NCBI GenBank assembly: GCA_022773945.1
Contig: JALFNS010000031.1
Coordinates: 1 to 57,539 of the forward strand
Direction of reading: 5' to 3'
Length of the DNA stretch: 57,539 nucleotides
DNA from: Clostridiales bacterium
GTDB lineage: Bacteria; Bacillota; Clostridia; Peptostreptococcales; Anaerovoracaceae
Both the position numbers and the translations under genes were made by a program. The notes below the pieces were generated by a model, which saw only the letters and a program-made list of their open reading frames with translations, was not told the origin of the DNA and searched no databases. Shown here in pieces: positions 1 through 57,539 of this stretch. Each line of letters opens with the position of its first letter. Positions within the stretch are counted from its first letter, which is position 1.

Positions 1-316
1 ACACTTCTGGTGGACTCACCTCTTTCTTCACATCTCTTCGACAATCTGCTCTCCTACTCTTTGCTACTTCCTTCCGTCTGTTTCCTTACTTCCTTGCCGG
101 GAACCACTTCCTCCGGCTTGCTACGGACAGGCCTTTTCACATTTTCGGAAATTCCATCGAAGACTTCCGACTGTAACTTCTATTTATTTTTTACCTATGG
201 TCCGGGCCTCCCCTTTCCCATTGGCTGATTTAATGATAGCACTGCACTGCGATAAAGTCAACCGATTTCAGAAAATTTCACCAATTGTATATTGTTGTTT
301 TTTTGTATTTGGGAGT
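1..316. other. Non-coding left edge, no recognisable gene
   Basis: I see no convincing gene in this stretch. A 72-codon open frame at 10-228 has no ribosome binding site and a low-complexity, pyrimidine-rich composition. The bottom strand is purine-rich but has stops in all frames. A short stem (GCCGG and CCGGC around position 100-120) could be part of an RNA or a terminator of an upstream gene outside the window, but I cannot assign it. Confidence 0.5.
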
Positions 317-345
317 TTGACGGAATTGCACTCAGATTGTATAAT
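317..345 (+). promoter_or_regulatory. Promoter of the aconitase operon
   Basis: TTGACG at 317-322 and TATAAT at 340-345 are separated by exactly 17 bp, a near-consensus sigma-A promoter. It fires into the aconitase gene 50 bp downstream. Confidence 0.75.
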
Positions 346-363
346 TGTATACGAAAATACAAT
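344..363. promoter_or_regulatory. Inverted-repeat operator over the aconitase promoter
   Basis: ATTGTAT at 344-350 and ATACAAT at 357-363 form a perfect 7-bp inverted repeat with a 6-bp spacer that overlaps the -10 box and the expected start of transcription. Another ATTGTAT lies at 336-342 and one at 284-290. The position suits a repressor site. The GntR/FCD protein encoded at the end of the same operon is the obvious candidate binder, which is inference. Confidence 0.55.
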
Positions 364-396
364 TTAGATTAGTAAAGTGATGAAAGGAAACAGCCC

Positions 397-2328
397 ATGG
401 GAAAAACACTGGCGTACAAGATTCTTGAGGATCACCTGGTGAGCGGCGAGCTCAAGGCGGGTGAAGAAATTACAATTAAAATCGATCAGACACTGACACA
501 GGATTCCACGGGAACGATGGTATACCTCCAGCTGGAGGCAATGGAAGTCGATTCCGTGAAGACCGAGCTCAGTGTGGCATACATAGACCACAACACACTT
601 CAGACAGGCTTCGAAAACGCAGATGACCACGAGTTCATCAAGAGCGTGGCCAGAAGACACGGCGTGCTCTTCAGCAAGCCGGGCAACGGAATCTGCCACC
701 AGCTCCACCTGGAGAATTACGGCAAGCCGGGCAAGACTCTTCTGGGCTCCGACAGCCATACTCCTACAGGCGGCGGACTCGGAATGATAGCAATAGGTGC
801 CGGCGGTCTGGATGTTGCCGTTGCCATGGCTCGCGGAACATACAGCCTGGTATGCCCTAAGGTTGTCAAGGTTAATCTGACAGGCAAGCTCCGTCCGTGG
901 GTAAGCGCCAAGGACGTCATCCTTCACGTGCTCAAGGAGCTCACAGTTAAAGGCGGCGTGGGCAAGATTATAGAATACACAGGAGAAGGCGTGAAGTCAC
1001 TGTCAGTTACAGACAGAGCCACAATCACCAACATGGGAGCCGAGCTGGGAGCTACGACTTCTGTATTCCCTAGTGACGAGAACACGAGAGACTATCTCCG
1101 CAGCGAGGGCCGTGAGGACGATTACAGACCTCTGGCAGCTGACGCGGATGCCGTTTACGACGAGGAGCTCACGGTGGATCTGGACAGCCTGACACCACTG
1201 GCAGCCATGCCGCACAGCCCTGACAATGTTGACACGGTCAGCAACATAGGACCGATCAAGGTCGATCAGGTTGCAATCGGAAGCTGCACCAACTCCTCAT
1301 ACACTGACCTGATGAAGGTTGCCGCCATACTCAAGGGCAGGAAGGTGCATCCTGACGTGAGTCTCGTTATCTCACCGGGATCGAGCAAAATCATGTCGAA
1401 GATGGCCGCCAACGGCGCTCTCGCAGACATTATCGACGCAGGCGCCAGAGTTATAGAGAACGCATGCGGACCATGCATCGGCATGGGCCAGTCTCCTAAG
1501 TCGGGAGCCGTTTCCCTGAGAACCTTCAACAGAAACTTCAAGGGAAGAAGCGGAACGAACGATGCGGACATCTATCTGGTAAGCCCGGAGACCGCAGCAA
1601 TATCGGCAATTAAGGGCGTTCTCACTGACGGAATGGCCTCGGGAGAGGAACTGCCTGAGATAGGCACTGTGGATTTTGCGCCTAACGATAATTTCGTGGT
1701 ATATCCTGAAGGCTGCAACAAGTGCAACACATGTGTCGCCATGGGACCGAACATCAAGCCGTTCCCGAGAAACACAGCTCTGGCCGACAGAGTTGAGGCG
1801 AAGGTCGTGCTCCATCCGGGAGACAACATCACTACAGACGATATAATGCCGTCGGATTCAAGGCTTCTGCCGTACAGATCCAACATTCCTCACCTTTCGG
1901 AGTACTGCTTCGAGAAGATCGACAACCGGTTCGCGACCAGATGTCACGAGGCGGGCAGCTGTGCTATAGCGGGCGGCGAGAACTACGGACAGGGCTCCAG
2001 CCGTGAGCATGCGGCACTGGCTCCGCTCTATCTGGGAGTCAGATTCGTTCTGGCCAAGTCCTTCGCGCGTATTCACAGATCAAACCTTATCAACAGCGGA
2101 ATTCTGCCTCTGGTATTCGTCAATCCGGCAGACTACGACACCATCGAGATCGGCGATGTGCTTGTTATCGAGGATGCTGTAGGACAGGTAAAGGAAGGCG
2201 AAGGCAGAATCACGGTTAAGAACACGACGAAGGGTCTGGAGTACGATACTGTATCGAACCTCTCCGATTACGAGAGAGACATGATTCTTCACGGCGGTAA
2301 AATCAATCTTATAAAGGCGGAACAGTAA
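397..2328 (+). CDS. acn: Aconitate hydratase (aconitase)
   Basis: Aconitase interconverts citrate and isocitrate through a [4Fe-4S] cluster in the cytoplasm. The 643-residue protein has the catalytic domains followed by a fused C-terminal swivel domain. The cluster cysteines are visible in GSCTNSSY (about residue 296) and ACGPCIGMG (about 358 and 361). The swivel-domain signature GSSREHAA lies near residue 533. It is the short, about 640-residue type found in many clostridia rather than the about 900-residue AcnA. GAAAGGA precedes the ATG by a suitable distance. The stop codon shares one base with the start of the isocitrate dehydrogenase gene, so the pair is probably translationally coupled. 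The fused swivel separates it from LeuC, which is encoded separately in this window with LeuD. Confidence 0.92.
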   Translation: MGKTLAYKILEDHLVSGELKAGEEITIKIDQTLTQDSTGTMVYLQLEAMEVDSVKTELSVAYIDHNTLQTGFENADDHEFIKSVARRHGVLFSKPGNGICHQLHLENYGKPGKTLLGSDSHTPTGGGLGMIAIGAGGLDVAVAMARGTYSLVCPKVVKVNLTGKLRPWVSAKDVILHVLKELTVKGGVGKIIEYTGEGVKSLSVTDRATITNMGAELGATTSVFPSDENTRDYLRSEGREDDYRPLAADADAVYDEELTVDLDSLTPLAAMPHSPDNVDTVSNIGPIKVDQVAIGSCTNSSYTDLMKVAAILKGRKVHPDVSLVISPGSSKIMSKMAANGALADIIDAGARVIENACGPCIGMGQSPKSGAVSLRTFNRNFKGRSGTNDADIYLVSPETAAISAIKGVLTDGMASGEELPEIGTVDFAPNDNFVVYPEGCNKCNTCVAMGPNIKPFPRNTALADRVEAKVVLHPGDNITTDDIMPSDSRLLPYRSNIPHLSEYCFEKIDNRFATRCHEAGSCAIAGGENYGQGSSREHAALAPLYLGVRFVLAKSFARIHRSNLINSGILPLVFVNPADYDTIEIGDVLVIEDAVGQVKEGEGRITVKNTTKGLEYDTVSNLSDYERDMILHGGKINLIKAEQ

Positions 2329-3455
2329 TGAATTATACAGAGCATTTTGAGAAAATAGTTAAAGAGCAGCTGGCTCGCGTGGAGGAGCTGAAGAAGGCCC
2401 AGGAGGCGCCGGATTTCTCCTCTATGGAGAAGATAGTTATAGGTACGATCGACGGAGACGGTATAGGTCCTGTTATCATGGACTCCTGCCGCAGCGTTCT
2501 GGAGTCTCTCCTGGCGGATGAGATTGCCTCGGGCAGAATCGAGCTCCGCAGAATCGAGGGGCTGACCATCGAGAACAGAATCGCCAGAATGGAGACGGTT
2601 CCTTCCGACGTTCTTGAGGAGATCAAGAAGTGCGATCTCCTCCTCAAGGGTCCGACAACCACTCCGGGCAAAGGCGACGGCAGACCTAATCTGGAGAGCG
2701 CCAACGTTACTCTCAGAAGAGAGCTTGACCTCTTCGCCAACGTGCGTCCTGTAGTTATCCCCGAGAAGAACATCAACTGGATATTCTACAGGGAGAACAC
2801 CGAGGGCGAGTACGCGCTGGGCAGCAAGGGCGTTGACATCAGCGATGACATCAGCATCGACTTCAAGGTGACGACAACTGCGGGAACACGCAGACTGGCC
2901 AGAGCGGCCTTTGAGTATGCCAGAAACAACGGCAACATGAACGTATCCATCGTAACCAAGGCCAACATAATGAAAAAGACCGACGGCAAGTTCCTCAGCC
3001 TTTGCATGGATGTGGCTAAGGATTACCCGGAGATTAAGGTCGACGACTGGTATGTTGACATCATGGCGGCCAACCTGATAGACGACAAGATCAACAGCAG
3101 CTTCGGCGTTTTCATTCTGCCGAATCTCTACGGCGATATCATAACCGATGAGGCGGCTCAGCTTCAGGGCGGAGTGGGCACGGCAGGAAGTGCCAACATC
3201 GGCGGCAGATACGCCATGTTCGAGGCCATCCACGGTTCGGCTCCGAGAATGATAGAGGACGGAATCGGGGAGTACGCCAATCCTTCGAGCCTTTGCAGGG
3301 CGGCGGTTATGATGCTGCGCCACGCGGGTCTCACGGATAAGGCGCAAAAGCTTGAGACTGCACTTGACAAGGCCGCAGAGGCGCTTGACATGCCGGGAGA
3401 CGGCAGCGGCAACACGGCGGCTGATTTCACGGAGTATGTACTGAAGGTGCTTTAA
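2328..3455 (+). CDS. Isocitrate dehydrogenase (isocitrate/isopropylmalate DH family)
   Basis: This 375-residue beta-decarboxylating dehydrogenase probably turns isocitrate into 2-oxoglutarate, working with the preceding aconitase to supply glutamate carbon. The substrate loop near residue 125 reads ESANVTLRRELDLFANVRP, which has the Ser, Asn and paired Arg pattern of isocitrate dehydrogenase rather than the LeuB pattern. Metal-binding aspartates are in YGDIITDEAAQ, and HGSAPRM is in the coenzyme region. Coenzyme choice (NAD or NADP) cannot be fixed by eye, because the usual NADP-determining Lys-Tyr pair is not evident. A true LeuB lies at 24970-26040, which supports a non-leucine role for this copy. 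It overlaps acn by one base and abuts the GntR gene. Confidence 0.82.
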   Translation: MNYTEHFEKIVKEQLARVEELKKAQEAPDFSSMEKIVIGTIDGDGIGPVIMDSCRSVLESLLADEIASGRIELRRIEGLTIENRIARMETVPSDVLEEIKKCDLLLKGPTTTPGKGDGRPNLESANVTLRRELDLFANVRPVVIPEKNINWIFYRENTEGEYALGSKGVDISDDISIDFKVTTTAGTRRLARAAFEYARNNGNMNVSIVTKANIMKKTDGKFLSLCMDVAKDYPEIKVDDWYVDIMAANLIDDKINSSFGVFILPNLYGDIITDEAAQLQGGVGTAGSANIGGRYAMFEAIHGSAPRMIEDGIGEYANPSSLCRAAVMMLRHAGLTDKAQKLETALDKAAEALDMPGDGSGNTAADFTEYVLKVL

Positions 3456-4118
3456 ATGGTTCTTTATAAATTCAGCGATGACAGGGAGATAAGCAACGCG
3501 CCCATGTCAACGAGCCTCCTGGCCAAGCTCCAGCGTGACATTCTCACGGGGAAGCTTAAACCGGGGCAGAAGCTTACGGAGCAGGAAATCTGCAAGGAGT
3601 ACCAGGTGAGCAGGACGCCTGTTCGCGAGGCGCTCAGGCAGCTGGAGGCCGACGGTCTCGTGGAGAATATTCTCAATCGCGGGGCCTTCGTGATCGGCAT
3701 GTCCAAGCAGGATTTCGAGGATATGTTCGAGATGCGCCGCGCCTATGAGGTGCAGGCGGTGAGATGGGCGATTCAGCGTATTACCGACGAGGAAATGGAC
3801 AAGCTGGAGGAGACCTTCGAGTTCATGGAGTTCTACACCATGAGACGGGACGTTGAGAAGATGCTGGTGATAAACGCGGGGTTTCACCAGGTCATATACG
3901 AGGCCTCCCACAACAGAATGCTGAGAAAGCAGCTGTCATCATATCAGAATTATCTTAAATACAAAGGCAGTGAAGCGGTTTACGACGATGACTATCTACC
4001 CACGGTTCTCGAAGAGCACAGAGCCATATTCAAGGCATTTGTGGACAAGGACGAGAAAGCGGGGGCAGAAGCCATGGAACGTCATATCAATCGCGCCAGA
4101 GAGCGGCGCTGCGAGTAA
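3456..4118 (+). CDS. GntR-family regulator, FCD subfamily
   Basis: A 220-residue transcription factor with an N-terminal winged helix (about residues 18-85, containing the recognition segment SRTPVREALRQLEADGLV) and a helical C-terminal FCD ligand-binding domain (about 90-215). FCD members usually sense small organic acids and repress nearby metabolic genes. The ATG follows the isocitrate dehydrogenase stop directly, so the gene is the third member of the aconitase operon. Autoregulation through the inverted repeat at 344-363 would make sense with a tricarboxylic acid as effector, but ligand and operator are inferred. Its last 37 bases overlap the convergent patatin gene. Confidence 0.85.
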   Translation: MVLYKFSDDREISNAPMSTSLLAKLQRDILTGKLKPGQKLTEQEICKEYQVSRTPVREALRQLEADGLVENILNRGAFVIGMSKQDFEDMFEMRRAYEVQAVRWAIQRITDEEMDKLEETFEFMEFYTMRRDVEKMLVINAGFHQVIYEASHNRMLRKQLSSYQNYLKYKGSEAVYDDDYLPTVLEEHRAIFKAFVDKDEKAGAEAMERHINRARERRCE

Positions 4119-5125
4119 GCGCGCAAAATCTCCTGCAGGTAGGTTTCTCTGTCATAAACCCTGCATGTATCGATTTCAAGAGTGCCGGCAAGTCTGTCGG
4201 CGCTCTTTATTTCTTCTGCTGTGAAGGCCCCCTTCTCGAAGGCATATCTGTTTCCGTCATATACGCGGAACGCCTTGAGACAGTCGATGCGTCCCTGCTC
4301 AATCAGCCGGGCGGCGCGTTCTCTGCCGAAGCTGAGGAAGTTTCCCAGATCCGCATATGACTTGATGTAGCGGAAATATCCGCCCTTTTCCATGGCGTGC
4401 TTCTCGGCCTTTCGCAGATGCTCCTTGTGGATCGTCCCCACAGCATCCAGGTTGACAGCTATAATATTGCCCGCATCACGGTTCAGTGCCATTATGAGAG
4501 GCATATTGTCCGTATAGCCTCCGTCTATATACTTCCTGTCTCCGATTTCACACACCTTGGCGGCCGGGAAGCATGAAGCACTGGCCAGGATATAGTCACG
4601 CAGCTGTCCCTCCGGGATGTCATCTTCTGACATGTAGGCGCCCTTCATAGTGGGATATTCCGTGGTCACAAGTCCGAACTCTATCGGAGAATTCCTTATC
4701 CTGTCTTCATCTATGTATTCTTCAAGGAGTTCCCGCAGGCCCGTAGTGCCGGCGCCTCCCTCCGACAGCATCTCTCTGAGGTAGCCGATGGCATCCTCGG
4801 CGGGCATGCCGGCGATGCTCTTCTTCTTAATGCTCCTGGTTATTCTATCCTGGATGTCATCCAGAGCATCCTGAAACCTGTTATCACCGGAGCCTCGGCT
4901 GAAAAGCTCCCCTTCTATGTCAAAAACCTTATCTGCGGTAAGCTCCAGCCATAGGCGCTCCGCCTCCTCGATTGAGTCCTGAGCCACAAGTGCGCCCGTT
5001 ATGGCGCCGACGGAAGTTCCGAAGACCATATCAACATCGATTTTCAGTTCCTTCAGGGCTTTGCAGACGCCTATCTCGTAGGCGCCCCGGCTGCCGCCGC
5101 CGCTGAGTATCAGTGCTGTTTTCAT
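4082..5125 (-). CDS. Patatin-like phospholipase
   Basis: A 347-residue cytoplasmic lipid acyl hydrolase of the patatin/RssA family. The oxyanion-hole motif GGGSRGAYEIG is at residues 8-18, the nucleophile elbow GTSVG near 38, and the catalytic aspartate in DGGYTDNMP near 205, so the Ser-Asp dyad is intact. There is no signal peptide. The start is the ATG at 5123-5125, because AGGAGG lies just upstream on this strand and the GGGSRG motif normally starts within ten residues of the N-terminus. A longer in-frame start at 5188 lacks a ribosome site. The 3' end overlaps gntR by 37 bp in convergent orientation. A perfect TGTCGCGACA palindrome at 5170-5179 lies in the promoter area. The substrate is unknown. 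Confidence 0.87.
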   Translation of the reverse strand: MKTALILSGGGSRGAYEIGVCKALKELKIDVDMVFGTSVGAITGALVAQDSIEEAERLWLELTADKVFDIEGELFSRGSGDNRFQDALDDIQDRITRSIKKKSIAGMPAEDAIGYLREMLSEGGAGTTGLRELLEEYIDEDRIRNSPIEFGLVTTEYPTMKGAYMSEDDIPEGQLRDYILASASCFPAAKVCEIGDRKYIDGGYTDNMPLIMALNRDAGNIIAVNLDAVGTIHKEHLRKAEKHAMEKGGYFRYIKSYADLGNFLSFGRERAARLIEQGRIDCLKAFRVYDGNRYAFEKGAFTAEEIKSADRLAGTLEIDTCRVYDRETYLQEILRAYSQRRSLARLI

Positions 5126-5192
5126 AAGCGATACCTCCTGTTTGGTACAGTATAGCACAAGTGGTTCGATGTCGCGACAGCCAGTCATGGAT

Positions 5193-5422
5193 GATGGAAC
5201 AACAGCAATTCATATGTCGTAACAGCGGAGAGAGCTGCGGCTTAAGTCCTCGTCGTAGGTAACCGTTTGCTCCTCTCTCGGCAATCGCCTGTTCGATTGA
5301 GGGAAGAACCCTCAATCTCACCACGGCTCTTTGCCTCGCGCCGTCACACGGTTACAACTGCTCCTGTGGAAGCCGCCGCAATCCTCTCCGCTGTTTGCTA
5401 TCTGATTGCTGTTGTTCTCATC
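5193..5422. repeat. Long imperfect palindrome F1 (foldback)
   Basis: The left arm from 5193 (GAACAACAGCAAT, then ACAGCGGAGAG) is matched in reverse complement by the right arm ending at 5422 (CTCTCCGCTGT, then ATTGCTGTTGTTC). The arms stay partly complementary inward (GGTAACCG with CGGTTAC; GGCAA with TTGCC) to a perfect apical hairpin GATTGAGGG-loop-CCCTCAATC near 5294-5316. The whole 230-bp block could fold into one long hairpin. No open frame is present. A 14-bp segment TCTGATTGCTGTTG recurs 20 bp downstream with one change. Possible identities are a foldback/MITE-like element or a structured RNA; I cannot decide between them. Confidence 0.7.
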
Positions 5423-5490
5423 TGATTGCTGTCGCTGCACGATGACCTCAGCACATTCTGCCATCGCGATATCGCTTGTGGATTCCGGTT

Positions 5491-5705
5491 TTCTGACAAA
5501 AATCTGTATATGAGAAAATTTTGTCAGTGAATTCCGGGATTTTTCTAAAATTGTATGAACATGCGGTGGTTATGCGCTCCCGGCTGTCAATATATGGCGG
5601 ATCAGAGCTGCGATATCCTTCGACACAGCGGTTCGAACACCGAAGCTTAAGCCGGGAATGCGAACTTCTGACAAAATCATTCTCATATCAATAATGTTGT
5701 CAGAA
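5491..5705. repeat. Spaced inverted-repeat array A1 (TTCTGACAA word)
   Basis: Two units are present. Unit 1 spans 5491-5529: TTCTGACAA, 21 bp, TTGTCAGTG. Unit 2 spans 5666-5705: TTCTGACAA, 22 bp, TTGTCAGAA. The cores of the two units are related in opposite orientation, sharing ATATGAGAA read on opposite strands. The 136 bp between the units also folds back weakly (ATTCCGGG and CCGGGAAT). The same word forms the array at 20816-21097. This array lies 68 bp after palindrome F1. Confidence 0.7.
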
Positions 5706-5828
5706 ATCCTCGAAATGTAACTTTTCGGGGTGAAATCGCAGCGTATAACCATTCGGAATCCATGCATAATTAAGTCAATAATTATGTCGTGTACAGTCTC
5801 GGCCGGTAACTTTAATATAGGAAAGAAC

Positions 5829-5854
5829 TTGCCAAAATATCGGGGGGTTATAAT
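5829..5854 (+). promoter_or_regulatory. Poly-G promoter of surface protein 1
   Basis: TTGCCA at 5829-5834 (5/6 match to -35) and TATAAT at 5849-5854 flank a spacer of only 14 bp that contains a run of six G (5842-5847). A spacer three bases longer would restore the optimal 17 bp. This suggests a slippage-controlled promoter currently in a poor spacing state. That is inference from sequence alone. Confidence 0.5.
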
Positions 5855-5861
5855 TGTTCCG

Positions 5862-5875
5862 TTAGACATGTCTAA
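5862..5875. promoter_or_regulatory. Perfect 14-bp palindrome at the transcription start
   Basis: TTAGACATGTCTAA is a perfect palindrome located 7 bp after the -10 box of the surface protein gene, where a repressor would block initiation. The binding protein is unknown. Confidence 0.45.
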
Positions 5876-5900
5876 ACGTGACATGGGAAGAGGAGGAAAT

Positions 5901-7739
5901 ATGAAAAAAAGCAGAAGCAGGAAACTGCTTGCTGTTCTGCTGGGATGCCTGATGATAATCGGGATAATGCCGGCGACAGCGAGTGCAGGCGGGGGTCCGG
6001 TTGCTAAAATCGGCTCAACAGAGTACGCAACTCTGGATGCGGCGGTTGCTGCAGCCGGTGACGGTGAAACGATTACGGTTCTGAAGAATTGTTCAACAGA
6101 AGGACTGAATCTTGACAAGAATCTTATAATCGAAGGCTATGGGAGTGATTACCCGGAAATTACATTTGATAAATACGGTATAGCCCTCTGGGGCAAGAGC
6201 CTGACATTCAAAACCTGTAAAGTCAAGATGAACGGGATAGGATCAACTCCATATATAGCAGAGTGGAACTGGATGGCAATCTGTGCAAGCAAGGATGCAT
6301 CACTGACGCTTGATAATGTTGAGATGACAATGGACGGAACTAATGCCGGCGATGCTCACGCAATCTATTTCTGCTCGAACAACAAGCTGAATATCAAAGG
6401 CTATTCTACTCTTAAAATCAGCAACTACGCTCAGGATGCCCTCGAGTGGGACGGTGGTGACGGCGGATACAATGTTAACATTGAGGACTCCACTTTTGTA
6501 GCTGATCATAACAGATCCGGATTTACCGGAACTTTCGTGGCAACAATCAAGAACAGCGACGTCCAGGTTATCAACAGCACAGGTAACGGTTCAAACGGGT
6601 CGAACTTTTATATAGAAGATTCGAAGGTTAATTTCTCGGACAATGGGTCACACGGACTGTCAGCGGGAAAACTTGAAGTTAGTGGTTCTGAAGTGACCTG
6701 CAACAACAACGGCGGAAACGGCATTCACACAACTAACGGATTTGACGTTAAGAATATTTCCGTAGTAACAGTAAAGAACAATGGCTGTACAATCAGCAGT
6801 AAGTGGACAATTCCGGGCGCTGTATATATCGGCAAAGGCGGCTCTATAGACGACAGCTGCACTTTGACCATTGAAGAGAATAAAGGATCGGGAATCCTGT
6901 TGAAGGGCGGAGAGTTTACTGCCAGTGAGGGTGTAACTTTAAGCATAAAGAAGAATGAAGCTGTTAAACTCGGTTATGGCGGAGGAATCAATGTATACCC
7001 TGGCGCAATCCTCAATCTCCCTGACGGCGTTGCACTCTACAACAACCATGCGCCTACTGCAGGTGATGATGTATATGTGGCTCCCGGTGGAACTGCAGTC
7101 ATCCCTAAAATCGGAAGCGACGAAGAAGACTGGGTTCTTGACGGTGAGCCGGACTGCAAAGAGCTTATTAACGGATGGTTTGATGATTCGGAGAATGTGA
7201 AAGAGTCGGATCACAACAGATGGAAGGCTCACGGAGACGATTCGAAAACATTCCATTATGTGAAGACCGATGCCGGCAAGAAGGTTGCAGAGAACAGCCC
7301 TGTAGCACTAAAGGCTGCCCATGGACTTATTAACGTCGATGTTAAGAAGGTATGGAAGCTGGACAACGGTGGACAGGCTACAGATTCTGTAACGGCAGTC
7401 CTTACGAAGGACGGAGAAGCCTACGATAAGGTGGTGCTCAGTGCTGATAACCATTGGGAACACACCTTCGAGTATCTTACTGATTCATGTGAATGGTACA
7501 TTGAAGAAGAACCTGTGGAAGGATTCGAAGCATACGTAATTGAAGAAGTGACCAACGACGGATTCTGCTATACGATTTGGAATGACGATATAGACCAGAC
7601 AGCTGTAGCCGGAGGAGAAGGTGGAGATGATGCAGCCGCCAAGACCGGGGACAACACGAACCTGATGCTCCTGCTGGCACTCGTACTCGCCAGCTGCATA
7701 GGCGGAGCTGCTGTAGTTCTCAAGAGAAAGAAAATATAG
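5901..7739 (+). CDS. Wall-anchored beta-helix surface protein with Cna-B domain
   Basis: A 612-residue exported protein. It starts with a Lys/Arg-rich signal peptide (cleavage after ATASA, about residue 29). A long region rich in short beta-strand turns (about 35-430) resembles a parallel right-handed beta-helix and opens with YATLDAAVAAAGDGETITVL, typical of such adhesins. A Cna-B-type domain follows (about 470-570; VKKVWKLDNG, then WEHTFEYL). The C-terminus has AAKTGD, a hydrophobic segment and KRKK, a sortase-type sorting signal that lacks the canonical Leu-Pro. The start at 5901 follows AGGAGG. Its signal peptide and tail resemble those of the next gene, so the two are architectural paralogues. 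The likely role is adhesion or surface interaction; the ligand is unknown. Confidence 0.75.
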   Translation: MKKSRSRKLLAVLLGCLMIIGIMPATASAGGGPVAKIGSTEYATLDAAVAAAGDGETITVLKNCSTEGLNLDKNLIIEGYGSDYPEITFDKYGIALWGKSLTFKTCKVKMNGIGSTPYIAEWNWMAICASKDASLTLDNVEMTMDGTNAGDAHAIYFCSNNKLNIKGYSTLKISNYAQDALEWDGGDGGYNVNIEDSTFVADHNRSGFTGTFVATIKNSDVQVINSTGNGSNGSNFYIEDSKVNFSDNGSHGLSAGKLEVSGSEVTCNNNGGNGIHTTNGFDVKNISVVTVKNNGCTISSKWTIPGAVYIGKGGSIDDSCTLTIEENKGSGILLKGGEFTASEGVTLSIKKNEAVKLGYGGGINVYPGAILNLPDGVALYNNHAPTAGDDVYVAPGGTAVIPKIGSDEEDWVLDGEPDCKELINGWFDDSENVKESDHNRWKAHGDDSKTFHYVKTDAGKKVAENSPVALKAAHGLINVDVKKVWKLDNGGQATDSVTAVLTKDGEAYDKVVLSADNHWEHTFEYLTDSCEWYIEEEPVEGFEAYVIEEVTNDGFCYTIWNDDIDQTAVAGGEGGDDAAAKTGDNTNLMLLLALVLASCIGGAAVVLKRKKI

Positions 7740-7774
7740 CAAGCGGCTGATTCTTGATAACAACTGAATAACAA

Positions 7775-7818
7775 ATATAAACACAGTCGGCATCTCAAGG
7801 TGTCGACTGTGTTTATAT
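7775..7818 (+). terminator. Long perfect hairpin after surface protein 1
   Basis: Fifteen-base perfect arms at 7775-7789 and 7804-7818 with a 14-nt loop. No U-run follows directly, so it may act as a first barrier or as mRNA 3'-end protection ahead of the stronger terminator at 7828-7855. Confidence 0.6.
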
Positions 7819-7827
7819 CTGCGATAG

Positions 7828-7855
7828 AAACGGGTTTGAGATTACCCGTTTTTTT
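7828..7855 (+). terminator. Rho-independent terminator
   Basis: AAACGGGT at 7828-7835 pairs with ACCCGTTT at 7844-7851, followed by an unbroken T run to 7855. It ends transcription of surface protein 1. Confidence 0.8.
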
Positions 7856-7901
7856 GTGGCGTAAATTTTCCGGTCGACTTGAGAAATTTCCAGTTATTAC
7901 C

Positions 7902-7931
7902 TAGACAAACCCCCTCGGGGGGGGGTAAAAT
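7902..7931 (+). promoter_or_regulatory. Poly-G promoter of surface protein 2
   Basis: TAGACA (7902-7907, 5/6) and TAAAAT (7926-7931, 5/6) flank an 18-bp spacer ending in nine consecutive G (7917-7925), preceded by five C. The arrangement parallels the promoter at 5829-5854 but with a workable spacing. Length change of the G-run would change spacing and promoter strength. Confidence 0.5.
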
Positions 7932-7999
7932 AAACGGACTATAAAGGGATATGAGAATGCAGAGATGAATTAAAACTGAGAAGAGGAGGAAATGAATTT

Positions 8000-9397
8000 A
8001 TGAAGAGAAGCAGGAAATTACTCGCGATACTGCTCGGAATTATAATGACCCTGGGCATGCTGCCCGCAGTGGCAAGCGCAGATGAAGGGACAGTGGTTAA
8101 GGTAACTAATCAGGATGAATTGATTGCCGCTGTTAACGCTGCGGAGAGTGGCAAAACTACAGTAATAGAGTTAGGTATTGGTAAGTTCACGCTTTACAAA
8201 CAGGGTGCGGACACTAAAGGCAAAGATCTTACCTTTGTCGGACAGGGTGCAGAGAAGACTGCCTGGGGAATCGGTGCAGAGATTCCGGATCCTGACAAGT
8301 TTGGAACGGAGTACAATAGCGACTATAGCTTTGATGGAGCTGGAACTATTACTTTTAAGAACATGACTCTTCAGTCGGGAGATGCTAATTATCTGGGATT
8401 CACTCGTCCGGACAATACAGTTGTAGAGAATTGTACGATTAACGGCAAGACTTTCTACTGGGGATATAATTCCGCAGAATTCCTTAACACAGTATTTACT
8501 TATGACGGAGATTATCCTATATGGGTATATTCTTCAAATAAAATGACTTTCGATGGGTGTTCATTCAGCGTTAAGAACGGAAGGGTAATAAATGTCGATG
8601 CGGATAACCAGAATGGAAAAACAGTTACAATTAACTTCAAGGATTGCAACGTAACGTCAGAGGCTCCTGCTAAAAGCGTGCTGAATATACATGACAGTCT
8701 TAAAACATGCGACTACGTAGTAAACTTCAGTGGAAACAATGTTGTTACAGGCCTTGAACCTAATAAGACAACATGTTCGAAATTATTCCAGGTAGAGAAT
8801 ACACCTAGTAGTAACAATGGCCATTTTGCGAAGGTAACCATCAACGGCGCCACCATTTGGGAAGACGGCGAAATGCTGGGCCATGAAGTAGACGCGGATG
8901 ACGGAACGAAGATATATACAGACGGTTACAAGGACAACGCCTACGATGTTGTGACGAGCAACTGGGAACCGACTGATGACAGGACCCACTACGTACGCAC
9001 AGTCAAGAAAACATGTCAGTACTGCGGATGGTCTGATGAGGCAGCTGAGACCGGCTACACAGTAACCTACATCGACGGAGTCGACGGTTCGATCTTTGCG
9101 AATAAGAGCGAAATCGCAGCTGAGGGAAGCAAGACTCCTGAGTTCGGTGAAGATCCTGTCAGAGAAGGATATACCTTCAAAGGCTGGAAGCCGGCTGTTG
9201 CAGAGACTGTAACAGCTAACGCCATCTACTCCGCTCAGTGGGAAGCTGTAGATGGGGCGGCAGGAACCGAAGATGGAGAGGACGGAAGCGATTCATCCAC
9301 CAAAACCGGTGACAGCACCAACCTTATGGTTCTCCTGGCGCTTCTCACAGCCAGCTTAGGCGGCGGAGCTGCTGCTCTCTACAGAAGAAGAGCATAG
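8000..9397 (+). CDS. Wall-anchored surface protein with Listeria-Bacteroides repeat
   Basis: A 465-residue exported protein. Its signal peptide is closely similar to that of the preceding surface protein (KRSRKLLAILLG start, cleavage after AVASA). A beta-helix-like region (about 30-300) is followed by a Cys-x2-Cys pair (TCQYCGW, about 337), then a Listeria-Bacteroides/InlB-type repeat (YTVTYIDG to YTFKGWKP, about 350-410). It ends in TKTGD, a hydrophobic stretch and RRRA, again a sortase-like tail without the Leu-Pro. The start at 8000 lies 10 bp after AGGAGG. A three-codon frame from 7992 overlaps it but is poorly spaced. It is probably an adhesin. No sortase gene lies in the window. Confidence 0.72.
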   Translation: MKRSRKLLAILLGIIMTLGMLPAVASADEGTVVKVTNQDELIAAVNAAESGKTTVIELGIGKFTLYKQGADTKGKDLTFVGQGAEKTAWGIGAEIPDPDKFGTEYNSDYSFDGAGTITFKNMTLQSGDANYLGFTRPDNTVVENCTINGKTFYWGYNSAEFLNTVFTYDGDYPIWVYSSNKMTFDGCSFSVKNGRVINVDADNQNGKTVTINFKDCNVTSEAPAKSVLNIHDSLKTCDYVVNFSGNNVVTGLEPNKTTCSKLFQVENTPSSNNGHFAKVTINGATIWEDGEMLGHEVDADDGTKIYTDGYKDNAYDVVTSNWEPTDDRTHYVRTVKKTCQYCGWSDEAAETGYTVTYIDGVDGSIFANKSEIAAEGSKTPEFGEDPVREGYTFKGWKPAVAETVTANAIYSAQWEAVDGAAGTEDGEDGSDSSTKTGDSTNLMVLLALLTASLGGGAAALYRRRA

Positions 9398-9439
9398 ACC
9401 GCAAAATCCATAAAAACAGAATATAAATCTAACAACAGC

Positions 9440-9486
9440 AGGGCTGCACTTTAACGTGAGTTGAACGTTAAGGTGTAGCTCTCTTT
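9440..9486 (+). terminator. Rho-independent terminator after surface protein 2
   Basis: Eighteen-base arms at 9440-9457 and 9465-9482, pairing with a few G-U pairs around a 7-nt loop, are followed by CTTTTG. It separates the surface protein gene from the repeat array and the histidine operon. Confidence 0.75.
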
Positions 9487-9506
9487 TGATTGTGAGGCAT
9501 GCCCTT

Positions 9507-9747
9507 TTTGTCCAAATTCGGAAGGATTTCTTCCTATGGACAATCCGCTGTCCATTTTTTAAAATCTTAAGGAGAATGGACAATAATAGGCGTGATAAAT
9601 TACATATATTACCATATATTGTCCGTTTCTTAATGTAATCAGAGAAAAAGGAGAATTATCTGGGTGTTTATTGTCCATACGGAGAAAGAATCTGACAGAA
9701 GGACAAATAATTGACCAATTCTCGTTAAACTATCGAAAATGGACAAT
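9507..9747. repeat. Spaced inverted-repeat array B (ATTGTCCAT word)
   Basis: Five units follow the rule ATTGTCCAT, 20-21 bp, ATGGACAAT, with some mismatches: 9507-9544, 9547-9584, 9618-9656, 9670-9707 and 9710-9747. Four are exactly 38 bp and one is 39 bp. Gaps between units are 2, 33, 13 and 2 bp. Cores differ, although the first (9516-9535) contains GATTTCTTCC, also seen in a core of array C2. The junction of units 1 and 2 makes the small hairpin ATGGACA-loop-TGTCCAT followed by T5, which could also terminate transcription. Confidence 0.7.
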
Positions 9748-9802
9748 TTCTCGACAAGACCGCGAGAACCCCACAATGTATCCCGGATTATTTTGTATAC
9801 AC

Positions 9803-9831
9803 TTGACAGAGTGAGGGATAAAGAGTATAAT
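9803..9831 (+). promoter_or_regulatory. Promoter of the histidine operon
   Basis: A perfect -35 TTGACA (9803-9808) and -10 TATAAT (9826-9831) lie 17 bp apart, a full-consensus sigma-A promoter. Such strength implies a repressor or attenuator. The triple repeat at 9846-9867 is the candidate operator. Confidence 0.85.
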
Positions 9832-9845
9832 TAGATACAGTTACG

Positions 9846-9867
9846 CGTTAACTCGTTAAAGCGTTAA
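9846..9867. promoter_or_regulatory. Triple CGTTAA direct repeat, candidate his operator
   Basis: CGTTAA occurs at 9846, 9854 and 9862, an exact 8-bp period starting about 8 bp after the predicted transcription start. A TrpR-family HisR/YerC-type repressor is a reasonable candidate because these control his operons in Firmicutes, but the match to a known motif was not verified. Confidence 0.5.
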
Positions 9868-9903
9868 AAACCGGAAACGGAAATACTTAAGAAAGGTGTA
9901 GAG

Positions 9904-10827
9904 ATGATAGACGAAAAGATACTTAGAACGGAAGAAAAGATAATATTCGCCCTGAGAGCTCTGTATAGCGAACACGGCTACAAGCCTGTCAGACTGAGCA
10001 AGTTCGAGGAGTATGAACTCTATGCCCATAACAAGGATTTCATAGGGGACGATCGGATTATCACATTTAATGACAGCAACGGCAAGCTCATGGCGCTGAA
10101 ACCGGACGTGACCTTGTCCATAGTCAAGAACGGCAAGGACATCCCGGGACATAAACAGAAAGTTTCCTATAATGAAAATATATACAGAACGACAGGCCGC
10201 GAGGGCCGCTTCAGTGAGATCATGCAGGCAGGGCTTGAATGTATCGGGGATATTGATTCGGAGGATATCCTGCAGGTAATCTCCCTGGCTGCACAGACAC
10301 TGGAGTTAATCTCTGAGGACTTCGTGCTCGAAATCTCCCATCTGGGAATTCTAAGCGCACTCCTCGGCGAGATCAGTGAGGACGAAAGCTTCCTCAAGAA
10401 GGCGGCGGAGTACATCAGAGCCAAGAACGTCCATGACATGGAGAAGCTCTGCCGCGAGCATGAAATCCCCGAAGAACAGGCGAAACGCCTCATAACCTTC
10501 ACGGGAATCTGCGGAGACCTGGACACGGTGATGGGACAGCTGGAGCCGATATGCACCACGGAAGCCACGGCAAAAGCTCTGGCAGAGTTCGAGGATGTGG
10601 GTCTGCGCATAAGAGAACTGGGCTACGGAGAAAGAATCATGTGCGATTTCTCCATAGTGAACAACATGAAATATTACAACGGAATAGTATTCCGCGGTTT
10701 TCTCAAGGGAATATACGAAGGCGTTCTTTCCGGAGGGCAGTATGACAACCTGCTGAAGAAGATGGGAAGAAAATCGGGAGCCATAGGCTTTGCTCTTTAC
10801 CTTGACAGACTGGAAGATATAATATAA
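9904..10827 (+). CDS. hisZ: ATP phosphoribosyltransferase regulatory subunit
   Basis: HisZ is a catalytically inactive relative of histidyl-tRNA synthetase that forms a complex with short-form HisG and confers histidine feedback control. The 307-residue protein retains the class II synthetase core (KPDVTLSIVKN near 62, YNENIYRT near 88, YYNGIVFRGF near 259, GGQYDNLL near 279) but lacks the anticodon-binding domain of a true HisRS. It is the first gene of the operon, with AAAGGTG ahead of the ATG. The next gene is the matching short HisG, which confirms the assignment. Confidence 0.92.
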   Translation: MIDEKILRTEEKIIFALRALYSEHGYKPVRLSKFEEYELYAHNKDFIGDDRIITFNDSNGKLMALKPDVTLSIVKNGKDIPGHKQKVSYNENIYRTTGREGRFSEIMQAGLECIGDIDSEDILQVISLAAQTLELISEDFVLEISHLGILSALLGEISEDESFLKKAAEYIRAKNVHDMEKLCREHEIPEEQAKRLITFTGICGDLDTVMGQLEPICTTEATAKALAEFEDVGLRIRELGYGERIMCDFSIVNNMKYYNGIVFRGFLKGIYEGVLSGGQYDNLLKKMGRKSGAIGFALYLDRLEDII

Positions 10828-10845
10828 GAAAGGAAGACACGACAG

Positions 10846-11466
10846 ATGATTAATATAGCTCTCCCGAAGGGAAGGCTCGGAGATAAAGTATACGATAAAT
10901 TCAAGGCCGCAGGTTACTCCTGCGAGACAATGGAGGAGAAGAACAGGAAGCTCATATTCACCGACGAGGAGAAGGGAGTCAAGTACTTCTGGGTAAAGCC
11001 CTCTGACGTATCCATATATGTGGAGAGAGGCGCCGCTGACATAGGCGTTGCCGGCAAGGACATTCTCCTGGAGAACGAGCCGGACATATACGAGCTTCTC
11101 GACCTGAACATAGGCAAATGCAGAATGTGCGTTGCCTCGGTCAAAGGCTTCGAGGACACAGGCAAGCGCACCCTGAAGGTCGCAACCAAATTCACCAATG
11201 TAGCCCGCAAATACTACAGCAGTCTGGGCAGAGACATAGATATAATCAAGCTGAACGGATCCATAGAGCTGGCCCCTATACTGGGACTGTCGGACGTCAT
11301 CGTGGACCTTGTGGAGACGGGAACCACACTTAAGGAGAACAACCTGGAGGTGCTGGAGACAATAGTTCCCATAAGCGCCCGCCTTATCGTCAATAAGGCC
11401 AGTTTCAAGTTCAAGAAAAAGGAGATAACGAGAATAGTAGAAAGTCTGAAGGAGCAGGTGGAGTGA
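10846..11466 (+). CDS. hisG: ATP phosphoribosyltransferase, short form
   Basis: Catalyses the first committed step of histidine synthesis, joining ATP and PRPP. At 206 residues it is the short form, which lacks the C-terminal regulatory ACT-like domain and needs HisZ. Typical motifs are ALPKGRLGDKVYD at the N-terminus, GAADIGVAGKDIL near 60 and the PRPP-binding segment DVIVDLVETGTTLKENNL near 151-168. It lies 18 bp after hisZ and stops one base before the hisC ATG. Confidence 0.95.
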   Translation: MINIALPKGRLGDKVYDKFKAAGYSCETMEEKNRKLIFTDEEKGVKYFWVKPSDVSIYVERGAADIGVAGKDILLENEPDIYELLDLNIGKCRMCVASVKGFEDTGKRTLKVATKFTNVARKYYSSLGRDIDIIKLNGSIELAPILGLSDVIVDLVETGTTLKENNLEVLETIVPISARLIVNKASFKFKKKEITRIVESLKEQVE

Positions 11467-11467
11467 T

Positions 11468-12532
11468 ATGAGCAGATACCTGAGCAGCAGATACGAGAGC
11501 CTTGAGCCGTACACACCGGGTGAACAGCCGGCGGACATGGGCAAGGTGATAAAACTTAACACAAACGAGTCGCCCTATCCGCCTCACGAGGCGGTCGCAA
11601 AGGCCGCAGCGGAAAGTGCCGCGGGCCTGAACATATATTCCAAGCCTGAATGGAGCGAGCTCAAGAAGGAACTGGGGGACATCTTCGGTCTTGAAGAGGA
11701 ACAGGTATTTCTCTCCAACGGATCCGACGAGGCTCTCAATTTCGCTTTTATGGCCTTTGCGGATGAAGAAACTCCTCTGGTTTTTCCCGACGTGACATAC
11801 GGATTTTATACCGTATTCGCGGATCTTAACGGAATTCCCTACAGAGAGATTCCTCTGGGAGAGGATTTCAGCCTGAATCCCGAGGACTACATGAAACCGG
11901 GTATGACGGCGGTTATAGCCAATCCCAACTCTCCCACGGGGAAATGCCTTCCTGTGAAGGAAATCGAGCGGATAGTCAGGGCCAACAGAGACAACGTTGT
12001 GATAGTCGATGAAGCCTACGGTGACTTTTGCGACGAAAGCGCCGTGTCTCTTATCATGGACAACGAGAACCTGCTGGTAACCAGAACCTTCTCCAAGTCG
12101 GGATCTCTGGCGGGAGGAAGACTGGGCTTCGCGCTGGGAAGCAGGGAGCTCATCGGCGATCTGAACAGAATCAAGTATTCGACCAATCCGTATAACGTGA
12201 ATTCCATGACGGCGGCGGCAGGCCTTGCCACGGTCAGAAATGCGGACTACTACAGAGAAAACTGCAGGAAGATTGTGGAGACAAGAGAAACCACGGATGC
12301 CGCGCTGAAGAAGCTGGGATTCACCACGGTGGAATCGGGTTCGAACTTCATATTCGCATCCTGCGACAGGATTGAAGGCGGAGAGCTCTACCGCAGACTC
12401 CGTGACAGGGGCATACTGGTGAGACATTTCGGCAGCGAGAGACTGTCGGATTATCTGAGAATATCCATAGGCACGGAGGAGCAGATGGAAGCCTTCCTGG
12501 ATGCCGTGGAGAAAATTCTGGAGGAAATATAG
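11468..12532 (+). CDS. hisC: Histidinol-phosphate aminotransferase
   Basis: A PLP-dependent class I/II aminotransferase of 354 residues converting imidazole-acetol phosphate to histidinol phosphate with glutamate. Visible signatures are LNTNESPYPP near the N-terminus, NPNSPTGK near 157-164, the aspartate and tyrosine of VDEAYGDF near 180, and the PLP lysine in TFSKSGSLAGGRLG near 206. Genes on both sides are his genes with gaps of one base, so it is embedded in the operon. Confidence 0.94.
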   Translation: MSRYLSSRYESLEPYTPGEQPADMGKVIKLNTNESPYPPHEAVAKAAAESAAGLNIYSKPEWSELKKELGDIFGLEEEQVFLSNGSDEALNFAFMAFADEETPLVFPDVTYGFYTVFADLNGIPYREIPLGEDFSLNPEDYMKPGMTAVIANPNSPTGKCLPVKEIERIVRANRDNVVIVDEAYGDFCDESAVSLIMDNENLLVTRTFSKSGSLAGGRLGFALGSRELIGDLNRIKYSTNPYNVNSMTAAAGLATVRNADYYRENCRKIVETRETTDAALKKLGFTTVESGSNFIFASCDRIEGGELYRRLRDRGILVRHFGSERLSDYLRISIGTEEQMEAFLDAVEKILEEI

Positions 12533-12533
12533 A

Positions 12534-13121
12534 ATGAGAAAATGGGAGATTAAGAGAAAGACGGCGGAGACGGACATCTGCCTGGAACTGAACCTTGACG
12601 GGAGCGGCAGCATGGACTGCAGAACCGGCTGCGGCTTTCTCGACCATATGCTGAACCTTTTCGCGCGTCACGGCCGGTTTGATCTGAAGGTCGAGTGCCG
12701 GGGAGACACCGAGGTGGATTACCACCATACGGCTGAGGATATCGCCATATGTCTGGGAGAAGCCTTTGCAAAGGCTCTGGGAGACAAGAAGGGCATAGTG
12801 CGTTACGGATGGATGGCCCTGCCTATGGATGAGACGCTCATACTGTCGGCGGTGGACATATCAGGCAGAGGAGGCTGCTACATGGCTCTGGATATACCAA
12901 CCGAGAAGGTGGGAGACTTCGATACGGAGCTCTGTGAGGAATTCTTCCAGGCCTTCACACGGTGCAGCGGCATAACTCTTCACGTCAGACAGGAAGCGGG
13001 AAGAAACTCCCACCACATTATAGAAGGCGTGTTCAAGTCAGTGGCGAGAGCTCTGGCGACAGCCGTTTCAACAGACGAGAGATTCAGAGATGAGATACCT
13101 TCAACGAAAGGAGTGCTCTAG
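12534..13121 (+). CDS. hisB: Imidazoleglycerol-phosphate dehydratase
   Basis: A 195-residue monofunctional dehydratase that converts imidazoleglycerol phosphate to imidazole-acetol phosphate. Metal-binding histidine clusters are visible: GCGFLDHML near 36, DYHHTAEDIAICLGEA near 63-78, and NSHHIIEGVFKSVARAL near 161-177. There is no fused phosphatase domain, so histidinol-phosphate phosphatase must come from another gene. The start at 12534, one base after the hisC stop, is preferred over an in-frame ATG at 12501 inside hisC, which would add unrelated residues. Confidence 0.94.
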   Translation: MRKWEIKRKTAETDICLELNLDGSGSMDCRTGCGFLDHMLNLFARHGRFDLKVECRGDTEVDYHHTAEDIAICLGEAFAKALGDKKGIVRYGWMALPMDETLILSAVDISGRGGCYMALDIPTEKVGDFDTELCEEFFQAFTRCSGITLHVRQEAGRNSHHIIEGVFKSVARALATAVSTDERFRDEIPSTKGVL

Positions 13122-13742
13122 ATGATAGGAGTAATAGATTACGGAGTGGGGAACCTGTTTTCCCTCTGCTCCTCACTGAAATATATAGGCGCCGAGGTCC
13201 GCGTCACATCGGATCCGGAGGAGATTCGCAGTGCGGACAAGCTCATACTGCCCGGCGTGGGAGCCTTTGAGGACGCCATGAAGAAGCTTTGCGAGAAGAA
13301 GCTGGACGGAGTGCTCAAGGAAGAGGCTGCGGCAGGCAAGGACATAATGGGAATCTGCCTGGGAATGCAGATGCTCTTCGAAAAGAGCTTCGAATACGGC
13401 GAACATGAAGGGCTGGGGCTTCTGAAGGGCAACGTTGTGCCTATGGAGGGAAGACTCCCCGAGGAGCTCAAGATCCCGCATATCGGATGGAACAGACTTA
13501 TAAAAAAAGGCGACCACAGACTCCTCGGGAACACGGGAGACGATGCCTTCGTATACTTCGTCCACTCCTACTATGTGGAGGACTGCGACGACAGCCTGCT
13601 GGCCGTTACGGAATACGGCCGGGAGATTACGGCGGCAGTGGCACTGGATAATGTTATGGGGTGCCAGTTTCACCCCGAGAAGAGCGGCAGCGTGGGACTT
13701 GATATACTCAGGGCCTTCTGCGGAGAGGAAGAACTGAAATGA
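13122..13742 (+). CDS. hisH: Imidazole glycerol phosphate synthase, glutaminase subunit
   Basis: The class I glutamine amidotransferase subunit that feeds ammonia to HisF. The catalytic triad is visible: nucleophile Cys in GICLGMQMLFE (about residue 80) and the His and Glu in QFHPEKSG (about 183-187). At 206 residues it has the standard length. The start directly follows the hisB stop, and the 3' end overlaps hisA by 4 bp. Confidence 0.94.
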   Translation: MIGVIDYGVGNLFSLCSSLKYIGAEVRVTSDPEEIRSADKLILPGVGAFEDAMKKLCEKKLDGVLKEEAAAGKDIMGICLGMQMLFEKSFEYGEHEGLGLLKGNVVPMEGRLPEELKIPHIGWNRLIKKGDHRLLGNTGDDAFVYFVHSYYVEDCDDSLLAVTEYGREITAAVALDNVMGCQFHPEKSGSVGLDILRAFCGEEELK

Positions 13743-14455
13743 AGATATTTCCGGCAATAGACCTTTATGAAGGCAAGGCCGTCAGATTATACAAAGGCGA
13801 TTACGACAACATGACCGTATACAGCGACAATCCTCTGGAAATTGCCGGAGAGTTTGAGGCATGCGGCGCAGAGTGGATTCACGTGGTGGATCTCGAAGGG
13901 GCGCGTGACGGGAATACGCCTAACTTCAATGTTATCAAAAGCATAGCCGAAGAGACGTCTCTGAAGATTGAGACGGGCGGAGGAATCCGCAGCATGGAGG
14001 TTATCGACAGGTATCTGACCGGCGGAATCAGCCGTGTTATTCTGGGAACTGCGGCAGTCACGAATCCTGAGCTCATGAAGGAGGCTGTGAACAGATACGG
14101 CAGCGGAATCGCTGCGGGCGCAGATGTGAAGGACGGCATGATAGCCATCAAGGGCTGGGTTGAGAAGTCGGACATAAGTCTGGATGATTTTCTGGCCGGA
14201 CTTGAGGAGCTGGGAGTCGATACCGTCATATGCACCGACATATCCAGAGACGGAGCCATGAAAGGAACCAACCTGGGCATGTACAGCAGGCTGGCGGAAA
14301 CACATAAAATCAACCTGATAGCCTCAGGAGGTGTATCGTCAATGGACGATGTCAGGGCTCTGGCGGAGATGGATCTCTACGGGGCCATAATAGGCAAGGC
14401 CTATTACACGGGAGCTATAGATCTTAAGGAAGCGATTAAGGTGGCAGGAAAATGA
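13739..14455 (+). CDS. hisA: ProFAR isomerase
   Basis: A 238-residue TIM-barrel that performs the Amadori rearrangement of ProFAR to PRFAR. The catalytic Asp is in AIDLYEGKAVRL at the N-terminus and the second acid in TDISRDGAMKGTN near 162. The phosphate-binding GGGIRS and ASGGVSS motifs are both present. Four-base overlaps with hisH and hisF indicate coupled translation. Confidence 0.94.
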   Translation: MKIFPAIDLYEGKAVRLYKGDYDNMTVYSDNPLEIAGEFEACGAEWIHVVDLEGARDGNTPNFNVIKSIAEETSLKIETGGGIRSMEVIDRYLTGGISRVILGTAAVTNPELMKEAVNRYGSGIAAGADVKDGMIAIKGWVEKSDISLDDFLAGLEELGVDTVICTDISRDGAMKGTNLGMYSRLAETHKINLIASGGVSSMDDVRALAEMDLYGAIIGKAYYTGAIDLKEAIKVAGK

Positions 14456-15210
14456 TAACCAAGAGAATAATACCCTGTCTGGATGTGAAGGACGGGAGAG
14501 TTGTTAAAGGCGTCAACTTCAAGGACTTAAACGATGTTTCATCACCGGTGGAGCTGGCGGCATACTATTCCTCCGCAGGTGCGGATGAACTGGTTTTTTA
14601 TGATATTACGGCCTCGGCGGAGGGGCGCAAGCTGTTTACGGATATCCTCAGAAGCGTTGCCGAGAGCATATTCATACCTCTGACAGTGGGAGGCGGCATA
14701 AACAGTCTGGACGACTTCGACCGGGTTCTCAAGTGCGGAGCCGACAAGGTGAGCGTCAATTCCGGCGCTATCAGGAATCCGTCCATAATAGGCGAGGCGG
14801 CACGCCGCTACGGAGACCAGTGTGTGGTTCTGTCGGCGGATGTGAAGCGCGTTGACGGCGAGTTCCGTGTGTTTGCCCGTGGCGGCAGAGAGGACACGGG
14901 AATGGAGGCGATAAGCTGGATTAAACGCTGTGTTGACAACGGCGCCGGCGAGGTTGTTGTGAACTCCATCGATACTGACGGAGTCAAGGGCGGCTTCGAC
15001 ATTGAAATGCTGAAGGCTGTATGCGATGCAGTAAATGTGCCTGTAATAGCTTCGGGCGGCGCAGGTTGTGCGGCGGATTTCACGGAACTCTTCAGGGAGA
15101 TTCCCGACATAGACGCAGGTCTGGCGGCATCGATATTCCATTTCGGAACAGTTGATATCAGAGAGTTAAAGGAAGAACTTAAGCAGAACAATATACCAGT
15201 GAGGTTATAA
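14452..15210 (+). CDS. hisF: Imidazole glycerol phosphate synthase, cyclase subunit
   Basis: The synthase barrel of the HisHF complex, which forms imidazoleglycerol phosphate and the purine intermediate AICAR from PRFAR and ammonia. The 252-residue protein shows [17 protein letters not shown] at the N-terminus with the catalytic Asp, GGGINSLDD near 80, [13 protein letters not shown] near 168 with the second catalytic Asp, and ASGGAG near 203. It is a tight operon partner of hisA and hisIE. Confidence 0.95.
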
Positions 15211-15212
15211 AA

Positions 15213-15863
15213 ATGATTAATCCGGATGAACTTAAATTTGACGAGCGGGGGCTCATCCCCGCAATAGTGCAGGACGCTCTGACGGGCCGTGTCCTGACGC
15301 TGGCATATATGAACAGAGAAAGCCTGGAAATCTCCATGAAGGAGAAAAAAACCTGCTTCTGGAGCAGGTCGAGGCAGGAGCTCTGGCTCAAAGGAGAGAC
15401 CAGCGGCAACTACCAGCACATAGTGTCCATAACGGCGGACTGTGACAAGGACGCCCTTCTGGTGAGAGTCGAGAAGGACGGACCGGCATGCCATCTGGGC
15501 AACGAGTCCTGCTTCTGGGACAACACCGTATGGGAGAGCCCGGAGCTTGCCGACTTCACCATAGACAATCTCTACTCCATGCTTGAGGGCAGGAAAGAGG
15601 AGATGCCTGAAGGCTCATACACATCCTACCTCTTTGAGAAGGGAATCGACAAGATTCTCAAGAAGGTGGGCGAGGAATCCACAGAGGTGATTATCGCCGC
15701 CAAAGCGGATGACAGGGCGGAGACCGTATATGAGATCGCCGACCTGGCATACCACATCATGGTCATGATGGTCAACATGGGAATCCCTCTCGACGAGGTG
15801 AGAAAAGAGCTGGCCTCAAGACACATCATCGACAAAAAAGTTAAACAGGAAAAGATGGTCTGA
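15213..15863 (+). CDS. hisIE: Bifunctional PR-AMP cyclohydrolase / PR-ATP pyrophosphatase
   Basis: A 216-residue fusion carrying two consecutive steps of histidine synthesis. The N-terminal HisI half (about 1-110) has [19 protein letters not shown] and the zinc/magnesium ligands of ADCDKDALL and [11 protein letters not shown]. The C-terminal HisE half (about 115-205) has the MazG-like signature [14 protein letters not shown]. It is the last his gene. Its stop codon touches the stop codon of the convergent alaX gene with no intergenic base and no visible terminator, so transcripts from the two sides must overlap. Confidence 0.94.
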
Positions 15864-17126
15864 TTATCTGAGATGCTTGTCCAGAAGATCGGCGAAGAGC
15901 ATGGCGTCTTCCTCTGAGGAGAAGATGGCTCTGGCGTTCGTATCGCTGCCGCCGCCTTTGCCCTTGTAGAAGGATGCGTACTCTTTGACCAGCTTCCCGC
16001 AGTGCGGGTTTCCGTCGGACACCAGTATGAAGGAAGTCTCCCCGGGAACGTATATGAGAATAAGTCTGCCCATGCATGCAGGCTTGCCCATATAGTTCTT
16101 CGCCAGTGTGAAGGCGTCATCCATGGACATGTTGTCCAGTGTGAAGAGGAGAGGGCCTGTGGTATCTGCGAGCATTTTATCGAGACGAACCTGTTCCCCG
16201 GCAAGATATGCTTTCTTGACGGTGAACAGGTTGTTTTTTAATTCTGCAATCTTATGCTCCTGAGCCTTGAGTCTGGCCGGGAAATCCTCGACTGACGAGG
16301 AATATTCGCCGGCGAGGTCCGTGAGCATTCTGTGTTTGAAGGCGTAGTCCTTCAGAGCGCGTTCACCGGCCTCGAAGAAAATCCGGAACATGCCTTTGTA
16401 GTTCTCCACCTTGAGGATTTTGATCAGTCCCACCTGGCCTGCCGTGCCCGGGTGGGTGCCGCAGCATGCGACGCAGTCCGAGGCCTCTTCCGGAGACCCG
16501 ACGCATACGATTGAAATGTCCTCGTCAAATGCCAGTTTTTTTCGCAAAGGCATTTTCTCCGCCTCAGCTCTGCTGTCGAATCTGAACACGTGGACGGGAG
16601 CATCGGACCAGATTACTCTGTTGGCCATGAGCTCGCACTCTGCAGCCAGCTCCTCATCGATGACCTCCGGTCTGCTGAACTCAGGATTGCCCGGATCCTC
16701 TTCCAGGCTGATGTCGATCGTCATGTAGTCCTCTCCCATGTGGAAGCCTCTGTTTACACCGCCGCATCTGCTGTAGAAAATACCCGAGAGAATGTGTTCG
16801 CCGCAGTGACGCTGCATGTTGTCGAAGCGCCTTGCCCAGTTGAGGCTGCATGTAACTTCCGTTCCTTCGGGAGGGAACACAGCCCCTTCTGCTCTGTGAG
16901 CGACTTCATCGCCATCCTCCTGTACATCTGTAACCTTGATTATTCGGGGTTCATCGTTGAGACAGAACTCTATATATCCCGTATCGCAGCTCTGTCCGCC
17001 GCCCTCAGGGAAGAAGGCCGTGGAGTCCAGGTACAGGATTGCACCCTCGTCATCTGTGCGGCAGCCGGTTACTCTGGCGCTCCAGGTTCTGATATAAACG
17101 TCCTTTTGGTACAATTTTGTTGTCAT
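15864..17126 (-). CDS. Alanyl-tRNA editing protein, AlaX-L type
   Basis: A free-standing editing protein that probably deacylates Ser- or Gly-tRNA(Ala). The 420-residue protein has an N-terminal threonyl/alanyl-synthetase second-additional-domain fold with the zinc motifs HCGEH (about 107) and CCGTH (about 223), and a DHHA1-like C-terminal domain (about 290-420; GKGGGSDTNARAIF, the same position as the glycine-rich motif of AlaRS). It lacks the aminoacylation and tRNA-recognition domains, so it is not a synthetase. A promoter is visible upstream on this strand. It is convergent with hisIE with zero spacing. Confidence 0.87.
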   Translation of the reverse strand: MTTKLYQKDVYIRTWSARVTGCRTDDEGAILYLDSTAFFPEGGGQSCDTGYIEFCLNDEPRIIKVTDVQEDGDEVAHRAEGAVFPPEGTEVTCSLNWARRFDNMQRHCGEHILSGIFYSRCGGVNRGFHMGEDYMTIDISLEEDPGNPEFSRPEVIDEELAAECELMANRVIWSDAPVHVFRFDSRAEAEKMPLRKKLAFDEDISIVCVGSPEEASDCVACCGTHPGTAGQVGLIKILKVENYKGMFRIFFEAGERALKDYAFKHRMLTDLAGEYSSSVEDFPARLKAQEHKIAELKNNLFTVKKAYLAGEQVRLDKMLADTTGPLLFTLDNMSMDDAFTLAKNYMGKPACMGRLILIYVPGETSFILVSDGNPHCGKLVKEYASFYKGKGGGSDTNARAIFSSEEDAMLFADLLDKHLR

Positions 17127-17165
17127 TTTTCTGTCCTTTCACCGCGTTTTTTTCGCTATAACGGA

Positions 17166-17194
17166 ATTGTAGTTTATAATAACAAAAAAGTCAA
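17166..17194 (-). promoter_or_regulatory. Promoter of the alanyl-tRNA editing gene
   Basis: Read on the minus strand, TTGACT (complement of 17189-17194) and TACAAT (complement of 17166-17171) lie 17 bp apart, followed by an AGGACAG-type ribosome site before the ATG at 17126. Confidence 0.6.
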
Positions 17195-17202
17195 TTTAGT
17201 CG

Positions 17203-17231
17203 TTGGTAAAAGATAATATTTGAGTTATAAT
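17203..17231 (+). promoter_or_regulatory. Strong promoter-like site before a small open frame
   Basis: TTGGTA (17203-17208) and TATAAT (17226-17231) are spaced by 17 bp on the plus strand, divergent from the alaX promoter. Transcription would start near 17238, eight bases before the ATG at 17246. Confidence 0.5.
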
Positions 17232-17245
17232 GTTGTTGTGTAGTA

Positions 17246-17353
17246 ATGAATAGAAGCAAAGCATGCGGCAAAAAAGCCGAAAAGCACTGGAAATTCACGG
17301 TTCCTGAAGATTTTGCAAAAATATTAAAGGTGACTAATAAAACCTGTGGATAA
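17246..17353 (+). CDS. Possible 35-residue peptide, unknown function
   Basis: A small open frame of 35 codons, lysine-rich, with two cysteines near its ends (KACGKK at residue 6-11 and KTCG at the C-terminus). It lies just behind a good promoter, but no ribosome binding site is visible, so translation would be leaderless or absent. Its stop codon lies inside the first DnaA-box-like site. I do not recognise it. It may equally be the 5' part of a small RNA. Confidence 0.25.
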   Translation: MNRSKACGKKAEKHWKFTVPEDFAKILKVTNKTCG

Positions 17354-17475
17354 AATCGTATTTAAAATAATACTTGACAGGTAAAACCGTTGGAATTTCA
17401 ACAATAGTAAATTTTTGGTTATACACAGGGGGGTTTGGATAAGATTGTATACAATCTGAAATAACTTGTGGATAA
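17345..17475. other. Cluster of DnaA-box-like sites with central palindrome
   Basis: Three exact matches to the DnaA box TTATNCACA occur in 131 bp: complement at 17345-17353, direct at 17419-17427 (TTATACACA), and complement at 17467-17475. A fourth site at 17434-17442 matches 8 of 9 in complement. A perfect 16-bp palindrome, AGATTGTATACAATCT, sits at 17442-17457 between boxes. The region is A+T-rich and intergenic, between alaX and an araC gene. dnaA and dnaN are not in the window, so this may be a DnaA-titration or regulatory locus rather than oriC. Confidence 0.55.
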
Positions 17476-17565
17476 GTGCCAAAAAGCCTAAAAAATCGAG
17501 GTTTGACCTTGTTGAACCATATATTGGATATTGGCGGCTGAAGTGAATGAGCGGAGAGTGTGATT

Positions 17566-19101
17566 ATGCTTAAAGAAAAAATTATGTACAAGGAAGAATT
17601 GCCAATAAATGTAATTACGGCCAACATTGACGAGTATCCTATTCACTTTCATGATGATATGGAGGTCGTCTATGTGCTGGAGGGCAGTATTACCTTGCGG
17701 AACGGTTACTATACATACAATCTCAAACAGGGCGACATATTCATTATAAACGACAGAGAGATGCACAGCTTCCAGAATACGGGAGAGGATAATATGGTCA
17801 TGATGCTCCAGATGGATCTGGCCTACTTCTCCAGATATTACGAAAGCCTGAAGAACAATTTCTTCGTTACGGATATGGAGGATGACAGTGACGAGAGCCT
17901 GGAGGTTCTGAAGACCATAATGGCCCGCATAATGATGGAGATTCTCCAGAAGGGATACGGCTACGAGCACAAGGTAATTGAGAGTACCCACAACCTTATC
18001 GCCTGCCTTATGTCGGATTTTCAGTACTTCGTCATGGAGGACGGCAAGTTCAAGAACGAATCCAGAAACAAAGGCAACAAGATTCTGGCCGGCCGTCTCA
18101 ACAGAATCACCGACTATATGTATGACAACTACAACAGGAAGCTGACGCTCAACGAGATTGCCGAGAGAGAGCACCTGAGCATATACTACCTGTCACATAT
18201 AATAAAAGAAGCTACAGGACTGAGCTTCCAGGATCTCCTCAGCTATATCAGAGTCGAGGAGTCGGAGAAGCTGCTTCTGGGTACGAACAAGAAGATAGGG
18301 GCCATCGCTGAGGAGACAGGTTTCTCCGCGGTCAGATACTATATCAAGCATTTCGAGCACTGGTTCGGCATGCATCCGCTGGAATACAGGAAGCAGTATA
18401 TAGGTAAGATAATAAGCCGCGAGATTGAGGCCAAGTACACCAGGTGCACTCCTGCCAAGATCGAGGAGGCTATAAGACGTCAGGTGAAGGGCGTTTATGC
18501 CGATTATGTGGACAAGATGAAGATAAAGCCTGTAATCGTGGACGTGGACGTATATGACGATTATGCTGAAATTCTCCACGAGACCCCTGAACTGGCGGAG
18601 ATAATGAGCAGAGAGGTGAACAGCGTTCTGGCAGGCCCGTACAACATGCTCATGTCGCTGGGCGAGAATCTCATAGCCTGCGGAAGCAACTATATAGTTA
18701 CAACCAAGTGCCATTTCCCGGGACCGCTGACCAGCCTGAGCATTCTCGTATATAACTTCGATGAGAACATAAACAAAGCCCTCAGACGTATAGGCTCCGC
18801 CTCCGACCTTCTCAGAGTGGTCAGAAATTACGACGGCGAGTCGGAGTTTCTGATTCGCTGCACCGGTCTTTCTGGTGATTTCAGAGTGCTCAGATGCCGT
18901 CTGGAGAAGGAGAATATAATAAGCAGAATAGAAGATGCGGGCCGTCAGACGGGAGATGACAGCGAGAGAAGCGCGCTTGTAAACAGATTCATGACGGAAC
19001 CTTCGGTATCATCGGCGGTCAGCACAAGCTCGGATGCCATGAGTATACGTACAATTTTCAAAGGCATAGGAGCAGAACTTATCCTCATAGACAGCAAATA
19101 A
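17566..19101 (+). CDS. AraC-family transcriptional regulator with cupin sensor
   Basis: A 511-residue regulator. The N-terminal cupin (about 1-110; HFHDDMEVVYVLEG) is the likely ligand sensor. Two helix-turn-helix motifs follow (about 175-275; LTLNEIAEREHLSIYYLSHIIKEATG and the conserved IGAIAEETGFS). A large C-terminal domain (about 310-511) resembles the extra domain seen in some YesN-like or xylosidase-linked AraC proteins. I choose the ATG at 17566 because GGAG lies nine bases upstream, rather than a GTG at 17560. The gene is followed after 113 bp by the saccharopine-dehydrogenase-family gene, its most likely target. The effector is unknown. Confidence 0.82.
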   Translation: MLKEKIMYKEELPINVITANIDEYPIHFHDDMEVVYVLEGSITLRNGYYTYNLKQGDIFIINDREMHSFQNTGEDNMVMMLQMDLAYFSRYYESLKNNFFVTDMEDDSDESLEVLKTIMARIMMEILQKGYGYEHKVIESTHNLIACLMSDFQYFVMEDGKFKNESRNKGNKILAGRLNRITDYMYDNYNRKLTLNEIAEREHLSIYYLSHIIKEATGLSFQDLLSYIRVEESEKLLLGTNKKIGAIAEETGFSAVRYYIKHFEHWFGMHPLEYRKQYIGKIISREIEAKYTRCTPAKIEEAIRRQVKGVYADYVDKMKIKPVIVDVDVYDDYAEILHETPELAEIMSREVNSVLAGPYNMLMSLGENLIACGSNYIVTTKCHFPGPLTSLSILVYNFDENINKALRRIGSASDLLRVVRNYDGESEFLIRCTGLSGDFRVLRCRLEKENIISRIEDAGRQTGDDSERSALVNRFMTEPSVSSAVSTSSDAMSIRTIFKGIGAELILIDSK

Positions 19102-19126
19102 GTATTATTATAGAACAAGTTGATTG

Positions 19127-19155
19127 TTGAAATTGTCTGATAAAAGGAATAATAT
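19127..19155 (+). promoter_or_regulatory. Promoter of the saccharopine-dehydrogenase-like gene
   Basis: TTGAAA (19127-19132) and TAATAT (19150-19155) are 17 bp apart, leaving a leader of about 50 nt before the ATG at 19215 with GGAGG ahead of it. Confidence 0.55.
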
Positions 19156-19214
19156 TTTTGTATCAGAGAAAGGAAAACTAGGTTTTTCGAATAATAGTTT
19201 ATGGAGGTAGAAAG

Positions 19215-20501
19215 ATGAAATTACTTATTATCGGAGCCGGTGGAGTAGGAACTTCAGCAGCTAAAATTATCGAGAGAGCCGGTAAGGAAGGCGATTGGGC
19301 TGAGAAAGTTGTAGTAGCTGACTATGACAAGGCCAGAGCTGAGAAGGTTGCCAACGAAATCTGCGGCGGCGGCAAGTTCGTTCCTGCACAGATCAACGCT
19401 ATGGACCCTGCAAGCATCAAGGCAGTAGTAGAGGAGCACGGATGTGATTTCGCTATGAACGCATGCGACCCTAGAATGAACGAGACTATCTTTGACACTT
19501 GCCTCGAGCTGAAGATCGGATATCTTGACTGCGCTATGACTCTTGGTAAAGAGCACCCTGAGAAGCCTTATGAGCTGACTAACGTTAAGCTCGGTGACTA
19601 CCAGTTCTCAAAGCAGAAGGAATGGGAAGCATCCGGCAAGATCGCAGTATGCGGATCAGGTGTTGAGCCTGGTATGGCTGACGTATTCGCTAAGTATGCT
19701 CAGAAGCATCTCTTTGACAAGATTGACAGAGTTGACGTTCGTGACGGCGACAACTATGGAAATACTGATTCAGACTTCGGTTTCTCCGTATGGACAACTA
19801 TCGAAGAATGTCTGCAGCCACCTGTAATCTGGGAAAAGAACGAAGAGTATCCTGATGGACACTGGTTCTGTACTGATCACTTCTCAGAACCTGAAGTATT
19901 CAACTTCCCTGGCGGAATCGGCGACGTAGAAGTTGTAAACGTAGAGCACGAAGAAGTACTCCTCGTACCTAGAGAAATCGACTGTAACAGAGTTACATTC
20001 AAGTATGGCGTTCCTGCTGACTTCAGAGCTAAGCTGAAGGTTCTCTTCGAGTATGGCCTCTCCGACAAGAAGACTAAGATCAAGGTTGGCGACAGCGAGA
20101 TTACTCCTAGAGATTTCGTATGTAAGGTTATCCCTTCACCGGTTGATGCTACAACTACAATGACTGGTAAGGGCTGTGCCGGAACTTGGGTAACAGGATG
20201 GAAAGACGGAAAGTACAGATCAGTTTACCTCTATCAGGTTGCTGACAACCAGGAATGCATCAAGAAGTACACCACTAACTCAGTAGTTGCTCAGACTGCA
20301 GTAGGTCCTGTAATCATGATGGAACTTATCGCTAAGGGAATCTGGAACGATGCCGGAGCATGGGGTCCGGAGCACTTCGATCCAGATCCGTTCGTAGAGA
20401 GACTGGCTAAGTATGAATTCCCTGCAGGAATCAAGGAAATGGATTCAGAGTATGCTGACGAGTTAAACGAGAAGGCATTCCTGGATGCAGTTTCAAAATA
20501 A
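19215..20501 (+). CDS. Saccharopine dehydrogenase family protein
   Basis: A 428-residue cytoplasmic oxidoreductase. The N-terminal Rossmann fold has GAGGVGTSAAKII at residues 7-19 and an acidic residue after strand two (VVADYDKARAEKV), favouring NAD(H). The C-terminal saccharopine-dehydrogenase-type domain includes GSGVEPGMADVFAKYA near 146. It could be saccharopine dehydrogenase, carboxynorspermidine dehydrogenase or another lysine-related enzyme; no neighbour settles this. Codon use is visibly different from neighbours (mainly CCT, GCT, GTA, AGA), the pattern of a highly expressed gene. It has its own promoter and a strong terminator and is probably controlled by the upstream AraC protein. 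Confidence 0.8.
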   Translation: MKLLIIGAGGVGTSAAKIIERAGKEGDWAEKVVVADYDKARAEKVANEICGGGKFVPAQINAMDPASIKAVVEEHGCDFAMNACDPRMNETIFDTCLELKIGYLDCAMTLGKEHPEKPYELTNVKLGDYQFSKQKEWEASGKIAVCGSGVEPGMADVFAKYAQKHLFDKIDRVDVRDGDNYGNTDSDFGFSVWTTIEECLQPPVIWEKNEEYPDGHWFCTDHFSEPEVFNFPGGIGDVEVVNVEHEEVLLVPREIDCNRVTFKYGVPADFRAKLKVLFEYGLSDKKTKIKVGDSEITPRDFVCKVIPSPVDATTTMTGKGCAGTWVTGWKDGKYRSVYLYQVADNQECIKKYTTNSVVAQTAVGPVIMMELIAKGIWNDAGAWGPEHFDPDPFVERLAKYEFPAGIKEMDSEYADELNEKAFLDAVSK

Positions 20502-20534
20502 GCTGACCCGATAATTTGAGCCATAAGCTTTCAG

Positions 20535-20563
20535 AGGCTGTCGCATTACGCGGCAGCCTTTTT
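20535..20563 (+). terminator. Rho-independent terminator
   Basis: AGGCTGTCGC (20535-20544) pairs with GCGGCAGCCT (20550-20559) around a 5-nt loop, followed by a T run to 20563. It ends the single-gene unit before it. Confidence 0.85.
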
Positions 20564-20583
20564 GTAATGCATTATTTTCGAGT

Positions 20584-20731
20584 TTATGATATGGTGGCTT
20601 GGCTTGCCTTCCGACGAAGTGTGCAGCTGCTGATTCTTCAACGCAGGCTTATTGTTACAATGGCTATGCGATATGGAAACGCAGCTGTATCCTTGCCGGA
20701 GGACAAGTCAAGCCATCTGATATACATGAAG
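20584..20731. repeat. Imperfect palindrome F3 (foldback)
   Basis: The left arm (GGTGGCTTGGCTTG, then CTTCCGACGAAG, then GCAGCTGC) is complementary to the right arm (GCAGCTGTATCCTTG, CCGGAGG, then CAAGTCAAGCCATC) over about 50 bp with small bulges. The apex includes ATTG-TTA-CAAT. No open frame exists. Like F1 it lies immediately before a TTCTGACAA array. A GC-rich hairpin (GCCGC-CTTC-GCGGC) follows near 20752-20765. Confidence 0.65.
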
Positions 20732-20815
20732 ATAAAGTACAGCAGCGCGGCCGCCGCCTTCGCGGCAGCCTCGGGATAGATGATGAGACATCGAAAGGTC
20801 TTTGCTTGAAGCGAT

Positions 20816-21097
20816 TTCTGACAAAAACAACAAAATCGCGCCCCTCCTTGTCAGAACTCCGGTACGGGTTCCGCTGAATTCTGACAAAATATTAATGATA
20901 AGGGGATGCGTTGTCAGAACAGCGGAGGGTAACAGGGCAGATTCCTCCCGACTCTCCCCGCGATTCATACTCCGGCACTTCCGCAGGTCGGTTTTTCTGA
21001 CAAAGTATATTGCGATTCCTCGGTTCTTGTCAGAAAATCCCTCAACTTAGTCTCAGAGTCTGACAAAATATTTGTGAGGGCATAGGTTTTGTCAGAA
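20816..21097. repeat. Spaced inverted-repeat array A2 (TTCTGACAA word)
   Basis: Four units TTCTGACAA, 22-23 bp, TTGTCAGAA lie at 20816-20856, 20879-20919, 20995-21035 and 21058-21097. Seven of eight words are perfect and one has a single change (GTCTGACAA). Word starts fall at 20816, 20848, 20879, 20911, 20995, 21027, 21058 and 21089, that is steps of 32, 31, 32, 84, 32, 31 and 31, giving a 63-bp repeat period in both halves. Cores differ, but most begin with AA(A/T). The array ends 76 bp before the leu promoter. Confidence 0.8.
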
Positions 21098-21172
21098 ATT
21101 GCCTTAGGCTTTTCAATGATAAATGAACAGGCACAATACAAATAACAATTTGTAAAAATCGTACAAATTTTG

Positions 21173-21201
21173 TTGACAAGATTTGTTAAATTGTCTAAAA
21201 T
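21173..21201 (+). promoter_or_regulatory. Promoter of the leu operon
   Basis: TTGACA (21173-21178) and TAAAAT (21196-21201) are 17 bp apart. Transcription would start near 21209 and run through the T-box leader. Confidence 0.75.
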
Positions 21202-21208
21202 AGTTATG

Positions 21209-21463
21209 CAAGGTTTAAATACAATATAATACAGATGCGATGAACGGAATAAATTCAGCTTTGGTATTTCAGAGAGCAGCCGGTGGGTGTGAGGCTGTAT
21301 ACGGAGCCGGATGTCTCACCCGGGAGCATGAAACTTAAAGCGGGCGTGTAGTCCTGCCGGAGAAGGAATGCCGGCAGCGGGAAGACCGAAAGAGCACGCC
21401 AATAAGAGTGGTACCGCGGAAGCCAAGGCCTTCGTCTCTTAGTGGGATGAAGGCGTATTTTTT
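21209..21463 (+). promoter_or_regulatory. T-box leader, leucine-specific
   Basis: A tRNA-sensing transcription attenuator. The T-box sequence GTGGTACCGCGG is at 21408-21419. It is followed by the terminator GCCTTCGTC (21428-21436) pairing with GATGAAGGC (21446-21454) and an interrupted T run to 21463. Stem I contains AGAGAGCA and a GGGTGTGAG/CTCACCC helix. The specifier loop has CTT, a leucine codon, at 21334-21336 just before the closing AAAGC helix. Uncharged tRNA-Leu would disrupt the terminator and allow expression of leuACDB. The 5' boundary is approximate. Confidence 0.88.
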
Positions 21464-21473
21464 AGGAGGAAAG

Positions 21474-23174
21474 ATGAAGAATTACACTAAGTACAGTACG
21501 GGATATTTCCCTGTAGGACCGGAATACAACGACTGGGTAAAAAAAGACCATATTGAGAAAGCGCCTCGCTGGTGCAGCGTGGACCTGAGAGACGGCAACC
21601 AGGCGCTGATTGTTCCGATGAGTCTTGAAGAAAAGGTGGAGTTCTTTAGTTTCCTGGTAAAGCTGGGGTTTAAGGAAATAGAAGTGGGATTTCCTGCCGC
21701 ATCGAGAACGGAATACAGTTTCCTCAGGAAGCTTATAGAAGAGGATCTGATTCCTGACGATGTTACCGTACAGGTGCTCACTCAGTCAAGAGAGCATATA
21801 ATCAAGAGAACCTTCGAAGCGCTGGAGGGAGCCAAGAGTGCGGTGGTACATCTTTACAACTCCACTTCACTGGCCCAGAGACAGCAGGTGTTCAGGAAGG
21901 AAAAACCTGAGATTATAGAGATAGCCGAGAAGGGCGCCCGCCTCATCAAGGAGTACGCGGCCAAGTATCCGGAAACGAAATTCTCCTTCGAGTATTCACC
22001 GGAGAGCTTCACGGGAACGGAAATGGATTTTGCGGCTGAAATATGTAACGCCGTAATAGATATCTGGGAGCCGACACCGGACAACAAGGTCATCATAAAC
22101 CTGCCGGCGACAGTGGCCATGTCCATGCCTCACGTGTACGCGTCACAGATCGAGTATATGTGCAAAAACATGAATAACAGAGAAAACCTCATCGTTTCCC
22201 TTCACCCGCACAATGACAGAGGAACGGCTGTTGCCGATGCCGAGCTGGGCGTTCTGGCCGGCGGCGACAGAATCGAGGGAACACTCTTCGGCAACGGAGA
22301 GAGAACAGGTAACGTTGACATAATTACTCTGGCCATGAACATGTTCTCCCACGGAGTCGACCCTGAGCTTGACTTCTCCAACATGCCTGAGATAGTAGAG
22401 AAGTACGAGAAGTATACGGACATCAAGGTTCATCCGAGACAGCCGTACGGCGGACAGCTTGTGTTCGCTGCGTTCTCCGGTTCGCATCAGGATGCTATAG
22501 CCAAGGGAATGAAGTGGCGCAGAGAGGTTACGCCGGACAAGTGGTCCGTGCCTTATCTGCCGATCGATCCGGAGGATGTGGGCAGAGAGTACGAGGCTGA
22601 TGTTATCAGAATCAACAGCCAGTCGGGCAAAGGCGGCATAGCCTACATCATGGAGCACAACTTCGGCTACACTATCCCTATGCAGATGAGAGAAGAGCTG
22701 GGTTACATGGTCAAGGATATTTCCGACAGGAGACACAAGGAGCTTTCGCCGGACGAAGTATACAGTGCCTTCAGCAAGGAGTACATCAACGACTTCGAGG
22801 ATATAGACGTTACTGAGGCAACCTTCGTCAGATCCGCCGACTCCAAGTCCAGTGAAGGCGTAACTGCGGAGATAAAGGTTCGTATCGCGGACAATTACTA
22901 CAACATAACGGCCACGGGTAACGGACATCTGGACGCCGTCAGCAACGGTCTCAAGAAGACGCCTTATGAATTCAACTACAACTTCATCACCTACTCGGAG
23001 CACGCACTTTCGGCGGACTCTCATTCCAAGGCGGCCGCCTATGTATGCATCGAGGGCAGGGATGAGAAACAGTACTGGGGCGTAGGTACCCATGAGGACA
23101 TAATTCTGGCATCGGTAAACGCCCTTGTCAGCGCCCTCAACAGACAGAACAAACAGGAACATTTCGTTAAATAG
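21474..23174 (+). CDS. leuA: 2-Isopropylmalate synthase, long (yeast-like) type
   Basis: Condenses acetyl-CoA with 2-oxoisovalerate, the first leucine-specific step. The 566-residue protein belongs to the longer LeuA group. The HMGL-like barrel starts with WCSVDLRDGNQAL (about 33-45) and carries metal-binding SLHPHNDRGTAVADAEL (about 242-258) and GNGERTGNVD (about 277-286). A C-terminal LeuA dimer/allosteric domain follows from about 425, the site of leucine feedback. The start at 21474 follows AGGAGGA just after the T-box terminator; an in-frame start at 21408 lies inside the T-box. Confidence 0.93.
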   Translation: MKNYTKYSTGYFPVGPEYNDWVKKDHIEKAPRWCSVDLRDGNQALIVPMSLEEKVEFFSFLVKLGFKEIEVGFPAASRTEYSFLRKLIEEDLIPDDVTVQVLTQSREHIIKRTFEALEGAKSAVVHLYNSTSLAQRQQVFRKEKPEIIEIAEKGARLIKEYAAKYPETKFSFEYSPESFTGTEMDFAAEICNAVIDIWEPTPDNKVIINLPATVAMSMPHVYASQIEYMCKNMNNRENLIVSLHPHNDRGTAVADAELGVLAGGDRIEGTLFGNGERTGNVDIITLAMNMFSHGVDPELDFSNMPEIVEKYEKYTDIKVHPRQPYGGQLVFAAFSGSHQDAIAKGMKWRREVTPDKWSVPYLPIDPEDVGREYEADVIRINSQSGKGGIAYIMEHNFGYTIPMQMREELGYMVKDISDRRHKELSPDEVYSAFSKEYINDFEDIDVTEATFVRSADSKSSEGVTAEIKVRIADNYYNITATGNGHLDAVSNGLKKTPYEFNYNFITYSEHALSADSHSKAAAYVCIEGRDEKQYWGVGTHEDIILASVNALVSALNRQNKQEHFVK

Positions 23175-23207
23175 TTAGTACAGTTAAAAACGAGAGGAGA
23201 GATAACC

Positions 23208-24467
23208 ATGGGAATGACGATGACTCAGAAGATACTGGCGGCTCACGCCGGGCTGGACAAGGTTGAGCCGGGCCAGCTCATCAGGGCCAATCTGGATATG
23301 GTTCTGGGTAATGACATAACTACACCTGTGGCGGTGAACGAGTTTGAGAAGGCCGGATTTGACGGCATCTTCGACAAGGGGAAGATATCCCTGGTAATGG
23401 ACCATTTCACCCCTAACAAGGACATCAAGGCGGCCGAGCAGTGCAAGCAGTGCAGAGCCTTTGCGAGAAGATTCGATGTTGAGAACTTCTTCGACGTGGG
23501 CAGGATGGGTATTGAGCACGCGCTTCTGCCGGAGCAGGGAATAGTCAAGGCGGGCGACTGCATCATCGGTGCCGACTCGCATACCTGCACATACGGTGCT
23601 CTGGGCGCGTTTTCCACGGGAGTGGGAAGCACGGACATGGCAGCCGGAATGGCGACGGGCCAGGCATGGTTCAAGGTGCCTGAAGCCATAAAGTTCAATC
23701 TGACCGGCAAGCTTCAGGAGAATGTTACGGGTAAGGATGTAATACTCCACATTATCGGCCTCATCGGAGTGGACGGTGCGCTTTACAAGTCGATGGAATT
23801 CGGCGGAGAAGGCGTAGCCTCTCTGTCAATGGACGACAGACTTTGCATTACCAACATGGCTATCGAGGCGGGAGCCAAGAACGGCATATTCCCTGTAGAC
23901 TCGGTGACTGAGGAGTACATGAAGGACAGAGTCAAGGGCGAATGGACAGTATACGAAGCAGATGAAGACGCTTCATACGTTCAGGTGATAGATATCGATC
24001 TGTCATCGCTGAAGCCGACGGTTTCCTTCCCGCATCTGCCTGAGAACACGAAGACGATTGACTGCGTGGGAGATGTTCCTGTAGACCAGGTTGTAATCGG
24101 CTCCTGCACAAACGGCAGACTGGAGGATATGGAGTATGCGGCGAAGATTTTCGAAGGCCGCAAAGTCCACGACAATGTGAGAGCAATCATTATTCCTGCC
24201 ACTCAGGCAATATACAAGGAGTGTATCGCCAGAGGATATATGGACATATTCATCGATGCAGGATGCGTTGTATCTACGCCTACCTGCGGACCTTGTCTCG
24301 GAGGCCACATGGGTATCCTGGCCGAGGGTGAGAGATGCGTAGCAACCACGAACAGAAACTTCGTGGGAAGAATGGGACACGTTAAATCTGAAGTATATCT
24401 GGCAAGCCCTGTAATCGCTGCAGCATCGGCGGTTGCCGGCAGAATCGCCGGACCTGATGAGATATAG
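23208..24467 (+). CDS. leuC: 3-Isopropylmalate dehydratase large subunit
   Basis: The [4Fe-4S] subunit that isomerises 2- to 3-isopropylmalate with LeuD. At 419 residues it is the shorter, archaeal/clostridial-type LeuC. Cluster cysteines are in [11 protein letters not shown] (about 298) and [12 protein letters not shown] (about 358 and 361). AGGAGA precedes the ATG. It sits in the order leuA-C-D-B under T-box control. Confidence 0.93.
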
Positions 24468-24476
24468 GAGGCGGAA

Positions 24477-24959
24477 ATGAAAGCACACGGCAAAGTACAT
24501 AAATACGGTGACAATATAGATACTGACGTTATAATCCCGGCCAGATATCTGAACACGGCGGACCACAAGGAGCTGGCAAGCCACTGCATGGTGGATATCG
24601 ACGAGGATTTCGTAAACAAGGTTAAGCCCGGCGATATAATGGTGGGCGGCGAGAACTTCGGATGCGGCTCCTCCAGAGAGCATGCGCCTATAGCCATCAA
24701 GACCAGCGGCATAGACTGCGTTATAGCCAAGACCTTCGCGCGCATTTTTTACCGCAACGCAATAAATATCGGGCTGCCGATTCTGGAGTGCCCGGAGGCA
24801 GGCGAGAGAATTGAAGCGGGAGACGAGGTGTCAATAGACTTTGACAATGGTATAATAACCAACGAAACCAAGGGCGAGACCTACCGGGCTCAGCCTTTCC
24901 CGGATTTCATCAAGGAAATTATGGCTAAGGGCGGACTCATGAAGAGTCTCACTGAATAG
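24477..24959 (+). CDS. leuD: 3-Isopropylmalate dehydratase small subunit
   Basis: The 160-residue swivel-domain partner of LeuC. It shows [14 protein letters not shown] at residues 13-26 and the substrate loop [13 protein letters not shown] near 61-73. Short length matches the archaeal/clostridial LeuCD type. It lies 9 bp after leuC and 10 bp before leuB. Confidence 0.93.
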
Positions 24960-24969
24960 AGGAGATAAG

Positions 24970-26040
24970 ATGAATTACAGAATAGCAGTTATACCGGGCG
25001 ACGGAATCGGCCCGGAGGTTGTGGAACAGACACTCAGAGTTCTCGATGCGGTAGGCGGGAAATACGGCCACAGCTTCGAGTACGTTAAGGCCCTGGCCGG
25101 CGGATGCGCCATCGATGAGAAGGGTGAGTGTCTGCCACAGGAAACGATTGATATATGCAAAGGCTCAGACGCAGTGCTTCTGGGCGCTGTAGGCGGATGG
25201 AAATGGGATACTCTTCCGGGTGATCAGCGTCCTGAAAGGGCTTTGCTCGGTCTCAGGAAGGAGCTCGGCCTCTTCGCCAATCTCCGTCCCGCACTTCTCT
25301 TCGACGAGCTGGCCGATGCCTGCCCGCTCAAGCCGGAAATCGTTGAGGGCGGTCTGGACATAGTGGTTGTAAGAGAGCTTACCGGAGGAATCTATTTCGG
25401 TGAAAAGGGTACGACAGACACGGATCTCGGTCCTGCCGCATACGATGTTGAACAGTATGCCGAGGGAGAGGTCAGAAGAATAGCCAAGGTTGCCTTCGAT
25501 ATGGCAATGAAGCGCGGGAAGAAGCTTACCAGCGTGGACAAGGCCAATGTTCTCGAGAGCTCGCGTCTCTGGAGAAGAGTGGTGGCTGAAGTGGCTGAGG
25601 ATTACCCTGAAGTTGAGGTCAACAATTTCTACATCGACAATGCGGCAATGCAGCTTGTGAGAAATCCTAAACAGTTCGATGTTATCGTGACCAGCAACAT
25701 CTTCGGAGATATTCTCTCAGATGAGGCCAGCATGATTACAGGTTCCATAGGAATGCTGCCGTCGGCGAGTCTGGCAGAAGGCAATTTCGGAATGTACGAG
25801 CCGGTACACGGTTCTGCGCCTGACATCGCAGGACAGAACATCGCCAATCCGATGGCGACGATTCTATCGGCTGCCATGATGCTCAGATACACCTTCGGTC
25901 TTGGCGAAGAAGCGGACTGTATAGAAAACGCTGTCAGGAAGGTCCTGGCTGACGGATGCAGAACCGCCGATATCGCCCGCGAAGGTGAGAAGGTATCGGG
26001 AACCCGTGAGACGGGAGATCTGATAGTGCAGGCGATTTAA
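24970..26040 (+). CDS. leuB: 3-Isopropylmalate dehydrogenase
   Basis: Oxidises and decarboxylates 3-isopropylmalate. The 356-residue protein has the LeuB substrate signature [21 protein letters not shown] (split here as [10 protein letters not shown] then [11 protein letters not shown], about 88-107). Metal-site aspartates are in [12 protein letters not shown] (about 239-250), and [12 protein letters not shown] near 278 with Asp after the Pro favours NAD. This contrasts with the isocitrate dehydrogenase paralogue at 2328-3455. It is the last leu gene, and array C1 begins 7 bp after its stop. Confidence 0.94.
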
Positions 26041-26046
26041 GACATA

Positions 26047-26355
26047 TGTATCTATAATCGAAGAAAGCATGAAAAATAGATACACCCAACCTCGCTGTGA
26101 GGATTGGCGTGTATCTATTTTCTTTGATTATAGGATTTATAGATAAATACACTTAAATCAAGTGGGGGCAAAACACCAAAAATGTTTGATATGCATCTAA
26201 ACCGGCACTTTCCGGTTGAATTAGATACGTGATGACGTCGAAATCCGAAGGGATTGTATCTATTTCAGAAAGAAATCGAAAAAATAGATACATAGGGCTT
26301 TCGGATTACAGACAGTATGTATCTAAAAATGGAGAAAACCTCTTAAATAGATACA
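26047..26355. repeat. Spaced inverted-repeat array C1 (TGTATCTAT word)
   Basis: Ten words alternate in orientation, TGTATCTAT then ATAGATACA, starting at 26047, 26076, 26110, 26139, 26192, 26221, 26255, 26284, 26318 and 26347. The steps are 29, 34, 29, 53, 29, 34, 29, 34 and 29. Each 29-bp step makes a 38-bp unit: word, 20 bp, inverted word. Six words are perfect. The four imperfect ones keep the same positions. The segment 26074-26121 also folds into a long stem (ATAGATACAC with GTGTATCTAT plus CCTC-loop-GAGG) and T run that may terminate leuB mRNA. The last word lies inside the final codons of the convergent aminotransferase gene. Confidence 0.85.
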
Positions 26356-27503
26356 TCCTGTCTGTCCGGGACCGCTTCGTATGCTTCGATAAAAGCTTCC
26401 TTGAGGCTGCACTTGAGTGTGTAGCCCAGATCTGCGAAGGTGCCGTCAAGGGCTTCCATGACTGCTGTCATATCTTCCAGGTTGGCGTTTTCGCCCATGT
26501 GACCGATTCTGAAGACTTTGCCTGCCAGAACGTCGAAGCATCCGGAAAGCATTATTCCGTACTTGTCTCTCATGGTTCCTAGAATCCGGCTGTCCGTGAG
26601 TCCGTCAGGAACTTCGATTACGGTAACCGTGTTCGAGAAGCCGTCCACAGGATACATGGAGAGTCCCGAAGCCTTCACTGCGCTGCGTGTGGCGGAGGCG
26701 ATTCTCTCGTGGCGGGCCAGAATGTCCTTGTCCGCTCTGACTCTGTCGAGAGCCTCTCTGAGTCCGATAATGTCGCTGATCGGCATAGTGTAAGGGAACC
26801 ACTTGTCCTCGTAATAGGTTTTGAAGGTGAGGAGGTTGGCGTAGAAGGAGGCCACAGGAGTCTTCCTGCTCTCCATAGCCTTCATGGCCTTGTCGCTTAC
26901 CCATACCATGCTCAGTCCCGGAGGCGCCGAAAGGGCCTTCTGGGAACCGCCGCAGAGGATGTCAATCTGACACTCGTTCACATTGAGATACTCTCCGAAC
27001 ATGCCCGCAACGGAATCGGCAACGGTGAGGATGCCGTATTCGGCCAGCAGAGGGCATATCTTCGAAAGATCGTTGAGAATGCCGCTCGGAGTGTCACAGT
27101 GAACTACTGTGGCGTATTTGAAATCTGAATCCTTGTCGAGGAATTCCTTAAGTGCGGCCGGATCAACGGGTCTTCTGTAATCGCAGGTGTACAGCACAGC
27201 TTCGCCTCCGTACATGGTGACGAAATCCGCGAAGCCTTTGCCGAAGATACCGTTGTCTATTACCAGCACTCTGTCTCCCGGCTCCGTAAGTGAAGCGCAT
27301 GCCGCCTCCAGCCCCAGGATTCCTTCCCCGCCGAGAATGTAGGCGGTACCTGAGGAGTGAAGAAGCTCCTGAAGAATATCACATGTTTCCTTGTAGAATT
27401 CAGCGAAATTCGGATCGAGGTCCGGGTTTGTGGTTTCCAGGCTTCTGGCCCGGCGCACGGATTCGTGAACCTGAGTAGGGCCTGCCGTCATTATCTTGTA
27501 CAT
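26343..27503 (-). CDS. Class V aminotransferase (serine-pyruvate/alanine-glyoxylate type)
   Basis: A 386-residue PLP enzyme of the class V family. It opens with MTAGPTQVHESV, and has the aromatic-free GEGILGLEAAC segment near 59, the PLP-phosphate Asp in VADSVAGMFG (about 171-180) and the Schiff-base lysine in GGSQKALSAPPG (about 195-206). Likely substrates are alanine, serine or glyoxylate; 2-aminoethylphosphonate-type activity cannot be excluded. AGAGGTGA precedes the start on the minus strand. It follows the ECF transporter gene by 25 bp, suggesting one transcript. Its final codons are built from a word of array C1. Confidence 0.83.
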   Translation of the reverse strand: MYKIMTAGPTQVHESVRRARSLETTNPDLDPNFAEFYKETCDILQELLHSSGTAYILGGEGILGLEAACASLTEPGDRVLVIDNGIFGKGFADFVTMYGGEAVLYTCDYRRPVDPAALKEFLDKDSDFKYATVVHCDTPSGILNDLSKICPLLAEYGILTVADSVAGMFGEYLNVNECQIDILCGGSQKALSAPPGLSMVWVSDKAMKAMESRKTPVASFYANLLTFKTYYEDKWFPYTMPISDIIGLREALDRVRADKDILARHERIASATRSAVKASGLSMYPVDGFSNTVTVIEVPDGLTDSRILGTMRDKYGIMLSGCFDVLAGKVFRIGHMGENANLEDMTAVMEALDGTFADLGYTLKCSLKEAFIEAYEAVPDRQDVSI

Positions 27504-27528
27504 CTGATCACCTCTTGAAATTACAGGC

Positions 27529-28074
27529 TTACGCCATTCTTCTTAAAATCTTCTTGAGCTTTCCTGCGAAAGGAACAACGATGATTCCGGCAACAACAAC
27601 CTGAAGGATGTTTCCCGGAATTGAGCCCAGCGGGAGAACCCAGTTTCCGTAGAGAATAACTTCTGCGAAGTAGTAGCCGACAATCTTGATGATGAGTGCG
27701 GCTATAACTGCCACTATGTTGGCAACTACAGGTCTTACGTTCATCTTCTCACTGATGAGTCCTGCAACCAGGCCCATGCATCCGACGATAACGAATGTGA
27801 ACGGAGCCCATGCGGTCCAGCCTGAGATGAGGTCGAAGAGACCCATTCCGAAAGCACCTGCAGCAGCTCCCACCTTCTTGCCGTATATCATAGCGGCAAG
27901 GAAGAGAGGAACATTACCGAGATGTATGAGTCCGCCCTGTCCCATGAGCGGCAGTCTGATGTTGATGAACATTGTTGCCACGAAGGTGAGGGCGATGAAC
28001 AGAGCGGTAATTACCAGCATCTGTGTTTTTGATTCAGTTTTAACTGAAGTATTTGAATTGGCGATTGTAGTCAT
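27529..28074 (-). CDS. ECF transporter substrate-binding (S) component
   Basis: A 181-residue integral membrane protein with about five to six predicted helices. It has the family pattern of GGLIHLGNVPLFLAAMIYGK (about 47-66) followed by GAAAGAFGMGLFDLISGW, as in vitamin-specific S components. These bind a vitamin and dock on a shared EcfAAT energising module, which is not encoded here. The substrate is not predictable from sequence. No riboswitch is visible in the 185-bp upstream region. Co-orientation and close spacing with the class V aminotransferase suggest a functional link, perhaps PLP-related, which is speculative. Confidence 0.78.
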   Translation of the reverse strand: MTTIANSNTSVKTESKTQMLVITALFIALTFVATMFINIRLPLMGQGGLIHLGNVPLFLAAMIYGKKVGAAAGAFGMGLFDLISGWTAWAPFTFVIVGCMGLVAGLISEKMNVRPVVANIVAVIAALIIKIVGYYFAEVILYGNWVLPLGSIPGNILQVVVAGIIVVPFAGKLKKILRRMA

Positions 28075-28259
28075 AAAAAATTCTCATGTTATAAAAATAG
28101 TTTAAATAATATTAGCTATAGAATTATGATACAGGATAATTGAACATATAAAAACATACAAAAATAATTATTTTAAGGTATACACTTTAAGGTGGTGGCA
28201 AATATTATCGCGCAGGTGTATAATGTTTTTATCACTTAAAAGCGAAAGAGAGGAAAATT

Positions 28260-29543
28260 ATGAAGATAATTAAAGGGTCCAAGGTCAGACAGGAATCGGA
28301 GCGGCGCGAGCTCGCTCACACAGTCGCCGGAATAATTGACAAGGTCAGAAATGAAGGCGATGCGGCCCTTAAGGAATATAACAGCAGGTTTGATGACTGC
28401 AGCAGAGAAACGCTCAGAATATCCCGCAAGGAGATAGAGGAGGCCTACAGACAGGTGGGCGAGGAGGATGTGAACAACATCAGGGCTGCAGCCGCCAACA
28501 TCCGGGCATTCGCGGAGGCTCAGAGAGCATCTGTCAGTGAAATAAGCGATTTTTCCCCGGTGGAGGGAGTTCTTCTGGGACACAGAATAATACCGGTTGA
28601 ATCCTGCTGCTGCTACGTTCCGGGAGGCGGGTACCCTCTCTATTCAACAGCGCTCATGCTGGGAATACCGGCAGCGGTTGCCGGCGTCAGACGTATCGTC
28701 GCCTGCTCTCCTGTAATCAAAGGAACCGACAGAATACATCCACTGACCCTGGTGGCAATGGACATAGCGGGAATCAACGAGATATATGCTGTGGGAGGAG
28801 CTCAGGCCGTGGCGGCCATGGCCTACGGAACGGATGAGATAAAGCCGGTCAATCTGCTTGTGGGCCCGGGAAACAGTTTCGTTACGGAAGCCAAGAAGCA
28901 GTGCTACGGCAAGATCGGAATAGACTTCCTGGCGGGACCGAGCGAGGTGCTTATTATATCGGACGGAACAGGTCGTCCGGAGGTTTCGGCAGCTGACATA
29001 CTGGCCCAGTCGGAGCATGACTATGAGGCCAAGGGAATTCTCGTCACGACGGACGAAGACTTCGGACGCAGAGTGATAGAGGCTGTGGAGGAGCAGCTGA
29101 AGACTCTGGAGACGGCCGAGAAGGCATCCAGATCCTGGGAGGATTACGGCGAGGTGATCGTGGCAGACTCTCTCGAGGAGGCAATCGAGTATGCCAACAG
29201 CTACGCGCCGGAGCATCTGGAGGTGAACGTGGCGCCGGAGATTACGGACAGCACGGTGCAGGCTCTCTACAACTACGGATCCCTGTTCATCGGTGAGAAT
29301 ACGGCGGAGGTTTTCGGAGACTATGCATCGGGAACAAACCATACGCTGCCTACAATGGGCGCCGCCAGATACACAGGCGGAGTATGGGTGGGAACCTTCC
29401 TCAAGACATGCACTCACCAGAGAATGACGAAGAGCGGTACGGAGGCAATCGCGCCTCTCGTATCGAGTCTGGCCCGCGGAGAAGGGCTTATGGGTCATGC
29501 AAAGGCCGCAGAAATAAGAATTGAAACAAAAAATCGCGAATAA
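28260..29543 (+). CDS. hisD: Histidinol dehydrogenase family protein (HpsN-like subgroup)
   Basis: A 427-residue zinc- and NAD-dependent alcohol-to-acid dehydrogenase of the HisD family. Catalytic and metal residues appear in DFLAGPSEVLII (about 221-232), the Gln and His of LAQSEHDYE (about 248-256) and GTNHTLPTMGAARYTGG (about 361-377). The CYVPGGGYPLYSTA and GAARYTGG-type segments look more like the sulfopropanediol dehydrogenase (HpsN) branch than classical HisD. Because hisD is missing from the his operon, this may be the functional histidinol dehydrogenase, or a paralogue with another substrate. It is divergent from the ECF gene. A TATAAT lies at 28219-28224 without a clear -35. Confidence 0.7.
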   Translation: MKIIKGSKVRQESERRELAHTVAGIIDKVRNEGDAALKEYNSRFDDCSRETLRISRKEIEEAYRQVGEEDVNNIRAAAANIRAFAEAQRASVSEISDFSPVEGVLLGHRIIPVESCCCYVPGGGYPLYSTALMLGIPAAVAGVRRIVACSPVIKGTDRIHPLTLVAMDIAGINEIYAVGGAQAVAAMAYGTDEIKPVNLLVGPGNSFVTEAKKQCYGKIGIDFLAGPSEVLIISDGTGRPEVSAADILAQSEHDYEAKGILVTTDEDFGRRVIEAVEEQLKTLETAEKASRSWEDYGEVIVADSLEEAIEYANSYAPEHLEVNVAPEITDSTVQALYNYGSLFIGENTAEVFGDYASGTNHTLPTMGAARYTGGVWVGTFLKTCTHQRMTKSGTEAIAPLVSSLARGEGLMGHAKAAEIRIETKNRE

Positions 29544-29634
29544 AGAGTTAAAAAACGCCTCTTGAAGGGCAACGTGAACTTTTCCTGTTTATTTGAGGAA
29601 TCAGTTGATATATAATATAGACAAGAAGAGATTT

Positions 29635-29735
29635 GGGCAGAGATGCCCGGAGAGGTTTTGTGTGCGACAGTCTCATGCTGTACGCACGGGTGAAGTCTCC
29701 TTCAGTGAATGGCGTATCACTGAAGGAGATTTTTT
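29635..29735 (+). promoter_or_regulatory. Orphan riboswitch-like attenuator before HAD gene
   Basis: A structured leader behind a TATAAT at 29611-29616. Hairpin 1 is GGGCA-GAGA-TGCCC (29635-29648). A helix GGAGA (29649-29653) with TCTCC (29696-29700) encloses hairpin 2, GTGCG-ACAG-loop-CTGT-A-CGCAC (29662-29687). The closing strand TCTCC is also the start of a perfect 13-bp terminator stem, 29696-29708 with 29717-29729, followed by six T. Formation of the outer helix and the terminator are mutually exclusive, the logic of a transcriptional riboswitch. I cannot match it to a known class. A small RNA with its own terminator is the alternative. Confidence 0.6.
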
Positions 29736-29780
29736 AGCACGCTATTGCAAATTCCAATTATTTACAGTAAAATAACAGAC

Positions 29781-30434
29781 ATGATAGAAGCAGTAATATT
29801 TGATTTTGACGGAACGTTAATGAACACGAATAAAATTGTGATGGAGTCCTGGCAGCACACCTACAGGGAACTTACCGGCAGTGAAGGAGACCGGGAAGAG
29901 ATTCTCAAAACCTTCGGTGAGCCTCTTGAGGAGAGCATGAAGGCTGCTTTCCCTCAGGTGCCTTCGGAGGTTTCCGTGGGCGTTTACAGAGACTTTCACA
30001 GGGATTACTTCCTGGATATGATAGAGCTCTTCCCGGGGGTTGAGGATATGCTTGAGCGTGTGCGCAGTCTCGGGTACAAAACGGCTCTCGCCACATCAAG
30101 GCTCAGGAAAACAACCTATCAGGGTCTGGACAAGTACGATGCGGAGAAATTTTTCGACGTCATAGTGACAGTTGAGGATGTTGACAGACACAAGCCTGAT
30201 CCCGAGTCCATACTGGTGACGGCCGGGCGCCTGGGAGTAAGCCCTGAGAACGCGCTCATGGTGGGAGACACACGCTTCGATATCCTCTGCGGCAGGAATG
30301 CCGGTTCACCGACGGTTCTGGTGGGGTGGAGCGAGGCAATGTCAGCCGACAGTGAAGAAATACCCGAGGATGAGAGGCCGGATTATATCATTGAGAGACC
30401 GGCGGACCTTATCACACTTCTGGAGAAATTATGA
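29781..30434 (+). CDS. HAD-superfamily phosphatase (PpaX/Gph-like)
   Basis: A 217-residue HAD hydrolase with a cap domain of the phosphoglycolate/pyrophosphatase PpaX subgroup. Motif I FDFDGTLMNTN is at residues 7-17, motif II is TSRL near 105, the motif III lysine is in HKPDPES (about 138-144), and motif IV is MVGDTRFDI (about 160-168). The substrate is unknown. Since histidinol-phosphate phosphatase is also missing from the his operon and a HisD-type gene precedes this one, it is a weak candidate for that step. The start at 29781 lacks an obvious ribosome site. It overlaps the next gene by 4 bp and is preceded by the attenuator. Confidence 0.78.
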   Translation: MIEAVIFDFDGTLMNTNKIVMESWQHTYRELTGSEGDREEILKTFGEPLEESMKAAFPQVPSEVSVGVYRDFHRDYFLDMIELFPGVEDMLERVRSLGYKTALATSRLRKTTYQGLDKYDAEKFFDVIVTVEDVDRHKPDPESILVTAGRLGVSPENALMVGDTRFDILCGRNAGSPTVLVGWSEAMSADSEEIPEDERPDYIIERPADLITLLEKL

Positions 30435-31189
30435 ACGGAATAGCAGCACTGACAGCAGCATCGGCGGTATGCATCGCCGTCGGAATAACGGCAGGGCTCA
30501 GCGTGGTGTATGTATTTAACAGGATACCGCCCTCCTGGCTCTGCGATTACGGGGAGGAGCCTTCTCAGGAGCTGAAGGACCCTCACGTGAAGCGGCTCAA
30601 GGAAAACCCATGGAGATGGCTTTGCGCGGCAGGACTTGCGTGCCTCTGCCTCAGGCTTTTGCCCGGGATGGGTGAAATCACTCTGACGGGAATTCAGATG
30701 ACGGCTTCCGGACTGGTGGCCGTATGGGCGATGATCATAATCGGAATCGCCGATAAGAAATACATGATAATACCGGATCAGTTCGTTCTGGTGCTGGTGG
30801 TCGCCGCAGTGGGAATGGCAGGGATATACAGAAACACTGTCAGCCCTCTGGGAATAGAAGGACTGATTCAGCCTCTGGCGGGACTGCTTCTCGGCGGCGG
30901 ATTCATGGTGATTATTGCCGGTGCAGGAGCGCTGACGAAAAAGGAAATACTGGGCTGGGGAGATGTGAAGCTGTGCGCGGGAATGGGAGTGTTTCTGGGC
31001 GCGGAAGGGATAGGAACGGTAATGATAGCCGCATCACTCGCGAGCGGAGCAGCGGCAGCGGCAGGCCTCATACGGGGCAAGTACGGCAAGGATGATTCCA
31101 TACCGCTGGGGCCTTACCTGTGCACCTGCGGAGCCCTGTACGTTTTCACACTATGGCCGATGACAATGCAGATGGAGACTTGGATATGA
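30431..31189 (+). CDS. Type IV prepilin peptidase-like aspartic protease (A24)
   Basis: A 252-residue polytopic membrane protein of the A24 aspartyl protease family, which cleaves leaders of type IV pilins or related secretion proteins. One catalytic Asp is in IIGIADKKYMIIPDQF (about 101-116) and the second in the hallmark GWGDVKLCAGMG (about 176-187). A shortened cytoplasmic loop replaces the zinc-cysteine domain of PilD: the N-terminal part has NRIPPSWLCDYGEEP. No pilin genes are in the window. ATGA overlaps join it to the HAD gene and the following ATPase gene. Confidence 0.8.
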   Translation: MNGIAALTAASAVCIAVGITAGLSVVYVFNRIPPSWLCDYGEEPSQELKDPHVKRLKENPWRWLCAAGLACLCLRLLPGMGEITLTGIQMTASGLVAVWAMIIIGIADKKYMIIPDQFVLVLVVAAVGMAGIYRNTVSPLGIEGLIQPLAGLLLGGGFMVIIAGAGALTKKEILGWGDVKLCAGMGVFLGAEGIGTVMIAASLASGAAAAAGLIRGKYGKDDSIPLGPYLCTCGALYVFTLWPMTMQMETWI

Positions 31190-32385
31190 CAGATTACAGA
31201 ACACTTAAAATTAAAACAGGAACACTTACGGTTTTCGGAGGAATCAAGAGGGATCCTCTGATAAGAGCGCTGACTGACCTTCTGGACCGGGTATGTGAGG
31301 ATGACATCGATACTTATGCTGCAGTCGAGGCATACAGCCGGTTCGCCGAGATACTCCTGGAGCAGACGGAGGATCTGTCGGAATATATAAGGAGGGCTGT
31401 TCTCAGGGACGAGAACTTCTATGTGAAGAAAATAGCCGCCGGAGAGGAGCCGGGGAAGGAGCTGAACGAAACCGTCAAGAGAGAACTGGCGGTTCTGTCG
31501 GAAATCGCATCTCTGTCTTCGAAAGCTCTGTCGGAGAAGATTATGCCGTCAGGTCTGCCGCAGTGGCGAAACAGCCGTCTTAAGCTCACTGAGGAATTTT
31601 CCGGCAAACTGGCCAATATATCTTCGACAGGCTACGGTATGTATGCGGAGCACACCTTCTTCAGAGTGGAGGACGGGAATATACTGCCGGTCACTCATCC
31701 GGACTACCAGCCTCTGAGCATGCTCTTCGGATACAGCCGGGAGCGTGAGCTTATCGTCAGAAACACGGAGGCTCTGGTTGAAGGACGGGGTGCCAGCAAC
31801 ATGCTGCTTTACGGAGATATGGGAACGGGCAAAAGCTCCACAATCAAGGCGGTTGCCGCCGAATACAGCGACAGGGGACTGAGGATAGTTGAGATAAAGA
31901 AAAACCAGTTGTATCAGATTCCGGATATAATGGAGGAGCTGGCCTCCAACCCGCTCAGGTTCATATTGTTTATTGACGATTTAAGTTTTTCGGGGAACGA
32001 TGACAATTTCTCCGCACTCAAGGCAACCCTGGAGGGAAGCATATCAGGATGCGGTGACAATACTGTAATATACGCCACGAGCAACAGAAGACATCTTGTC
32101 AAAGAGAATTTCAGCGACAGGGACGGTGATGAGCTCCATGTCAATGATACTCTGCAGGAGACGATGAGTCTGGCGGCGCGTTTCGGCCTAACCATAACCT
32201 TCCAGAAACCGGGCAAAGATGATTATCTCGATATCGTAAGAGCACTGGCGGAGGAATACGGAATAGCCGGAGACTACACTGAAGAGGAGCTGTTCCGCAG
32301 AGCGGAGGCTTTCGCCATAAGAAAGAACGGCAGAAGCCCGAGAACCGCCAGGCAGTTCGTCGAGCTTCTTAAGATCGGGATATAG
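31186..32385 (+). CDS. DUF815 AAA-type ATPase
   Basis: A 399-residue ATP-binding protein of the DUF815 (PF05673-like) family, of unknown role. Walker A GDMGTGKSS lies near 210-218 and Walker B ILFIDDLSF near 260-268, with a sensor segment VIYATSNRRHL near 293. The N-terminal half is helical and family-specific. The start at 31186 makes an ATGA overlap with the prepilin peptidase gene; earlier in-frame starts lie within that gene. Its end overlaps the convergent cca gene by 17 bp. Confidence 0.82.
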   Translation: MTDYRTLKIKTGTLTVFGGIKRDPLIRALTDLLDRVCEDDIDTYAAVEAYSRFAEILLEQTEDLSEYIRRAVLRDENFYVKKIAAGEEPGKELNETVKRELAVLSEIASLSSKALSEKIMPSGLPQWRNSRLKLTEEFSGKLANISSTGYGMYAEHTFFRVEDGNILPVTHPDYQPLSMLFGYSRERELIVRNTEALVEGRGASNMLLYGDMGTGKSSTIKAVAAEYSDRGLRIVEIKKNQLYQIPDIMEELASNPLRFILFIDDLSFSGNDDNFSALKATLEGSISGCGDNTVIYATSNRRHLVKENFSDRDGDELHVNDTLQETMSLAARFGLTITFQKPGKDDYLDIVRALAEEYGIAGDYTEEELFRRAEAFAIRKNGRSPRTARQFVELLKIGI

Positions 32386-33706
32386 CAGAGAGGAGCGCCT
32401 CTCTGGTGTTTTCGATTCTGCCCTCGGTGACAAGGCTCAGCAGTCTGCTGAGAACTTCTCCCACCGCGGGTCCGGCTTCGATTCCGGCAGCAATGACATC
32501 ATTGCCGTCGATTGCCAGATCCTTCAGGGAGAAGCACTCTCCTTCACTGAGGATTTCCAGAATCATGGAGCGGATTTCTCTGAACTTGTCTCCGAGCTCG
32601 GGGCTCATATTGCCTGTAGCCAGGTTGTCGGCCTCCTTGAGAGTCAGTATTCTGAGAAGAAGCTCCGGTGTGAATCTGTTCATCCATCTTTTCAGCAGAG
32701 CTCTGTCTCTGTGAAATACCAGATCGTGATGTTTTATCAGAGCAGCAGCCTGATCCGTTGTTGCTCTGTCTGCTTTTAAACGGGTCATTATGCTGCGGAA
32801 AATTCTTTCTCCTGCCTGAGGATGACCGTACATGTGACCTATGCCGTCATCTCCGATAAAAAACGTCTCGGGCTTGCCCACATCATGGAAAAGGGCGGCA
32901 AGCTTCATTACCCTGTCCTTATCCACAGCCTCCATGGCGCGTATGCAGTGCTCCAGAACTGTATATTTGTGATACGGGTTGTGCTGATTAAAGTCCTTCA
33001 TAGCCAGAAGCGGCGGAATCACCACACCTATTATATCAACGTATTCCCGGATAACATCTCCTGCGAAATCACCGGTTATCAGCTTGTAGAACTCCGAGCA
33101 AAGTCTCTCCGGAGCGATTTTCTCGAGAAGAGGAGCACATGTGAAGAGTGCGGCCTCTGTCTTACTGTCGGCATATAAGGCGCGCTCGCCGTCAGGGGTT
33201 GTCAGTGCTGCCATGAACCTTAACGCGCGAAAGATACGGAGAGGATCCTCCCGGAAGCGTTCCTCGGGATCTCCCACCGTCCGGAGTATATGATTGTTCA
33301 GGTCTTCTCTTCCTCCGAAGGGGTCTTCAATGTTTCCCCGGGCATCCATGGCTATGGCGTTGACGGTGAAGTCGCGTCTCGCCAGATCCTCCTCCAGTGT
33401 GGCGGAGAAGTCCACGCTGTCCGGATGACGGCTGTCGGAATATGCTCCGTCCTTCCTGAAGGTGGTTATCTCCACAGGTTCAGGGGTGAGCACGGTTACG
33501 GTGCCGTGGCGAATCCCCGTTTCCAGAACCCTGCAGTCGGAGAAGACATCCTTTACCTGCTCCGGGAGAGCGTTCGTGGTAACATCCGTATCCCACGGGT
33601 TTTCGGGATCTTCTTCGAGACCGAGAAGCATATTGCGCAGTCTTCCTCCGACGATATAGGCCGAGAAGCCTGCGGTCTCAAGCCTTTGCAGAATACTGAC
33701 GTTCAT
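32369..33706 (-). CDS. cca: CCA-adding tRNA nucleotidyltransferase with HD domain
   Basis: Adds or repairs the 3'-CCA of tRNAs. The class II nucleotidyltransferase head shows YIVGGRLRNMLLG (about 17-29), the metal pair in WDTDVTTNA (about 37-45), the flexible-loop/ATP motif ARRDFTVNAIAMD (about 107-119) and PLRIFRALRFMA (about 149-160). A C-terminal HD phosphohydrolase domain carries LFHDVGKPETF near 256. The length of 445 residues fits the HD-containing type of clostridia. The start lies 2 bp after the stop of the phosphoribosyltransferase gene, so the two form an operon. Confidence 0.9.
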   Translation of the reverse strand: MNVSILQRLETAGFSAYIVGGRLRNMLLGLEEDPENPWDTDVTTNALPEQVKDVFSDCRVLETGIRHGTVTVLTPEPVEITTFRKDGAYSDSRHPDSVDFSATLEEDLARRDFTVNAIAMDARGNIEDPFGGREDLNNHILRTVGDPEERFREDPLRIFRALRFMAALTTPDGERALYADSKTEAALFTCAPLLEKIAPERLCSEFYKLITGDFAGDVIREYVDIIGVVIPPLLAMKDFNQHNPYHKYTVLEHCIRAMEAVDKDRVMKLAALFHDVGKPETFFIGDDGIGHMYGHPQAGERIFRSIMTRLKADRATTDQAAALIKHHDLVFHRDRALLKRWMNRFTPELLLRILTLKEADNLATGNMSPELGDKFREIRSMILEILSEGECFSLKDLAIDGNDVIAAGIEAGPAVGEVLSRLLSLVTEGRIENTREALLSAISRS

Positions 33707-33708
33707 GA

Positions 33709-34263
33709 TTATTCCTTTATGTTGCCGTCTCCGTCGAAGAGAGGCAGCTTGCCGAGAGCCGTGATGTCCGTACGGTCGTAGGCGTCTCCTTCGGCCAGAA
33801 CGGCCATTTTGCCTGTGATTATTCCTCCGGCACGTTCTGCCAGTTCCTCCAGTGCACGGAGGGATGCACCTGTGCTTATAACATCGTCCACGATGAGCAC
33901 ACGGCGTCCGCGGAGTTTGGCGGCGTCATCTTCTCCGATGAAGAGGCTCTGCTGCTGCTGTGTCGTGATGGTGTTCACGTTGACGGTGATAGGATTGTCC
34001 ATATAGACTTTGCGGGATTTCAGAGCGACAACGTACTCCTCCTTGCCTGCGCGGCGGGTCATCTCGTATGCCAGGGCGATACTCTTGGAGGCGGCGGTGA
34101 GAATTATATCGAAATCCGGTGCCGCTTCGAGGAGCTTCTCTGCCGCGTGTCCTGTCATCTCCACATCGCCGTAGAGTATGAAGGCGGCAATCTGTGTGTC
34201 CTCGCTTACGCTGAACAGTTTAAGGCTTCTTTTTTTGCCTGCAATATCGATTTCATAGTTCAT
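33709..34263 (-). CDS. Purine phosphoribosyltransferase (adenine type likely)
   Basis: A 184-residue type I phosphoribosyltransferase transferring ribose 5-phosphate from PRPP to a base. The PRPP loop is VLIVDDVISTGASL (about 129-142), and the flexible loop region around KSRKVYMDN resembles adenine phosphoribosyltransferases. It could also use another purine. The ATG at 34263 with GAGGTTA upstream is preferred over an earlier start at 34332. It is divergent from the guanine-riboswitch/BMP operon, consistent with purine salvage, and is co-transcribed with cca. Confidence 0.75.
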   Translation of the reverse strand: MNYEIDIAGKKRSLKLFSVSEDTQIAAFILYGDVEMTGHAAEKLLEAAPDFDIILTAASKSIALAYEMTRRAGKEEYVVALKSRKVYMDNPITVNVNTITTQQQQSLFIGEDDAAKLRGRRVLIVDDVISTGASLRALEELAERAGGIITGKMAVLAEGDAYDRTDITALGKLPLFDGDGNIKE

Positions 34264-34339
34264 TGTTAACCTCGATTCCGGAATAAACCAGTTCTGTAAT
34301 TTATATATGAATAATACCATATTTGATTGCAATTTTGTA

Positions 34340-34368
34340 TTGACACTGCCAAATTAAGGGGGTAAACT
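34340..34368 (+). promoter_or_regulatory. Promoter of the purine-uptake operon
   Basis: TTGACA (34340-34345) and TAAACT (34363-34368) are 17 bp apart. Transcription would start about 30 bp before the purine aptamer. Confidence 0.65.
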
Positions 34369-34403
34369 CAAGATGTGGTAAAAACCACGATTTAAATAAT
34401 TTG

Positions 34404-34467
34404 CCGATATAAGCACGAAGAGATGGTTAGTGCGTTTCTACCGTAACGCCTCAGTTACGACTATTGG
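34404..34467 (+). promoter_or_regulatory. Purine (guanine-class) riboswitch aptamer
   Basis: P1 is CCGATA (34404-34409) with TATTGG (34462-34467), including one G-U pair. P2 is GCAC...GTGC with loop sequence containing ATGG. J2/3 is the conserved GTTTCTACC. P3 is GTAAC...GTTAC with loop GCCTCA, able to kiss the GG of L2. J3/1 reads GAC, so the ligand-pairing base is C, which indicates guanine/hypoxanthine. L3 is shorter than in the xpt riboswitch, so a variant specificity is possible. Confidence 0.82.
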
Positions 34468-34560
34468 TTGATTTGGGAGAGTCCGCGATCCGCCTTTCAT
34501 TTGAAAGTGAGATGTCACGTGAATTCCCTCGGAGCAACGGTTAGTCCCGTAGAAATTGGC

Positions 34561-34594
34561 AGGCAGGTTTTTAGACCTGTCTTTATTGTTTTCC
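34561..34594 (+). terminator. Riboswitch expression-platform terminator
   Basis: GGCAGGT (34562-34568) pairs with ACCTGTC (34575-34581) and is followed by a T-rich tract ending in TTTT. It would cut transcription before the BMP gene when the aptamer is occupied. Confidence 0.7.
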
Positions 34595-34620
34595 AGGATT
34601 TTCATTTAAGGAGGAGAAGA

Positions 34621-35829
34621 ATGAAAAAGAAAGTATTATCATTAGTACTTGCATTCATGATGATTTTCGCATTTTCGGCAGTTCTGACCGGATGCGGCGG
34701 ATCAGATGACGGTGCAGAGGATTCAGGCTTCAAGGTTGGATTCATCTGTCTCCATGACGAAAACTCAACTTACGACAAGAACTTTATCGACGCTGCCAAC
34801 GCTGCATGTGAGAATCTGGGCGTTGAAGCTGTTATCAAGACAAACATCCCTGAAGGACAGGAATGCTACGATGCCGCTGCTGAGCTGGTTGACGCAGGCT
34901 GCGGAATCATCTTCGCAGACTCATTCGGTCACGAGGACTTCATGATTCAGGCTGCCAAGGATTTCCCTGACGTGCAGTTCTGCCACTCAACAGGAACTAA
35001 GGCTCACACTGAGGGTCTTGACAACTATCACAATGCATTCGCATCAATCTACGAGGGAAGATATCTCGCAGGTATCGCTGCAGGAATGAAGATCAACGAG
35101 ATGATCGATGCCGGCGACATCACTGCTGACCAGGCCAAGATTGGATATGTTGGCGCATTCACATATGCAGAGGTAGTATCAGGCTACACTTCATTCTTCC
35201 TCGGCGCTCGTTCCGTATGCGAATCAGCTACTATGGAAGTAACATTCACAGGATCATGGTATGACGAAGCTCTCGAGAAGGAAGCTGCCAACAAGCTGAT
35301 GGACGACGGCTGCATACTCATCTCACAGCACGCTGACTCCATGGGAGCTCCTACAGCATGCGAGAAGAAGGGCGTTCCTAACGTATCATACAACGGAAGC
35401 ACTCAGGATGCATGCCCTAACACATTCATCGTATCCTCAAGAATCGACTGGACACCTTACTATGAATATGCTATCGATGCTGCCATGAACGGCGAAGCAA
35501 TCGATGCAGACTGGACAGGAAATCTGGAGACCGGATCGGTAGTACTCACAGACATCAACGAAGACGTTGCTGCTGAGGGAACTGCAGATGCTATTGAAGA
35601 AGCAAAGGCTAAGCTGGAGTCGGGCGAGTTGCAGGTATTCGACACTGCAACGTTCACAGTTGAAGGCAAGGCTCTTGATTCATACAAGGCAGACGTTGAC
35701 ACAGATGCTGACTACACAGCTGATACAGAAGTTATTGAAGACGGCGCATTCATGGAATCAAAATTCAGATCAGCCCCTTACTTCGATGTTCAGATTGACG
35801 GCATCAAGCTGCTTGACCAGAAATTCTAA
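34621..35829 (+). CDS. BMP-family nucleoside-binding lipoprotein
   Basis: The extracellular substrate-binding lipoprotein of a purine nucleoside ABC importer (Bmp/PnrA family), 402 residues. A lipoprotein signal peptide ends in the lipobox LTGC (Cys about residue 26). The mature part begins KVGFICLHDENSTYDKNF and has the family segments YEGRYLAGIAAGM and KIGYVGAFTYAEV. AAGGAGGAG precedes the ATG at 34621; earlier in-frame starts lie inside the terminator region. Codon use looks optimised for high expression. The upstream guanine riboswitch and the following ATPase and permease genes show it acts in purine uptake. Confidence 0.88.
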   Translation: MKKKVLSLVLAFMMIFAFSAVLTGCGGSDDGAEDSGFKVGFICLHDENSTYDKNFIDAANAACENLGVEAVIKTNIPEGQECYDAAAELVDAGCGIIFADSFGHEDFMIQAAKDFPDVQFCHSTGTKAHTEGLDNYHNAFASIYEGRYLAGIAAGMKINEMIDAGDITADQAKIGYVGAFTYAEVVSGYTSFFLGARSVCESATMEVTFTGSWYDEALEKEAANKLMDDGCILISQHADSMGAPTACEKKGVPNVSYNGSTQDACPNTFIVSSRIDWTPYYEYAIDAAMNGEAIDADWTGNLETGSVVLTDINEDVAAEGTADAIEEAKAKLESGELQVFDTATFTVEGKALDSYKADVDTDADYTADTEVIEDGAFMESKFRSAPYFDVQIDGIKLLDQKF

Positions 35830-35852
35830 ATAAAATTTACATACCAGCGGAA

Positions 35853-35875
35853 GCCCCGGTTTTAGCCGGGGTTTT
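35853..35875 (+). terminator. Intra-operon terminator or mRNA-stabilising hairpin
   Basis: CCCCGG (35854-35859) pairs with CCGGGG (35866-35871) and is followed by TTTT. Outer bases ACCA and TGGT extend the fold. It lies between the lipoprotein gene and the ATPase gene, and could set a higher level of lipoprotein than transporter. Confidence 0.65.
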
Positions 35876-35919
35876 CGTGGTATAATATGAACATTATTTC
35901 AGGAAAGGTGTTGATTAAT

Positions 35920-37458
35920 TTGGCCAACAGAGAAGTGGCAGTGTCCATGCGGGACGTTACTAAAACCTTCGGTTCGGTGGTAGCCAACAACAAAGTCAGT
36001 CTTGACATATATCGCGGTGAGATTCTGTCACTGCTGGGCGAAAACGGCAGCGGAAAGACCACGCTTATGAATATGCTGTCGGGAATATACTACCCGGATG
36101 AAGGCGAGATAAGCATATACGGCAAACCGGCATCCATCCATTCTCCGAGAGAGGCATTCGAATACGGAATAGGAATGATACATCAGCATTTCAAGCTTGT
36201 TGATGTGTTCACTGCCGCCGAGAACATAGTTCTGGGTCTCAAGGAGGAGGGCAGACTGAATCTGGAGCAGGCATCGGTTAAAATCCGCGAGATATGCGAC
36301 AAGTACGGATTCGAAATAGATCCTCAGCAGAAAATCTACAACATGTCGGTTTCACAGAAACAGACGGTTGAAATAGTCAAGGTGCTCTACAGGGGCGCGG
36401 ACATACTCATCCTTGACGAGCCGACCGCCGTGCTCACCCCTCAGGAGACAGAGAAGCTCTTCGCAGTGCTCAGAAACATGAAGGAAGCCGGCAAGACGGT
36501 TGTAATTATAACCCACAAGCTCCACGAAGTGCTTGCCATATCAGACAGAGTGGCAGTCCTTCGCAAAGGCGAGTTCATAGGAGATATGGTAACCGCCGAG
36601 ACAAACGAGCAGGAAATGACCAACATGATGGTGGGAAGACAGGTTTCTCTCAATATCGACAGACCGGAGCCTGTAAACCCGAAGCCGAGAATCAGAGTTG
36701 AGGGACTGACGGTAAAGAGTCAGGACGGACTGACGAAACTGGATGATGTTTCCTTCACTGCCAATTCCGGTGAAATTCTGGGAATAGCGGGAATATCCGG
36801 CTGCGGACAGAAGGAGCTCCTGGAAGCAATCGCAGGGCTTCAGCCTGTTGAGTCGGGAACCATATCCTACATAGACGATGATGGGGGAAAGGATGAGCTC
36901 ATAGGCAAGGATCCTCTCCAGATTGCCGCTATGGGAGTGGCACTCTCCTTCGTTCCCGAGGACAGACTGGGTATGGGCCTGGTTGCCAATATGGACCTGA
37001 CGGACAATATGATGCTCCGTTCCTTCAGACGCGGCAAATCCATGTTCACGGACAGGAAGACACCGAGGAAGCTGGCGGAGAAGGTTGTTGAGGAGCTGGA
37101 AGTCAATACGCCGAGCACATCAACACCTGTCAGGAAGCTGAGCGGAGGAAACGTTCAGAAGGTTCTCGTAGGACGTGAGATAGCCTCAGCTCCTACAGTG
37201 CTTCTGTCGGCCTACATTGTCAGGGGTCTGGACATCAACTCTTCATATACGATATATGACCTTCTCAACAGGCAGAAGCAGAAAGGCGTTGCCGTAATCT
37301 ATGTGGGCGAGGATCTGGACGTACTCATGGAACTCAGCGACAGAATACTCGTTCTGTGCGGCGGCAAGGTAAGCGGCATAGTAGAAGGTAAAACTGCGGA
37401 TAAGAATCAGATAGGTATGATGATGACTAAACTTGGAGGAGGTAAGGACAATGAGTAA
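35920..37458 (+). CDS. Nucleoside ABC transporter, double ATPase subunit
   Basis: A twin-domain ABC ATPase (RbsA/NupO type) that powers purine nucleoside uptake, about 512 residues. The first domain has intact Walker A GENGSGKTT, signature-like MSVSQKQ and Walker B ILILDEPTA. The second has a degenerate Walker A (GISGCGQKE), signature LSGGNVQ and a strongly altered Walker B (VLLSAYIVRGLD). The start is uncertain. I prefer TTG at 35920 because it places the first domain at the usual distance from the N-terminus and follows AGGAAAGG; TTG at 35911 or ATG at 35887 are alternatives. Its last 8 bp overlap the first permease gene. Confidence 0.85.
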   Translation: MANREVAVSMRDVTKTFGSVVANNKVSLDIYRGEILSLLGENGSGKTTLMNMLSGIYYPDEGEISIYGKPASIHSPREAFEYGIGMIHQHFKLVDVFTAAENIVLGLKEEGRLNLEQASVKIREICDKYGFEIDPQQKIYNMSVSQKQTVEIVKVLYRGADILILDEPTAVLTPQETEKLFAVLRNMKEAGKTVVIITHKLHEVLAISDRVAVLRKGEFIGDMVTAETNEQEMTNMMVGRQVSLNIDRPEPVNPKPRIRVEGLTVKSQDGLTKLDDVSFTANSGEILGIAGISGCGQKELLEAIAGLQPVESGTISYIDDDGGKDELIGKDPLQIAAMGVALSFVPEDRLGMGLVANMDLTDNMMLRSFRRGKSMFTDRKTPRKLAEKVVEELEVNTPSTSTPVRKLSGGNVQKVLVGREIASAPTVLLSAYIVRGLDINSSYTIYDLLNRQKQKGVAVIYVGEDLDVLMELSDRILVLCGGKVSGIVEGKTADKNQIGMMMTKLGGGKDNE

Positions 37459-38554
37459 AAAACACAGCGAGCCTCTTCTTCACATAACAAAGAGAAAGGA
37501 TCTGCCCTTCACAAAAACGTGGGCAATCAGAATCGGAGCCATTATAGCGGCGCTTATAGTTTGCGCCATAGTGACTACGGCACTCACCGGCCTCAACCCT
37601 CTCAGCGTTTTCGGAACTCTTGTATACGGAGCTGTGGGAACGGAGAGAAAGGCATGGATTCTCCTCAAGGAGCTTGCCGTGCTCCTGAGCATTTCACTGG
37701 CTCTCACTCCGGCTTTCAAGATGAAGTTCTGGAATCTGGGAGGAGAAGGCCAGGTTCTCATGGGAGCATGGGCTACGGCACTTTGCATGATATACATGGG
37801 CGATCTGATACCTTCCGGGCTGCTTATAATAGTATGTCTGGCGGCTGCCGTTATCTGCGGCGCCCTGTGGGCCCTCATACCGGCCTTCTTCAAGGCGAAG
37901 TGGAACACCAATGAAACACTGTTCACCCTCATGATGAACTATGTGGCCATTCAGCTGGTGGCGTACTTCGTAATAATCTGGGAAGTTCCGAAGGGCTCCG
38001 GCAAGGTTGGAATAATCAATCAGTCAACAAATGCAGGATGGCTTCCGTATATAGGAACCAACAGCTATATCCTCGTAATTCTCTTCGTGGCCGTTATAAC
38101 TGCAGGCATGTTTATATACTTGAAGTACAGCAAGCACGGATATGAGATATCCGTAGTGGGAGAAAGCCAGAGAACGGCAAGCTACGTGGGAATCAAGGTT
38201 GACCGCGTTATTATGAGAACCCTCATTCTCTCGGGAGCAATATGCGGATTCACGGGATGGATGATGGTATCGGGAATAGACCACACCATAACAACCACTC
38301 TGGCGGGAGGCAGAGGCTTCCTGGGCATAATGGTGTCCTGGCTGGCCCAGTTCAATGTGGTGGCGATGATTTTCGCCAGTCTGCTCATAGTTTTCCTCTC
38401 ACAGGGAGCAGGGGAGATATCCACTATATTCGGGCTTAACCAGTCCTTCGCCGATATACTGACGGGAATAATACTCTTCTTCATTATAGGATGCGAGTTT
38501 TTCATAAATTACAAGGTTCATATAAGAAAGAAATCAGGAAAGGAGGAAGCGTAG
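37451..38554 (+). CDS. Nucleoside ABC transporter permease 1
   Basis: A 367-residue polytopic permease of the BPD_transp_2 family (NupP/YufP-like), with about nine hydrophobic segments after a charged N-terminus. The family segment FWNLGGEGQVLMGAW is near 97, and GITLxxGGRGF-like TLAGGRGFLGIMVSWLAQ is near 284. GGAGGTAA precedes the ATG at 37451, inside the end of the ATPase gene. It pairs with the next permease to form the membrane channel for the BMP-bound nucleoside. Confidence 0.87.
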   Translation: MSKKHSEPLLHITKRKDLPFTKTWAIRIGAIIAALIVCAIVTTALTGLNPLSVFGTLVYGAVGTERKAWILLKELAVLLSISLALTPAFKMKFWNLGGEGQVLMGAWATALCMIYMGDLIPSGLLIIVCLAAAVICGALWALIPAFFKAKWNTNETLFTLMMNYVAIQLVAYFVIIWEVPKGSGKVGIINQSTNAGWLPYIGTNSYILVILFVAVITAGMFIYLKYSKHGYEISVVGESQRTASYVGIKVDRVIMRTLILSGAICGFTGWMMVSGIDHTITTTLAGGRGFLGIMVSWLAQFNVVAMIFASLLIVFLSQGAGEISTIFGLNQSFADILTGIILFFIIGCEFFINYKVHIRKKSGKEEA

Positions 38555-39541
38555 ATGTTTGATCTGGTTGCTTTTATCCCCAGAGCTATAGTTCAGGGAA
38601 TGCCCCTCCTCTTCGGATGTACGGGTGAGACTATTTCAGAGAAGGCGGGAAGTCTTAATCTGGGAATCCCGGGTGTAATGTACGTAGGCGGAATATGCGG
38701 CGTTATAGGCTCGTTCCTCTATGAGCAGAACTGCAGCGGAGAGCTCAATGCTTTTCTGGCCATATTCATTCCGATGCTTTCATGTATTCTGGGTTCGCTT
38801 CTGATGGGACTGCTCTTCAGCGTGCTTACGGTAACGCTGAGGGCCAATCAGAATGTTGTGGGTCTGGCCATGACCACCTTCGGTGTGGGCTTCGGCAATT
38901 TCTTCGGTGGCTCTCTAATGAAGCTCACCGGAAGCTCTGTGCCGTCGATTGCGCTGTCAAAGACGAGTCACTTCTTCAGCAGAAGTCTGCCTTTCGCAGG
39001 TGATCTGGGATGGTTCGGCAAGATATTCTTTTCCTACGGATTCCTGACTTATCTGGCAGTGGCCATAGCCATAGTAACAGGCTATGTGCTCACGCATACC
39101 AGAACCGGACTCAATCTCCGTGCAGTCGGTGAGAATCCGGCTACTGCAGATGCGGCGGGAATCAATGTTAACAGATACAAGTACGTGGCAATATGTGCAG
39201 GCTGCATGATAGCAGGTCTGGGCGGGCTCTTCTATGTTATGGACTACGCCAGCGGCGTATGGTCCAACGATGCCTTCGGTGACAGAGGATGGCTGGCTAT
39301 AGCCCTGGTAATATTCACGCTGTGGAAGCCTAACATAGCCATATTCGGTTCCATTCTCTTCGGAGGACTCTACATTCTCAACCTGTTTATACCGGGTGCG
39401 GGAATGGCGGTTAAGGAACTGTACAAGATGCTTCCTTATCTGGTTACCATAATCGTTCTGGTATTCACCAGCGTCAGGAAGAGGAGAGAGGATCAGCCAC
39501 CTGAAAGTCTGGGACTGCCATACTTCAGGGAAGATCGATGA
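38555..39541 (+). CDS. Nucleoside ABC transporter permease 2
   Basis: A 328-residue polytopic permease (NupQ/YufQ-like). It shows the family start ATG then AIVQGMPLLFGCTGETISEK split by the membrane anchor, SLNLGIPGVMYVGG near 31-44, and the conserved RAVGENPATADAAGINV near 190-206. AGGAAAGGAGG precedes the start directly after the first permease stop. It completes a BMP-ATPase-permease-permease purine uptake system. Confidence 0.87.
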   Translation: MFDLVAFIPRAIVQGMPLLFGCTGETISEKAGSLNLGIPGVMYVGGICGVIGSFLYEQNCSGELNAFLAIFIPMLSCILGSLLMGLLFSVLTVTLRANQNVVGLAMTTFGVGFGNFFGGSLMKLTGSSVPSIALSKTSHFFSRSLPFAGDLGWFGKIFFSYGFLTYLAVAIAIVTGYVLTHTRTGLNLRAVGENPATADAAGINVNRYKYVAICAGCMIAGLGGLFYVMDYASGVWSNDAFGDRGWLAIALVIFTLWKPNIAIFGSILFGGLYILNLFIPGAGMAVKELYKMLPYLVTIIVLVFTSVRKRREDQPPESLGLPYFREDR

Positions 39542-39550
39542 AGCGTAAGC

Positions 39551-42500
39551 ATGCTTAATGTATATTACGGGGACAACACCCGAAACAGAGAAAAATTCAT
39601 ATTTGACAGAATAGATCCCGGTGAGAGGACGATTCTCATCGTGCCGGATCAGTATTCACTCAGGGCGGAGCAGCTCGCTTTCGAGTATCTGGGAACCGAC
39701 AGTTTCCTGAATCTCATGGTGGCTGACTTCTCCTCCCTGGGGCACAAGGTTGTCAGCAAGGCGGGAATTCGCGAGGACAGGCTTATAGACAAGTACGGAA
39801 GACATATGATTCTTTCGGAGATAATCGAAAACCTGTCCCCAGAGCTCACTGTGTTCGGCAGGGAGAAGAATGCGAATTCCTTCGTCAGCAGCATGAACGA
39901 TATGATATCGGGAATGAAGCGGCAGGGCCTGACTCCGAAGGATCTCGAAGGGTATTTCGAGAACGGTGAGGAAGAGGGCTGGCTGGGCTGCAAGCTCAGG
40001 GACATATGCAGCATATATTCCGCCTACGAGGATGCTGTTGCGGACAAGTATGTGGATCCGGAGGATTACATACGGCTCTACGGGGAACTTATGTCACAAT
40101 CAGAAATAATAAGGGGAGCGTCAATCTGGATATACGGATTTGACACGTTCACTCCCCTTAATTTTCTTATAATAAGGAAGCTGGCCGAAGGGGCGGCTTC
40201 TGTTAACGTGGTCGTAACCTGGGAACCGGAGGAAGTTTCGGGAGAGAGGCCTCGGGATGCCAGAATCATCCTTCCGGGAGAAGGTGAAGGTCTGTTCGCT
40301 TTATCCGGATATATAATGAAGGTTCTCGAAGAAGCGGCAGATGAGGACGGAATTCCCTACAGTGCAGTTTCCATGGATGAGATGGAGGTCTGCGATGAGC
40401 AGCCCTCGGGACTCTGGGAGAATCCTTCGTCTGAATCGATAAGCCTCGTGGAGACCACCGGAGTCTATGATGAGGCGGAGCGTGCCGCCCTCTACATAAT
40501 GAAGCTGGTGAGAGATGAAGGCTTCAGATTCGGAGATATCGCTGTCATATGCAATGATACGGAGCTGAGAGGGGACATTCTGGATAGGACGCTGAGAAGA
40601 TGGGGAATACCGTGTTTCGCCGATACTAGGAGAAAGGTTCTTCATCAGCCGGCTGTGAGCTTTATTATGGCCCTGCTGGAGATGACCGTATCCGGGATAA
40701 GAAGCGACAGTGTCATAACCATGTTCAAGACGGGTCTCTGGGACATAGAGAGCCGTGACTGCGAGCTTGTGGAAAATTACATAAGTGAGTACAGAATCAG
40801 AAGCTCCGCCTGGAACAGGGAATTCACCGGTAACAGAGGTGACTACACTCCTGAGGAGATGGCGAAGCTTAATGAAATACGCGAGAGGACCGTCTCCTTC
40901 GTAAACAGTCTCAAGGACGAGATGGGCAGACGAAACACTGCCGGAGAGAAGATAAGAGGACTGTATTCCTTCCTGGAGGACAGCATGTCCATGAGGGACA
41001 GAATAGCGGAGCTTGTTGACAGGCAGCGTGAGCTGGGTCTGGCGGAGGCTGCCGCGGAGACGGCCCAGAGCTGGAACATAATATGTGAAGTCTTCGATCA
41101 GATAGTGAGGATAGCCGGAGAGCGGCGACTGTCAAATGAAACCCTCTCATCTCTCGTTTCGGCAGGTTTCGAGGAGATGGAGATAGGAATAGTGCCTCAG
41201 ACCGGCGACTGCGTGATAATAGGAACGATGCAGAGAACAAGGCTCAGCTCGGTAAGAGCCCTTATCGTGACGGGAGCCAATGAGGGCATTCTTCCCGCAG
41301 GACGAAGCAGCGGAGGACTTCTCAGCATGAGAGAGCTTCGCAGGCTTGAGGAGATGGATATTGCGATTGCCGGAAATGAGGAAATGGCAAGGCAGGAGGA
41401 GCAGCTGGCAATGTACAGAATGTTCTCGGCTCCGAGGGAGAAGCTTTATGTGAGCTGCGCTCTTTCGGATCATGAAGGGAAGAGCATAGCCCCGGCGGGG
41501 GTGTTTCTGACTTTGCAGGAGCTGCTGGGAGAAGAGGCGGTATCGCGCCATATCGATTCCTGCGAATATATCGCATCTCCGGGGGCATCGATGCCTTATG
41601 TTGCCGATGCGGTGCGTGAGTACGGCGACAGGGGAGAGATAGATAATGAGTGGCTGCATGCCATAAGATGGTACAGAGACAATATGCCTGAGAGATACGA
41701 GCTTCTCCTTAAAGGGGCAGGCTTCTCAAACAGGGTTGAGCCTCTGGGAGAGGAACTGGCGGACGAGATCTTCACGCGAGACGGAGAAACGCTTTATGCC
41801 AGCGCATCCCGTCTGGAGAGATACAGCAGCTGTCCTTTCATGCACTTCATGGACTACGGCCTGCGTGTCAGAGAAGAGAGGGAGTTCAGCGTCGACGCAC
41901 GCGATATAGGAACTCTGTATCACGAATGCATCATGAAATTTTCGGAGCGGCTGACTTCGGGCGAGGGCAAAGGCATCAGGGGTGAGAATTCCCCGTGGAT
42001 GAGAATTACCAGGCAGGAGTGCAGCGATCTTATAGGCGAGATTCTTCAGGAGGACAGAAGTCTTAACGGGGGAGTCTTCGAATCCGGCGGGGAGTCCGAG
42101 TTCCGCATGAAGCGCGTGCAGGATGTGTGCTCGGACGTGGCCTGGGCTCTGGTCTGTCAGGTGAGAAGCGGCTCCGTAAGAGAGATGCATTTCGAGGAGA
42201 AGTTCCGCAGGGAAACGGCTGACGGAGATAAAAAAACGGTGGTCACAGGTGCCATCGACAGGCTGGATGTCATAGATGTGGAGGAGGATGATATGAACCC
42301 TCCGCGCAGAGCTCTGAGGATAATAGATTACAAGACCGGGAACAATTCCGTGAATCCGGAGTATTTCAGAAGCGGATATAAGCTCCAGCTGACCATGTAC
42401 ATGAACGAGGCTCTGGAGAGAATCAAGGCGGATCCGGCGGGAATATACTATTTCAAGATTCACGATTTCATGGAAAAGAAGGATTCAGGCGGCGCTCTCG

Positions 42501-42904
42501 ACGACAGACTGAGGAAGGCCTACAGACTGGAGGGCATAGTTCCCGATAACTTCAGGACGATATGTGCCATGGACAGAGGGATGGAACAGGCTGCAGCTGC
42601 GAACAGGGGAATCGCTTCCGAAGTCATCCCGGTAAAATATGTAAAGAAGGACGGTTGTTTCGCTTCGGCTTCAAAAGGCACGCTCATGGGCGAAGAGGAG
42701 TTCCGTGAGCTCTGTGACGAAACGGAGAAGCAGGTGGACAGAATCTGCGGAGAGATACGATCGGGCAGGATTGACATTTCCCCGGCGAGGGAGAAGACGG
42801 CAGACGCCGACGGCAAGCGGATGAACGCATGCAAATACTGCAGGTTCAGAAGCGTGTGCATGTTTGACAGAGCCTTCCCGGACTGTCGGTACCGGGACGT
42901 TTAA
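39551..42904 (+). CDS. addB: ATP-dependent nuclease subunit B (AddB)
   Basis: The AddB subunit of the AddAB helicase-nuclease that resects double-strand breaks for recombination, 1117 residues. The C-terminal RecB-like nuclease (about 780-1080) keeps GTLYHECIMKF and the catalytic IIDYKTGNN. The four iron-sulfur cysteines are in SCPFMHFM (about 766) and NACKYCRFRSVC (about 1095-1106). The N-terminal nucleotide-binding motif is degraded: the GxxGxGKT expected in Bacillus AddB is replaced by YYGDNTRNREK. addA, usually adjacent, is not downstream within the window. The gene starts 9 bp after the second permease, so it may share the purine-uptake transcript. Confidence 0.86.
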   Translation: MLNVYYGDNTRNREKFIFDRIDPGERTILIVPDQYSLRAEQLAFEYLGTDSFLNLMVADFSSLGHKVVSKAGIREDRLIDKYGRHMILSEIIENLSPELTVFGREKNANSFVSSMNDMISGMKRQGLTPKDLEGYFENGEEEGWLGCKLRDICSIYSAYEDAVADKYVDPEDYIRLYGELMSQSEIIRGASIWIYGFDTFTPLNFLIIRKLAEGAASVNVVVTWEPEEVSGERPRDARIILPGEGEGLFALSGYIMKVLEEAADEDGIPYSAVSMDEMEVCDEQPSGLWENPSSESISLVETTGVYDEAERAALYIMKLVRDEGFRFGDIAVICNDTELRGDILDRTLRRWGIPCFADTRRKVLHQPAVSFIMALLEMTVSGIRSDSVITMFKTGLWDIESRDCELVENYISEYRIRSSAWNREFTGNRGDYTPEEMAKLNEIRERTVSFVNSLKDEMGRRNTAGEKIRGLYSFLEDSMSMRDRIAELVDRQRELGLAEAAAETAQSWNIICEVFDQIVRIAGERRLSNETLSSLVSAGFEEMEIGIVPQTGDCVIIGTMQRTRLSSVRALIVTGANEGILPAGRSSGGLLSMRELRRLEEMDIAIAGNEEMARQEEQLAMYRMFSAPREKLYVSCALSDHEGKSIAPAGVFLTLQELLGEEAVSRHIDSCEYIASPGASMPYVADAVREYGDRGEIDNEWLHAIRWYRDNMPERYELLLKGAGFSNRVEPLGEELADEIFTRDGETLYASASRLERYSSCPFMHFMDYGLRVREEREFSVDARDIGTLYHECIMKFSERLTSGEGKGIRGENSPWMRITRQECSDLIGEILQEDRSLNGGVFESGGESEFRMKRVQDVCSDVAWALVCQVRSGSVREMHFEEKFRRETADGDKKTVVTGAIDRLDVIDVEEDDMNPPRRALRIIDYKTGNNSVNPEYFRSGYKLQLTMYMNEALERIKADPAGIYYFKIHDFMEKKDSGGALDDRLRKAYRLEGIVPDNFRTICAMDRGMEQAAAANRGIASEVIPVKYVKKDGCFASASKGTLMGEEEFRELCDETEKQVDRICGEIRSGRIDISPAREKTADADGKRMNACKYCRFRSVCMFDRAFPDCRYRDV

Positions 42905-42926
42905 AGCTGCTCCGTTTAGACATATT

Positions 42927-43090
42927 ATTATCTGTATTTCACAGTTTCCTTTATTTTGGATACATGCAGGCAGTGGTCCGAAAGGTACTGTTATCTAGAT
43001 TCTTGATTTCTTCCTGAAATAGATACAGACCACTCTTCACAGCGAAGATGGCTGTATCTATTTTTAATGATTTCTTCAATTCTGGACATA
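42927..43090. repeat. Spaced inverted-repeat array C2 (TGTATCTAT word)
   Basis: The words of array C1 recur here with the same phasing. Clear sites start at 42956 (TTGGATACA), 42990 (GTTATCTAG), 43019 (ATAGATACA, perfect) and 43053 (TGTATCTAT, perfect), steps 34, 29 and 34. Weak words at 42927 and 43082 continue the 29-bp rule. The perfect pair encloses CTTC-ACAGC-GAAG, giving a 43-nt hairpin. Cores at 42999-43018 and 43062-43081 share GATTTCTTC. Confidence 0.75.
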
Positions 43091-43112
43091 TTATTTCATT
43101 CATCTTTAAATT

Positions 43113-43159
43113 GATTTTACATAAGGCGGGTTTCAGATTTTACATTCAATCGGTATCAT
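43113..43159 (+). promoter_or_regulatory. Candidate Pho operator and promoter of the pst operon
   Basis: The 10-bp sequence GATTTTACAT occurs twice as a direct repeat at 43113-43122 and 43136-43145, a 23-bp step (about two helical turns). A TATCAT -10 box lies at 43154-43159 with no good -35, typical of activator-dependent promoters. A PhoB/PhoP response regulator is the likely binder by context; no such gene is in the window. Confidence 0.5.
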
Positions 43160-43223
43160 GAAGCTGTAAACGGAAGGGTATAGTAATTGAGAGGCACACG
43201 GGTGCCGGAAAGGATGTAAACAA

Positions 43224-44060
43224 ATGAAGAAAAAGCTTATAGCAATGGGACTTTGCGCAGTTATGGCGCTGGGAGCTCTGGCAGGATGCGGATCCTCAAA
43301 TGACGATCAGGCTGCGGATGCAGGCGGAACGGTAGCAACTGACGGTTCAACTTCCATGGAGGCGGTTATCGGATCTCTGGGAGAGCAGTTCATGAATGAC
43401 AACCCGGATATCACATTCACATACAACCCGACAGGATCGGGAACGGGAATCACAGCCGTATCTGAGGGAAGATGCGATATCGGACTTTCCAGCAGAGACC
43501 TGAAGGACGAAGAGAAGGAAGCAGGACTTGAGGCAACTGAGCTGGCCCTGGACGGAATCGCAGTAATCGTAAACAGCGAGAACGAAGTCAGCGACCTGTC
43601 CCTTGAAGATATAAAGGCAATCTACACAGGCGAAATCACAAACTGGAGCGAGCTCGGCGGAGCTGACGGCGAAATCGTTCTTATTGGAAGAGAAGCCGGA
43701 AGCGGAACAAGAGACGGATTCGAATCCATCACTGAGACTGAGGAACAGTGCGCATACCGTCAGGAGCTCACATCAACAGGTGACGTTATCACAACAGTAA
43801 GCAACAACCCTAACGCTATCGGATATGCATCACTGGCAGCAGTAGACGATACGGTTAAGCCGGTATCCGTAGACGGAGTTGCACCTTCAGAAGACACTAT
43901 TTCAGACGGAACCTACAAGATTCAGAGACCGTTCATGCTCGTAACCAAGACTGACGGCGAACTCAGCGAAGCAGCACAGAAGTTCTTCGACTACGCAACA
44001 TCGGCAGAAGCAGCAGACATCATCTCTGAAGCAGGAGCAGTACCTGTAGCAGGTAAATAA
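43224..44060 (+). CDS. pstS: Phosphate-binding lipoprotein
   Basis: The extracellular phosphate receptor of the Pst ABC importer, 278 residues. The lipobox LAGC places the lipidated Cys near residue 21. The phosphate-binding segments TDGSTSMEAV (about 39-48), PTGSGTGI (about 73-80) and GREAGSGTRDGFE (about 154-166) are clear. The start follows AGGATG-type sequence after the candidate Pho operator. It is the first gene of pstSCAB-phoU. Confidence 0.92.
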   Translation: MKKKLIAMGLCAVMALGALAGCGSSNDDQAADAGGTVATDGSTSMEAVIGSLGEQFMNDNPDITFTYNPTGSGTGITAVSEGRCDIGLSSRDLKDEEKEAGLEATELALDGIAVIVNSENEVSDLSLEDIKAIYTGEITNWSELGGADGEIVLIGREAGSGTRDGFESITETEEQCAYRQELTSTGDVITTVSNNPNAIGYASLAAVDDTVKPVSVDGVAPSEDTISDGTYKIQRPFMLVTKTDGELSEAAQKFFDYATSAEAADIISEAGAVPVAGK

Positions 44061-44063
44061 GGA

Positions 44064-44930
44064 ATGAAAGTAAGAAGCAGAATTACAGAAAACATAATAC
44101 ACGGTATATTCCTCATACTGGGGCTTATCACAGTGGGGGCCGTGCTTCTCATAACGGTATACCTGGTTATATCAGGTATACCGGCTATAAAGGAGATCGG
44201 CATCAGGGACTTCCTCTTCAACACCCACTGGAACTCCACGGGATCGGATCCTCAGTTCGGAATACTGCCATTCATTATGACCAGTATCTACGGCACGGCG
44301 GGAGCTATAATCATAGGAGCTCCCGTCAGCCTCCTTGTTGCTGTCTATCTTTCCAAGGCGGCGCCGTCAGGACTGAGACATGTGGTGGAGACAGCAGTCA
44401 GCCTTCTGGCGGGAATACCGTCGGTGGTATACGGCCTTGTAGGTATGATGGTGCTGGTACCGGGAATCATGAACGTATTCAATGTTCCCGACGGAGCGAG
44501 CCTTCTGGCTGCCATAATAGTACTGGCCGTTATGATTATCCCGTCGGTTATCAAGGTATCCCTGAATGCGCTGGATGCAGTTCCTCCGGAATATGAGGAG
44601 GCCTCTCTGGCTCTGGGTGCGACGGAGACGGAAACTTACTTCAGGGTATCCCTGAAGGCGGCGAAGAGCGGTATAGCGGCAGCTGTTGTTCTCGGTGTGG
44701 GAAGAGCCATAGGAGAAGCCATGGCGGTAATGATGGTGTCGGGAAATGCGGCCAATATGCCGGGCCTTTTCGAAAGTGTCAGATTTCTCACCACCGCAGT
44801 GGCAAGTGAAATGTCCTATGCGGCAGGACTTCAGAGAGAGGCTCTGTTCTCAATAGCTCTGGTGCTGTTCCTGTTCATCATGCTCATAAACGCGGTGCTG
44901 AACTTCTTCCTCAAGAGAGAGAAAGAGTAA
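44064..44930 (+). CDS. pstC: Phosphate ABC transporter permease PstC
   Basis: A 288-residue membrane permease with about six helices. Family segments are LLAGIPSVVYGLVGMMVL near 113-130, the coupling-helix region EEASLALGATETETYFRVSL near 175, and GVGRAIGEAMAVMMVSGN near 213. It lies 3 bp after pstS and precedes pstA, with which it forms the channel. Confidence 0.92.
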   Translation: MKVRSRITENIIHGIFLILGLITVGAVLLITVYLVISGIPAIKEIGIRDFLFNTHWNSTGSDPQFGILPFIMTSIYGTAGAIIIGAPVSLLVAVYLSKAAPSGLRHVVETAVSLLAGIPSVVYGLVGMMVLVPGIMNVFNVPDGASLLAAIIVLAVMIIPSVIKVSLNALDAVPPEYEEASLALGATETETYFRVSLKAAKSGIAAAVVLGVGRAIGEAMAVMMVSGNAANMPGLFESVRFLTTAVASEMSYAAGLQREALFSIALVLFLFIMLINAVLNFFLKREKE

Positions 44931-44945
44931 GGAGGGATACCGGAA

Positions 44946-45794
44946 ATGTCAAACGGAAGAAAAACCTACAACAGAATCATGAAGACGCTCATGGCGCTGT
45001 CCACGGTTATCGTGTGCGGACTGGTTCTGTTTCTGATAGTGTACGTGCTGGCCAAAGGCCTGCCGAACGTAACGTGGAATCTGCTCAGTACGGGACCGAG
45101 CTATCTGGACGGGAATATAGGAATCCTGCCGGATATACTCAACACCCTTTACATAATAATAGCGACCATAGCCATAGTCCTGCCTCTCGGAACAGGTGCG
45201 GCGATATACCTCACCGAATACGCGGGAAGCAGGAGGATTGTGGGAGCAATCGAGTACGCGGCGGAAACCCTGTCGGGAATTCCGTCCATAATATACGGCC
45301 TTGTGGGAATGCTGTTCTTCTGCCAGTTTCTGGATATGAGGACATCCCTGCTGGCCGGAGCAATGACACTGGTTATAATGAACCTGCCGACGGTCATGAG
45401 AACGGCTCAGGAATCGCTGAAGACGGTGCCTCAGAGCTACAGGGAAGGAGCCTTCGGTCTCGGTGCCGGCAAGTGGCGTGTGATCAAGACAGTTGTACTG
45501 CCCGGCTGCGTGGACGGAATCATAACGGGATGCATACTCTCCACGGGCAGAATCCTGGGAGAGTCGGCAGCACTTCTGTTCACCGCAGGTTTCGCTCACG
45601 TGATAAACGGCTTTATCTCGGGAATCACAAGCTCCGGCTGCACCCTGACGGTGGCGCTCTATGTATACGCCAAGGAGCAGGGTGAGTTTCAGGTGGCCTT
45701 TGCAATCGGAGCGATACTGATGATAATGACACTGATAATAAACATGTCTGCGGATTTTGCGGGTAAATATTTCAAAAAAAGGAGAGATTCATGA
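44946..45794 (+). CDS. pstA: Phosphate ABC transporter permease PstA
   Basis: A 282-residue membrane permease, partner of PstC. It has [20 protein letters not shown] near 104, the coupling-helix region [21 protein letters not shown] near 167 and [18 protein letters not shown] near 198. GGAGGGAT precedes the start. The 3' end overlaps pstB by 4 bp. Confidence 0.92.
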
Positions 45795-46546
45795 GCAGCA
45801 TAATAAGCGTTAAAAATCTGGATCTGTGGTACGGACAGTCACAGGCACTGAAAAACGTAACCATGGATATCGAGGAAAACGGGATAACGGCCCTCATAGG
45901 CCCCTCCGGATGCGGTAAATCCACTTTTCTCAAAACCCTCAACAGAATGAACGATCTGGTTCCCGAGGTGAAGATAACCGGGGAGATCACTTATGACGGC
46001 AAGGATATATACTCTCCTGAAACAGATGTGAACGAGCTCAGGAAGGAAGTGGGCATGGTGTTCCAGAAGCCGAATCCTTTCCCGATGAGCATTTATGACA
46101 ATATAGCCTACGGACCGAGAACCCACGGAATCAGGAACAAGGATGAGCTGGACGGAATAGTCGAGAAGGCGCTCAAGGGAGCCGCCATATGGGATGAGGT
46201 GTGCGACAGGCTGAAAAAGCCGGCGCTGGGCCTTTCGGGCGGACAGCAGCAGAGACTGTGTATAGCCAGAGCCCTGGCCGTGGAGCCGAAGGTTCTTCTC
46301 ATGGACGAACCTACAAGTGCCCTGGATCCGATCTCCACATCGAGAATAGAGGATCTGGCCATTGAGCTCAAGAAGGATTACACCATAGTCATAGTTACGC
46401 ATAACATGCAGCAGGCGTTGAGAATATCCGACAGCACGGCCTTCTTCCTGCTGGGTGAGCTCATCGAATACGACAGCACGGAGAAGCTCTTCTCCACACC
46501 TGCAGAGAAGCGGACTGAAGATTATATTACAGGGAGGTTCGGTTAA
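45791..46546 (+). CDS. pstB: Phosphate ABC transporter ATPase
   Basis: The 251-residue ATPase that energises PstCA. Walker [10 protein letters not shown] is near residue 37, signature [15 protein letters not shown] near 149, and Walker [14 protein letters not shown] near 172. The length is standard. It overlaps pstA by 4 bp and phoU by one base, so translation of all three is linked. Confidence 0.95.
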
Positions 46547-47196
46547 TGAGAAATCACTTTGATATGCAGCTGGAATACCTGAATGAGTGCCTTGTTGAGA
46601 TGGGGAATCTCTGTGAGAAGGCGATGAGCATGGCGGCATCCGCCCTCACGGGGAACGATACCGCAAAGGCTGAAGAGGTTATCACAGCTGATTACAGAAT
46701 AGATCAGATGGAGAAGGAAATCGAGGGCGTGTGCCTGAAGCTTCTCCTCCAGCAGCAGCCTGTGGCGCGGGACCTGAGGCAGATATCCGCGGCGCTGAAG
46801 ATGATAACCGATATGGAACGTATCGGAGATCAGACTGCCGACATCGCAGAGATAATCAAGTATCTGGGCGACAGAAACGGCCCGGAGCATGACGCCATAG
46901 AAGCTATGGCAAAATCCGCAGCCGGAATGGTCACCGGGAGCGTGGAAGCTTTCGTGAACAGAGATACGGTCGGTGCGGAGAAGGTGATAGCAGATGACGA
47001 TGTGGTTGACGAGTGTTTCGATAACATCAAGGACAGCCTCATCAGGATGATTGCGGAGGATCCCTCTCAGGGCGGATACGCGCTGGACCTTCTCATGATA
47101 GCCAAGTACATTGAGCGTATAGGAGACCACGCGGTCAATATCGCCGAATGGGTGCTCTTCGCAGTGACGGGCGTTCACGTGCAGGCGGAGGATTAA
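46546..47196 (+). CDS. phoU: Phosphate signalling protein PhoU
   Basis: A 216-residue protein of two tandem three-helix PhoU domains that links the Pst transporter to a PhoR-type kinase and lowers phosphate uptake under repletion. Each half has the acidic metal-binding pattern (ERIGDQTADIAEI near 89 and ERIGDHAVNIAEW near 189). It ends the pst operon. A 199-bp palindrome begins 4 bp after its stop. Confidence 0.93.
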   Translation: MRNHFDMQLEYLNECLVEMGNLCEKAMSMAASALTGNDTAKAEEVITADYRIDQMEKEIEGVCLKLLLQQQPVARDLRQISAALKMITDMERIGDQTADIAEIIKYLGDRNGPEHDAIEAMAKSAAGMVTGSVEAFVNRDTVGAEKVIADDDVVDECFDNIKDSLIRMIAEDPSQGGYALDLLMIAKYIERIGDHAVNIAEWVLFAVTGVHVQAED

Positions 47197-47200
47197 GGAC

Positions 47201-47399
47201 GCGAGCCGGTGAAGATATTTACGGCAAGTCCTCACGACAGACAACCATATATGCTTACTCGACGAAAACAGAATCCCGCGAAAACTCGCGAGTTACACTC
47301 GCTCAGACAGTTCGCGGGATTTAGCTGTTTTCTCGTCTCGCTTCGCATATGGTTGTTTCTGTCGCTGCGGAAACGCCGCAAATATCTTCGCCGGCTCGC
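47201..47399. repeat. Long palindrome F2 (199-bp foldback)
   Basis: Arms of about 95 bp are nearly complementary. GCGAGCCGGTGAAGATATTT at 47201 pairs with the end AAATATCTTCGCCGGCTCGC at 47399. Further in, ACAACCATAT pairs with ATATGGTTGT, GAAAACAG with CTGTTTTC, and ATCCCGCGAA with TTCGCGGGAT. The apex has GCGAGT-TAC-ACTCGC. No coding frame or U-run is present. It lies between convergent phoU and tRNA-Ala. Part of the left arm (CGGC, then AAGTCCTC) resembles a segment of F1. It may be a foldback element or a stable structured RNA. Confidence 0.85.
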
Positions 47400-47422
47400 A
47401 GGGTTGATTGTGATTTGACTGC

Positions 47423-47440
47423 GGGTTCGAACCCCCTATG
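47423..47440 (+). repeat. Inverted copy of the tRNA-Ala T-arm
   Basis: GGGTTCGAACCCCCTATG is an exact inverted copy of 47501-47518, which is the T-arm and part of the acceptor stem of tRNA-Ala. It is too short to be a tRNA gene. It may be a remnant of a displaced tRNA 3' end or of an integration event. Confidence 0.6.
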
Positions 47441-47451
47441 AATGTTTCAGA

Positions 47452-47493
47452 ATAACGAAAAGAGAACGACTAACGCCGTTCTCTTTTCGTTAT
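47452..47493. terminator. Bidirectional terminator hairpin after the tRNAs
   Basis: Perfect 17-bp arms at 47452-47468 and 47477-47493 enclose an 8-nt loop. The arms contain AAAA and TTTT tracts, so the hairpin could stop transcription of the minus-strand tRNAs and of read-through from phoU. Confidence 0.75.
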
Positions 47494-47568
47494 GGTGGAG
47501 CATAGGGGGTTCGAACCCCTGACCTCATGACTGCCAGTCATGCGCGCTCCCAGCTGCGCCAATGCCCC
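47493..47568 (-). tRNA. tRNA-Ala (GGC anticodon)
   Basis: Read on the minus strand: acceptor GGGGCAT pairs with ATGCTCC, discriminator A, encoded CCA. The anticodon loop is in ATGACTGGCAGTCAT with GGC. The T-arm is AGGGG-TTCGAAC-CCCCT. It is 76 nt including CCA and lies 7 bp after tRNA-Thr on the same strand. Confidence 0.95.
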
Positions 47569-47575
47569 GGGTATA

Positions 47576-47651
47576 TGGAGCCACTGGCCGGGATCGAACC
47601 GGCCACCTGCACGTTACGAATGTGCTGCTCTGCCAAATGAGCTACAGTGGC
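47576..47651 (-). tRNA. tRNA-Thr (CGT anticodon)
   Basis: Read on the minus strand: acceptor GCCACTG pairs with CAGTGGC, discriminator T, encoded CCA. The anticodon loop TTCGTAA gives CGT, decoding ACG. The closing pair of the anticodon stem is an A-C mismatch. The T-arm is GCCGG-TTCGATC-CCGGC. A second threonine tRNA (GGT) lies at 57257. Confidence 0.93.
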
Positions 47652-47661
47652 TCATAATCTT

Positions 47662-48516
47662 CTATTGAAGATCATTTATCAATTCATCTATATCGTTGTA
47701 CTGGTTTGTCTGATTCTTTTCAGTCTCGTAGTTCGGAGACCATGACAGTCCGAAGAGTGCGTAACGCACAACTCCGAGAAGCACGAAGAAGGCGAGCACT
47801 ATAGCCAGTATTATCAGAGCTTTCTTAAGCTTGAACTTGCTCGTGGTCTCACGGGAGTTTTCGTCCTCCTGTGTATCGGAGAATTCCACCTCCGGCAGAT
47901 CGCTTTTATCCGATACAGCATCGGTATCTGCGGCCTTTGCTTCCGTATCTGCGGCCTCGCGGGCTTCGGCTTCCGCCAGCCTTGCCTCTATCTCTGATTT
48001 TCTCAGAGCATCCTCTCTGAGGATGGTGTCCGTGATTACAGGTTTGTTTTCTGAACCCGGATGTATTGTGTAGAACAGATCCGCCTCGGTTACAGGCGTG
48101 TCTGTTGTTTCCGCTTCCGGTGTCTCCGGTTCTTCTTCGCCGGAAGGCTCGTCTGTCTGAACCTCTTCCGCCGGAGCTTCACCCGGTGACGCTTCTGCAG
48201 GAGTTTCTTCTGCAGAGGTTTCTACTGCATGCGGCTGCTGAGTCTGTTCGGATTCTGCTGCTGCCGCGGCTCTGGCCCTGTTGGCCCTGTTCATTCCGGC
48301 TATACGCTGGAACAAGGTGTTTACTATATGTGCATCATGCTCTTCATAGTAGAGCTTCTGCCACTCGTTATCGTATCGGAATATGTATATCCTGTTCTCG
48401 GCCGAGTGCTTGATGCTGCTCATATCCTTGTAGAGATATTCACGGCCGTCTATGGTAAGGGACCTTTTGGTGAAGACCATTTCGTGTCCCCTGGCATTCA
48501 GTTGTATAGTGTTCAT
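47662..48516 (-). CDS. Single-pass membrane protein with acidic linker, unknown
   Basis: I do not recognise this 284-residue protein as a named family. The N-terminus (about 1-75) looks like a small folded domain of beta strands (KRSLTIDGREYLYKDMSSIK, then YIFRYDNEWQKLYYE), similar to a PH- or YcxB-like fold. A long Ala/Glu/Pro/Thr-rich, highly acidic linker follows (about 85-225). A basic stretch KFKLKK and one transmembrane helix are near 233-258, with a short tail. AGGGGG precedes the ATG at 48516 by 5 bp. The last codon is close to the tRNA-Thr gene. The protein is probably cytoplasmic-side-out to a C-terminal anchor; its role is unknown. Confidence 0.6.
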   Translation of the reverse strand: MNTIQLNARGHEMVFTKRSLTIDGREYLYKDMSSIKHSAENRIYIFRYDNEWQKLYYEEHDAHIVNTLFQRIAGMNRANRARAAAAAESEQTQQPHAVETSAEETPAEASPGEAPAEEVQTDEPSGEEEPETPEAETTDTPVTEADLFYTIHPGSENKPVITDTILREDALRKSEIEARLAEAEAREAADTEAKAADTDAVSDKSDLPEVEFSDTQEDENSRETTSKFKLKKALIILAIVLAFFVLLGVVRYALFGLSWSPNYETEKNQTNQYNDIDELINDLQ

Positions 48517-48608
48517 ATTTCCCCCTGTCAAATTTGCCTTTGAAAGAAAGGATTAATAACATTACTCGTTATGATATCCTGTAAATGGGTAAAAAGTCAA
48601 CACTATTA

Positions 48609-48637
48609 TTGAAATTTGTCCCACAAAACAGTAAAAT
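48609..48637 (+). promoter_or_regulatory. Promoter of the DivIVA-like gene
   Basis: TTGAAA (48609-48614) and TAAAAT (48632-48637) are 17 bp apart. A TATACT at 48643 could serve as an alternative -10. Confidence 0.55.
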
Positions 48638-48723
48638 AATGATATACTATGTTGGCGAGACTATTGCGTCAATTATCACGACAGAATGATAAATTTACAC
48701 GAATACAGAAACCGGAGGTTTAT

Positions 48724-50043
48724 ATGGATAAGACTGCACTGGCCGAAAAGAGAAGAGAAACAGTCATAGGGCTTCTTAAGAATATGACCGTAAGGAGAGA
48801 TTCCGAGTCGGGCTTTGACAAGGATGACGTATATGACTGTATCCAGCAGCTGTGCAATCTGTATGAGATGCATATTGAAGAGCTGGAGAACAATTACGAG
48901 ACTAAAATCGGCGAAATGTCCGCCAAATATCAGAAGTACGAAGAGAACAACGATCTTTACGTAAGCCTCATAATGGACGCCAAGAAGACAGGCAATGAGA
49001 TAGTTGCCCAGGCGCAGAAGGAAGTTGACACCATCCTCGAGGAGGGCAAGGCCAAGCTTGCGGCTCAGGAAGAGGAATACAACAAGCTCGACGGGGAATA
49101 CAAGAAAAAGATGGACAGCCTGGAGAAGGAGCTCATGGCTGCCAGAGACAGCGTTGCCTCAGAGAAGGCCGGCATGACAATCGAGCTGGAGGAGGAGAAG
49201 AGCCGCTTCGAAGTTGCCAGAAACAGATACAGACAGCAGCTTGAAGCCATGGACGCCGAGTTCGGAGAAATCAAGACAAACATCCTCAGAACCGCAGCCA
49301 GACTTGACGGGCTCAAGTCTCAGGTCGAGAATGTGGAAGAGGAAGTTCAGTGGAGATTCGAGAAGGGCTCATCGGTAGAAATTCCTGAGAGTGATGCAGG
49401 CGTGGAAGAGATAGAAATACCTGAGACGCATGAGGAACCGGCAGAGCTTCATGTGGAACCTGTGCTCGAAGTGGAGTCTGTGCCTGAAGTTCAGGAAGCT
49501 CCGGCGGAAGAGAAGGAAAAATCCTTTGAGGAGACTTACTTCAAGAGTGATATACTGGACTCCATCGAAGAGAATTCAGCTTCAGGAAACGACGCTCCCG
49601 AACTGACACCGGAGGATTTTATAAGCGAGCCGTCGGACAGCAAGCTGACCGATAAGGATATGGAACAGCTTCAGTCACTTCTCGACGCCAGAACAGAGGT
49701 TGTGCCTGAGGAAGCACCGGCAGCTGAAACTGAGCCTGCTGCTGAAGTTCATGAGGAAGCGGGTGCATCCATAGCTGACATGCTGGACGAGACACCGGCT
49801 TTTGCAGATATTCAGACGGCGCCTGCAGAGGAACCTGCAGATGTGGAGGAACCGGTGGAATCGGTCGAGGAGCTGCTCGGCGAGATAAGCTTTGATGATA
49901 TTCTGGCGGAGATTCCGGATACTGATGATGCAGAAGAAGGTGCTGCGGAGATAAGTCTTGACAATCTGGATGCTGTGGAAGCAACCGCGCAGGAAGAAAT
50001 TTCTTTCGAGAAGCTTGAGGAAATGTTCAAAGACGAGAAGTAA
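48724..50043 (+). CDS. DivIVA-like coiled-coil protein with acidic C-terminal region
   Basis: A 439-residue cytoplasmic protein. Residues about 25-190 form a long charged coiled coil (LYEMHIEELENNYETKIGEM onward) like the cell-division/polarity proteins DivIVA and GpsB. The C-terminal half (about 215-439) is low-complexity, Glu/Pro/Ala-rich and acidic, probably disordered. No membrane segment is present. The start at 48724 has CGGAGG 7 bp upstream; an earlier in-frame start at 48649 lacks one and lies at the promoter. It is divergent from the acidic membrane protein gene, and both share acidic Ala/Glu-rich regions. The functional assignment is tentative. Confidence 0.6.
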   Translation: MDKTALAEKRRETVIGLLKNMTVRRDSESGFDKDDVYDCIQQLCNLYEMHIEELENNYETKIGEMSAKYQKYEENNDLYVSLIMDAKKTGNEIVAQAQKEVDTILEEGKAKLAAQEEEYNKLDGEYKKKMDSLEKELMAARDSVASEKAGMTIELEEEKSRFEVARNRYRQQLEAMDAEFGEIKTNILRTAARLDGLKSQVENVEEEVQWRFEKGSSVEIPESDAGVEEIEIPETHEEPAELHVEPVLEVESVPEVQEAPAEEKEKSFEETYFKSDILDSIEENSASGNDAPELTPEDFISEPSDSKLTDKDMEQLQSLLDARTEVVPEEAPAAETEPAAEVHEEAGASIADMLDETPAFADIQTAPAEEPADVEEPVESVEELLGEISFDDILAEIPDTDDAEEGAAEISLDNLDAVEATAQEEISFEKLEEMFKDEK

Positions 50044-50067
50044 TCCGCAAAGAATAAGATTTGATCA

Positions 50068-50093
50068 GTACGCGGCGCGCATGTGCCGCGTAC
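50068..50093 (+). terminator. Hairpin between the DivIVA-like gene and xpt
   Basis: GTACGCGGC (50068-50076) pairs perfectly with GCCGCGTAC (50085-50093) around an 8-nt loop and is followed by AGTTTTAT. It is a moderate rho-independent terminator or mRNA hairpin. Confidence 0.6.
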
Positions 50094-50113
50094 AGTTTTA
50101 TAAGGGAAGGCAT

Positions 50114-50686
50114 ATGGAAGCGCTTAAGAGAAAAATAGCAGAGGAAGGTACGGTTATAGGAACGGAGATCGTCAAGGTTGACAATTTCCTGAATCACCAG
50201 ATTGACGTTAAATTCCTGGAGGAGATAGGGGCTGAGTTCGGCAGGAGATTTGCCGGCGAGAAGATAGACAGGATACTGACTGTTGAGGCCAGCGGAATAG
50301 CCGTGGCATGCATGACGGCACCTCATATGGGATACCCGCCGGTGGTGTTTGCCAAGAAGGCGGCGCCGAGCACGATGAACGAAGGCTTCTACGAGGCGGA
50401 GGCGCGCTCTTTCACCAAGGGCACCGTATCGAAGCTCAAGGTGGACAGAAAATATCTGAATGAGGGAGAGCGCGTGCTCATACTCGACGACTTTCTGGCC
50501 AGCGGACAGGCATCTCTGGCCATGGTGGATATAGTCCGTCAGGCGGGAGGCATTGTCGCCGGCGTAGGCAGCGTCATAGAGAAGCATCACCAGGGCGGTT
50601 CGCAAAAGCTGAGAGAAGAAGGATGCAGAGTTGAATCTCTGGCGATAATAAACAGGATAGAGGACGGCAGAATATACTTCCTCTAG
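50114..50686 (+). CDS. xpt: Xanthine phosphoribosyltransferase
   Basis: Converts xanthine and PRPP to XMP in purine salvage. The 190-residue length and the motifs LNHQIDVKFLEEIG (about 25-38), VEASGIAVACMTA (about 60-72), FAKKAAPSTM (about 80-89) and PRPP loop VLILDDFLASGQASL (about 122-136) are those of Xpt. The start is at 50114 with AGGGAAGG upstream. It is not adjacent to a riboswitch here, unlike many xpt genes. Confidence 0.92.
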   Translation: MEALKRKIAEEGTVIGTEIVKVDNFLNHQIDVKFLEEIGAEFGRRFAGEKIDRILTVEASGIAVACMTAPHMGYPPVVFAKKAAPSTMNEGFYEAEARSFTKGTVSKLKVDRKYLNEGERVLILDDFLASGQASLAMVDIVRQAGGIVAGVGSVIEKHHQGGSQKLREEGCRVESLAIINRIEDGRIYFL

Positions 50687-50708
50687 TTACGAAGGGAAGA
50701 AGAGAGTA

Positions 50709-51533
50709 ATGGATTATTACAAAGTTGACTATCACATACATACAACATATTCCGACGGGGAAGCTGAACCGGCTGACATAGTGAAGCAGGCCAGAGAACT
50801 GGAATATGACAGGATAGCGATTACGGATCATGACAATGTGAACGGCCTTGAAGAGGCGCGAATAGCGGCGAAGGCGCTGGACATGGTGGTAATACCGGGA
50901 ATTGAAATCGCCGTGGAGACAGAGAAGGGAACGGGACTTCACATGCTGGGATACGAAATCGATCCTTCAAACGGGGAGTTGACCGCTTTTCTGGAGCAGC
51001 TCATCAGAAACAGGGAGGAACGCAACCGGCAGCTGTTCGCGGTGCTGACGGAACTGGGATATCCGATCAGTGAGGAAGACGTTGAGATGGGCAACAACAG
51101 CTTTATCGGCAAGCCGAACATCGTGCGGGCACTGCTTCGCAAAGGCCTGATCAAAAGCGAAAGCGAGGGTTACGGTCCGAAGGTGCTCGGAAGCCGGGAA
51201 TGCAGAAGCGTCAAAAAGGTCAAGCCGAAGGCTGCGGAAGCTATAGCTGTCATCCGGAAGGCGGGAGGGATTCCCGTTCTGGCGCATCCGATACAGACAA
51301 GAGGCATAGGCAGACCGGGAAGCGAGGAGTTTTTCGCCGGTATTGACGAAATAATAAGGGAGCTCAAGCTTCAGGGGCTCAAGGGACTGGAGTGTTACCA
51401 TCCGGATCAGAACGAGGAGGAATCACGCAGGTTTGTGGAGCTGGCGGAGAAATATCATCTCCATATAACCAGGGGCTCGGATTTTCACGGGAAGGATTTC
51501 TCCGAGGCCGAGAAGACAGCTGATTACAGATAA
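50709..51533 (+). CDS. PHP-domain phosphoesterase (TrpH/RNase AM-like)
   Basis: A 274-residue metal-dependent phosphoesterase of the PHP family. Metal ligands are in DYHIHTTYSDGE (about 7-18), ITDHDNVNG (about 38-46), HPIQTRG near 196 and SDFHGKD near 261. The closest families hydrolyse 3',5'-nucleoside bisphosphates or trim RNA 5' ends. Histidinol phosphatase (HisK) is also PHP, and the his operon lacks that enzyme, but the sequence pattern here fits TrpH better. AAGGGAAGAAGAG precedes the ATG. Confidence 0.8.
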   Translation: MDYYKVDYHIHTTYSDGEAEPADIVKQARELEYDRIAITDHDNVNGLEEARIAAKALDMVVIPGIEIAVETEKGTGLHMLGYEIDPSNGELTAFLEQLIRNREERNRQLFAVLTELGYPISEEDVEMGNNSFIGKPNIVRALLRKGLIKSESEGYGPKVLGSRECRSVKKVKPKAAEAIAVIRKAGGIPVLAHPIQTRGIGRPGSEEFFAGIDEIIRELKLQGLKGLECYHPDQNEEESRRFVELAEKYHLHITRGSDFHGKDFSEAEKTADYR

Positions 51534-51566
51534 GATTAATACAGATAATGAGGTGATTTGACATAT

Positions 51567-52364
51567 ATGTTCAAGCGAACGAGAGAGAATATCAAAGCAG
51601 TTAAAGAACGTGACCCGGCGGCAAGAAACAGTCTGGAGGTTCTCCTCTGTTATCCGGGAATCTGGGCAATTATGCTTCATACTCCCGCACACTGGCTGTA
51701 CGAGCATAACTGCAAGCTTCTGGCCAGAATAATATCACAGCTTGCCAGATGGTTCACGGGAATTGAGATACATCCGGGAGCCAAAATAGGCAGGCGCTGC
51801 ATGATAGACCACGGAATGGCCGTAATAATCGGGGAGACTGCCGAGGTGGGTGATGACTGCACAATATATCAGGGAGTTACACTGGGAGGAACAGGTAAGG
51901 ATACAGGCAAGCGCCACCCTACCATAGGCAACAGAGTCCTCATAAGCACGGGAGCCAAGGTTCTCGGACCTTTCAAGGTGGAGGACGATGTTAAAATAGG
52001 AGCCGGTTCCGTAGTTCTCCGGCCTGTACCTGCCGGATGCACCGTAGTGGGAATTCCGGGAACCATAGTCAGGAGAAACGGACACCCTACGGACGACATG
52101 GACCAGGTGGATATGCCGGATCCTGTAGCAGTTGAGCTGGAATGCCTGAGAAGGAGAGTTGTCGAGCTGGAGGCACTTCTCTCCAGAGAGTTCGGGCGAG
52201 AGGCCGTCAAGCGCTGCGAGAAGGATTGCCAGTACGAGGATATCGTGCGTGAGATAAACAATCAGGTATATGAAGAGAGACAGTCCGGTCACGACTGCAC
52301 GGAATGTGATGAGATGGACTGCGGTATAAGAGAACTGATGAAGGAGATGGAGGAAGAGCGATGA
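51567..52364 (+). CDS. cysE: Serine O-acetyltransferase with cysteine-rich tail
   Basis: Makes O-acetylserine for cysteine synthesis. Left-handed beta-helix hexapeptide repeats are clear from about 60-160 (IEIHPGAKIGRRCMIDHGM, then QGVTLGGTGKDTGKRHPTIG). The 265-residue protein carries a C-terminal extension of about 70 residues with five cysteines arranged C-x3-C near 213-217 and C-x2-C-x4-C near 244-252, not part of the usual acetyltransferase. The ATG at 51567 suits AGGTGA upstream better than TTG at 51558. The 3' end overlaps cysS by 4 bp, linking cysteine synthesis to charging. Confidence 0.9.
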   Translation: MFKRTRENIKAVKERDPAARNSLEVLLCYPGIWAIMLHTPAHWLYEHNCKLLARIISQLARWFTGIEIHPGAKIGRRCMIDHGMAVIIGETAEVGDDCTIYQGVTLGGTGKDTGKRHPTIGNRVLISTGAKVLGPFKVEDDVKIGAGSVVLRPVPAGCTVVGIPGTIVRRNGHPTDDMDQVDMPDPVAVELECLRRRVVELEALLSREFGREAVKRCEKDCQYEDIVREINNQVYEERQSGHDCTECDEMDCGIRELMKEMEEER

Positions 52365-53785
52365 AAATATACAACACGCTGACAAGAAAAAAAGAAGAAT
52401 TCGTCCCTATGGAAGAGGGTAAAGTCAAGATGTATGTGTGCGGTCCTACCGTGTACAATTACTTCCATATCGGTAATGCCAGACCTTTCGTTGTGTTCGA
52501 CACCATGAGAAGATATCTGGAATACAGAGGAAACAAGGTGAAATTCGTTCAGAACTTCACGGATGTTGACGACAAGATAATAAACAGAGCAAAGGAAGAG
52601 GGAATTACTCCTTCGGAAGTCAGTGAGAAGTACATAGCCGAGTACTACAAGGACGCGGCTGCCCTCAATGTCAAGAAGGCGACTGTTCATCCCAAGGTTA
52701 CTGAGACAATGGACGATATAATCAAATTCGTATCCGATCTGATCGATCTGGGATATGCGTACGAATCCGGCGGCGATGTCTATTACAGAACGAGGAAGTT
52801 TGAAGGCTACGGCAAGCTTTCGGGCAAGAACATAGACGAGCTCATATCGGGAGCGAGCGAGAGAGTCAGTGCTTCGGATGACGAGAAAAAGGAGGACCCT
52901 CTGGACTTTGCGCTGTGGAAGGCGCGCAAAGACCCTTCGGAGATAGCCTGGGAGTCGCCGTGGGGCATGGGAAGACCGGGCTGGCACATTGAGTGCTCCA
53001 CAATGTCGAAGAAGTATCTCGGAGATACAATAGATATTCACGCGGGCGGCGAGGACCTCCAGTTTCCTCACCACGAGAATGAGATAGCTCAGTCGGAGGC
53101 TCACAGCGGCAAGCAGTTCGCCAACTACTGGATGCACAACGGATACATAAATGTCAACGGAGAGAAGATGTCCAAGTCACTGGGCAACTTCAAGACGGTC
53201 AGAGATCTGCTGGGCAAGTATGACGGAGAGGTTCTCAGATTCCTCATTCTCAACGGACACTACAGAAGCCCTATAGACTTCAACCCTGAGATTCTCCAGC
53301 AGTCTGAGAACTCCATGAAGAGAATGAGAAACGCCAAATCGAACCTCAGGCATCTCATCAGCACATGCGAGGGAAGCATGACGGCGGAGGAGGCTGAGAC
53401 TCTCAAAGGCTTCGACAGCTACAGAGAAATGTTCTGCAGAGCCATGGACGATGACCTCAACACTGCCGATGCCATCGCTGCAGTGTTCCAGCTGATAACA
53501 GCCATAAACACAGCTACAGCATCGGGATGCAGCAAGGAGTTCGCCGAGAAGTCCATGGATATTCTCATGGAGCTTGCCGGTGTGCTGGGGCTTTTGCAGC
53601 AGGATATAGGCGGAGAAGCTGATGCTGAGGAAATCGAGCCGGAGATCAAGGCTCTCATCGATGAGCGTCAGGAGGCCAGGAAGGCAAAGAACTTCGCCAG
53701 AGCAGACGAGATTCGCGACATGCTCAAGGAGAAGGGAATAACACTTAAGGATACGCCGCAGGGTGTGCAGGTAATAAGAAACTGA
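52361..53785 (+). CDS. cysS: Cysteinyl-tRNA synthetase
   Basis: Class I synthetase charging tRNA-Cys, 474 residues. Zinc ligand Cys is in YVCGPTVYN (about 25-33), HIGH-like HIGNARPF (about 36-43), further zinc ligands in GWHIECS (about 207) and HHENEIAQSE (about 232-241), and KMSKSLGNF (about 267-275). The C-terminal DALR-type domain and basic linker are complete. Order cysE-cysS-mrnC is the conserved Firmicutes arrangement. Confidence 0.95.
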   Translation: MKIYNTLTRKKEEFVPMEEGKVKMYVCGPTVYNYFHIGNARPFVVFDTMRRYLEYRGNKVKFVQNFTDVDDKIINRAKEEGITPSEVSEKYIAEYYKDAAALNVKKATVHPKVTETMDDIIKFVSDLIDLGYAYESGGDVYYRTRKFEGYGKLSGKNIDELISGASERVSASDDEKKEDPLDFALWKARKDPSEIAWESPWGMGRPGWHIECSTMSKKYLGDTIDIHAGGEDLQFPHHENEIAQSEAHSGKQFANYWMHNGYINVNGEKMSKSLGNFKTVRDLLGKYDGEVLRFLILNGHYRSPIDFNPEILQQSENSMKRMRNAKSNLRHLISTCEGSMTAEEAETLKGFDSYREMFCRAMDDDLNTADAIAAVFQLITAINTATASGCSKEFAEKSMDILMELAGVLGLLQQDIGGEADAEEIEPEIKALIDERQEARKAKNFARADEIRDMLKEKGITLKDTPQGVQVIRN

Positions 53786-53786
53786 C

Positions 53787-54182
53787 ATGGATGAAGTCAA
53801 GCTGAGAAATCTTAACAGCGAGGCTCTGGCCTACGCGGGAGACGCGGTCTACGAGCTGTATGTGCGCAGCATGCTTCTGGAGTCGGGAACGGCGAGGGTG
53901 AACAACCTCCACCGGCGGGCCACGGAATACGTGAAGGCCGCAGCTCAGGCAAAGGCCATTAAGGAGATGTTTCCGGAGCTAACCGAGAAGGAACAGGCTC
54001 TGGTGAAGCGGGCCAGAAATCACAGATTTCATTCCAAGGCCAAGAATGCGGATCCGGTGACCTACAAGTGGGCCACTGCATTCGAGGCGCTCGTGGGATA
54101 TCTCTATCTGGCGGGGGACATGGATCGGATGAAGCGGATTATGAGCTGGGCTGTTGAAATAACGGATAACAAGAGGAAATAA
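53787..54182 (+). CDS. mrnC: Mini-ribonuclease 3
   Basis: A 131-residue dimeric ribonuclease III catalytic domain without a dsRNA-binding domain, which matures 23S rRNA ends in Firmicutes. The signature ALAYAGDAVYELYVR (about 13-27) holds the catalytic acidic residues, and ATAFEALVGYLYLAGD near 105 completes the site. It starts one base after the cysS stop. Confidence 0.92.
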   Translation: MDEVKLRNLNSEALAYAGDAVYELYVRSMLLESGTARVNNLHRRATEYVKAAAQAKAIKEMFPELTEKEQALVKRARNHRFHSKAKNADPVTYKWATAFEALVGYLYLAGDMDRMKRIMSWAVEITDNKRK

Positions 54183-54183
54183 A

Positions 54184-54441
54184 ATGTCAAACCGGTACAA
54201 GAAGAAAAAAGAAGTAAGAAACAAGTCCAGAGACATGCTCGTGGATTTCTACAAGACCGGCAGAGAATGGGACAAGGACAACAGACAGCGCCGTGAGGAA
54301 GCGGGCGAGAAGGAGAACAGAGGGCTCAGAAACCTGAACACCTTCGAGAAGACCTGCGTTGTGATAATAGTGCTGGGAATAATACTTTTCATTGTGAAGG
54401 TTTTCGTTCTGGGACACAGCATCACGGCACCGGGAATTTAA
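54184..54441 (+). CDS. Small single-pass membrane protein, unknown
   Basis: An 85-residue protein with a highly basic, charged N-terminal half (Lys/Arg-rich, NRYKKKKEVRNKSRD) and one transmembrane helix at about 58-77 (CVVIIVLGIILFIVKVFVLG), followed by a short tail. I do not recognise the family. It starts one base after mrnC and is 11 bp before thyA, so it is co-transcribed; a translated role is likely because of this tight packing. Confidence 0.6.
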   Translation: MSNRYKKKKEVRNKSRDMLVDFYKTGREWDKDNRQRREEAGEKENRGLRNLNTFEKTCVVIIVLGIILFIVKVFVLGHSITAPGI

Positions 54442-54452
54442 GGAGGGAGCCC

Positions 54453-55283
54453 ATGAGCAAGGCAGATGTGATTTTTGTCGATATGTGCAGAGATATTCTG
54501 GACTCCGGCTTCAGCAGCGAGGGACAGAAGGTCAGGGCCAGATGGGAGGACGGAACTCCGGCCCATACCATCAAGCGCTTCGGAGTGGTTAACAGATACG
54601 ACCTCAGCGAGGAGTTCCCGGCGCTGACATTGAGGCCTACATATATTAAGAATGCCGTGGATGAGATGCTTTGGATATGGCAGAAGAAGTCAAACAATAT
54701 CAAAGATCTCAATTCAGGCATCTGGGATCAGTGGGCGGACGAGAACGGATCCATAGGCAAGGCCTACGGATATCAGATGGGAGTCAGGTATCAGTTCGCC
54801 CAGGGTGAAATGGACCAGACGGATAATGTGCTCTGGCAGCTTAAGAACACCCCTTATTCAAGGAGAATAATGACCAATATATACAACTTCAGCGATCTGA
54901 GCGAGATGGGTCTGGAGCCTTGCGCCTACAGCATGACCTTCAATGTTACGGGCGACAGGCTCAACGGAATTCTCAACCAGCGCTCTCAGGATGTGCTGAC
55001 GGCCAACAACTGGAATGTGGTGCAGTACGCGGTGCTGATTCACATGATGGCTCAGGTCAGCGGGTTCAAGGCGGGAGAACTTGTTCACGTTATCGCCGAT
55101 GCTCACATATATGACAGGCATATGGATATAGTCAGAGAACTCATCGAGCGGCCTCAGTATCCGGCACCTTCCTTCAGGCTGAATCCGGATGTTGAGAATT
55201 TCTATGATTTCACTCCCGATGATGTCATAATCACAGACTACGTTAAAAACCCTCAGATAAAGAACATCCCCGTGGCTATTTAG
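54453..55283 (+). CDS. thyA: Thymidylate synthase
   Basis: Makes dTMP from dUMP using methylene-tetrahydrofolate, giving dihydrofolate that the next gene recycles. The 276-residue protein has the nucleophile in EPCAYSMTF (Cys about 158), QRSQDVLTANNWN near 182-194, and HIYDRHMD near 221. The usual His after the catalytic Cys is Ala here, a form I associate with clostridial ThyA. AGGAGGG precedes the ATG. It is paired with folA. Confidence 0.92.
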   Translation: MSKADVIFVDMCRDILDSGFSSEGQKVRARWEDGTPAHTIKRFGVVNRYDLSEEFPALTLRPTYIKNAVDEMLWIWQKKSNNIKDLNSGIWDQWADENGSIGKAYGYQMGVRYQFAQGEMDQTDNVLWQLKNTPYSRRIMTNIYNFSDLSEMGLEPCAYSMTFNVTGDRLNGILNQRSQDVLTANNWNVVQYAVLIHMMAQVSGFKAGELVHVIADAHIYDRHMDIVRELIERPQYPAPSFRLNPDVENFYDFTPDDVIITDYVKNPQIKNIPVAI

Positions 55284-55313
55284 GGGCATGCTCGTCACCT
55301 GAAAGGAGAATGA

Positions 55314-55811
55314 ATGAACGCTATTGTAGCAGTCGACAGCCGCCTGGGAATAGGCAGAGACAACGGACTTCTCGTGCATATCCCGGGAGACCTCAAATAC
55401 TTCCGCGAGAAGACGAAGGGCAAATGTGTCGTAATGGGCAGGAAGACGCTGGAGAGTCTGCCGGGAGGCAGGCCTTTGCCCGGAAGAGATCATATAATAC
55501 TCACAAGGGATGAGAATTTCGTCTGTCCCGAGAGGGAAGGCGCGAAATGTCGCATCTGCAGAAGCCGTGAGGAGGCCCTGGATATCATCAGCAAAGACTA
55601 CAGCGATGATGATGTTTTCCTCTGCGGGGGAGCCTCGATTTATGAGGAGTTTTTTGATGACTGCGACAGATATTATGTGACTCACATAGACGGTGACTTC
55701 GATGCCGACAGATTTTTCCCGCCTCTTACAGGGCTGGAGGAGGTCAGCCGCTCGGAGGACATTGAGGAGAACGGCTACACTTACAGATTTTGCGTATACG
55801 AGAGGAGATAA
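55314..55811 (+). CDS. folA: Dihydrofolate reductase
   Basis: Reduces dihydrofolate to tetrahydrofolate with NADPH. The 165-residue protein shows AIVAVDSRLGIGRDNGLLVHIPGD split across the active site (about 3-26), VVMGRKTLESLPG near 39-51 and FLCGGASIYEEF near 102-113. The catalytic acidic residue is Asp in PGDLKYF. AAGGAGA precedes the ATG at 55314. It directly follows thyA, the usual functional pair. Confidence 0.93.
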   Translation: MNAIVAVDSRLGIGRDNGLLVHIPGDLKYFREKTKGKCVVMGRKTLESLPGGRPLPGRDHIILTRDENFVCPEREGAKCRICRSREEALDIISKDYSDDDVFLCGGASIYEEFFDDCDRYYVTHIDGDFDADRFFPPLTGLEEVSRSEDIEENGYTYRFCVYERR

Positions 55812-55818
55812 CCGGCAT

Positions 55819-56565
55819 ATGTCCGAACTGATAATGGGGCGGAATGCGGTTCTCGAGGCCCTGAAGGCCGGTAGAGAAATCGAGAAGATAAATATTGAAA
55901 AGAACAGAAACAGGGGCGGATCCCTGAAACAGATTATCGCAAAGGCTTCCGACGCGGGAATTCCTGTTTATTACAGCGACAGAGCTTATATGGACAAGCT
56001 GGCGGACGGCAGCGGAGCCTCAGATGTTAACGATCAGGGCGTCATAGCTCTGGCATCGGACTTTGAGTACTCATCTCCGGAAGATATTCTGGAGCTGGCG
56101 GAGAAGCGCGGCGAGGATCCATTCATTCTTGTGCTCGACGGCATCGAGGATCCTCACAATCTGGGAGCGATTATAAGAACTGCCGAGTGTGCGGGAGTAC
56201 ATGGGGTGATAATCCCCAAGCGGAGAAGCGCGTCGGTTAATGAAACTGTGCTGAGGACCAGTGCGGGTGCGGCGGAGTACATGCTCTGCGCCAGAGTTAC
56301 CAACATTGGCAGGACTATAGAGATGCTTCAGGATAAGGGCGTGTGGGTATGTGCCTGTGACATGGGTGAGGAGCTCATGTATCAGCGCGATCTCACGGGG
56401 CCTCTGGCTCTTGTCATAGGAAGTGAAGGCTTCGGGATAAGCCGCCTGGTGAAGGAGAAGTGCGATTTCGTAGCTACGGTTCCCATGAAGGGTCACGTCA
56501 ATTCGCTTAACGCGTCAAACGCGGCGGCTATTGTGATGTATGAGGCTTTAAGGCAAAGGCTTTAG
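55819..56565 (+). CDS. rlmB: 23S rRNA 2'-O-methyltransferase, TrmH/SpoU family
   Basis: A 248-residue SPOUT methyltransferase, probably modifying 23S rRNA G2251. An N-terminal RNA-binding substrate domain (about 1-75; IMGRNAVLEAL) precedes the knotted catalytic domain with DGIEDPHNLGAIIRTAECAG (about 109-128), LVIGSEGFGISRLVKEKCD (about 195-213) and MKGHVNSLNASNAAAI (about 219-234). The start at 55819 has AGAGGAGA upstream within the folA end. Confidence 0.9.
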   Translation: MSELIMGRNAVLEALKAGREIEKINIEKNRNRGGSLKQIIAKASDAGIPVYYSDRAYMDKLADGSGASDVNDQGVIALASDFEYSSPEDILELAEKRGEDPFILVLDGIEDPHNLGAIIRTAECAGVHGVIIPKRRSASVNETVLRTSAGAAEYMLCARVTNIGRTIEMLQDKGVWVCACDMGEELMYQRDLTGPLALVIGSEGFGISRLVKEKCDFVATVPMKGHVNSLNASNAAAIVMYEALRQRL

Positions 56566-57201
56566 ATGATGAATATAAGGGAAGATTTGAATAAGAGCGA
56601 TGTTGCATCCGCGGATGATGCAGCTCTTGCCGCCATGGCTCAGAAGGGCGAGATTGAAGCGGAGGAGACTCTGATGCGCAGATACGGCGGTCTGGTCAGG
56701 AAGAAGGCCAATGCCTATTTCATGGCGGGCGGCGAGCAGGATGACGTGATTCAGGAGGGCATGATCGGCCTGCTGAAGGCGATACGAAAGTTTAATCCGG
56801 ACAAGAAGGCCAGTTTCGGCGCCTTCGCGGACATATGCATAACCACGCAGATAATAACGGCCATAAGGATGGCTGACCGCAACAAGCACAAAGCCCTCAA
56901 CACTTCCGTATCTCTCAGCGGACCTGCCGGTGAGGGAGACAGTGATGTGACACTGGAGGAGACCATCAGAGCAAGTACGGCAGACAGCCCCGAGGAGCTT
57001 ACCGTGATCAAGGATGTCACCGGATATATACTCCATAACGGCGACAGTATATTCAGCGAATTCGAGATGGAGGTGCTGAATCTGTTCATCAAAGGCTATA
57101 CCTATAGGGATATAGCCGGCATGCTTGACAAGTCTCCAAAATCCATAGACAATGCCCTGCAGCGGTGCAAGAAAAAGGTCAACGATTATCTTTGGAAATA
57201 G
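56566..57201 (+). CDS. sigH: RNA polymerase sigma factor, SigH (Spo0H) type
   Basis: A 211-residue sigma-70 family factor. Region 2 (about 35-105) contains the core-binding and -10 recognition segments (DDVIQEGMIGLLKAIRKFNP, then FGAFADICITTQIITAI). Region 4 (about 160-208) has a helix-turn-helix with YTYRDIAGMLDKSPKSIDNAL. Position after rlmB and before tuf matches sigH of Bacillus and clostridia, where it controls stationary phase, competence or early sporulation genes. It starts directly at the rlmB stop; no strong ribosome site is visible. Confidence 0.87.
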   Translation: MMNIREDLNKSDVASADDAALAAMAQKGEIEAEETLMRRYGGLVRKKANAYFMAGGEQDDVIQEGMIGLLKAIRKFNPDKKASFGAFADICITTQIITAIRMADRNKHKALNTSVSLSGPAGEGDSDVTLEETIRASTADSPEELTVIKDVTGYILHNGDSIFSEFEMEVLNLFIKGYTYRDIAGMLDKSPKSIDNALQRCKKKVNDYLWK

Positions 57202-57213
57202 GAAAATTTAAGG

Positions 57214-57242
57214 TTGTAAATCCTGCGCCGGTGCTATATAAT
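57214..57242 (+). promoter_or_regulatory. Promoter of tRNA-Thr (and tuf)
   Basis: TTGTAA (57214-57219) and TATAAT (57237-57242) are 17 bp apart and lie 14 bp before the tRNA. Confidence 0.7.
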
Positions 57243-57256
57243 TCAATGTATGGCGT

Positions 57257-57333
57257 GCTGCCGTAGCTCAGTCGGTAGAGCACCTCATTGGTAATGAGGA
57301 GGTTCGGCGGTTCAAGTCCGCTCGGCAGCTCCA
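57257..57333 (+). tRNA. tRNA-Thr (GGT anticodon)
   Basis: Acceptor GCTGCCG pairs with CGGCAGC, discriminator T and encoded CCA. The anticodon stem-loop CCTCA-TTGGTAA-TGAGG gives GGT, decoding ACC/ACT. The T-arm is GGCGG-TTCAAGT-CCGCT. It lies between sigH and tuf. Confidence 0.95.
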
Positions 57334-57340
57334 TTATCAT

Positions 57341-57363
57341 GTTACTCGGGGACGCCCGGTAAC
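57341..57363 (+). terminator. Hairpin between tRNA-Thr and tuf
   Basis: GTTAC-T-CGGG pairs with CCCG-GTAAC around GACG. Only a weak T-rich stretch follows, so it may be a processing or partial termination signal rather than a full terminator. Confidence 0.5.
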
Positions 57364-57405
57364 GACAAACTTCTTTAAATAACGTTATTGTACAAGGAGG
57401 AAAAA

Positions 57406-57539
57406 ATGGCAAAAGAAAAATTCGAAAGAACCAAGCCGCATATTAACATCGGTACAATCGGTCACGTAGACCACGGTAAGACAACTCTTACAGCAGCAAT
57501 CACAATCACTCTTCAGAAGAGATACGGACTCGGTGAAGA
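57406..57539 (+). CDS. tuf: Elongation factor Tu, 5' end
   Basis: The first 44 codons of EF-Tu, cut by the right edge of the window. After [11 protein letters not shown] comes the G1 P-loop GHVDHGKTT, which is diagnostic. AAGGAGG precedes the ATG by 7 bp. Codon choice is the optimised set seen in highly expressed genes. tRNA-Thr just upstream probably shares its promoter. Confidence 0.95.

Follow-up and report, generated by a model that had tools for sequence, protein, structure and literature searches.

Intergenic arrays of paired inverted words in a Clostridiales genome look like an undescribed, probably mobile, protein-docking element

This study revealed that five intergenic repeat regions in a 57,539-nucleotide stretch of Clostridiales DNA (the window, meaning the whole stretch analysed) look like a type of element that has not been described before, at which proteins would dock and which is probably mobile. 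A preliminary description had ascribed one shared architecture to these regions. The words it named were found where expected in all five, and the same plan recurred in the host genome and, spelled with other words, in relatives. Its suggestion of multi-site binding arrays with changed specificity, in which the binding is putative, was supported by the spread of the arrays and by the change of word in relatives.

Architecture and dispersal of the arrays

Each unit comprises a word of 8-11 bp, a core of 18-27 bp and the same word inverted; unit lengths are 34-43 bp, and each array contains two to nine units. These units were previously described as such, whereas we found that they belong to larger elements of fixed layout. 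In its full form, an element is rigid and 240-310 bp long, with 8-10 words that alternate in orientation and stand at set offsets; there are also shorter forms. The window contains the following elements:

5491..5705, no strand assigned: short form of family A, two units at a distance of 175 bp
9507..9747, no strand assigned: family B element, words ATTGTCCAT/ATGGACAAT with 0-2 mismatches, all ten positions occupied
20816..21097, no strand assigned: complete family A element with 8 words, TTCTGACAA/TTGTCAGAA, at 0,32,63,95,179,211,242,273, outer ends GATTTCTGACAA...TTGTCAGAAAT
26047..26355, no strand assigned: complete family C element of five units, with words TGTATCTAT/ATAGATACA (0-2 mismatches), word offsets 0,29,63,92,145,174,208,237,271,300
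42927..43090, reverse orientation: fragment of family C with words at 42956, 43019 and 43053, partners degenerate

With regard to family A, the words stand at offsets 0>,32<,63>,95<, followed by a gap and then the same block again. The gap between blocks is 83-84 bp in subfamily A1 (10 copies) and 73-74 bp in subfamily A2 (5 copies). A 289-base query taken from the 20816..21097 element matched ten places in the genome, its own included, over nearly the full length and with 76-100% identity. The two-unit form at 5491..5705 resembles the genome's own C23 copy (L229; 176 bp) and C2 copy (L108; 157 bp). The offsets of family B are 0>,29<,40>,69<,111>,141<,163>,192<,203>,232<, which the window copy matches exactly. 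Those of family C, as found in L060, are 0>,29<,63>,92<,146>,175<,209>,238<,272>,301<, the window copy being 1 bp shorter after 92. Two pieces of the fragment at 42927..43090 have 77% and 82% identity to the element at 26043. A shared AAATC-like motif gave a weak signal in the cores, being present at the centre in 27 of 203 units compared with 10.5 at the ends.

All three window families are dispersed through the 1.83-Mb host genome. Family A was found at 31 exact places, and families C and B, searched with 8-letter arms, at 15 and nine exact places, respectively; the reversed-pattern control gave none in any case. Perfect family A units numbered four in the window and zero in 100 dinucleotide-preserving shuffles. 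A word-blind de novo scan also detected arrays in the genome's own DNA and none in its shuffled counterpart, and a more sensitive version yielded 19 arrays in 0.49 Mb of own DNA compared with none in 1.71 Mb of shuffled sequence. As the scanners require two near-identical units, decayed arrays are missed, and the sensitive scan did not pick up the window B array and the 42927 fragment, whose words are imperfect. The arrays are distinct from CRISPRs, given that the repeats alternate in orientation and that the window places hold no tandem direct-repeat array. A family A element in the MAG SUG1106 was 100% identical to the genome's own C23 over 3,284 bp, and this MAG is therefore of the same species.

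Helical phasing and the probable form in which the words are read

The distances from one unit to the next fall preferentially on multiples of 10.5 bp. The six-turn period of 63 bp noted in the preliminary description was supported, whereas the spacing between units, which had been described as more variable than unit length, proved to be fixed within a family and clustered on whole helical turns across families. For 12 family-level spacings, compiled by hand from earlier outputs, R at 10.5 bp was 0.85 (p=2.7e-5), and 15 later loci gave R=0.86. Since this later set reused TTGACGAA, already present in the first list, and contained two words twice, the phasing was retested on 12 words absent from the first list, each represented by a single spacing, which gave R=0.86, p=2.2e-5 and phase 0. 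Spacings of 40, 82, 145 and 175-176 bp lie off whole turns. Copy-to-copy length differences also amount to about whole turns (83 vs 73 in family A, 163 vs 173 in family B, shorter by 31 in family C).

This observed geometry could be explained if each unit were a double-stranded docking site for a protein dimer, with one subunit per word. The units of an array, mostly whole helical turns apart (about 4 to 13), would then place their dimers on one face of the helix, where these might join into a stacked, wrapped or looped nucleoprotein body.

In parts of PMC2995911, Lrp proteins are described as binding sites two or three helical turns apart on one face, in a wrapped nucleoprotein, and the array sites resemble such phased operators in lying mostly at whole helical turns. 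We consider it unlikely, however, that the arrays serve as operators, or in nucleoid architecture, for an oligomeric regulator that is unlinked to them and wraps DNA as Lrp does, kept by the cell as intergenic insulators or anchors, with the nuclease linkage described below reflecting shared accessory regions. The conservation of the words in place would agree with a regulator, as would the location of 30 of 35 own arrays between convergent or co-directional ORFs and of five between divergent ones, a count that is based on crude ORF calls for 36 rows, of which two repeat a single place and two are flagged with a spanning ORF. Nevertheless, word families turn over within one genus, unrelated loci are linked by array-only similarity, and accessory nuclease genes have an array within about 200 bp far above background. 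Unlike Lrp-type operators, the arrays are dispersed and apparently mobile, have species-specific words and are linked to nucleases.

The preliminary description had also proposed that pairing between the arms is selected and that the units could be repeated RNA hairpins, neither of which was borne out. Changes in family A words affect a single arm in 31 cases and are symmetric in four. In families A, B and C, complementarity adjacent to the words was at or below expectation overall, the folding of cores and spacers remained at shuffle level with no general excess (mean z between -0.6 and 0.1), and an Rfam search of the arrays at the gathering threshold and at E up to 0.5 gave no match, and an RNA reading was rejected for these three families. 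As pairing beside the words does not exceed expectation and folding is at shuffle level, duplex DNA rather than RNA hairpins seems to be what is read. Hairpins with stems of 9 bp, repeated in RNA or in single strands, such as terminators, mRNA stabilisers or REPIN-type hairpins, are very improbable, and helical-turn spacing would be needless for them. Some observations do point in their direction: the first inter-unit spacer of family C is hairpin-like in several copies, stems run on into some of the D and E cores, and among the 68 units of TTTCGACG arrays pairing exceeds expectation at positions 1 and 2 of the seven next to the word, by a clear margin at one of them (47 vs 31.9 units) and marginally at the other (58 vs 53.6, p 0.03).

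Conservation, spread and replacement of the words

The identity of the words was 97.6% in subfamily A1 and 92.8% in subfamily A2, compared with 67-83% and 51-58%, respectively, for the remaining sequence (shuffles for A2, 46-51%). In two arrays lying in conserved gene order in the sister species G048 and G053, words were identical at 139 of 141 positions, and cores and spacers at 317 of 422 (pooled Fisher p=1e-12). The values per pair were 70/70 and 69/71 for words, 85/98 and 62/99 for cores, and 95/113 and 75/112 for spacers. The words at these two loci of two species are therefore under selection in place; in the mechanism that we propose, this selection would follow insertion.

Array-only copies at unrelated loci indicate indirectly that the elements have spread to new intergenic sites, presumably as whole elements. 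For instance, G053 L269 shares 87% identity with a G048 array (L266:983-1280), and the matches listed include none that reaches further than about the array. One array pair was accounted for by segmental duplication in G053. The family A pattern was present in one of 41 genomes, same-order genomes outside the genus being scanned with the A word only, and the TTTCGACG pattern in two of 49, at 63 and 26 places (reversed control, 0-2). Judging from sequence comparison, word families are replaced between species of one genus, new families probably supplanting old ones. An uptake-sequence role was rejected because words outside arrays are few: in 457 kb, lone exact words were 10 of 44 for A, 5 of 17 for B and 1 of 26 for C, where a first-order Markov model predicts totals of 4.6, 4.6 and 3.1 for these words, so that lone A words are at about twice expectation.

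BIME/REP elements, as presented in portions of PMC2817692, are likewise intergenic arrays of a short word in alternating orientation. In contrast, the words described here are not self-palindromic, their fixed offsets lie near whole turns, and the two words tested genus-wide are restricted to one or two species. MITEs, BOX and RUP elements share with the arrays that they are small, non-coding and dispersed (PMC3049150, in part), and family A has MITE-like terminal inverted repeats of about 12 bp (GATTTCTGACAA / TTGTCAGAAATC) in most full copies. These ends, the dispersed copies and the lack of an array downstream of leuB in G052 would all be expected of MITE-like debris, that is, of non-autonomous transposon ends moved in trans, carrying multiple transposase sites and functionless in place. 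We nonetheless regard this origin as improbable, as words remain intact while cores, spacers and middles diverge, orthologous arrays included. Moreover, no target-site duplication was found in 14 copies, whose own flanks were no more alike than swapped flanks. No transposase-like family was noticed by eye among the 25 largest paralog groups listed, in a grouping of 402 ORFs (about a quarter of the genome), and no autonomous copy with the same ends was seen in that listing or in full-element searches of the assembly, which consists of short contigs. The internal phased sites and the constraint on words in place further separate the arrays from MITEs, BOX and RUP.

In res, each subsite pairs two inverted half-sites across a spacer of variable length, and the subsites stand in helical register; some array words (TTGTC...) resemble what we take to be res half-sites. 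Despite this resemblance, it is extremely improbable that the arrays are multi-site accessory recombination sites for a serine or tyrosine recombinase, because res sites neither occur as dozens of copies scattered over a genome nor show such turnover of words.

Neighbouring nuclease genes and possible partners

Regarding the protein family tracking the words that the preliminary description proposed to look for, PD-(D/E)XK-like nuclease genes provided a lead in that they often adjoin arrays, but their similarity was uncorrelated with that of the words (Mantel r=0.00, 15 gene-word pairs). In nine chosen genomes, seven of which were already known array carriers, arrays were found at 14 of 30 loci of these nucleases, or at 11 of 27 (Poisson 4e-9) without the three discovery loci (L291, L292, L303), and at 7 of 19 loci of Rpn (YhgA-like) recombination-promoting nucleases, with arrays on both sides in L278. 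Without L279 and L282, which gave rise to the idea, the Rpn count was 5 of 17 (Poisson 1e-4), in a set where L289 overlaps L282 and L275 overlaps L298. Arrays were present at 2 of 20 Y1_Tnp loci and at 1 of 29 leuB loci, the latter drawn also from other genus genomes. For this reason, bulk stretches offer the fairer density, with eight arrays in 1.22 Mb of other non-own stretches, which include the nine chosen genomes except G042 (sampled by loci only) and overlap two scored loci (L123 = L300, L245 = L219). The words of nuclease- and Rpn-linked arrays mostly differ between loci, and the nuclease-linked arrays at L300, L305, L312 and L317 have only 2-3 detected units and AT-rich words.

In the host genome, no more than about 100 bp separates the nucleases C6, C25 and C32 from arrays of C, D and B, respectively. 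C9 is about 1 kb from an array, with an Rpn gene in between, and C10 has no array. Families A and E have no matching nuclease, none of the five own nucleases being located beside a family A array. The single nuclease match of G048 bears an array, and most listed arrays of G053 do not adjoin a nuclease. Rpn copy number does not track arrays: no Rpn match was obtained in G048, which carries 26 exact units, or in several other array-bearing genomes. The C6 and C9 nucleases are 72% identical, and their words match no better than the all-pair mean. The nuclease as sole word reader was rejected on the basis of the negative Mantel test.

The nuclease profile gave no significant match to solved structures (best E 0.14, a MarR regulator; T7 endonuclease I, 0.96). 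Relatives among phages and plasmids match the C-terminal part only (three plasmid and two phage records); no arrays were detected in the two phage records, and scans of viral contigs with single nucleases found no relative. In the phage record L321, the matched domain ends a 1200-aa protein that is helicase-like in appearance.

The partner of the arrays would most likely come from these adjacent PD-(D/E)XK-like nuclease genes, which form an unnamed family and are accompanied in some cases by a gene for an Rpn nuclease. The word may be read by the nuclease or by a co-factor, and the nuclease might mobilise the arrays, be parked on them or be controlled by them. For Rpn nucleases, the passages of PMC5350276 on repeats, palindromes, binding sites and intergenic DNA describe no such arrays. 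The REPIN/RAYT system also has dispersed intergenic elements of paired inverted words, and sections of PMC3116915 report that one genome can have several groups of words, and that every group goes with its own single-copy enzyme gene, which a cluster of the repeats adjoins. In contrast, the linked gene here encodes a PD-(D/E)XK-like nuclease, the units are 34-43 bp with no stem past the word in A, B and C, and several units at helical turns make up one element. A RAYT as mobiliser was rejected, given that the Y1 transposase (PF01797), present in 14 of 49 genus genomes, has no match in the host genome (98.6% complete).

On balance, we favour a REPIN/RAYT-like pair of dispersed element and low-copy enzyme, in which a nuclease would replace the Y1 transposase and helical phasing would replace hairpins. 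More tentatively, and at somewhat less than even chances, this may be a new class of partnership in a genus of Bacillota. In that case, each member of a PD-(D/E)XK-like nuclease family that diversifies fast, whether accompanied by Rpn or not, would be paired with a dispersed duplex-DNA array family in its own 8-11 bp word and in helical register. Nuclease and word would replace each other between species in the manner of RAYTs and REPINs, and the element would be read as phased double-stranded DNA and selected after insertion.

If this is true, the arrays would represent an interspersed element with a conserved grammar, the helical-turn spacing, and a vocabulary, the word, that is replaced between species. 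The more than a dozen word-gene pairs would provide a natural series for studying the change of DNA-binding specificity. It also becomes testable why a genome retains dozens of such sites in place, which targets accessory PD-(D/E)XK and Rpn nucleases bind in the genome that encodes them, and whether repeats can be mobilised by orphan nucleases, or hold them, as is thought for RAYTs.

Dispersed arrays of inverted word pairs

Sequence inspection found the words as the preliminary description had given them in five regions of the window, where each unit comprises a word of about 9 bp, a core and the inverted word.

Arrays in the window
5491-5705: family A
9507-9747: family B
20816-21097: family A
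26047-26355: family C
42927-43090: family C

The window (50% GC) is contig 29 of a 1.83-Mb genome in 50 contigs. Genome-wide, family A has exact word pairs at 31 places, family C at 15 and family B at 9, against none for the reversed-pattern control. By DNA search the arrays prove to be elements dispersed through this genome. The A element gave 16 matches, ten of them approximately full-length with 76-100% identity (the window's own copy included), and the B element gave 8; the C element gave 14 match lines, some of which hit one element more than once, in part or on the reverse strand. Two further word families were identified: a TTGTACAC type on contigs C25, C9 and C1, and ATGTATTC at one locus only (L101).

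Other features in the window
21231-21442: T-box leader upstream of leuA (Rfam 76.7 bits, E 6.8e-15; below the gathering score of 93)
34385-34483: purine riboswitch aptamer (Rfam search)
5290-5490 and 47201-47480: further dispersed intergenic repeats

The T-box leader starts about 130 bp past the family A array at 20816-21097. The further repeats also occur at loci L022, L031, L047, L110 and L113; their copies match one another in stretches of 23-240 bp that are 72-100% identical, and several abut arrays.

Of 41 genomes (our own plus 24 from its genus and 16 from its order), only our own contains the triple-word pattern of family A; among named genome records a single one, of the same species, contains it. 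De novo scans of the genus revealed the same plan with other words.

Words from de novo scans of the genus, by genome (not exhaustive, as others were found; GATACATT was detected by the first scanner only)
G048: TTTTCGACG
G053: TTTTCGACG, AGTCTCCA
G022: TTTTGTGTA, TTTTATGT, TTGACGAA
G047: CCTACCAT, CTCTGCCA, TTTCTGCG, AAAACTTC, ATTCGAGA, TTGCAGA word
G062: TTCACCGT
G042: ATTACCCG, GATACATT, GAACTTTT

The exact TTTTCGACG pattern occurred at 63 places in G053 and 26 in G048 (2 of 49 genomes); its reversed control hit two places in G001 and one in each of G024 and G053. Sampling 80 kb from each of G018 and G024 turned up no array, and a first scan of 159 kb of G023 none either; a more sensitive scan of G023 detected one three-unit array, on its contig C5.

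Helical phasing and proposed docking on duplex DNA

Detailed measurement of 15 A elements showed eight words at steps of 31-32 bp, with single steps of 30 and 33 bp, around a middle gap of 83-84 bp in ten copies and 73-74 bp in five. B and C elements each have their own fixed offsets, and all ten positions of the window's B array are exactly placed despite up to two mismatches in the words. Length changes between copies approximate whole helical turns: 10 bp in A, 10 bp in B (L055) and 31 bp in C (L045). With one spacing per family, clustering on the helical period was R=0.85 at 10.5 bp per turn (n=12, p=2.7e-5), and slightly higher at 10.6. Fifteen later-found loci, with spacings of 40, 42, 52, 62-64, 72-75, 82, 92, 115 and 135-136 bp, gave R=0.86 at 10.5 bp per turn, phase 0. 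Twelve words from these loci that were new relative to the first list, one spacing each, likewise gave R=0.86 (p=2.2e-5) at 10.5, with lower values at periods of 9.5-10.3 and 10.7-11.5. Spacings of 40 (B and CCTACCAT), 82, 92, 145 and 175-176 bp lie 0.2-0.3 turn off register.

The idea of repeated RNA hairpins, also raised initially, is not borne out: cores and spacers fold near the level of shuffles (family mean z between -0.6 and 0.1), one hairpin-like C spacer excepted, families A, B and C on the whole show no more word-adjacent complementarity than expected, and an Rfam search of the arrays gave no match. Word changes in A affected one arm in 31 cases and were symmetric in 4. In TTTCGACG arrays, word-adjacent pairing exceeds expectation clearly at position 2 and marginally at position 1, so some pairing or symmetric reading past the word is possible there.

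The proposed multi-site binding arrays are retained as putative, the well-supported part being that, on sequence grounds, they would offer docking sites in helical register on duplex DNA. The main rival to the nuclease partnership proposed below is an architectural role in the cell like that of Lrp (PMC2995911).

Conservation in place and movement

Two arrays lie in conserved gene order common to G048 and G053. Identity was 70/70 and 69/71 in words, 85/98 and 62/99 in cores, 95/113 and 75/112 in spacers, and 57/89 and 85/119 outside the array. Words differed from cores and spacers at p=1e-12 for the two pairs pooled, both having been found via their words; with a background identity of 63-67%, there is a negligible chance of 69 of 71 word bases surviving. 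One G048 array shows 87% identity to arrays that lie elsewhere, at an unrelated G053 place, the match stopping approximately at the array edge. The A copies of our own genome have little common sequence past the element, those on contigs C10 and C11 having a flanking repeat in common. Within 2 kb of our genome's relatives of the genes flanking three G048/G053 arrays, none of families A, B and C has an array. G052 shares the gene order around window position 20816; the stretch matching about 20565-21148, array included, is swapped for other DNA, and no array follows leuB. Target-site duplications at arrays were looked for and not found. By these comparisons the arrays are kept in place, yet appear mobile.

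Nuclease genes beside the arrays

A protein family going with the words had been proposed as something to look for, and comparing array-adjoining genes across species with different words brought out two nuclease families: Rpn (YhgA-like; PF12784, TIGR01784) and a nameless PD-(D/E)XK-like family. Single-protein scans of the latter gave no Pfam match (three proteins) and no NCBIfam match (two proteins), and its 24 members showed only weak, scattered Pfam matches. The C-terminal part matched PADLOC PDC-S68 in 24/24 members, PDC-S69 in 18/24 and HEAT_CxxC_PD-DEXK in 12/24; the label of a PD-(D/E)XK-like family rests on this last match and a conserved PDF...WEH pattern. A solved-structure search with the family profile returned nothing significant. 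The family gave 1-14 match lines per genome in nine genomes (5 in our own), and Rpn was present in five of nine genomes searched.

With one scanner, arrays were found at 14/30 nameless-family nuclease loci, 7/19 Rpn, 2/20 Y1_Tnp and 1/29 leuB loci, and 8 in 1.22 Mb of other stretches outside our own genome. Enrichment at nuclease relative to leuB loci was significant (Fisher 1.7e-4), and the nuclease loci had a Poisson value of about 4e-11; without the discovery loci L291, L292 (orthologs) and L303, arrays remained at 11/27 (Poisson 4e-9). A further array with a 72-73 bp period was recognized by eye at L310, and, outside the scored loci, the nuclease gene on our contig C32 starts about 96 bp from an array of family B. 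Arrays occur on either side of the nuclease gene, with a gap of 16-205 bp in 11 of 15 gene-array rows, about 950-980 bp in two and overlap with the called gene in two. Protein and word similarity were uncorrelated (r=0.00, 15 gene-word pairs), which opposes a simple model in which the nuclease reads the adjoining word.

Several loci combine these components. At L298 and L275 (our contig C9), an Rpn gene directly follows a nuclease gene, and a TTGTACAC array comes next. Four-unit TTTCGACG arrays occupy both sides of an Rpn gene at L278 (G053 contig C82), and a nine-unit TTTCGACG array adjoins another at L269 (G053 contig C54, 1038-1704), its spacing of 73, 73, 94 recurring as a block of three units is repeated in tandem every 240 bp. 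In about 2.5 kb of our contig C1 (~24500-27050; L059, L060, L279), an Rpn gene with a single internal stop and an Rpn fragment lie together with a pair of C arrays and a five-unit TTGTACACG array of 74-75 bp period.

In the open-access literature (subscription journals and preprints aside), we recognized no paper describing such an element. Given the movement, word turnover and gene linkage, the best fit is a partnership of a mobile element and a nuclease. REPIN/RAYT (REP doublets with a Y1 transposase) offers a parallel to this proposed partnership, in that every repeat group there has a cluster adjoining its own single-copy enzyme gene (PMC3116915).
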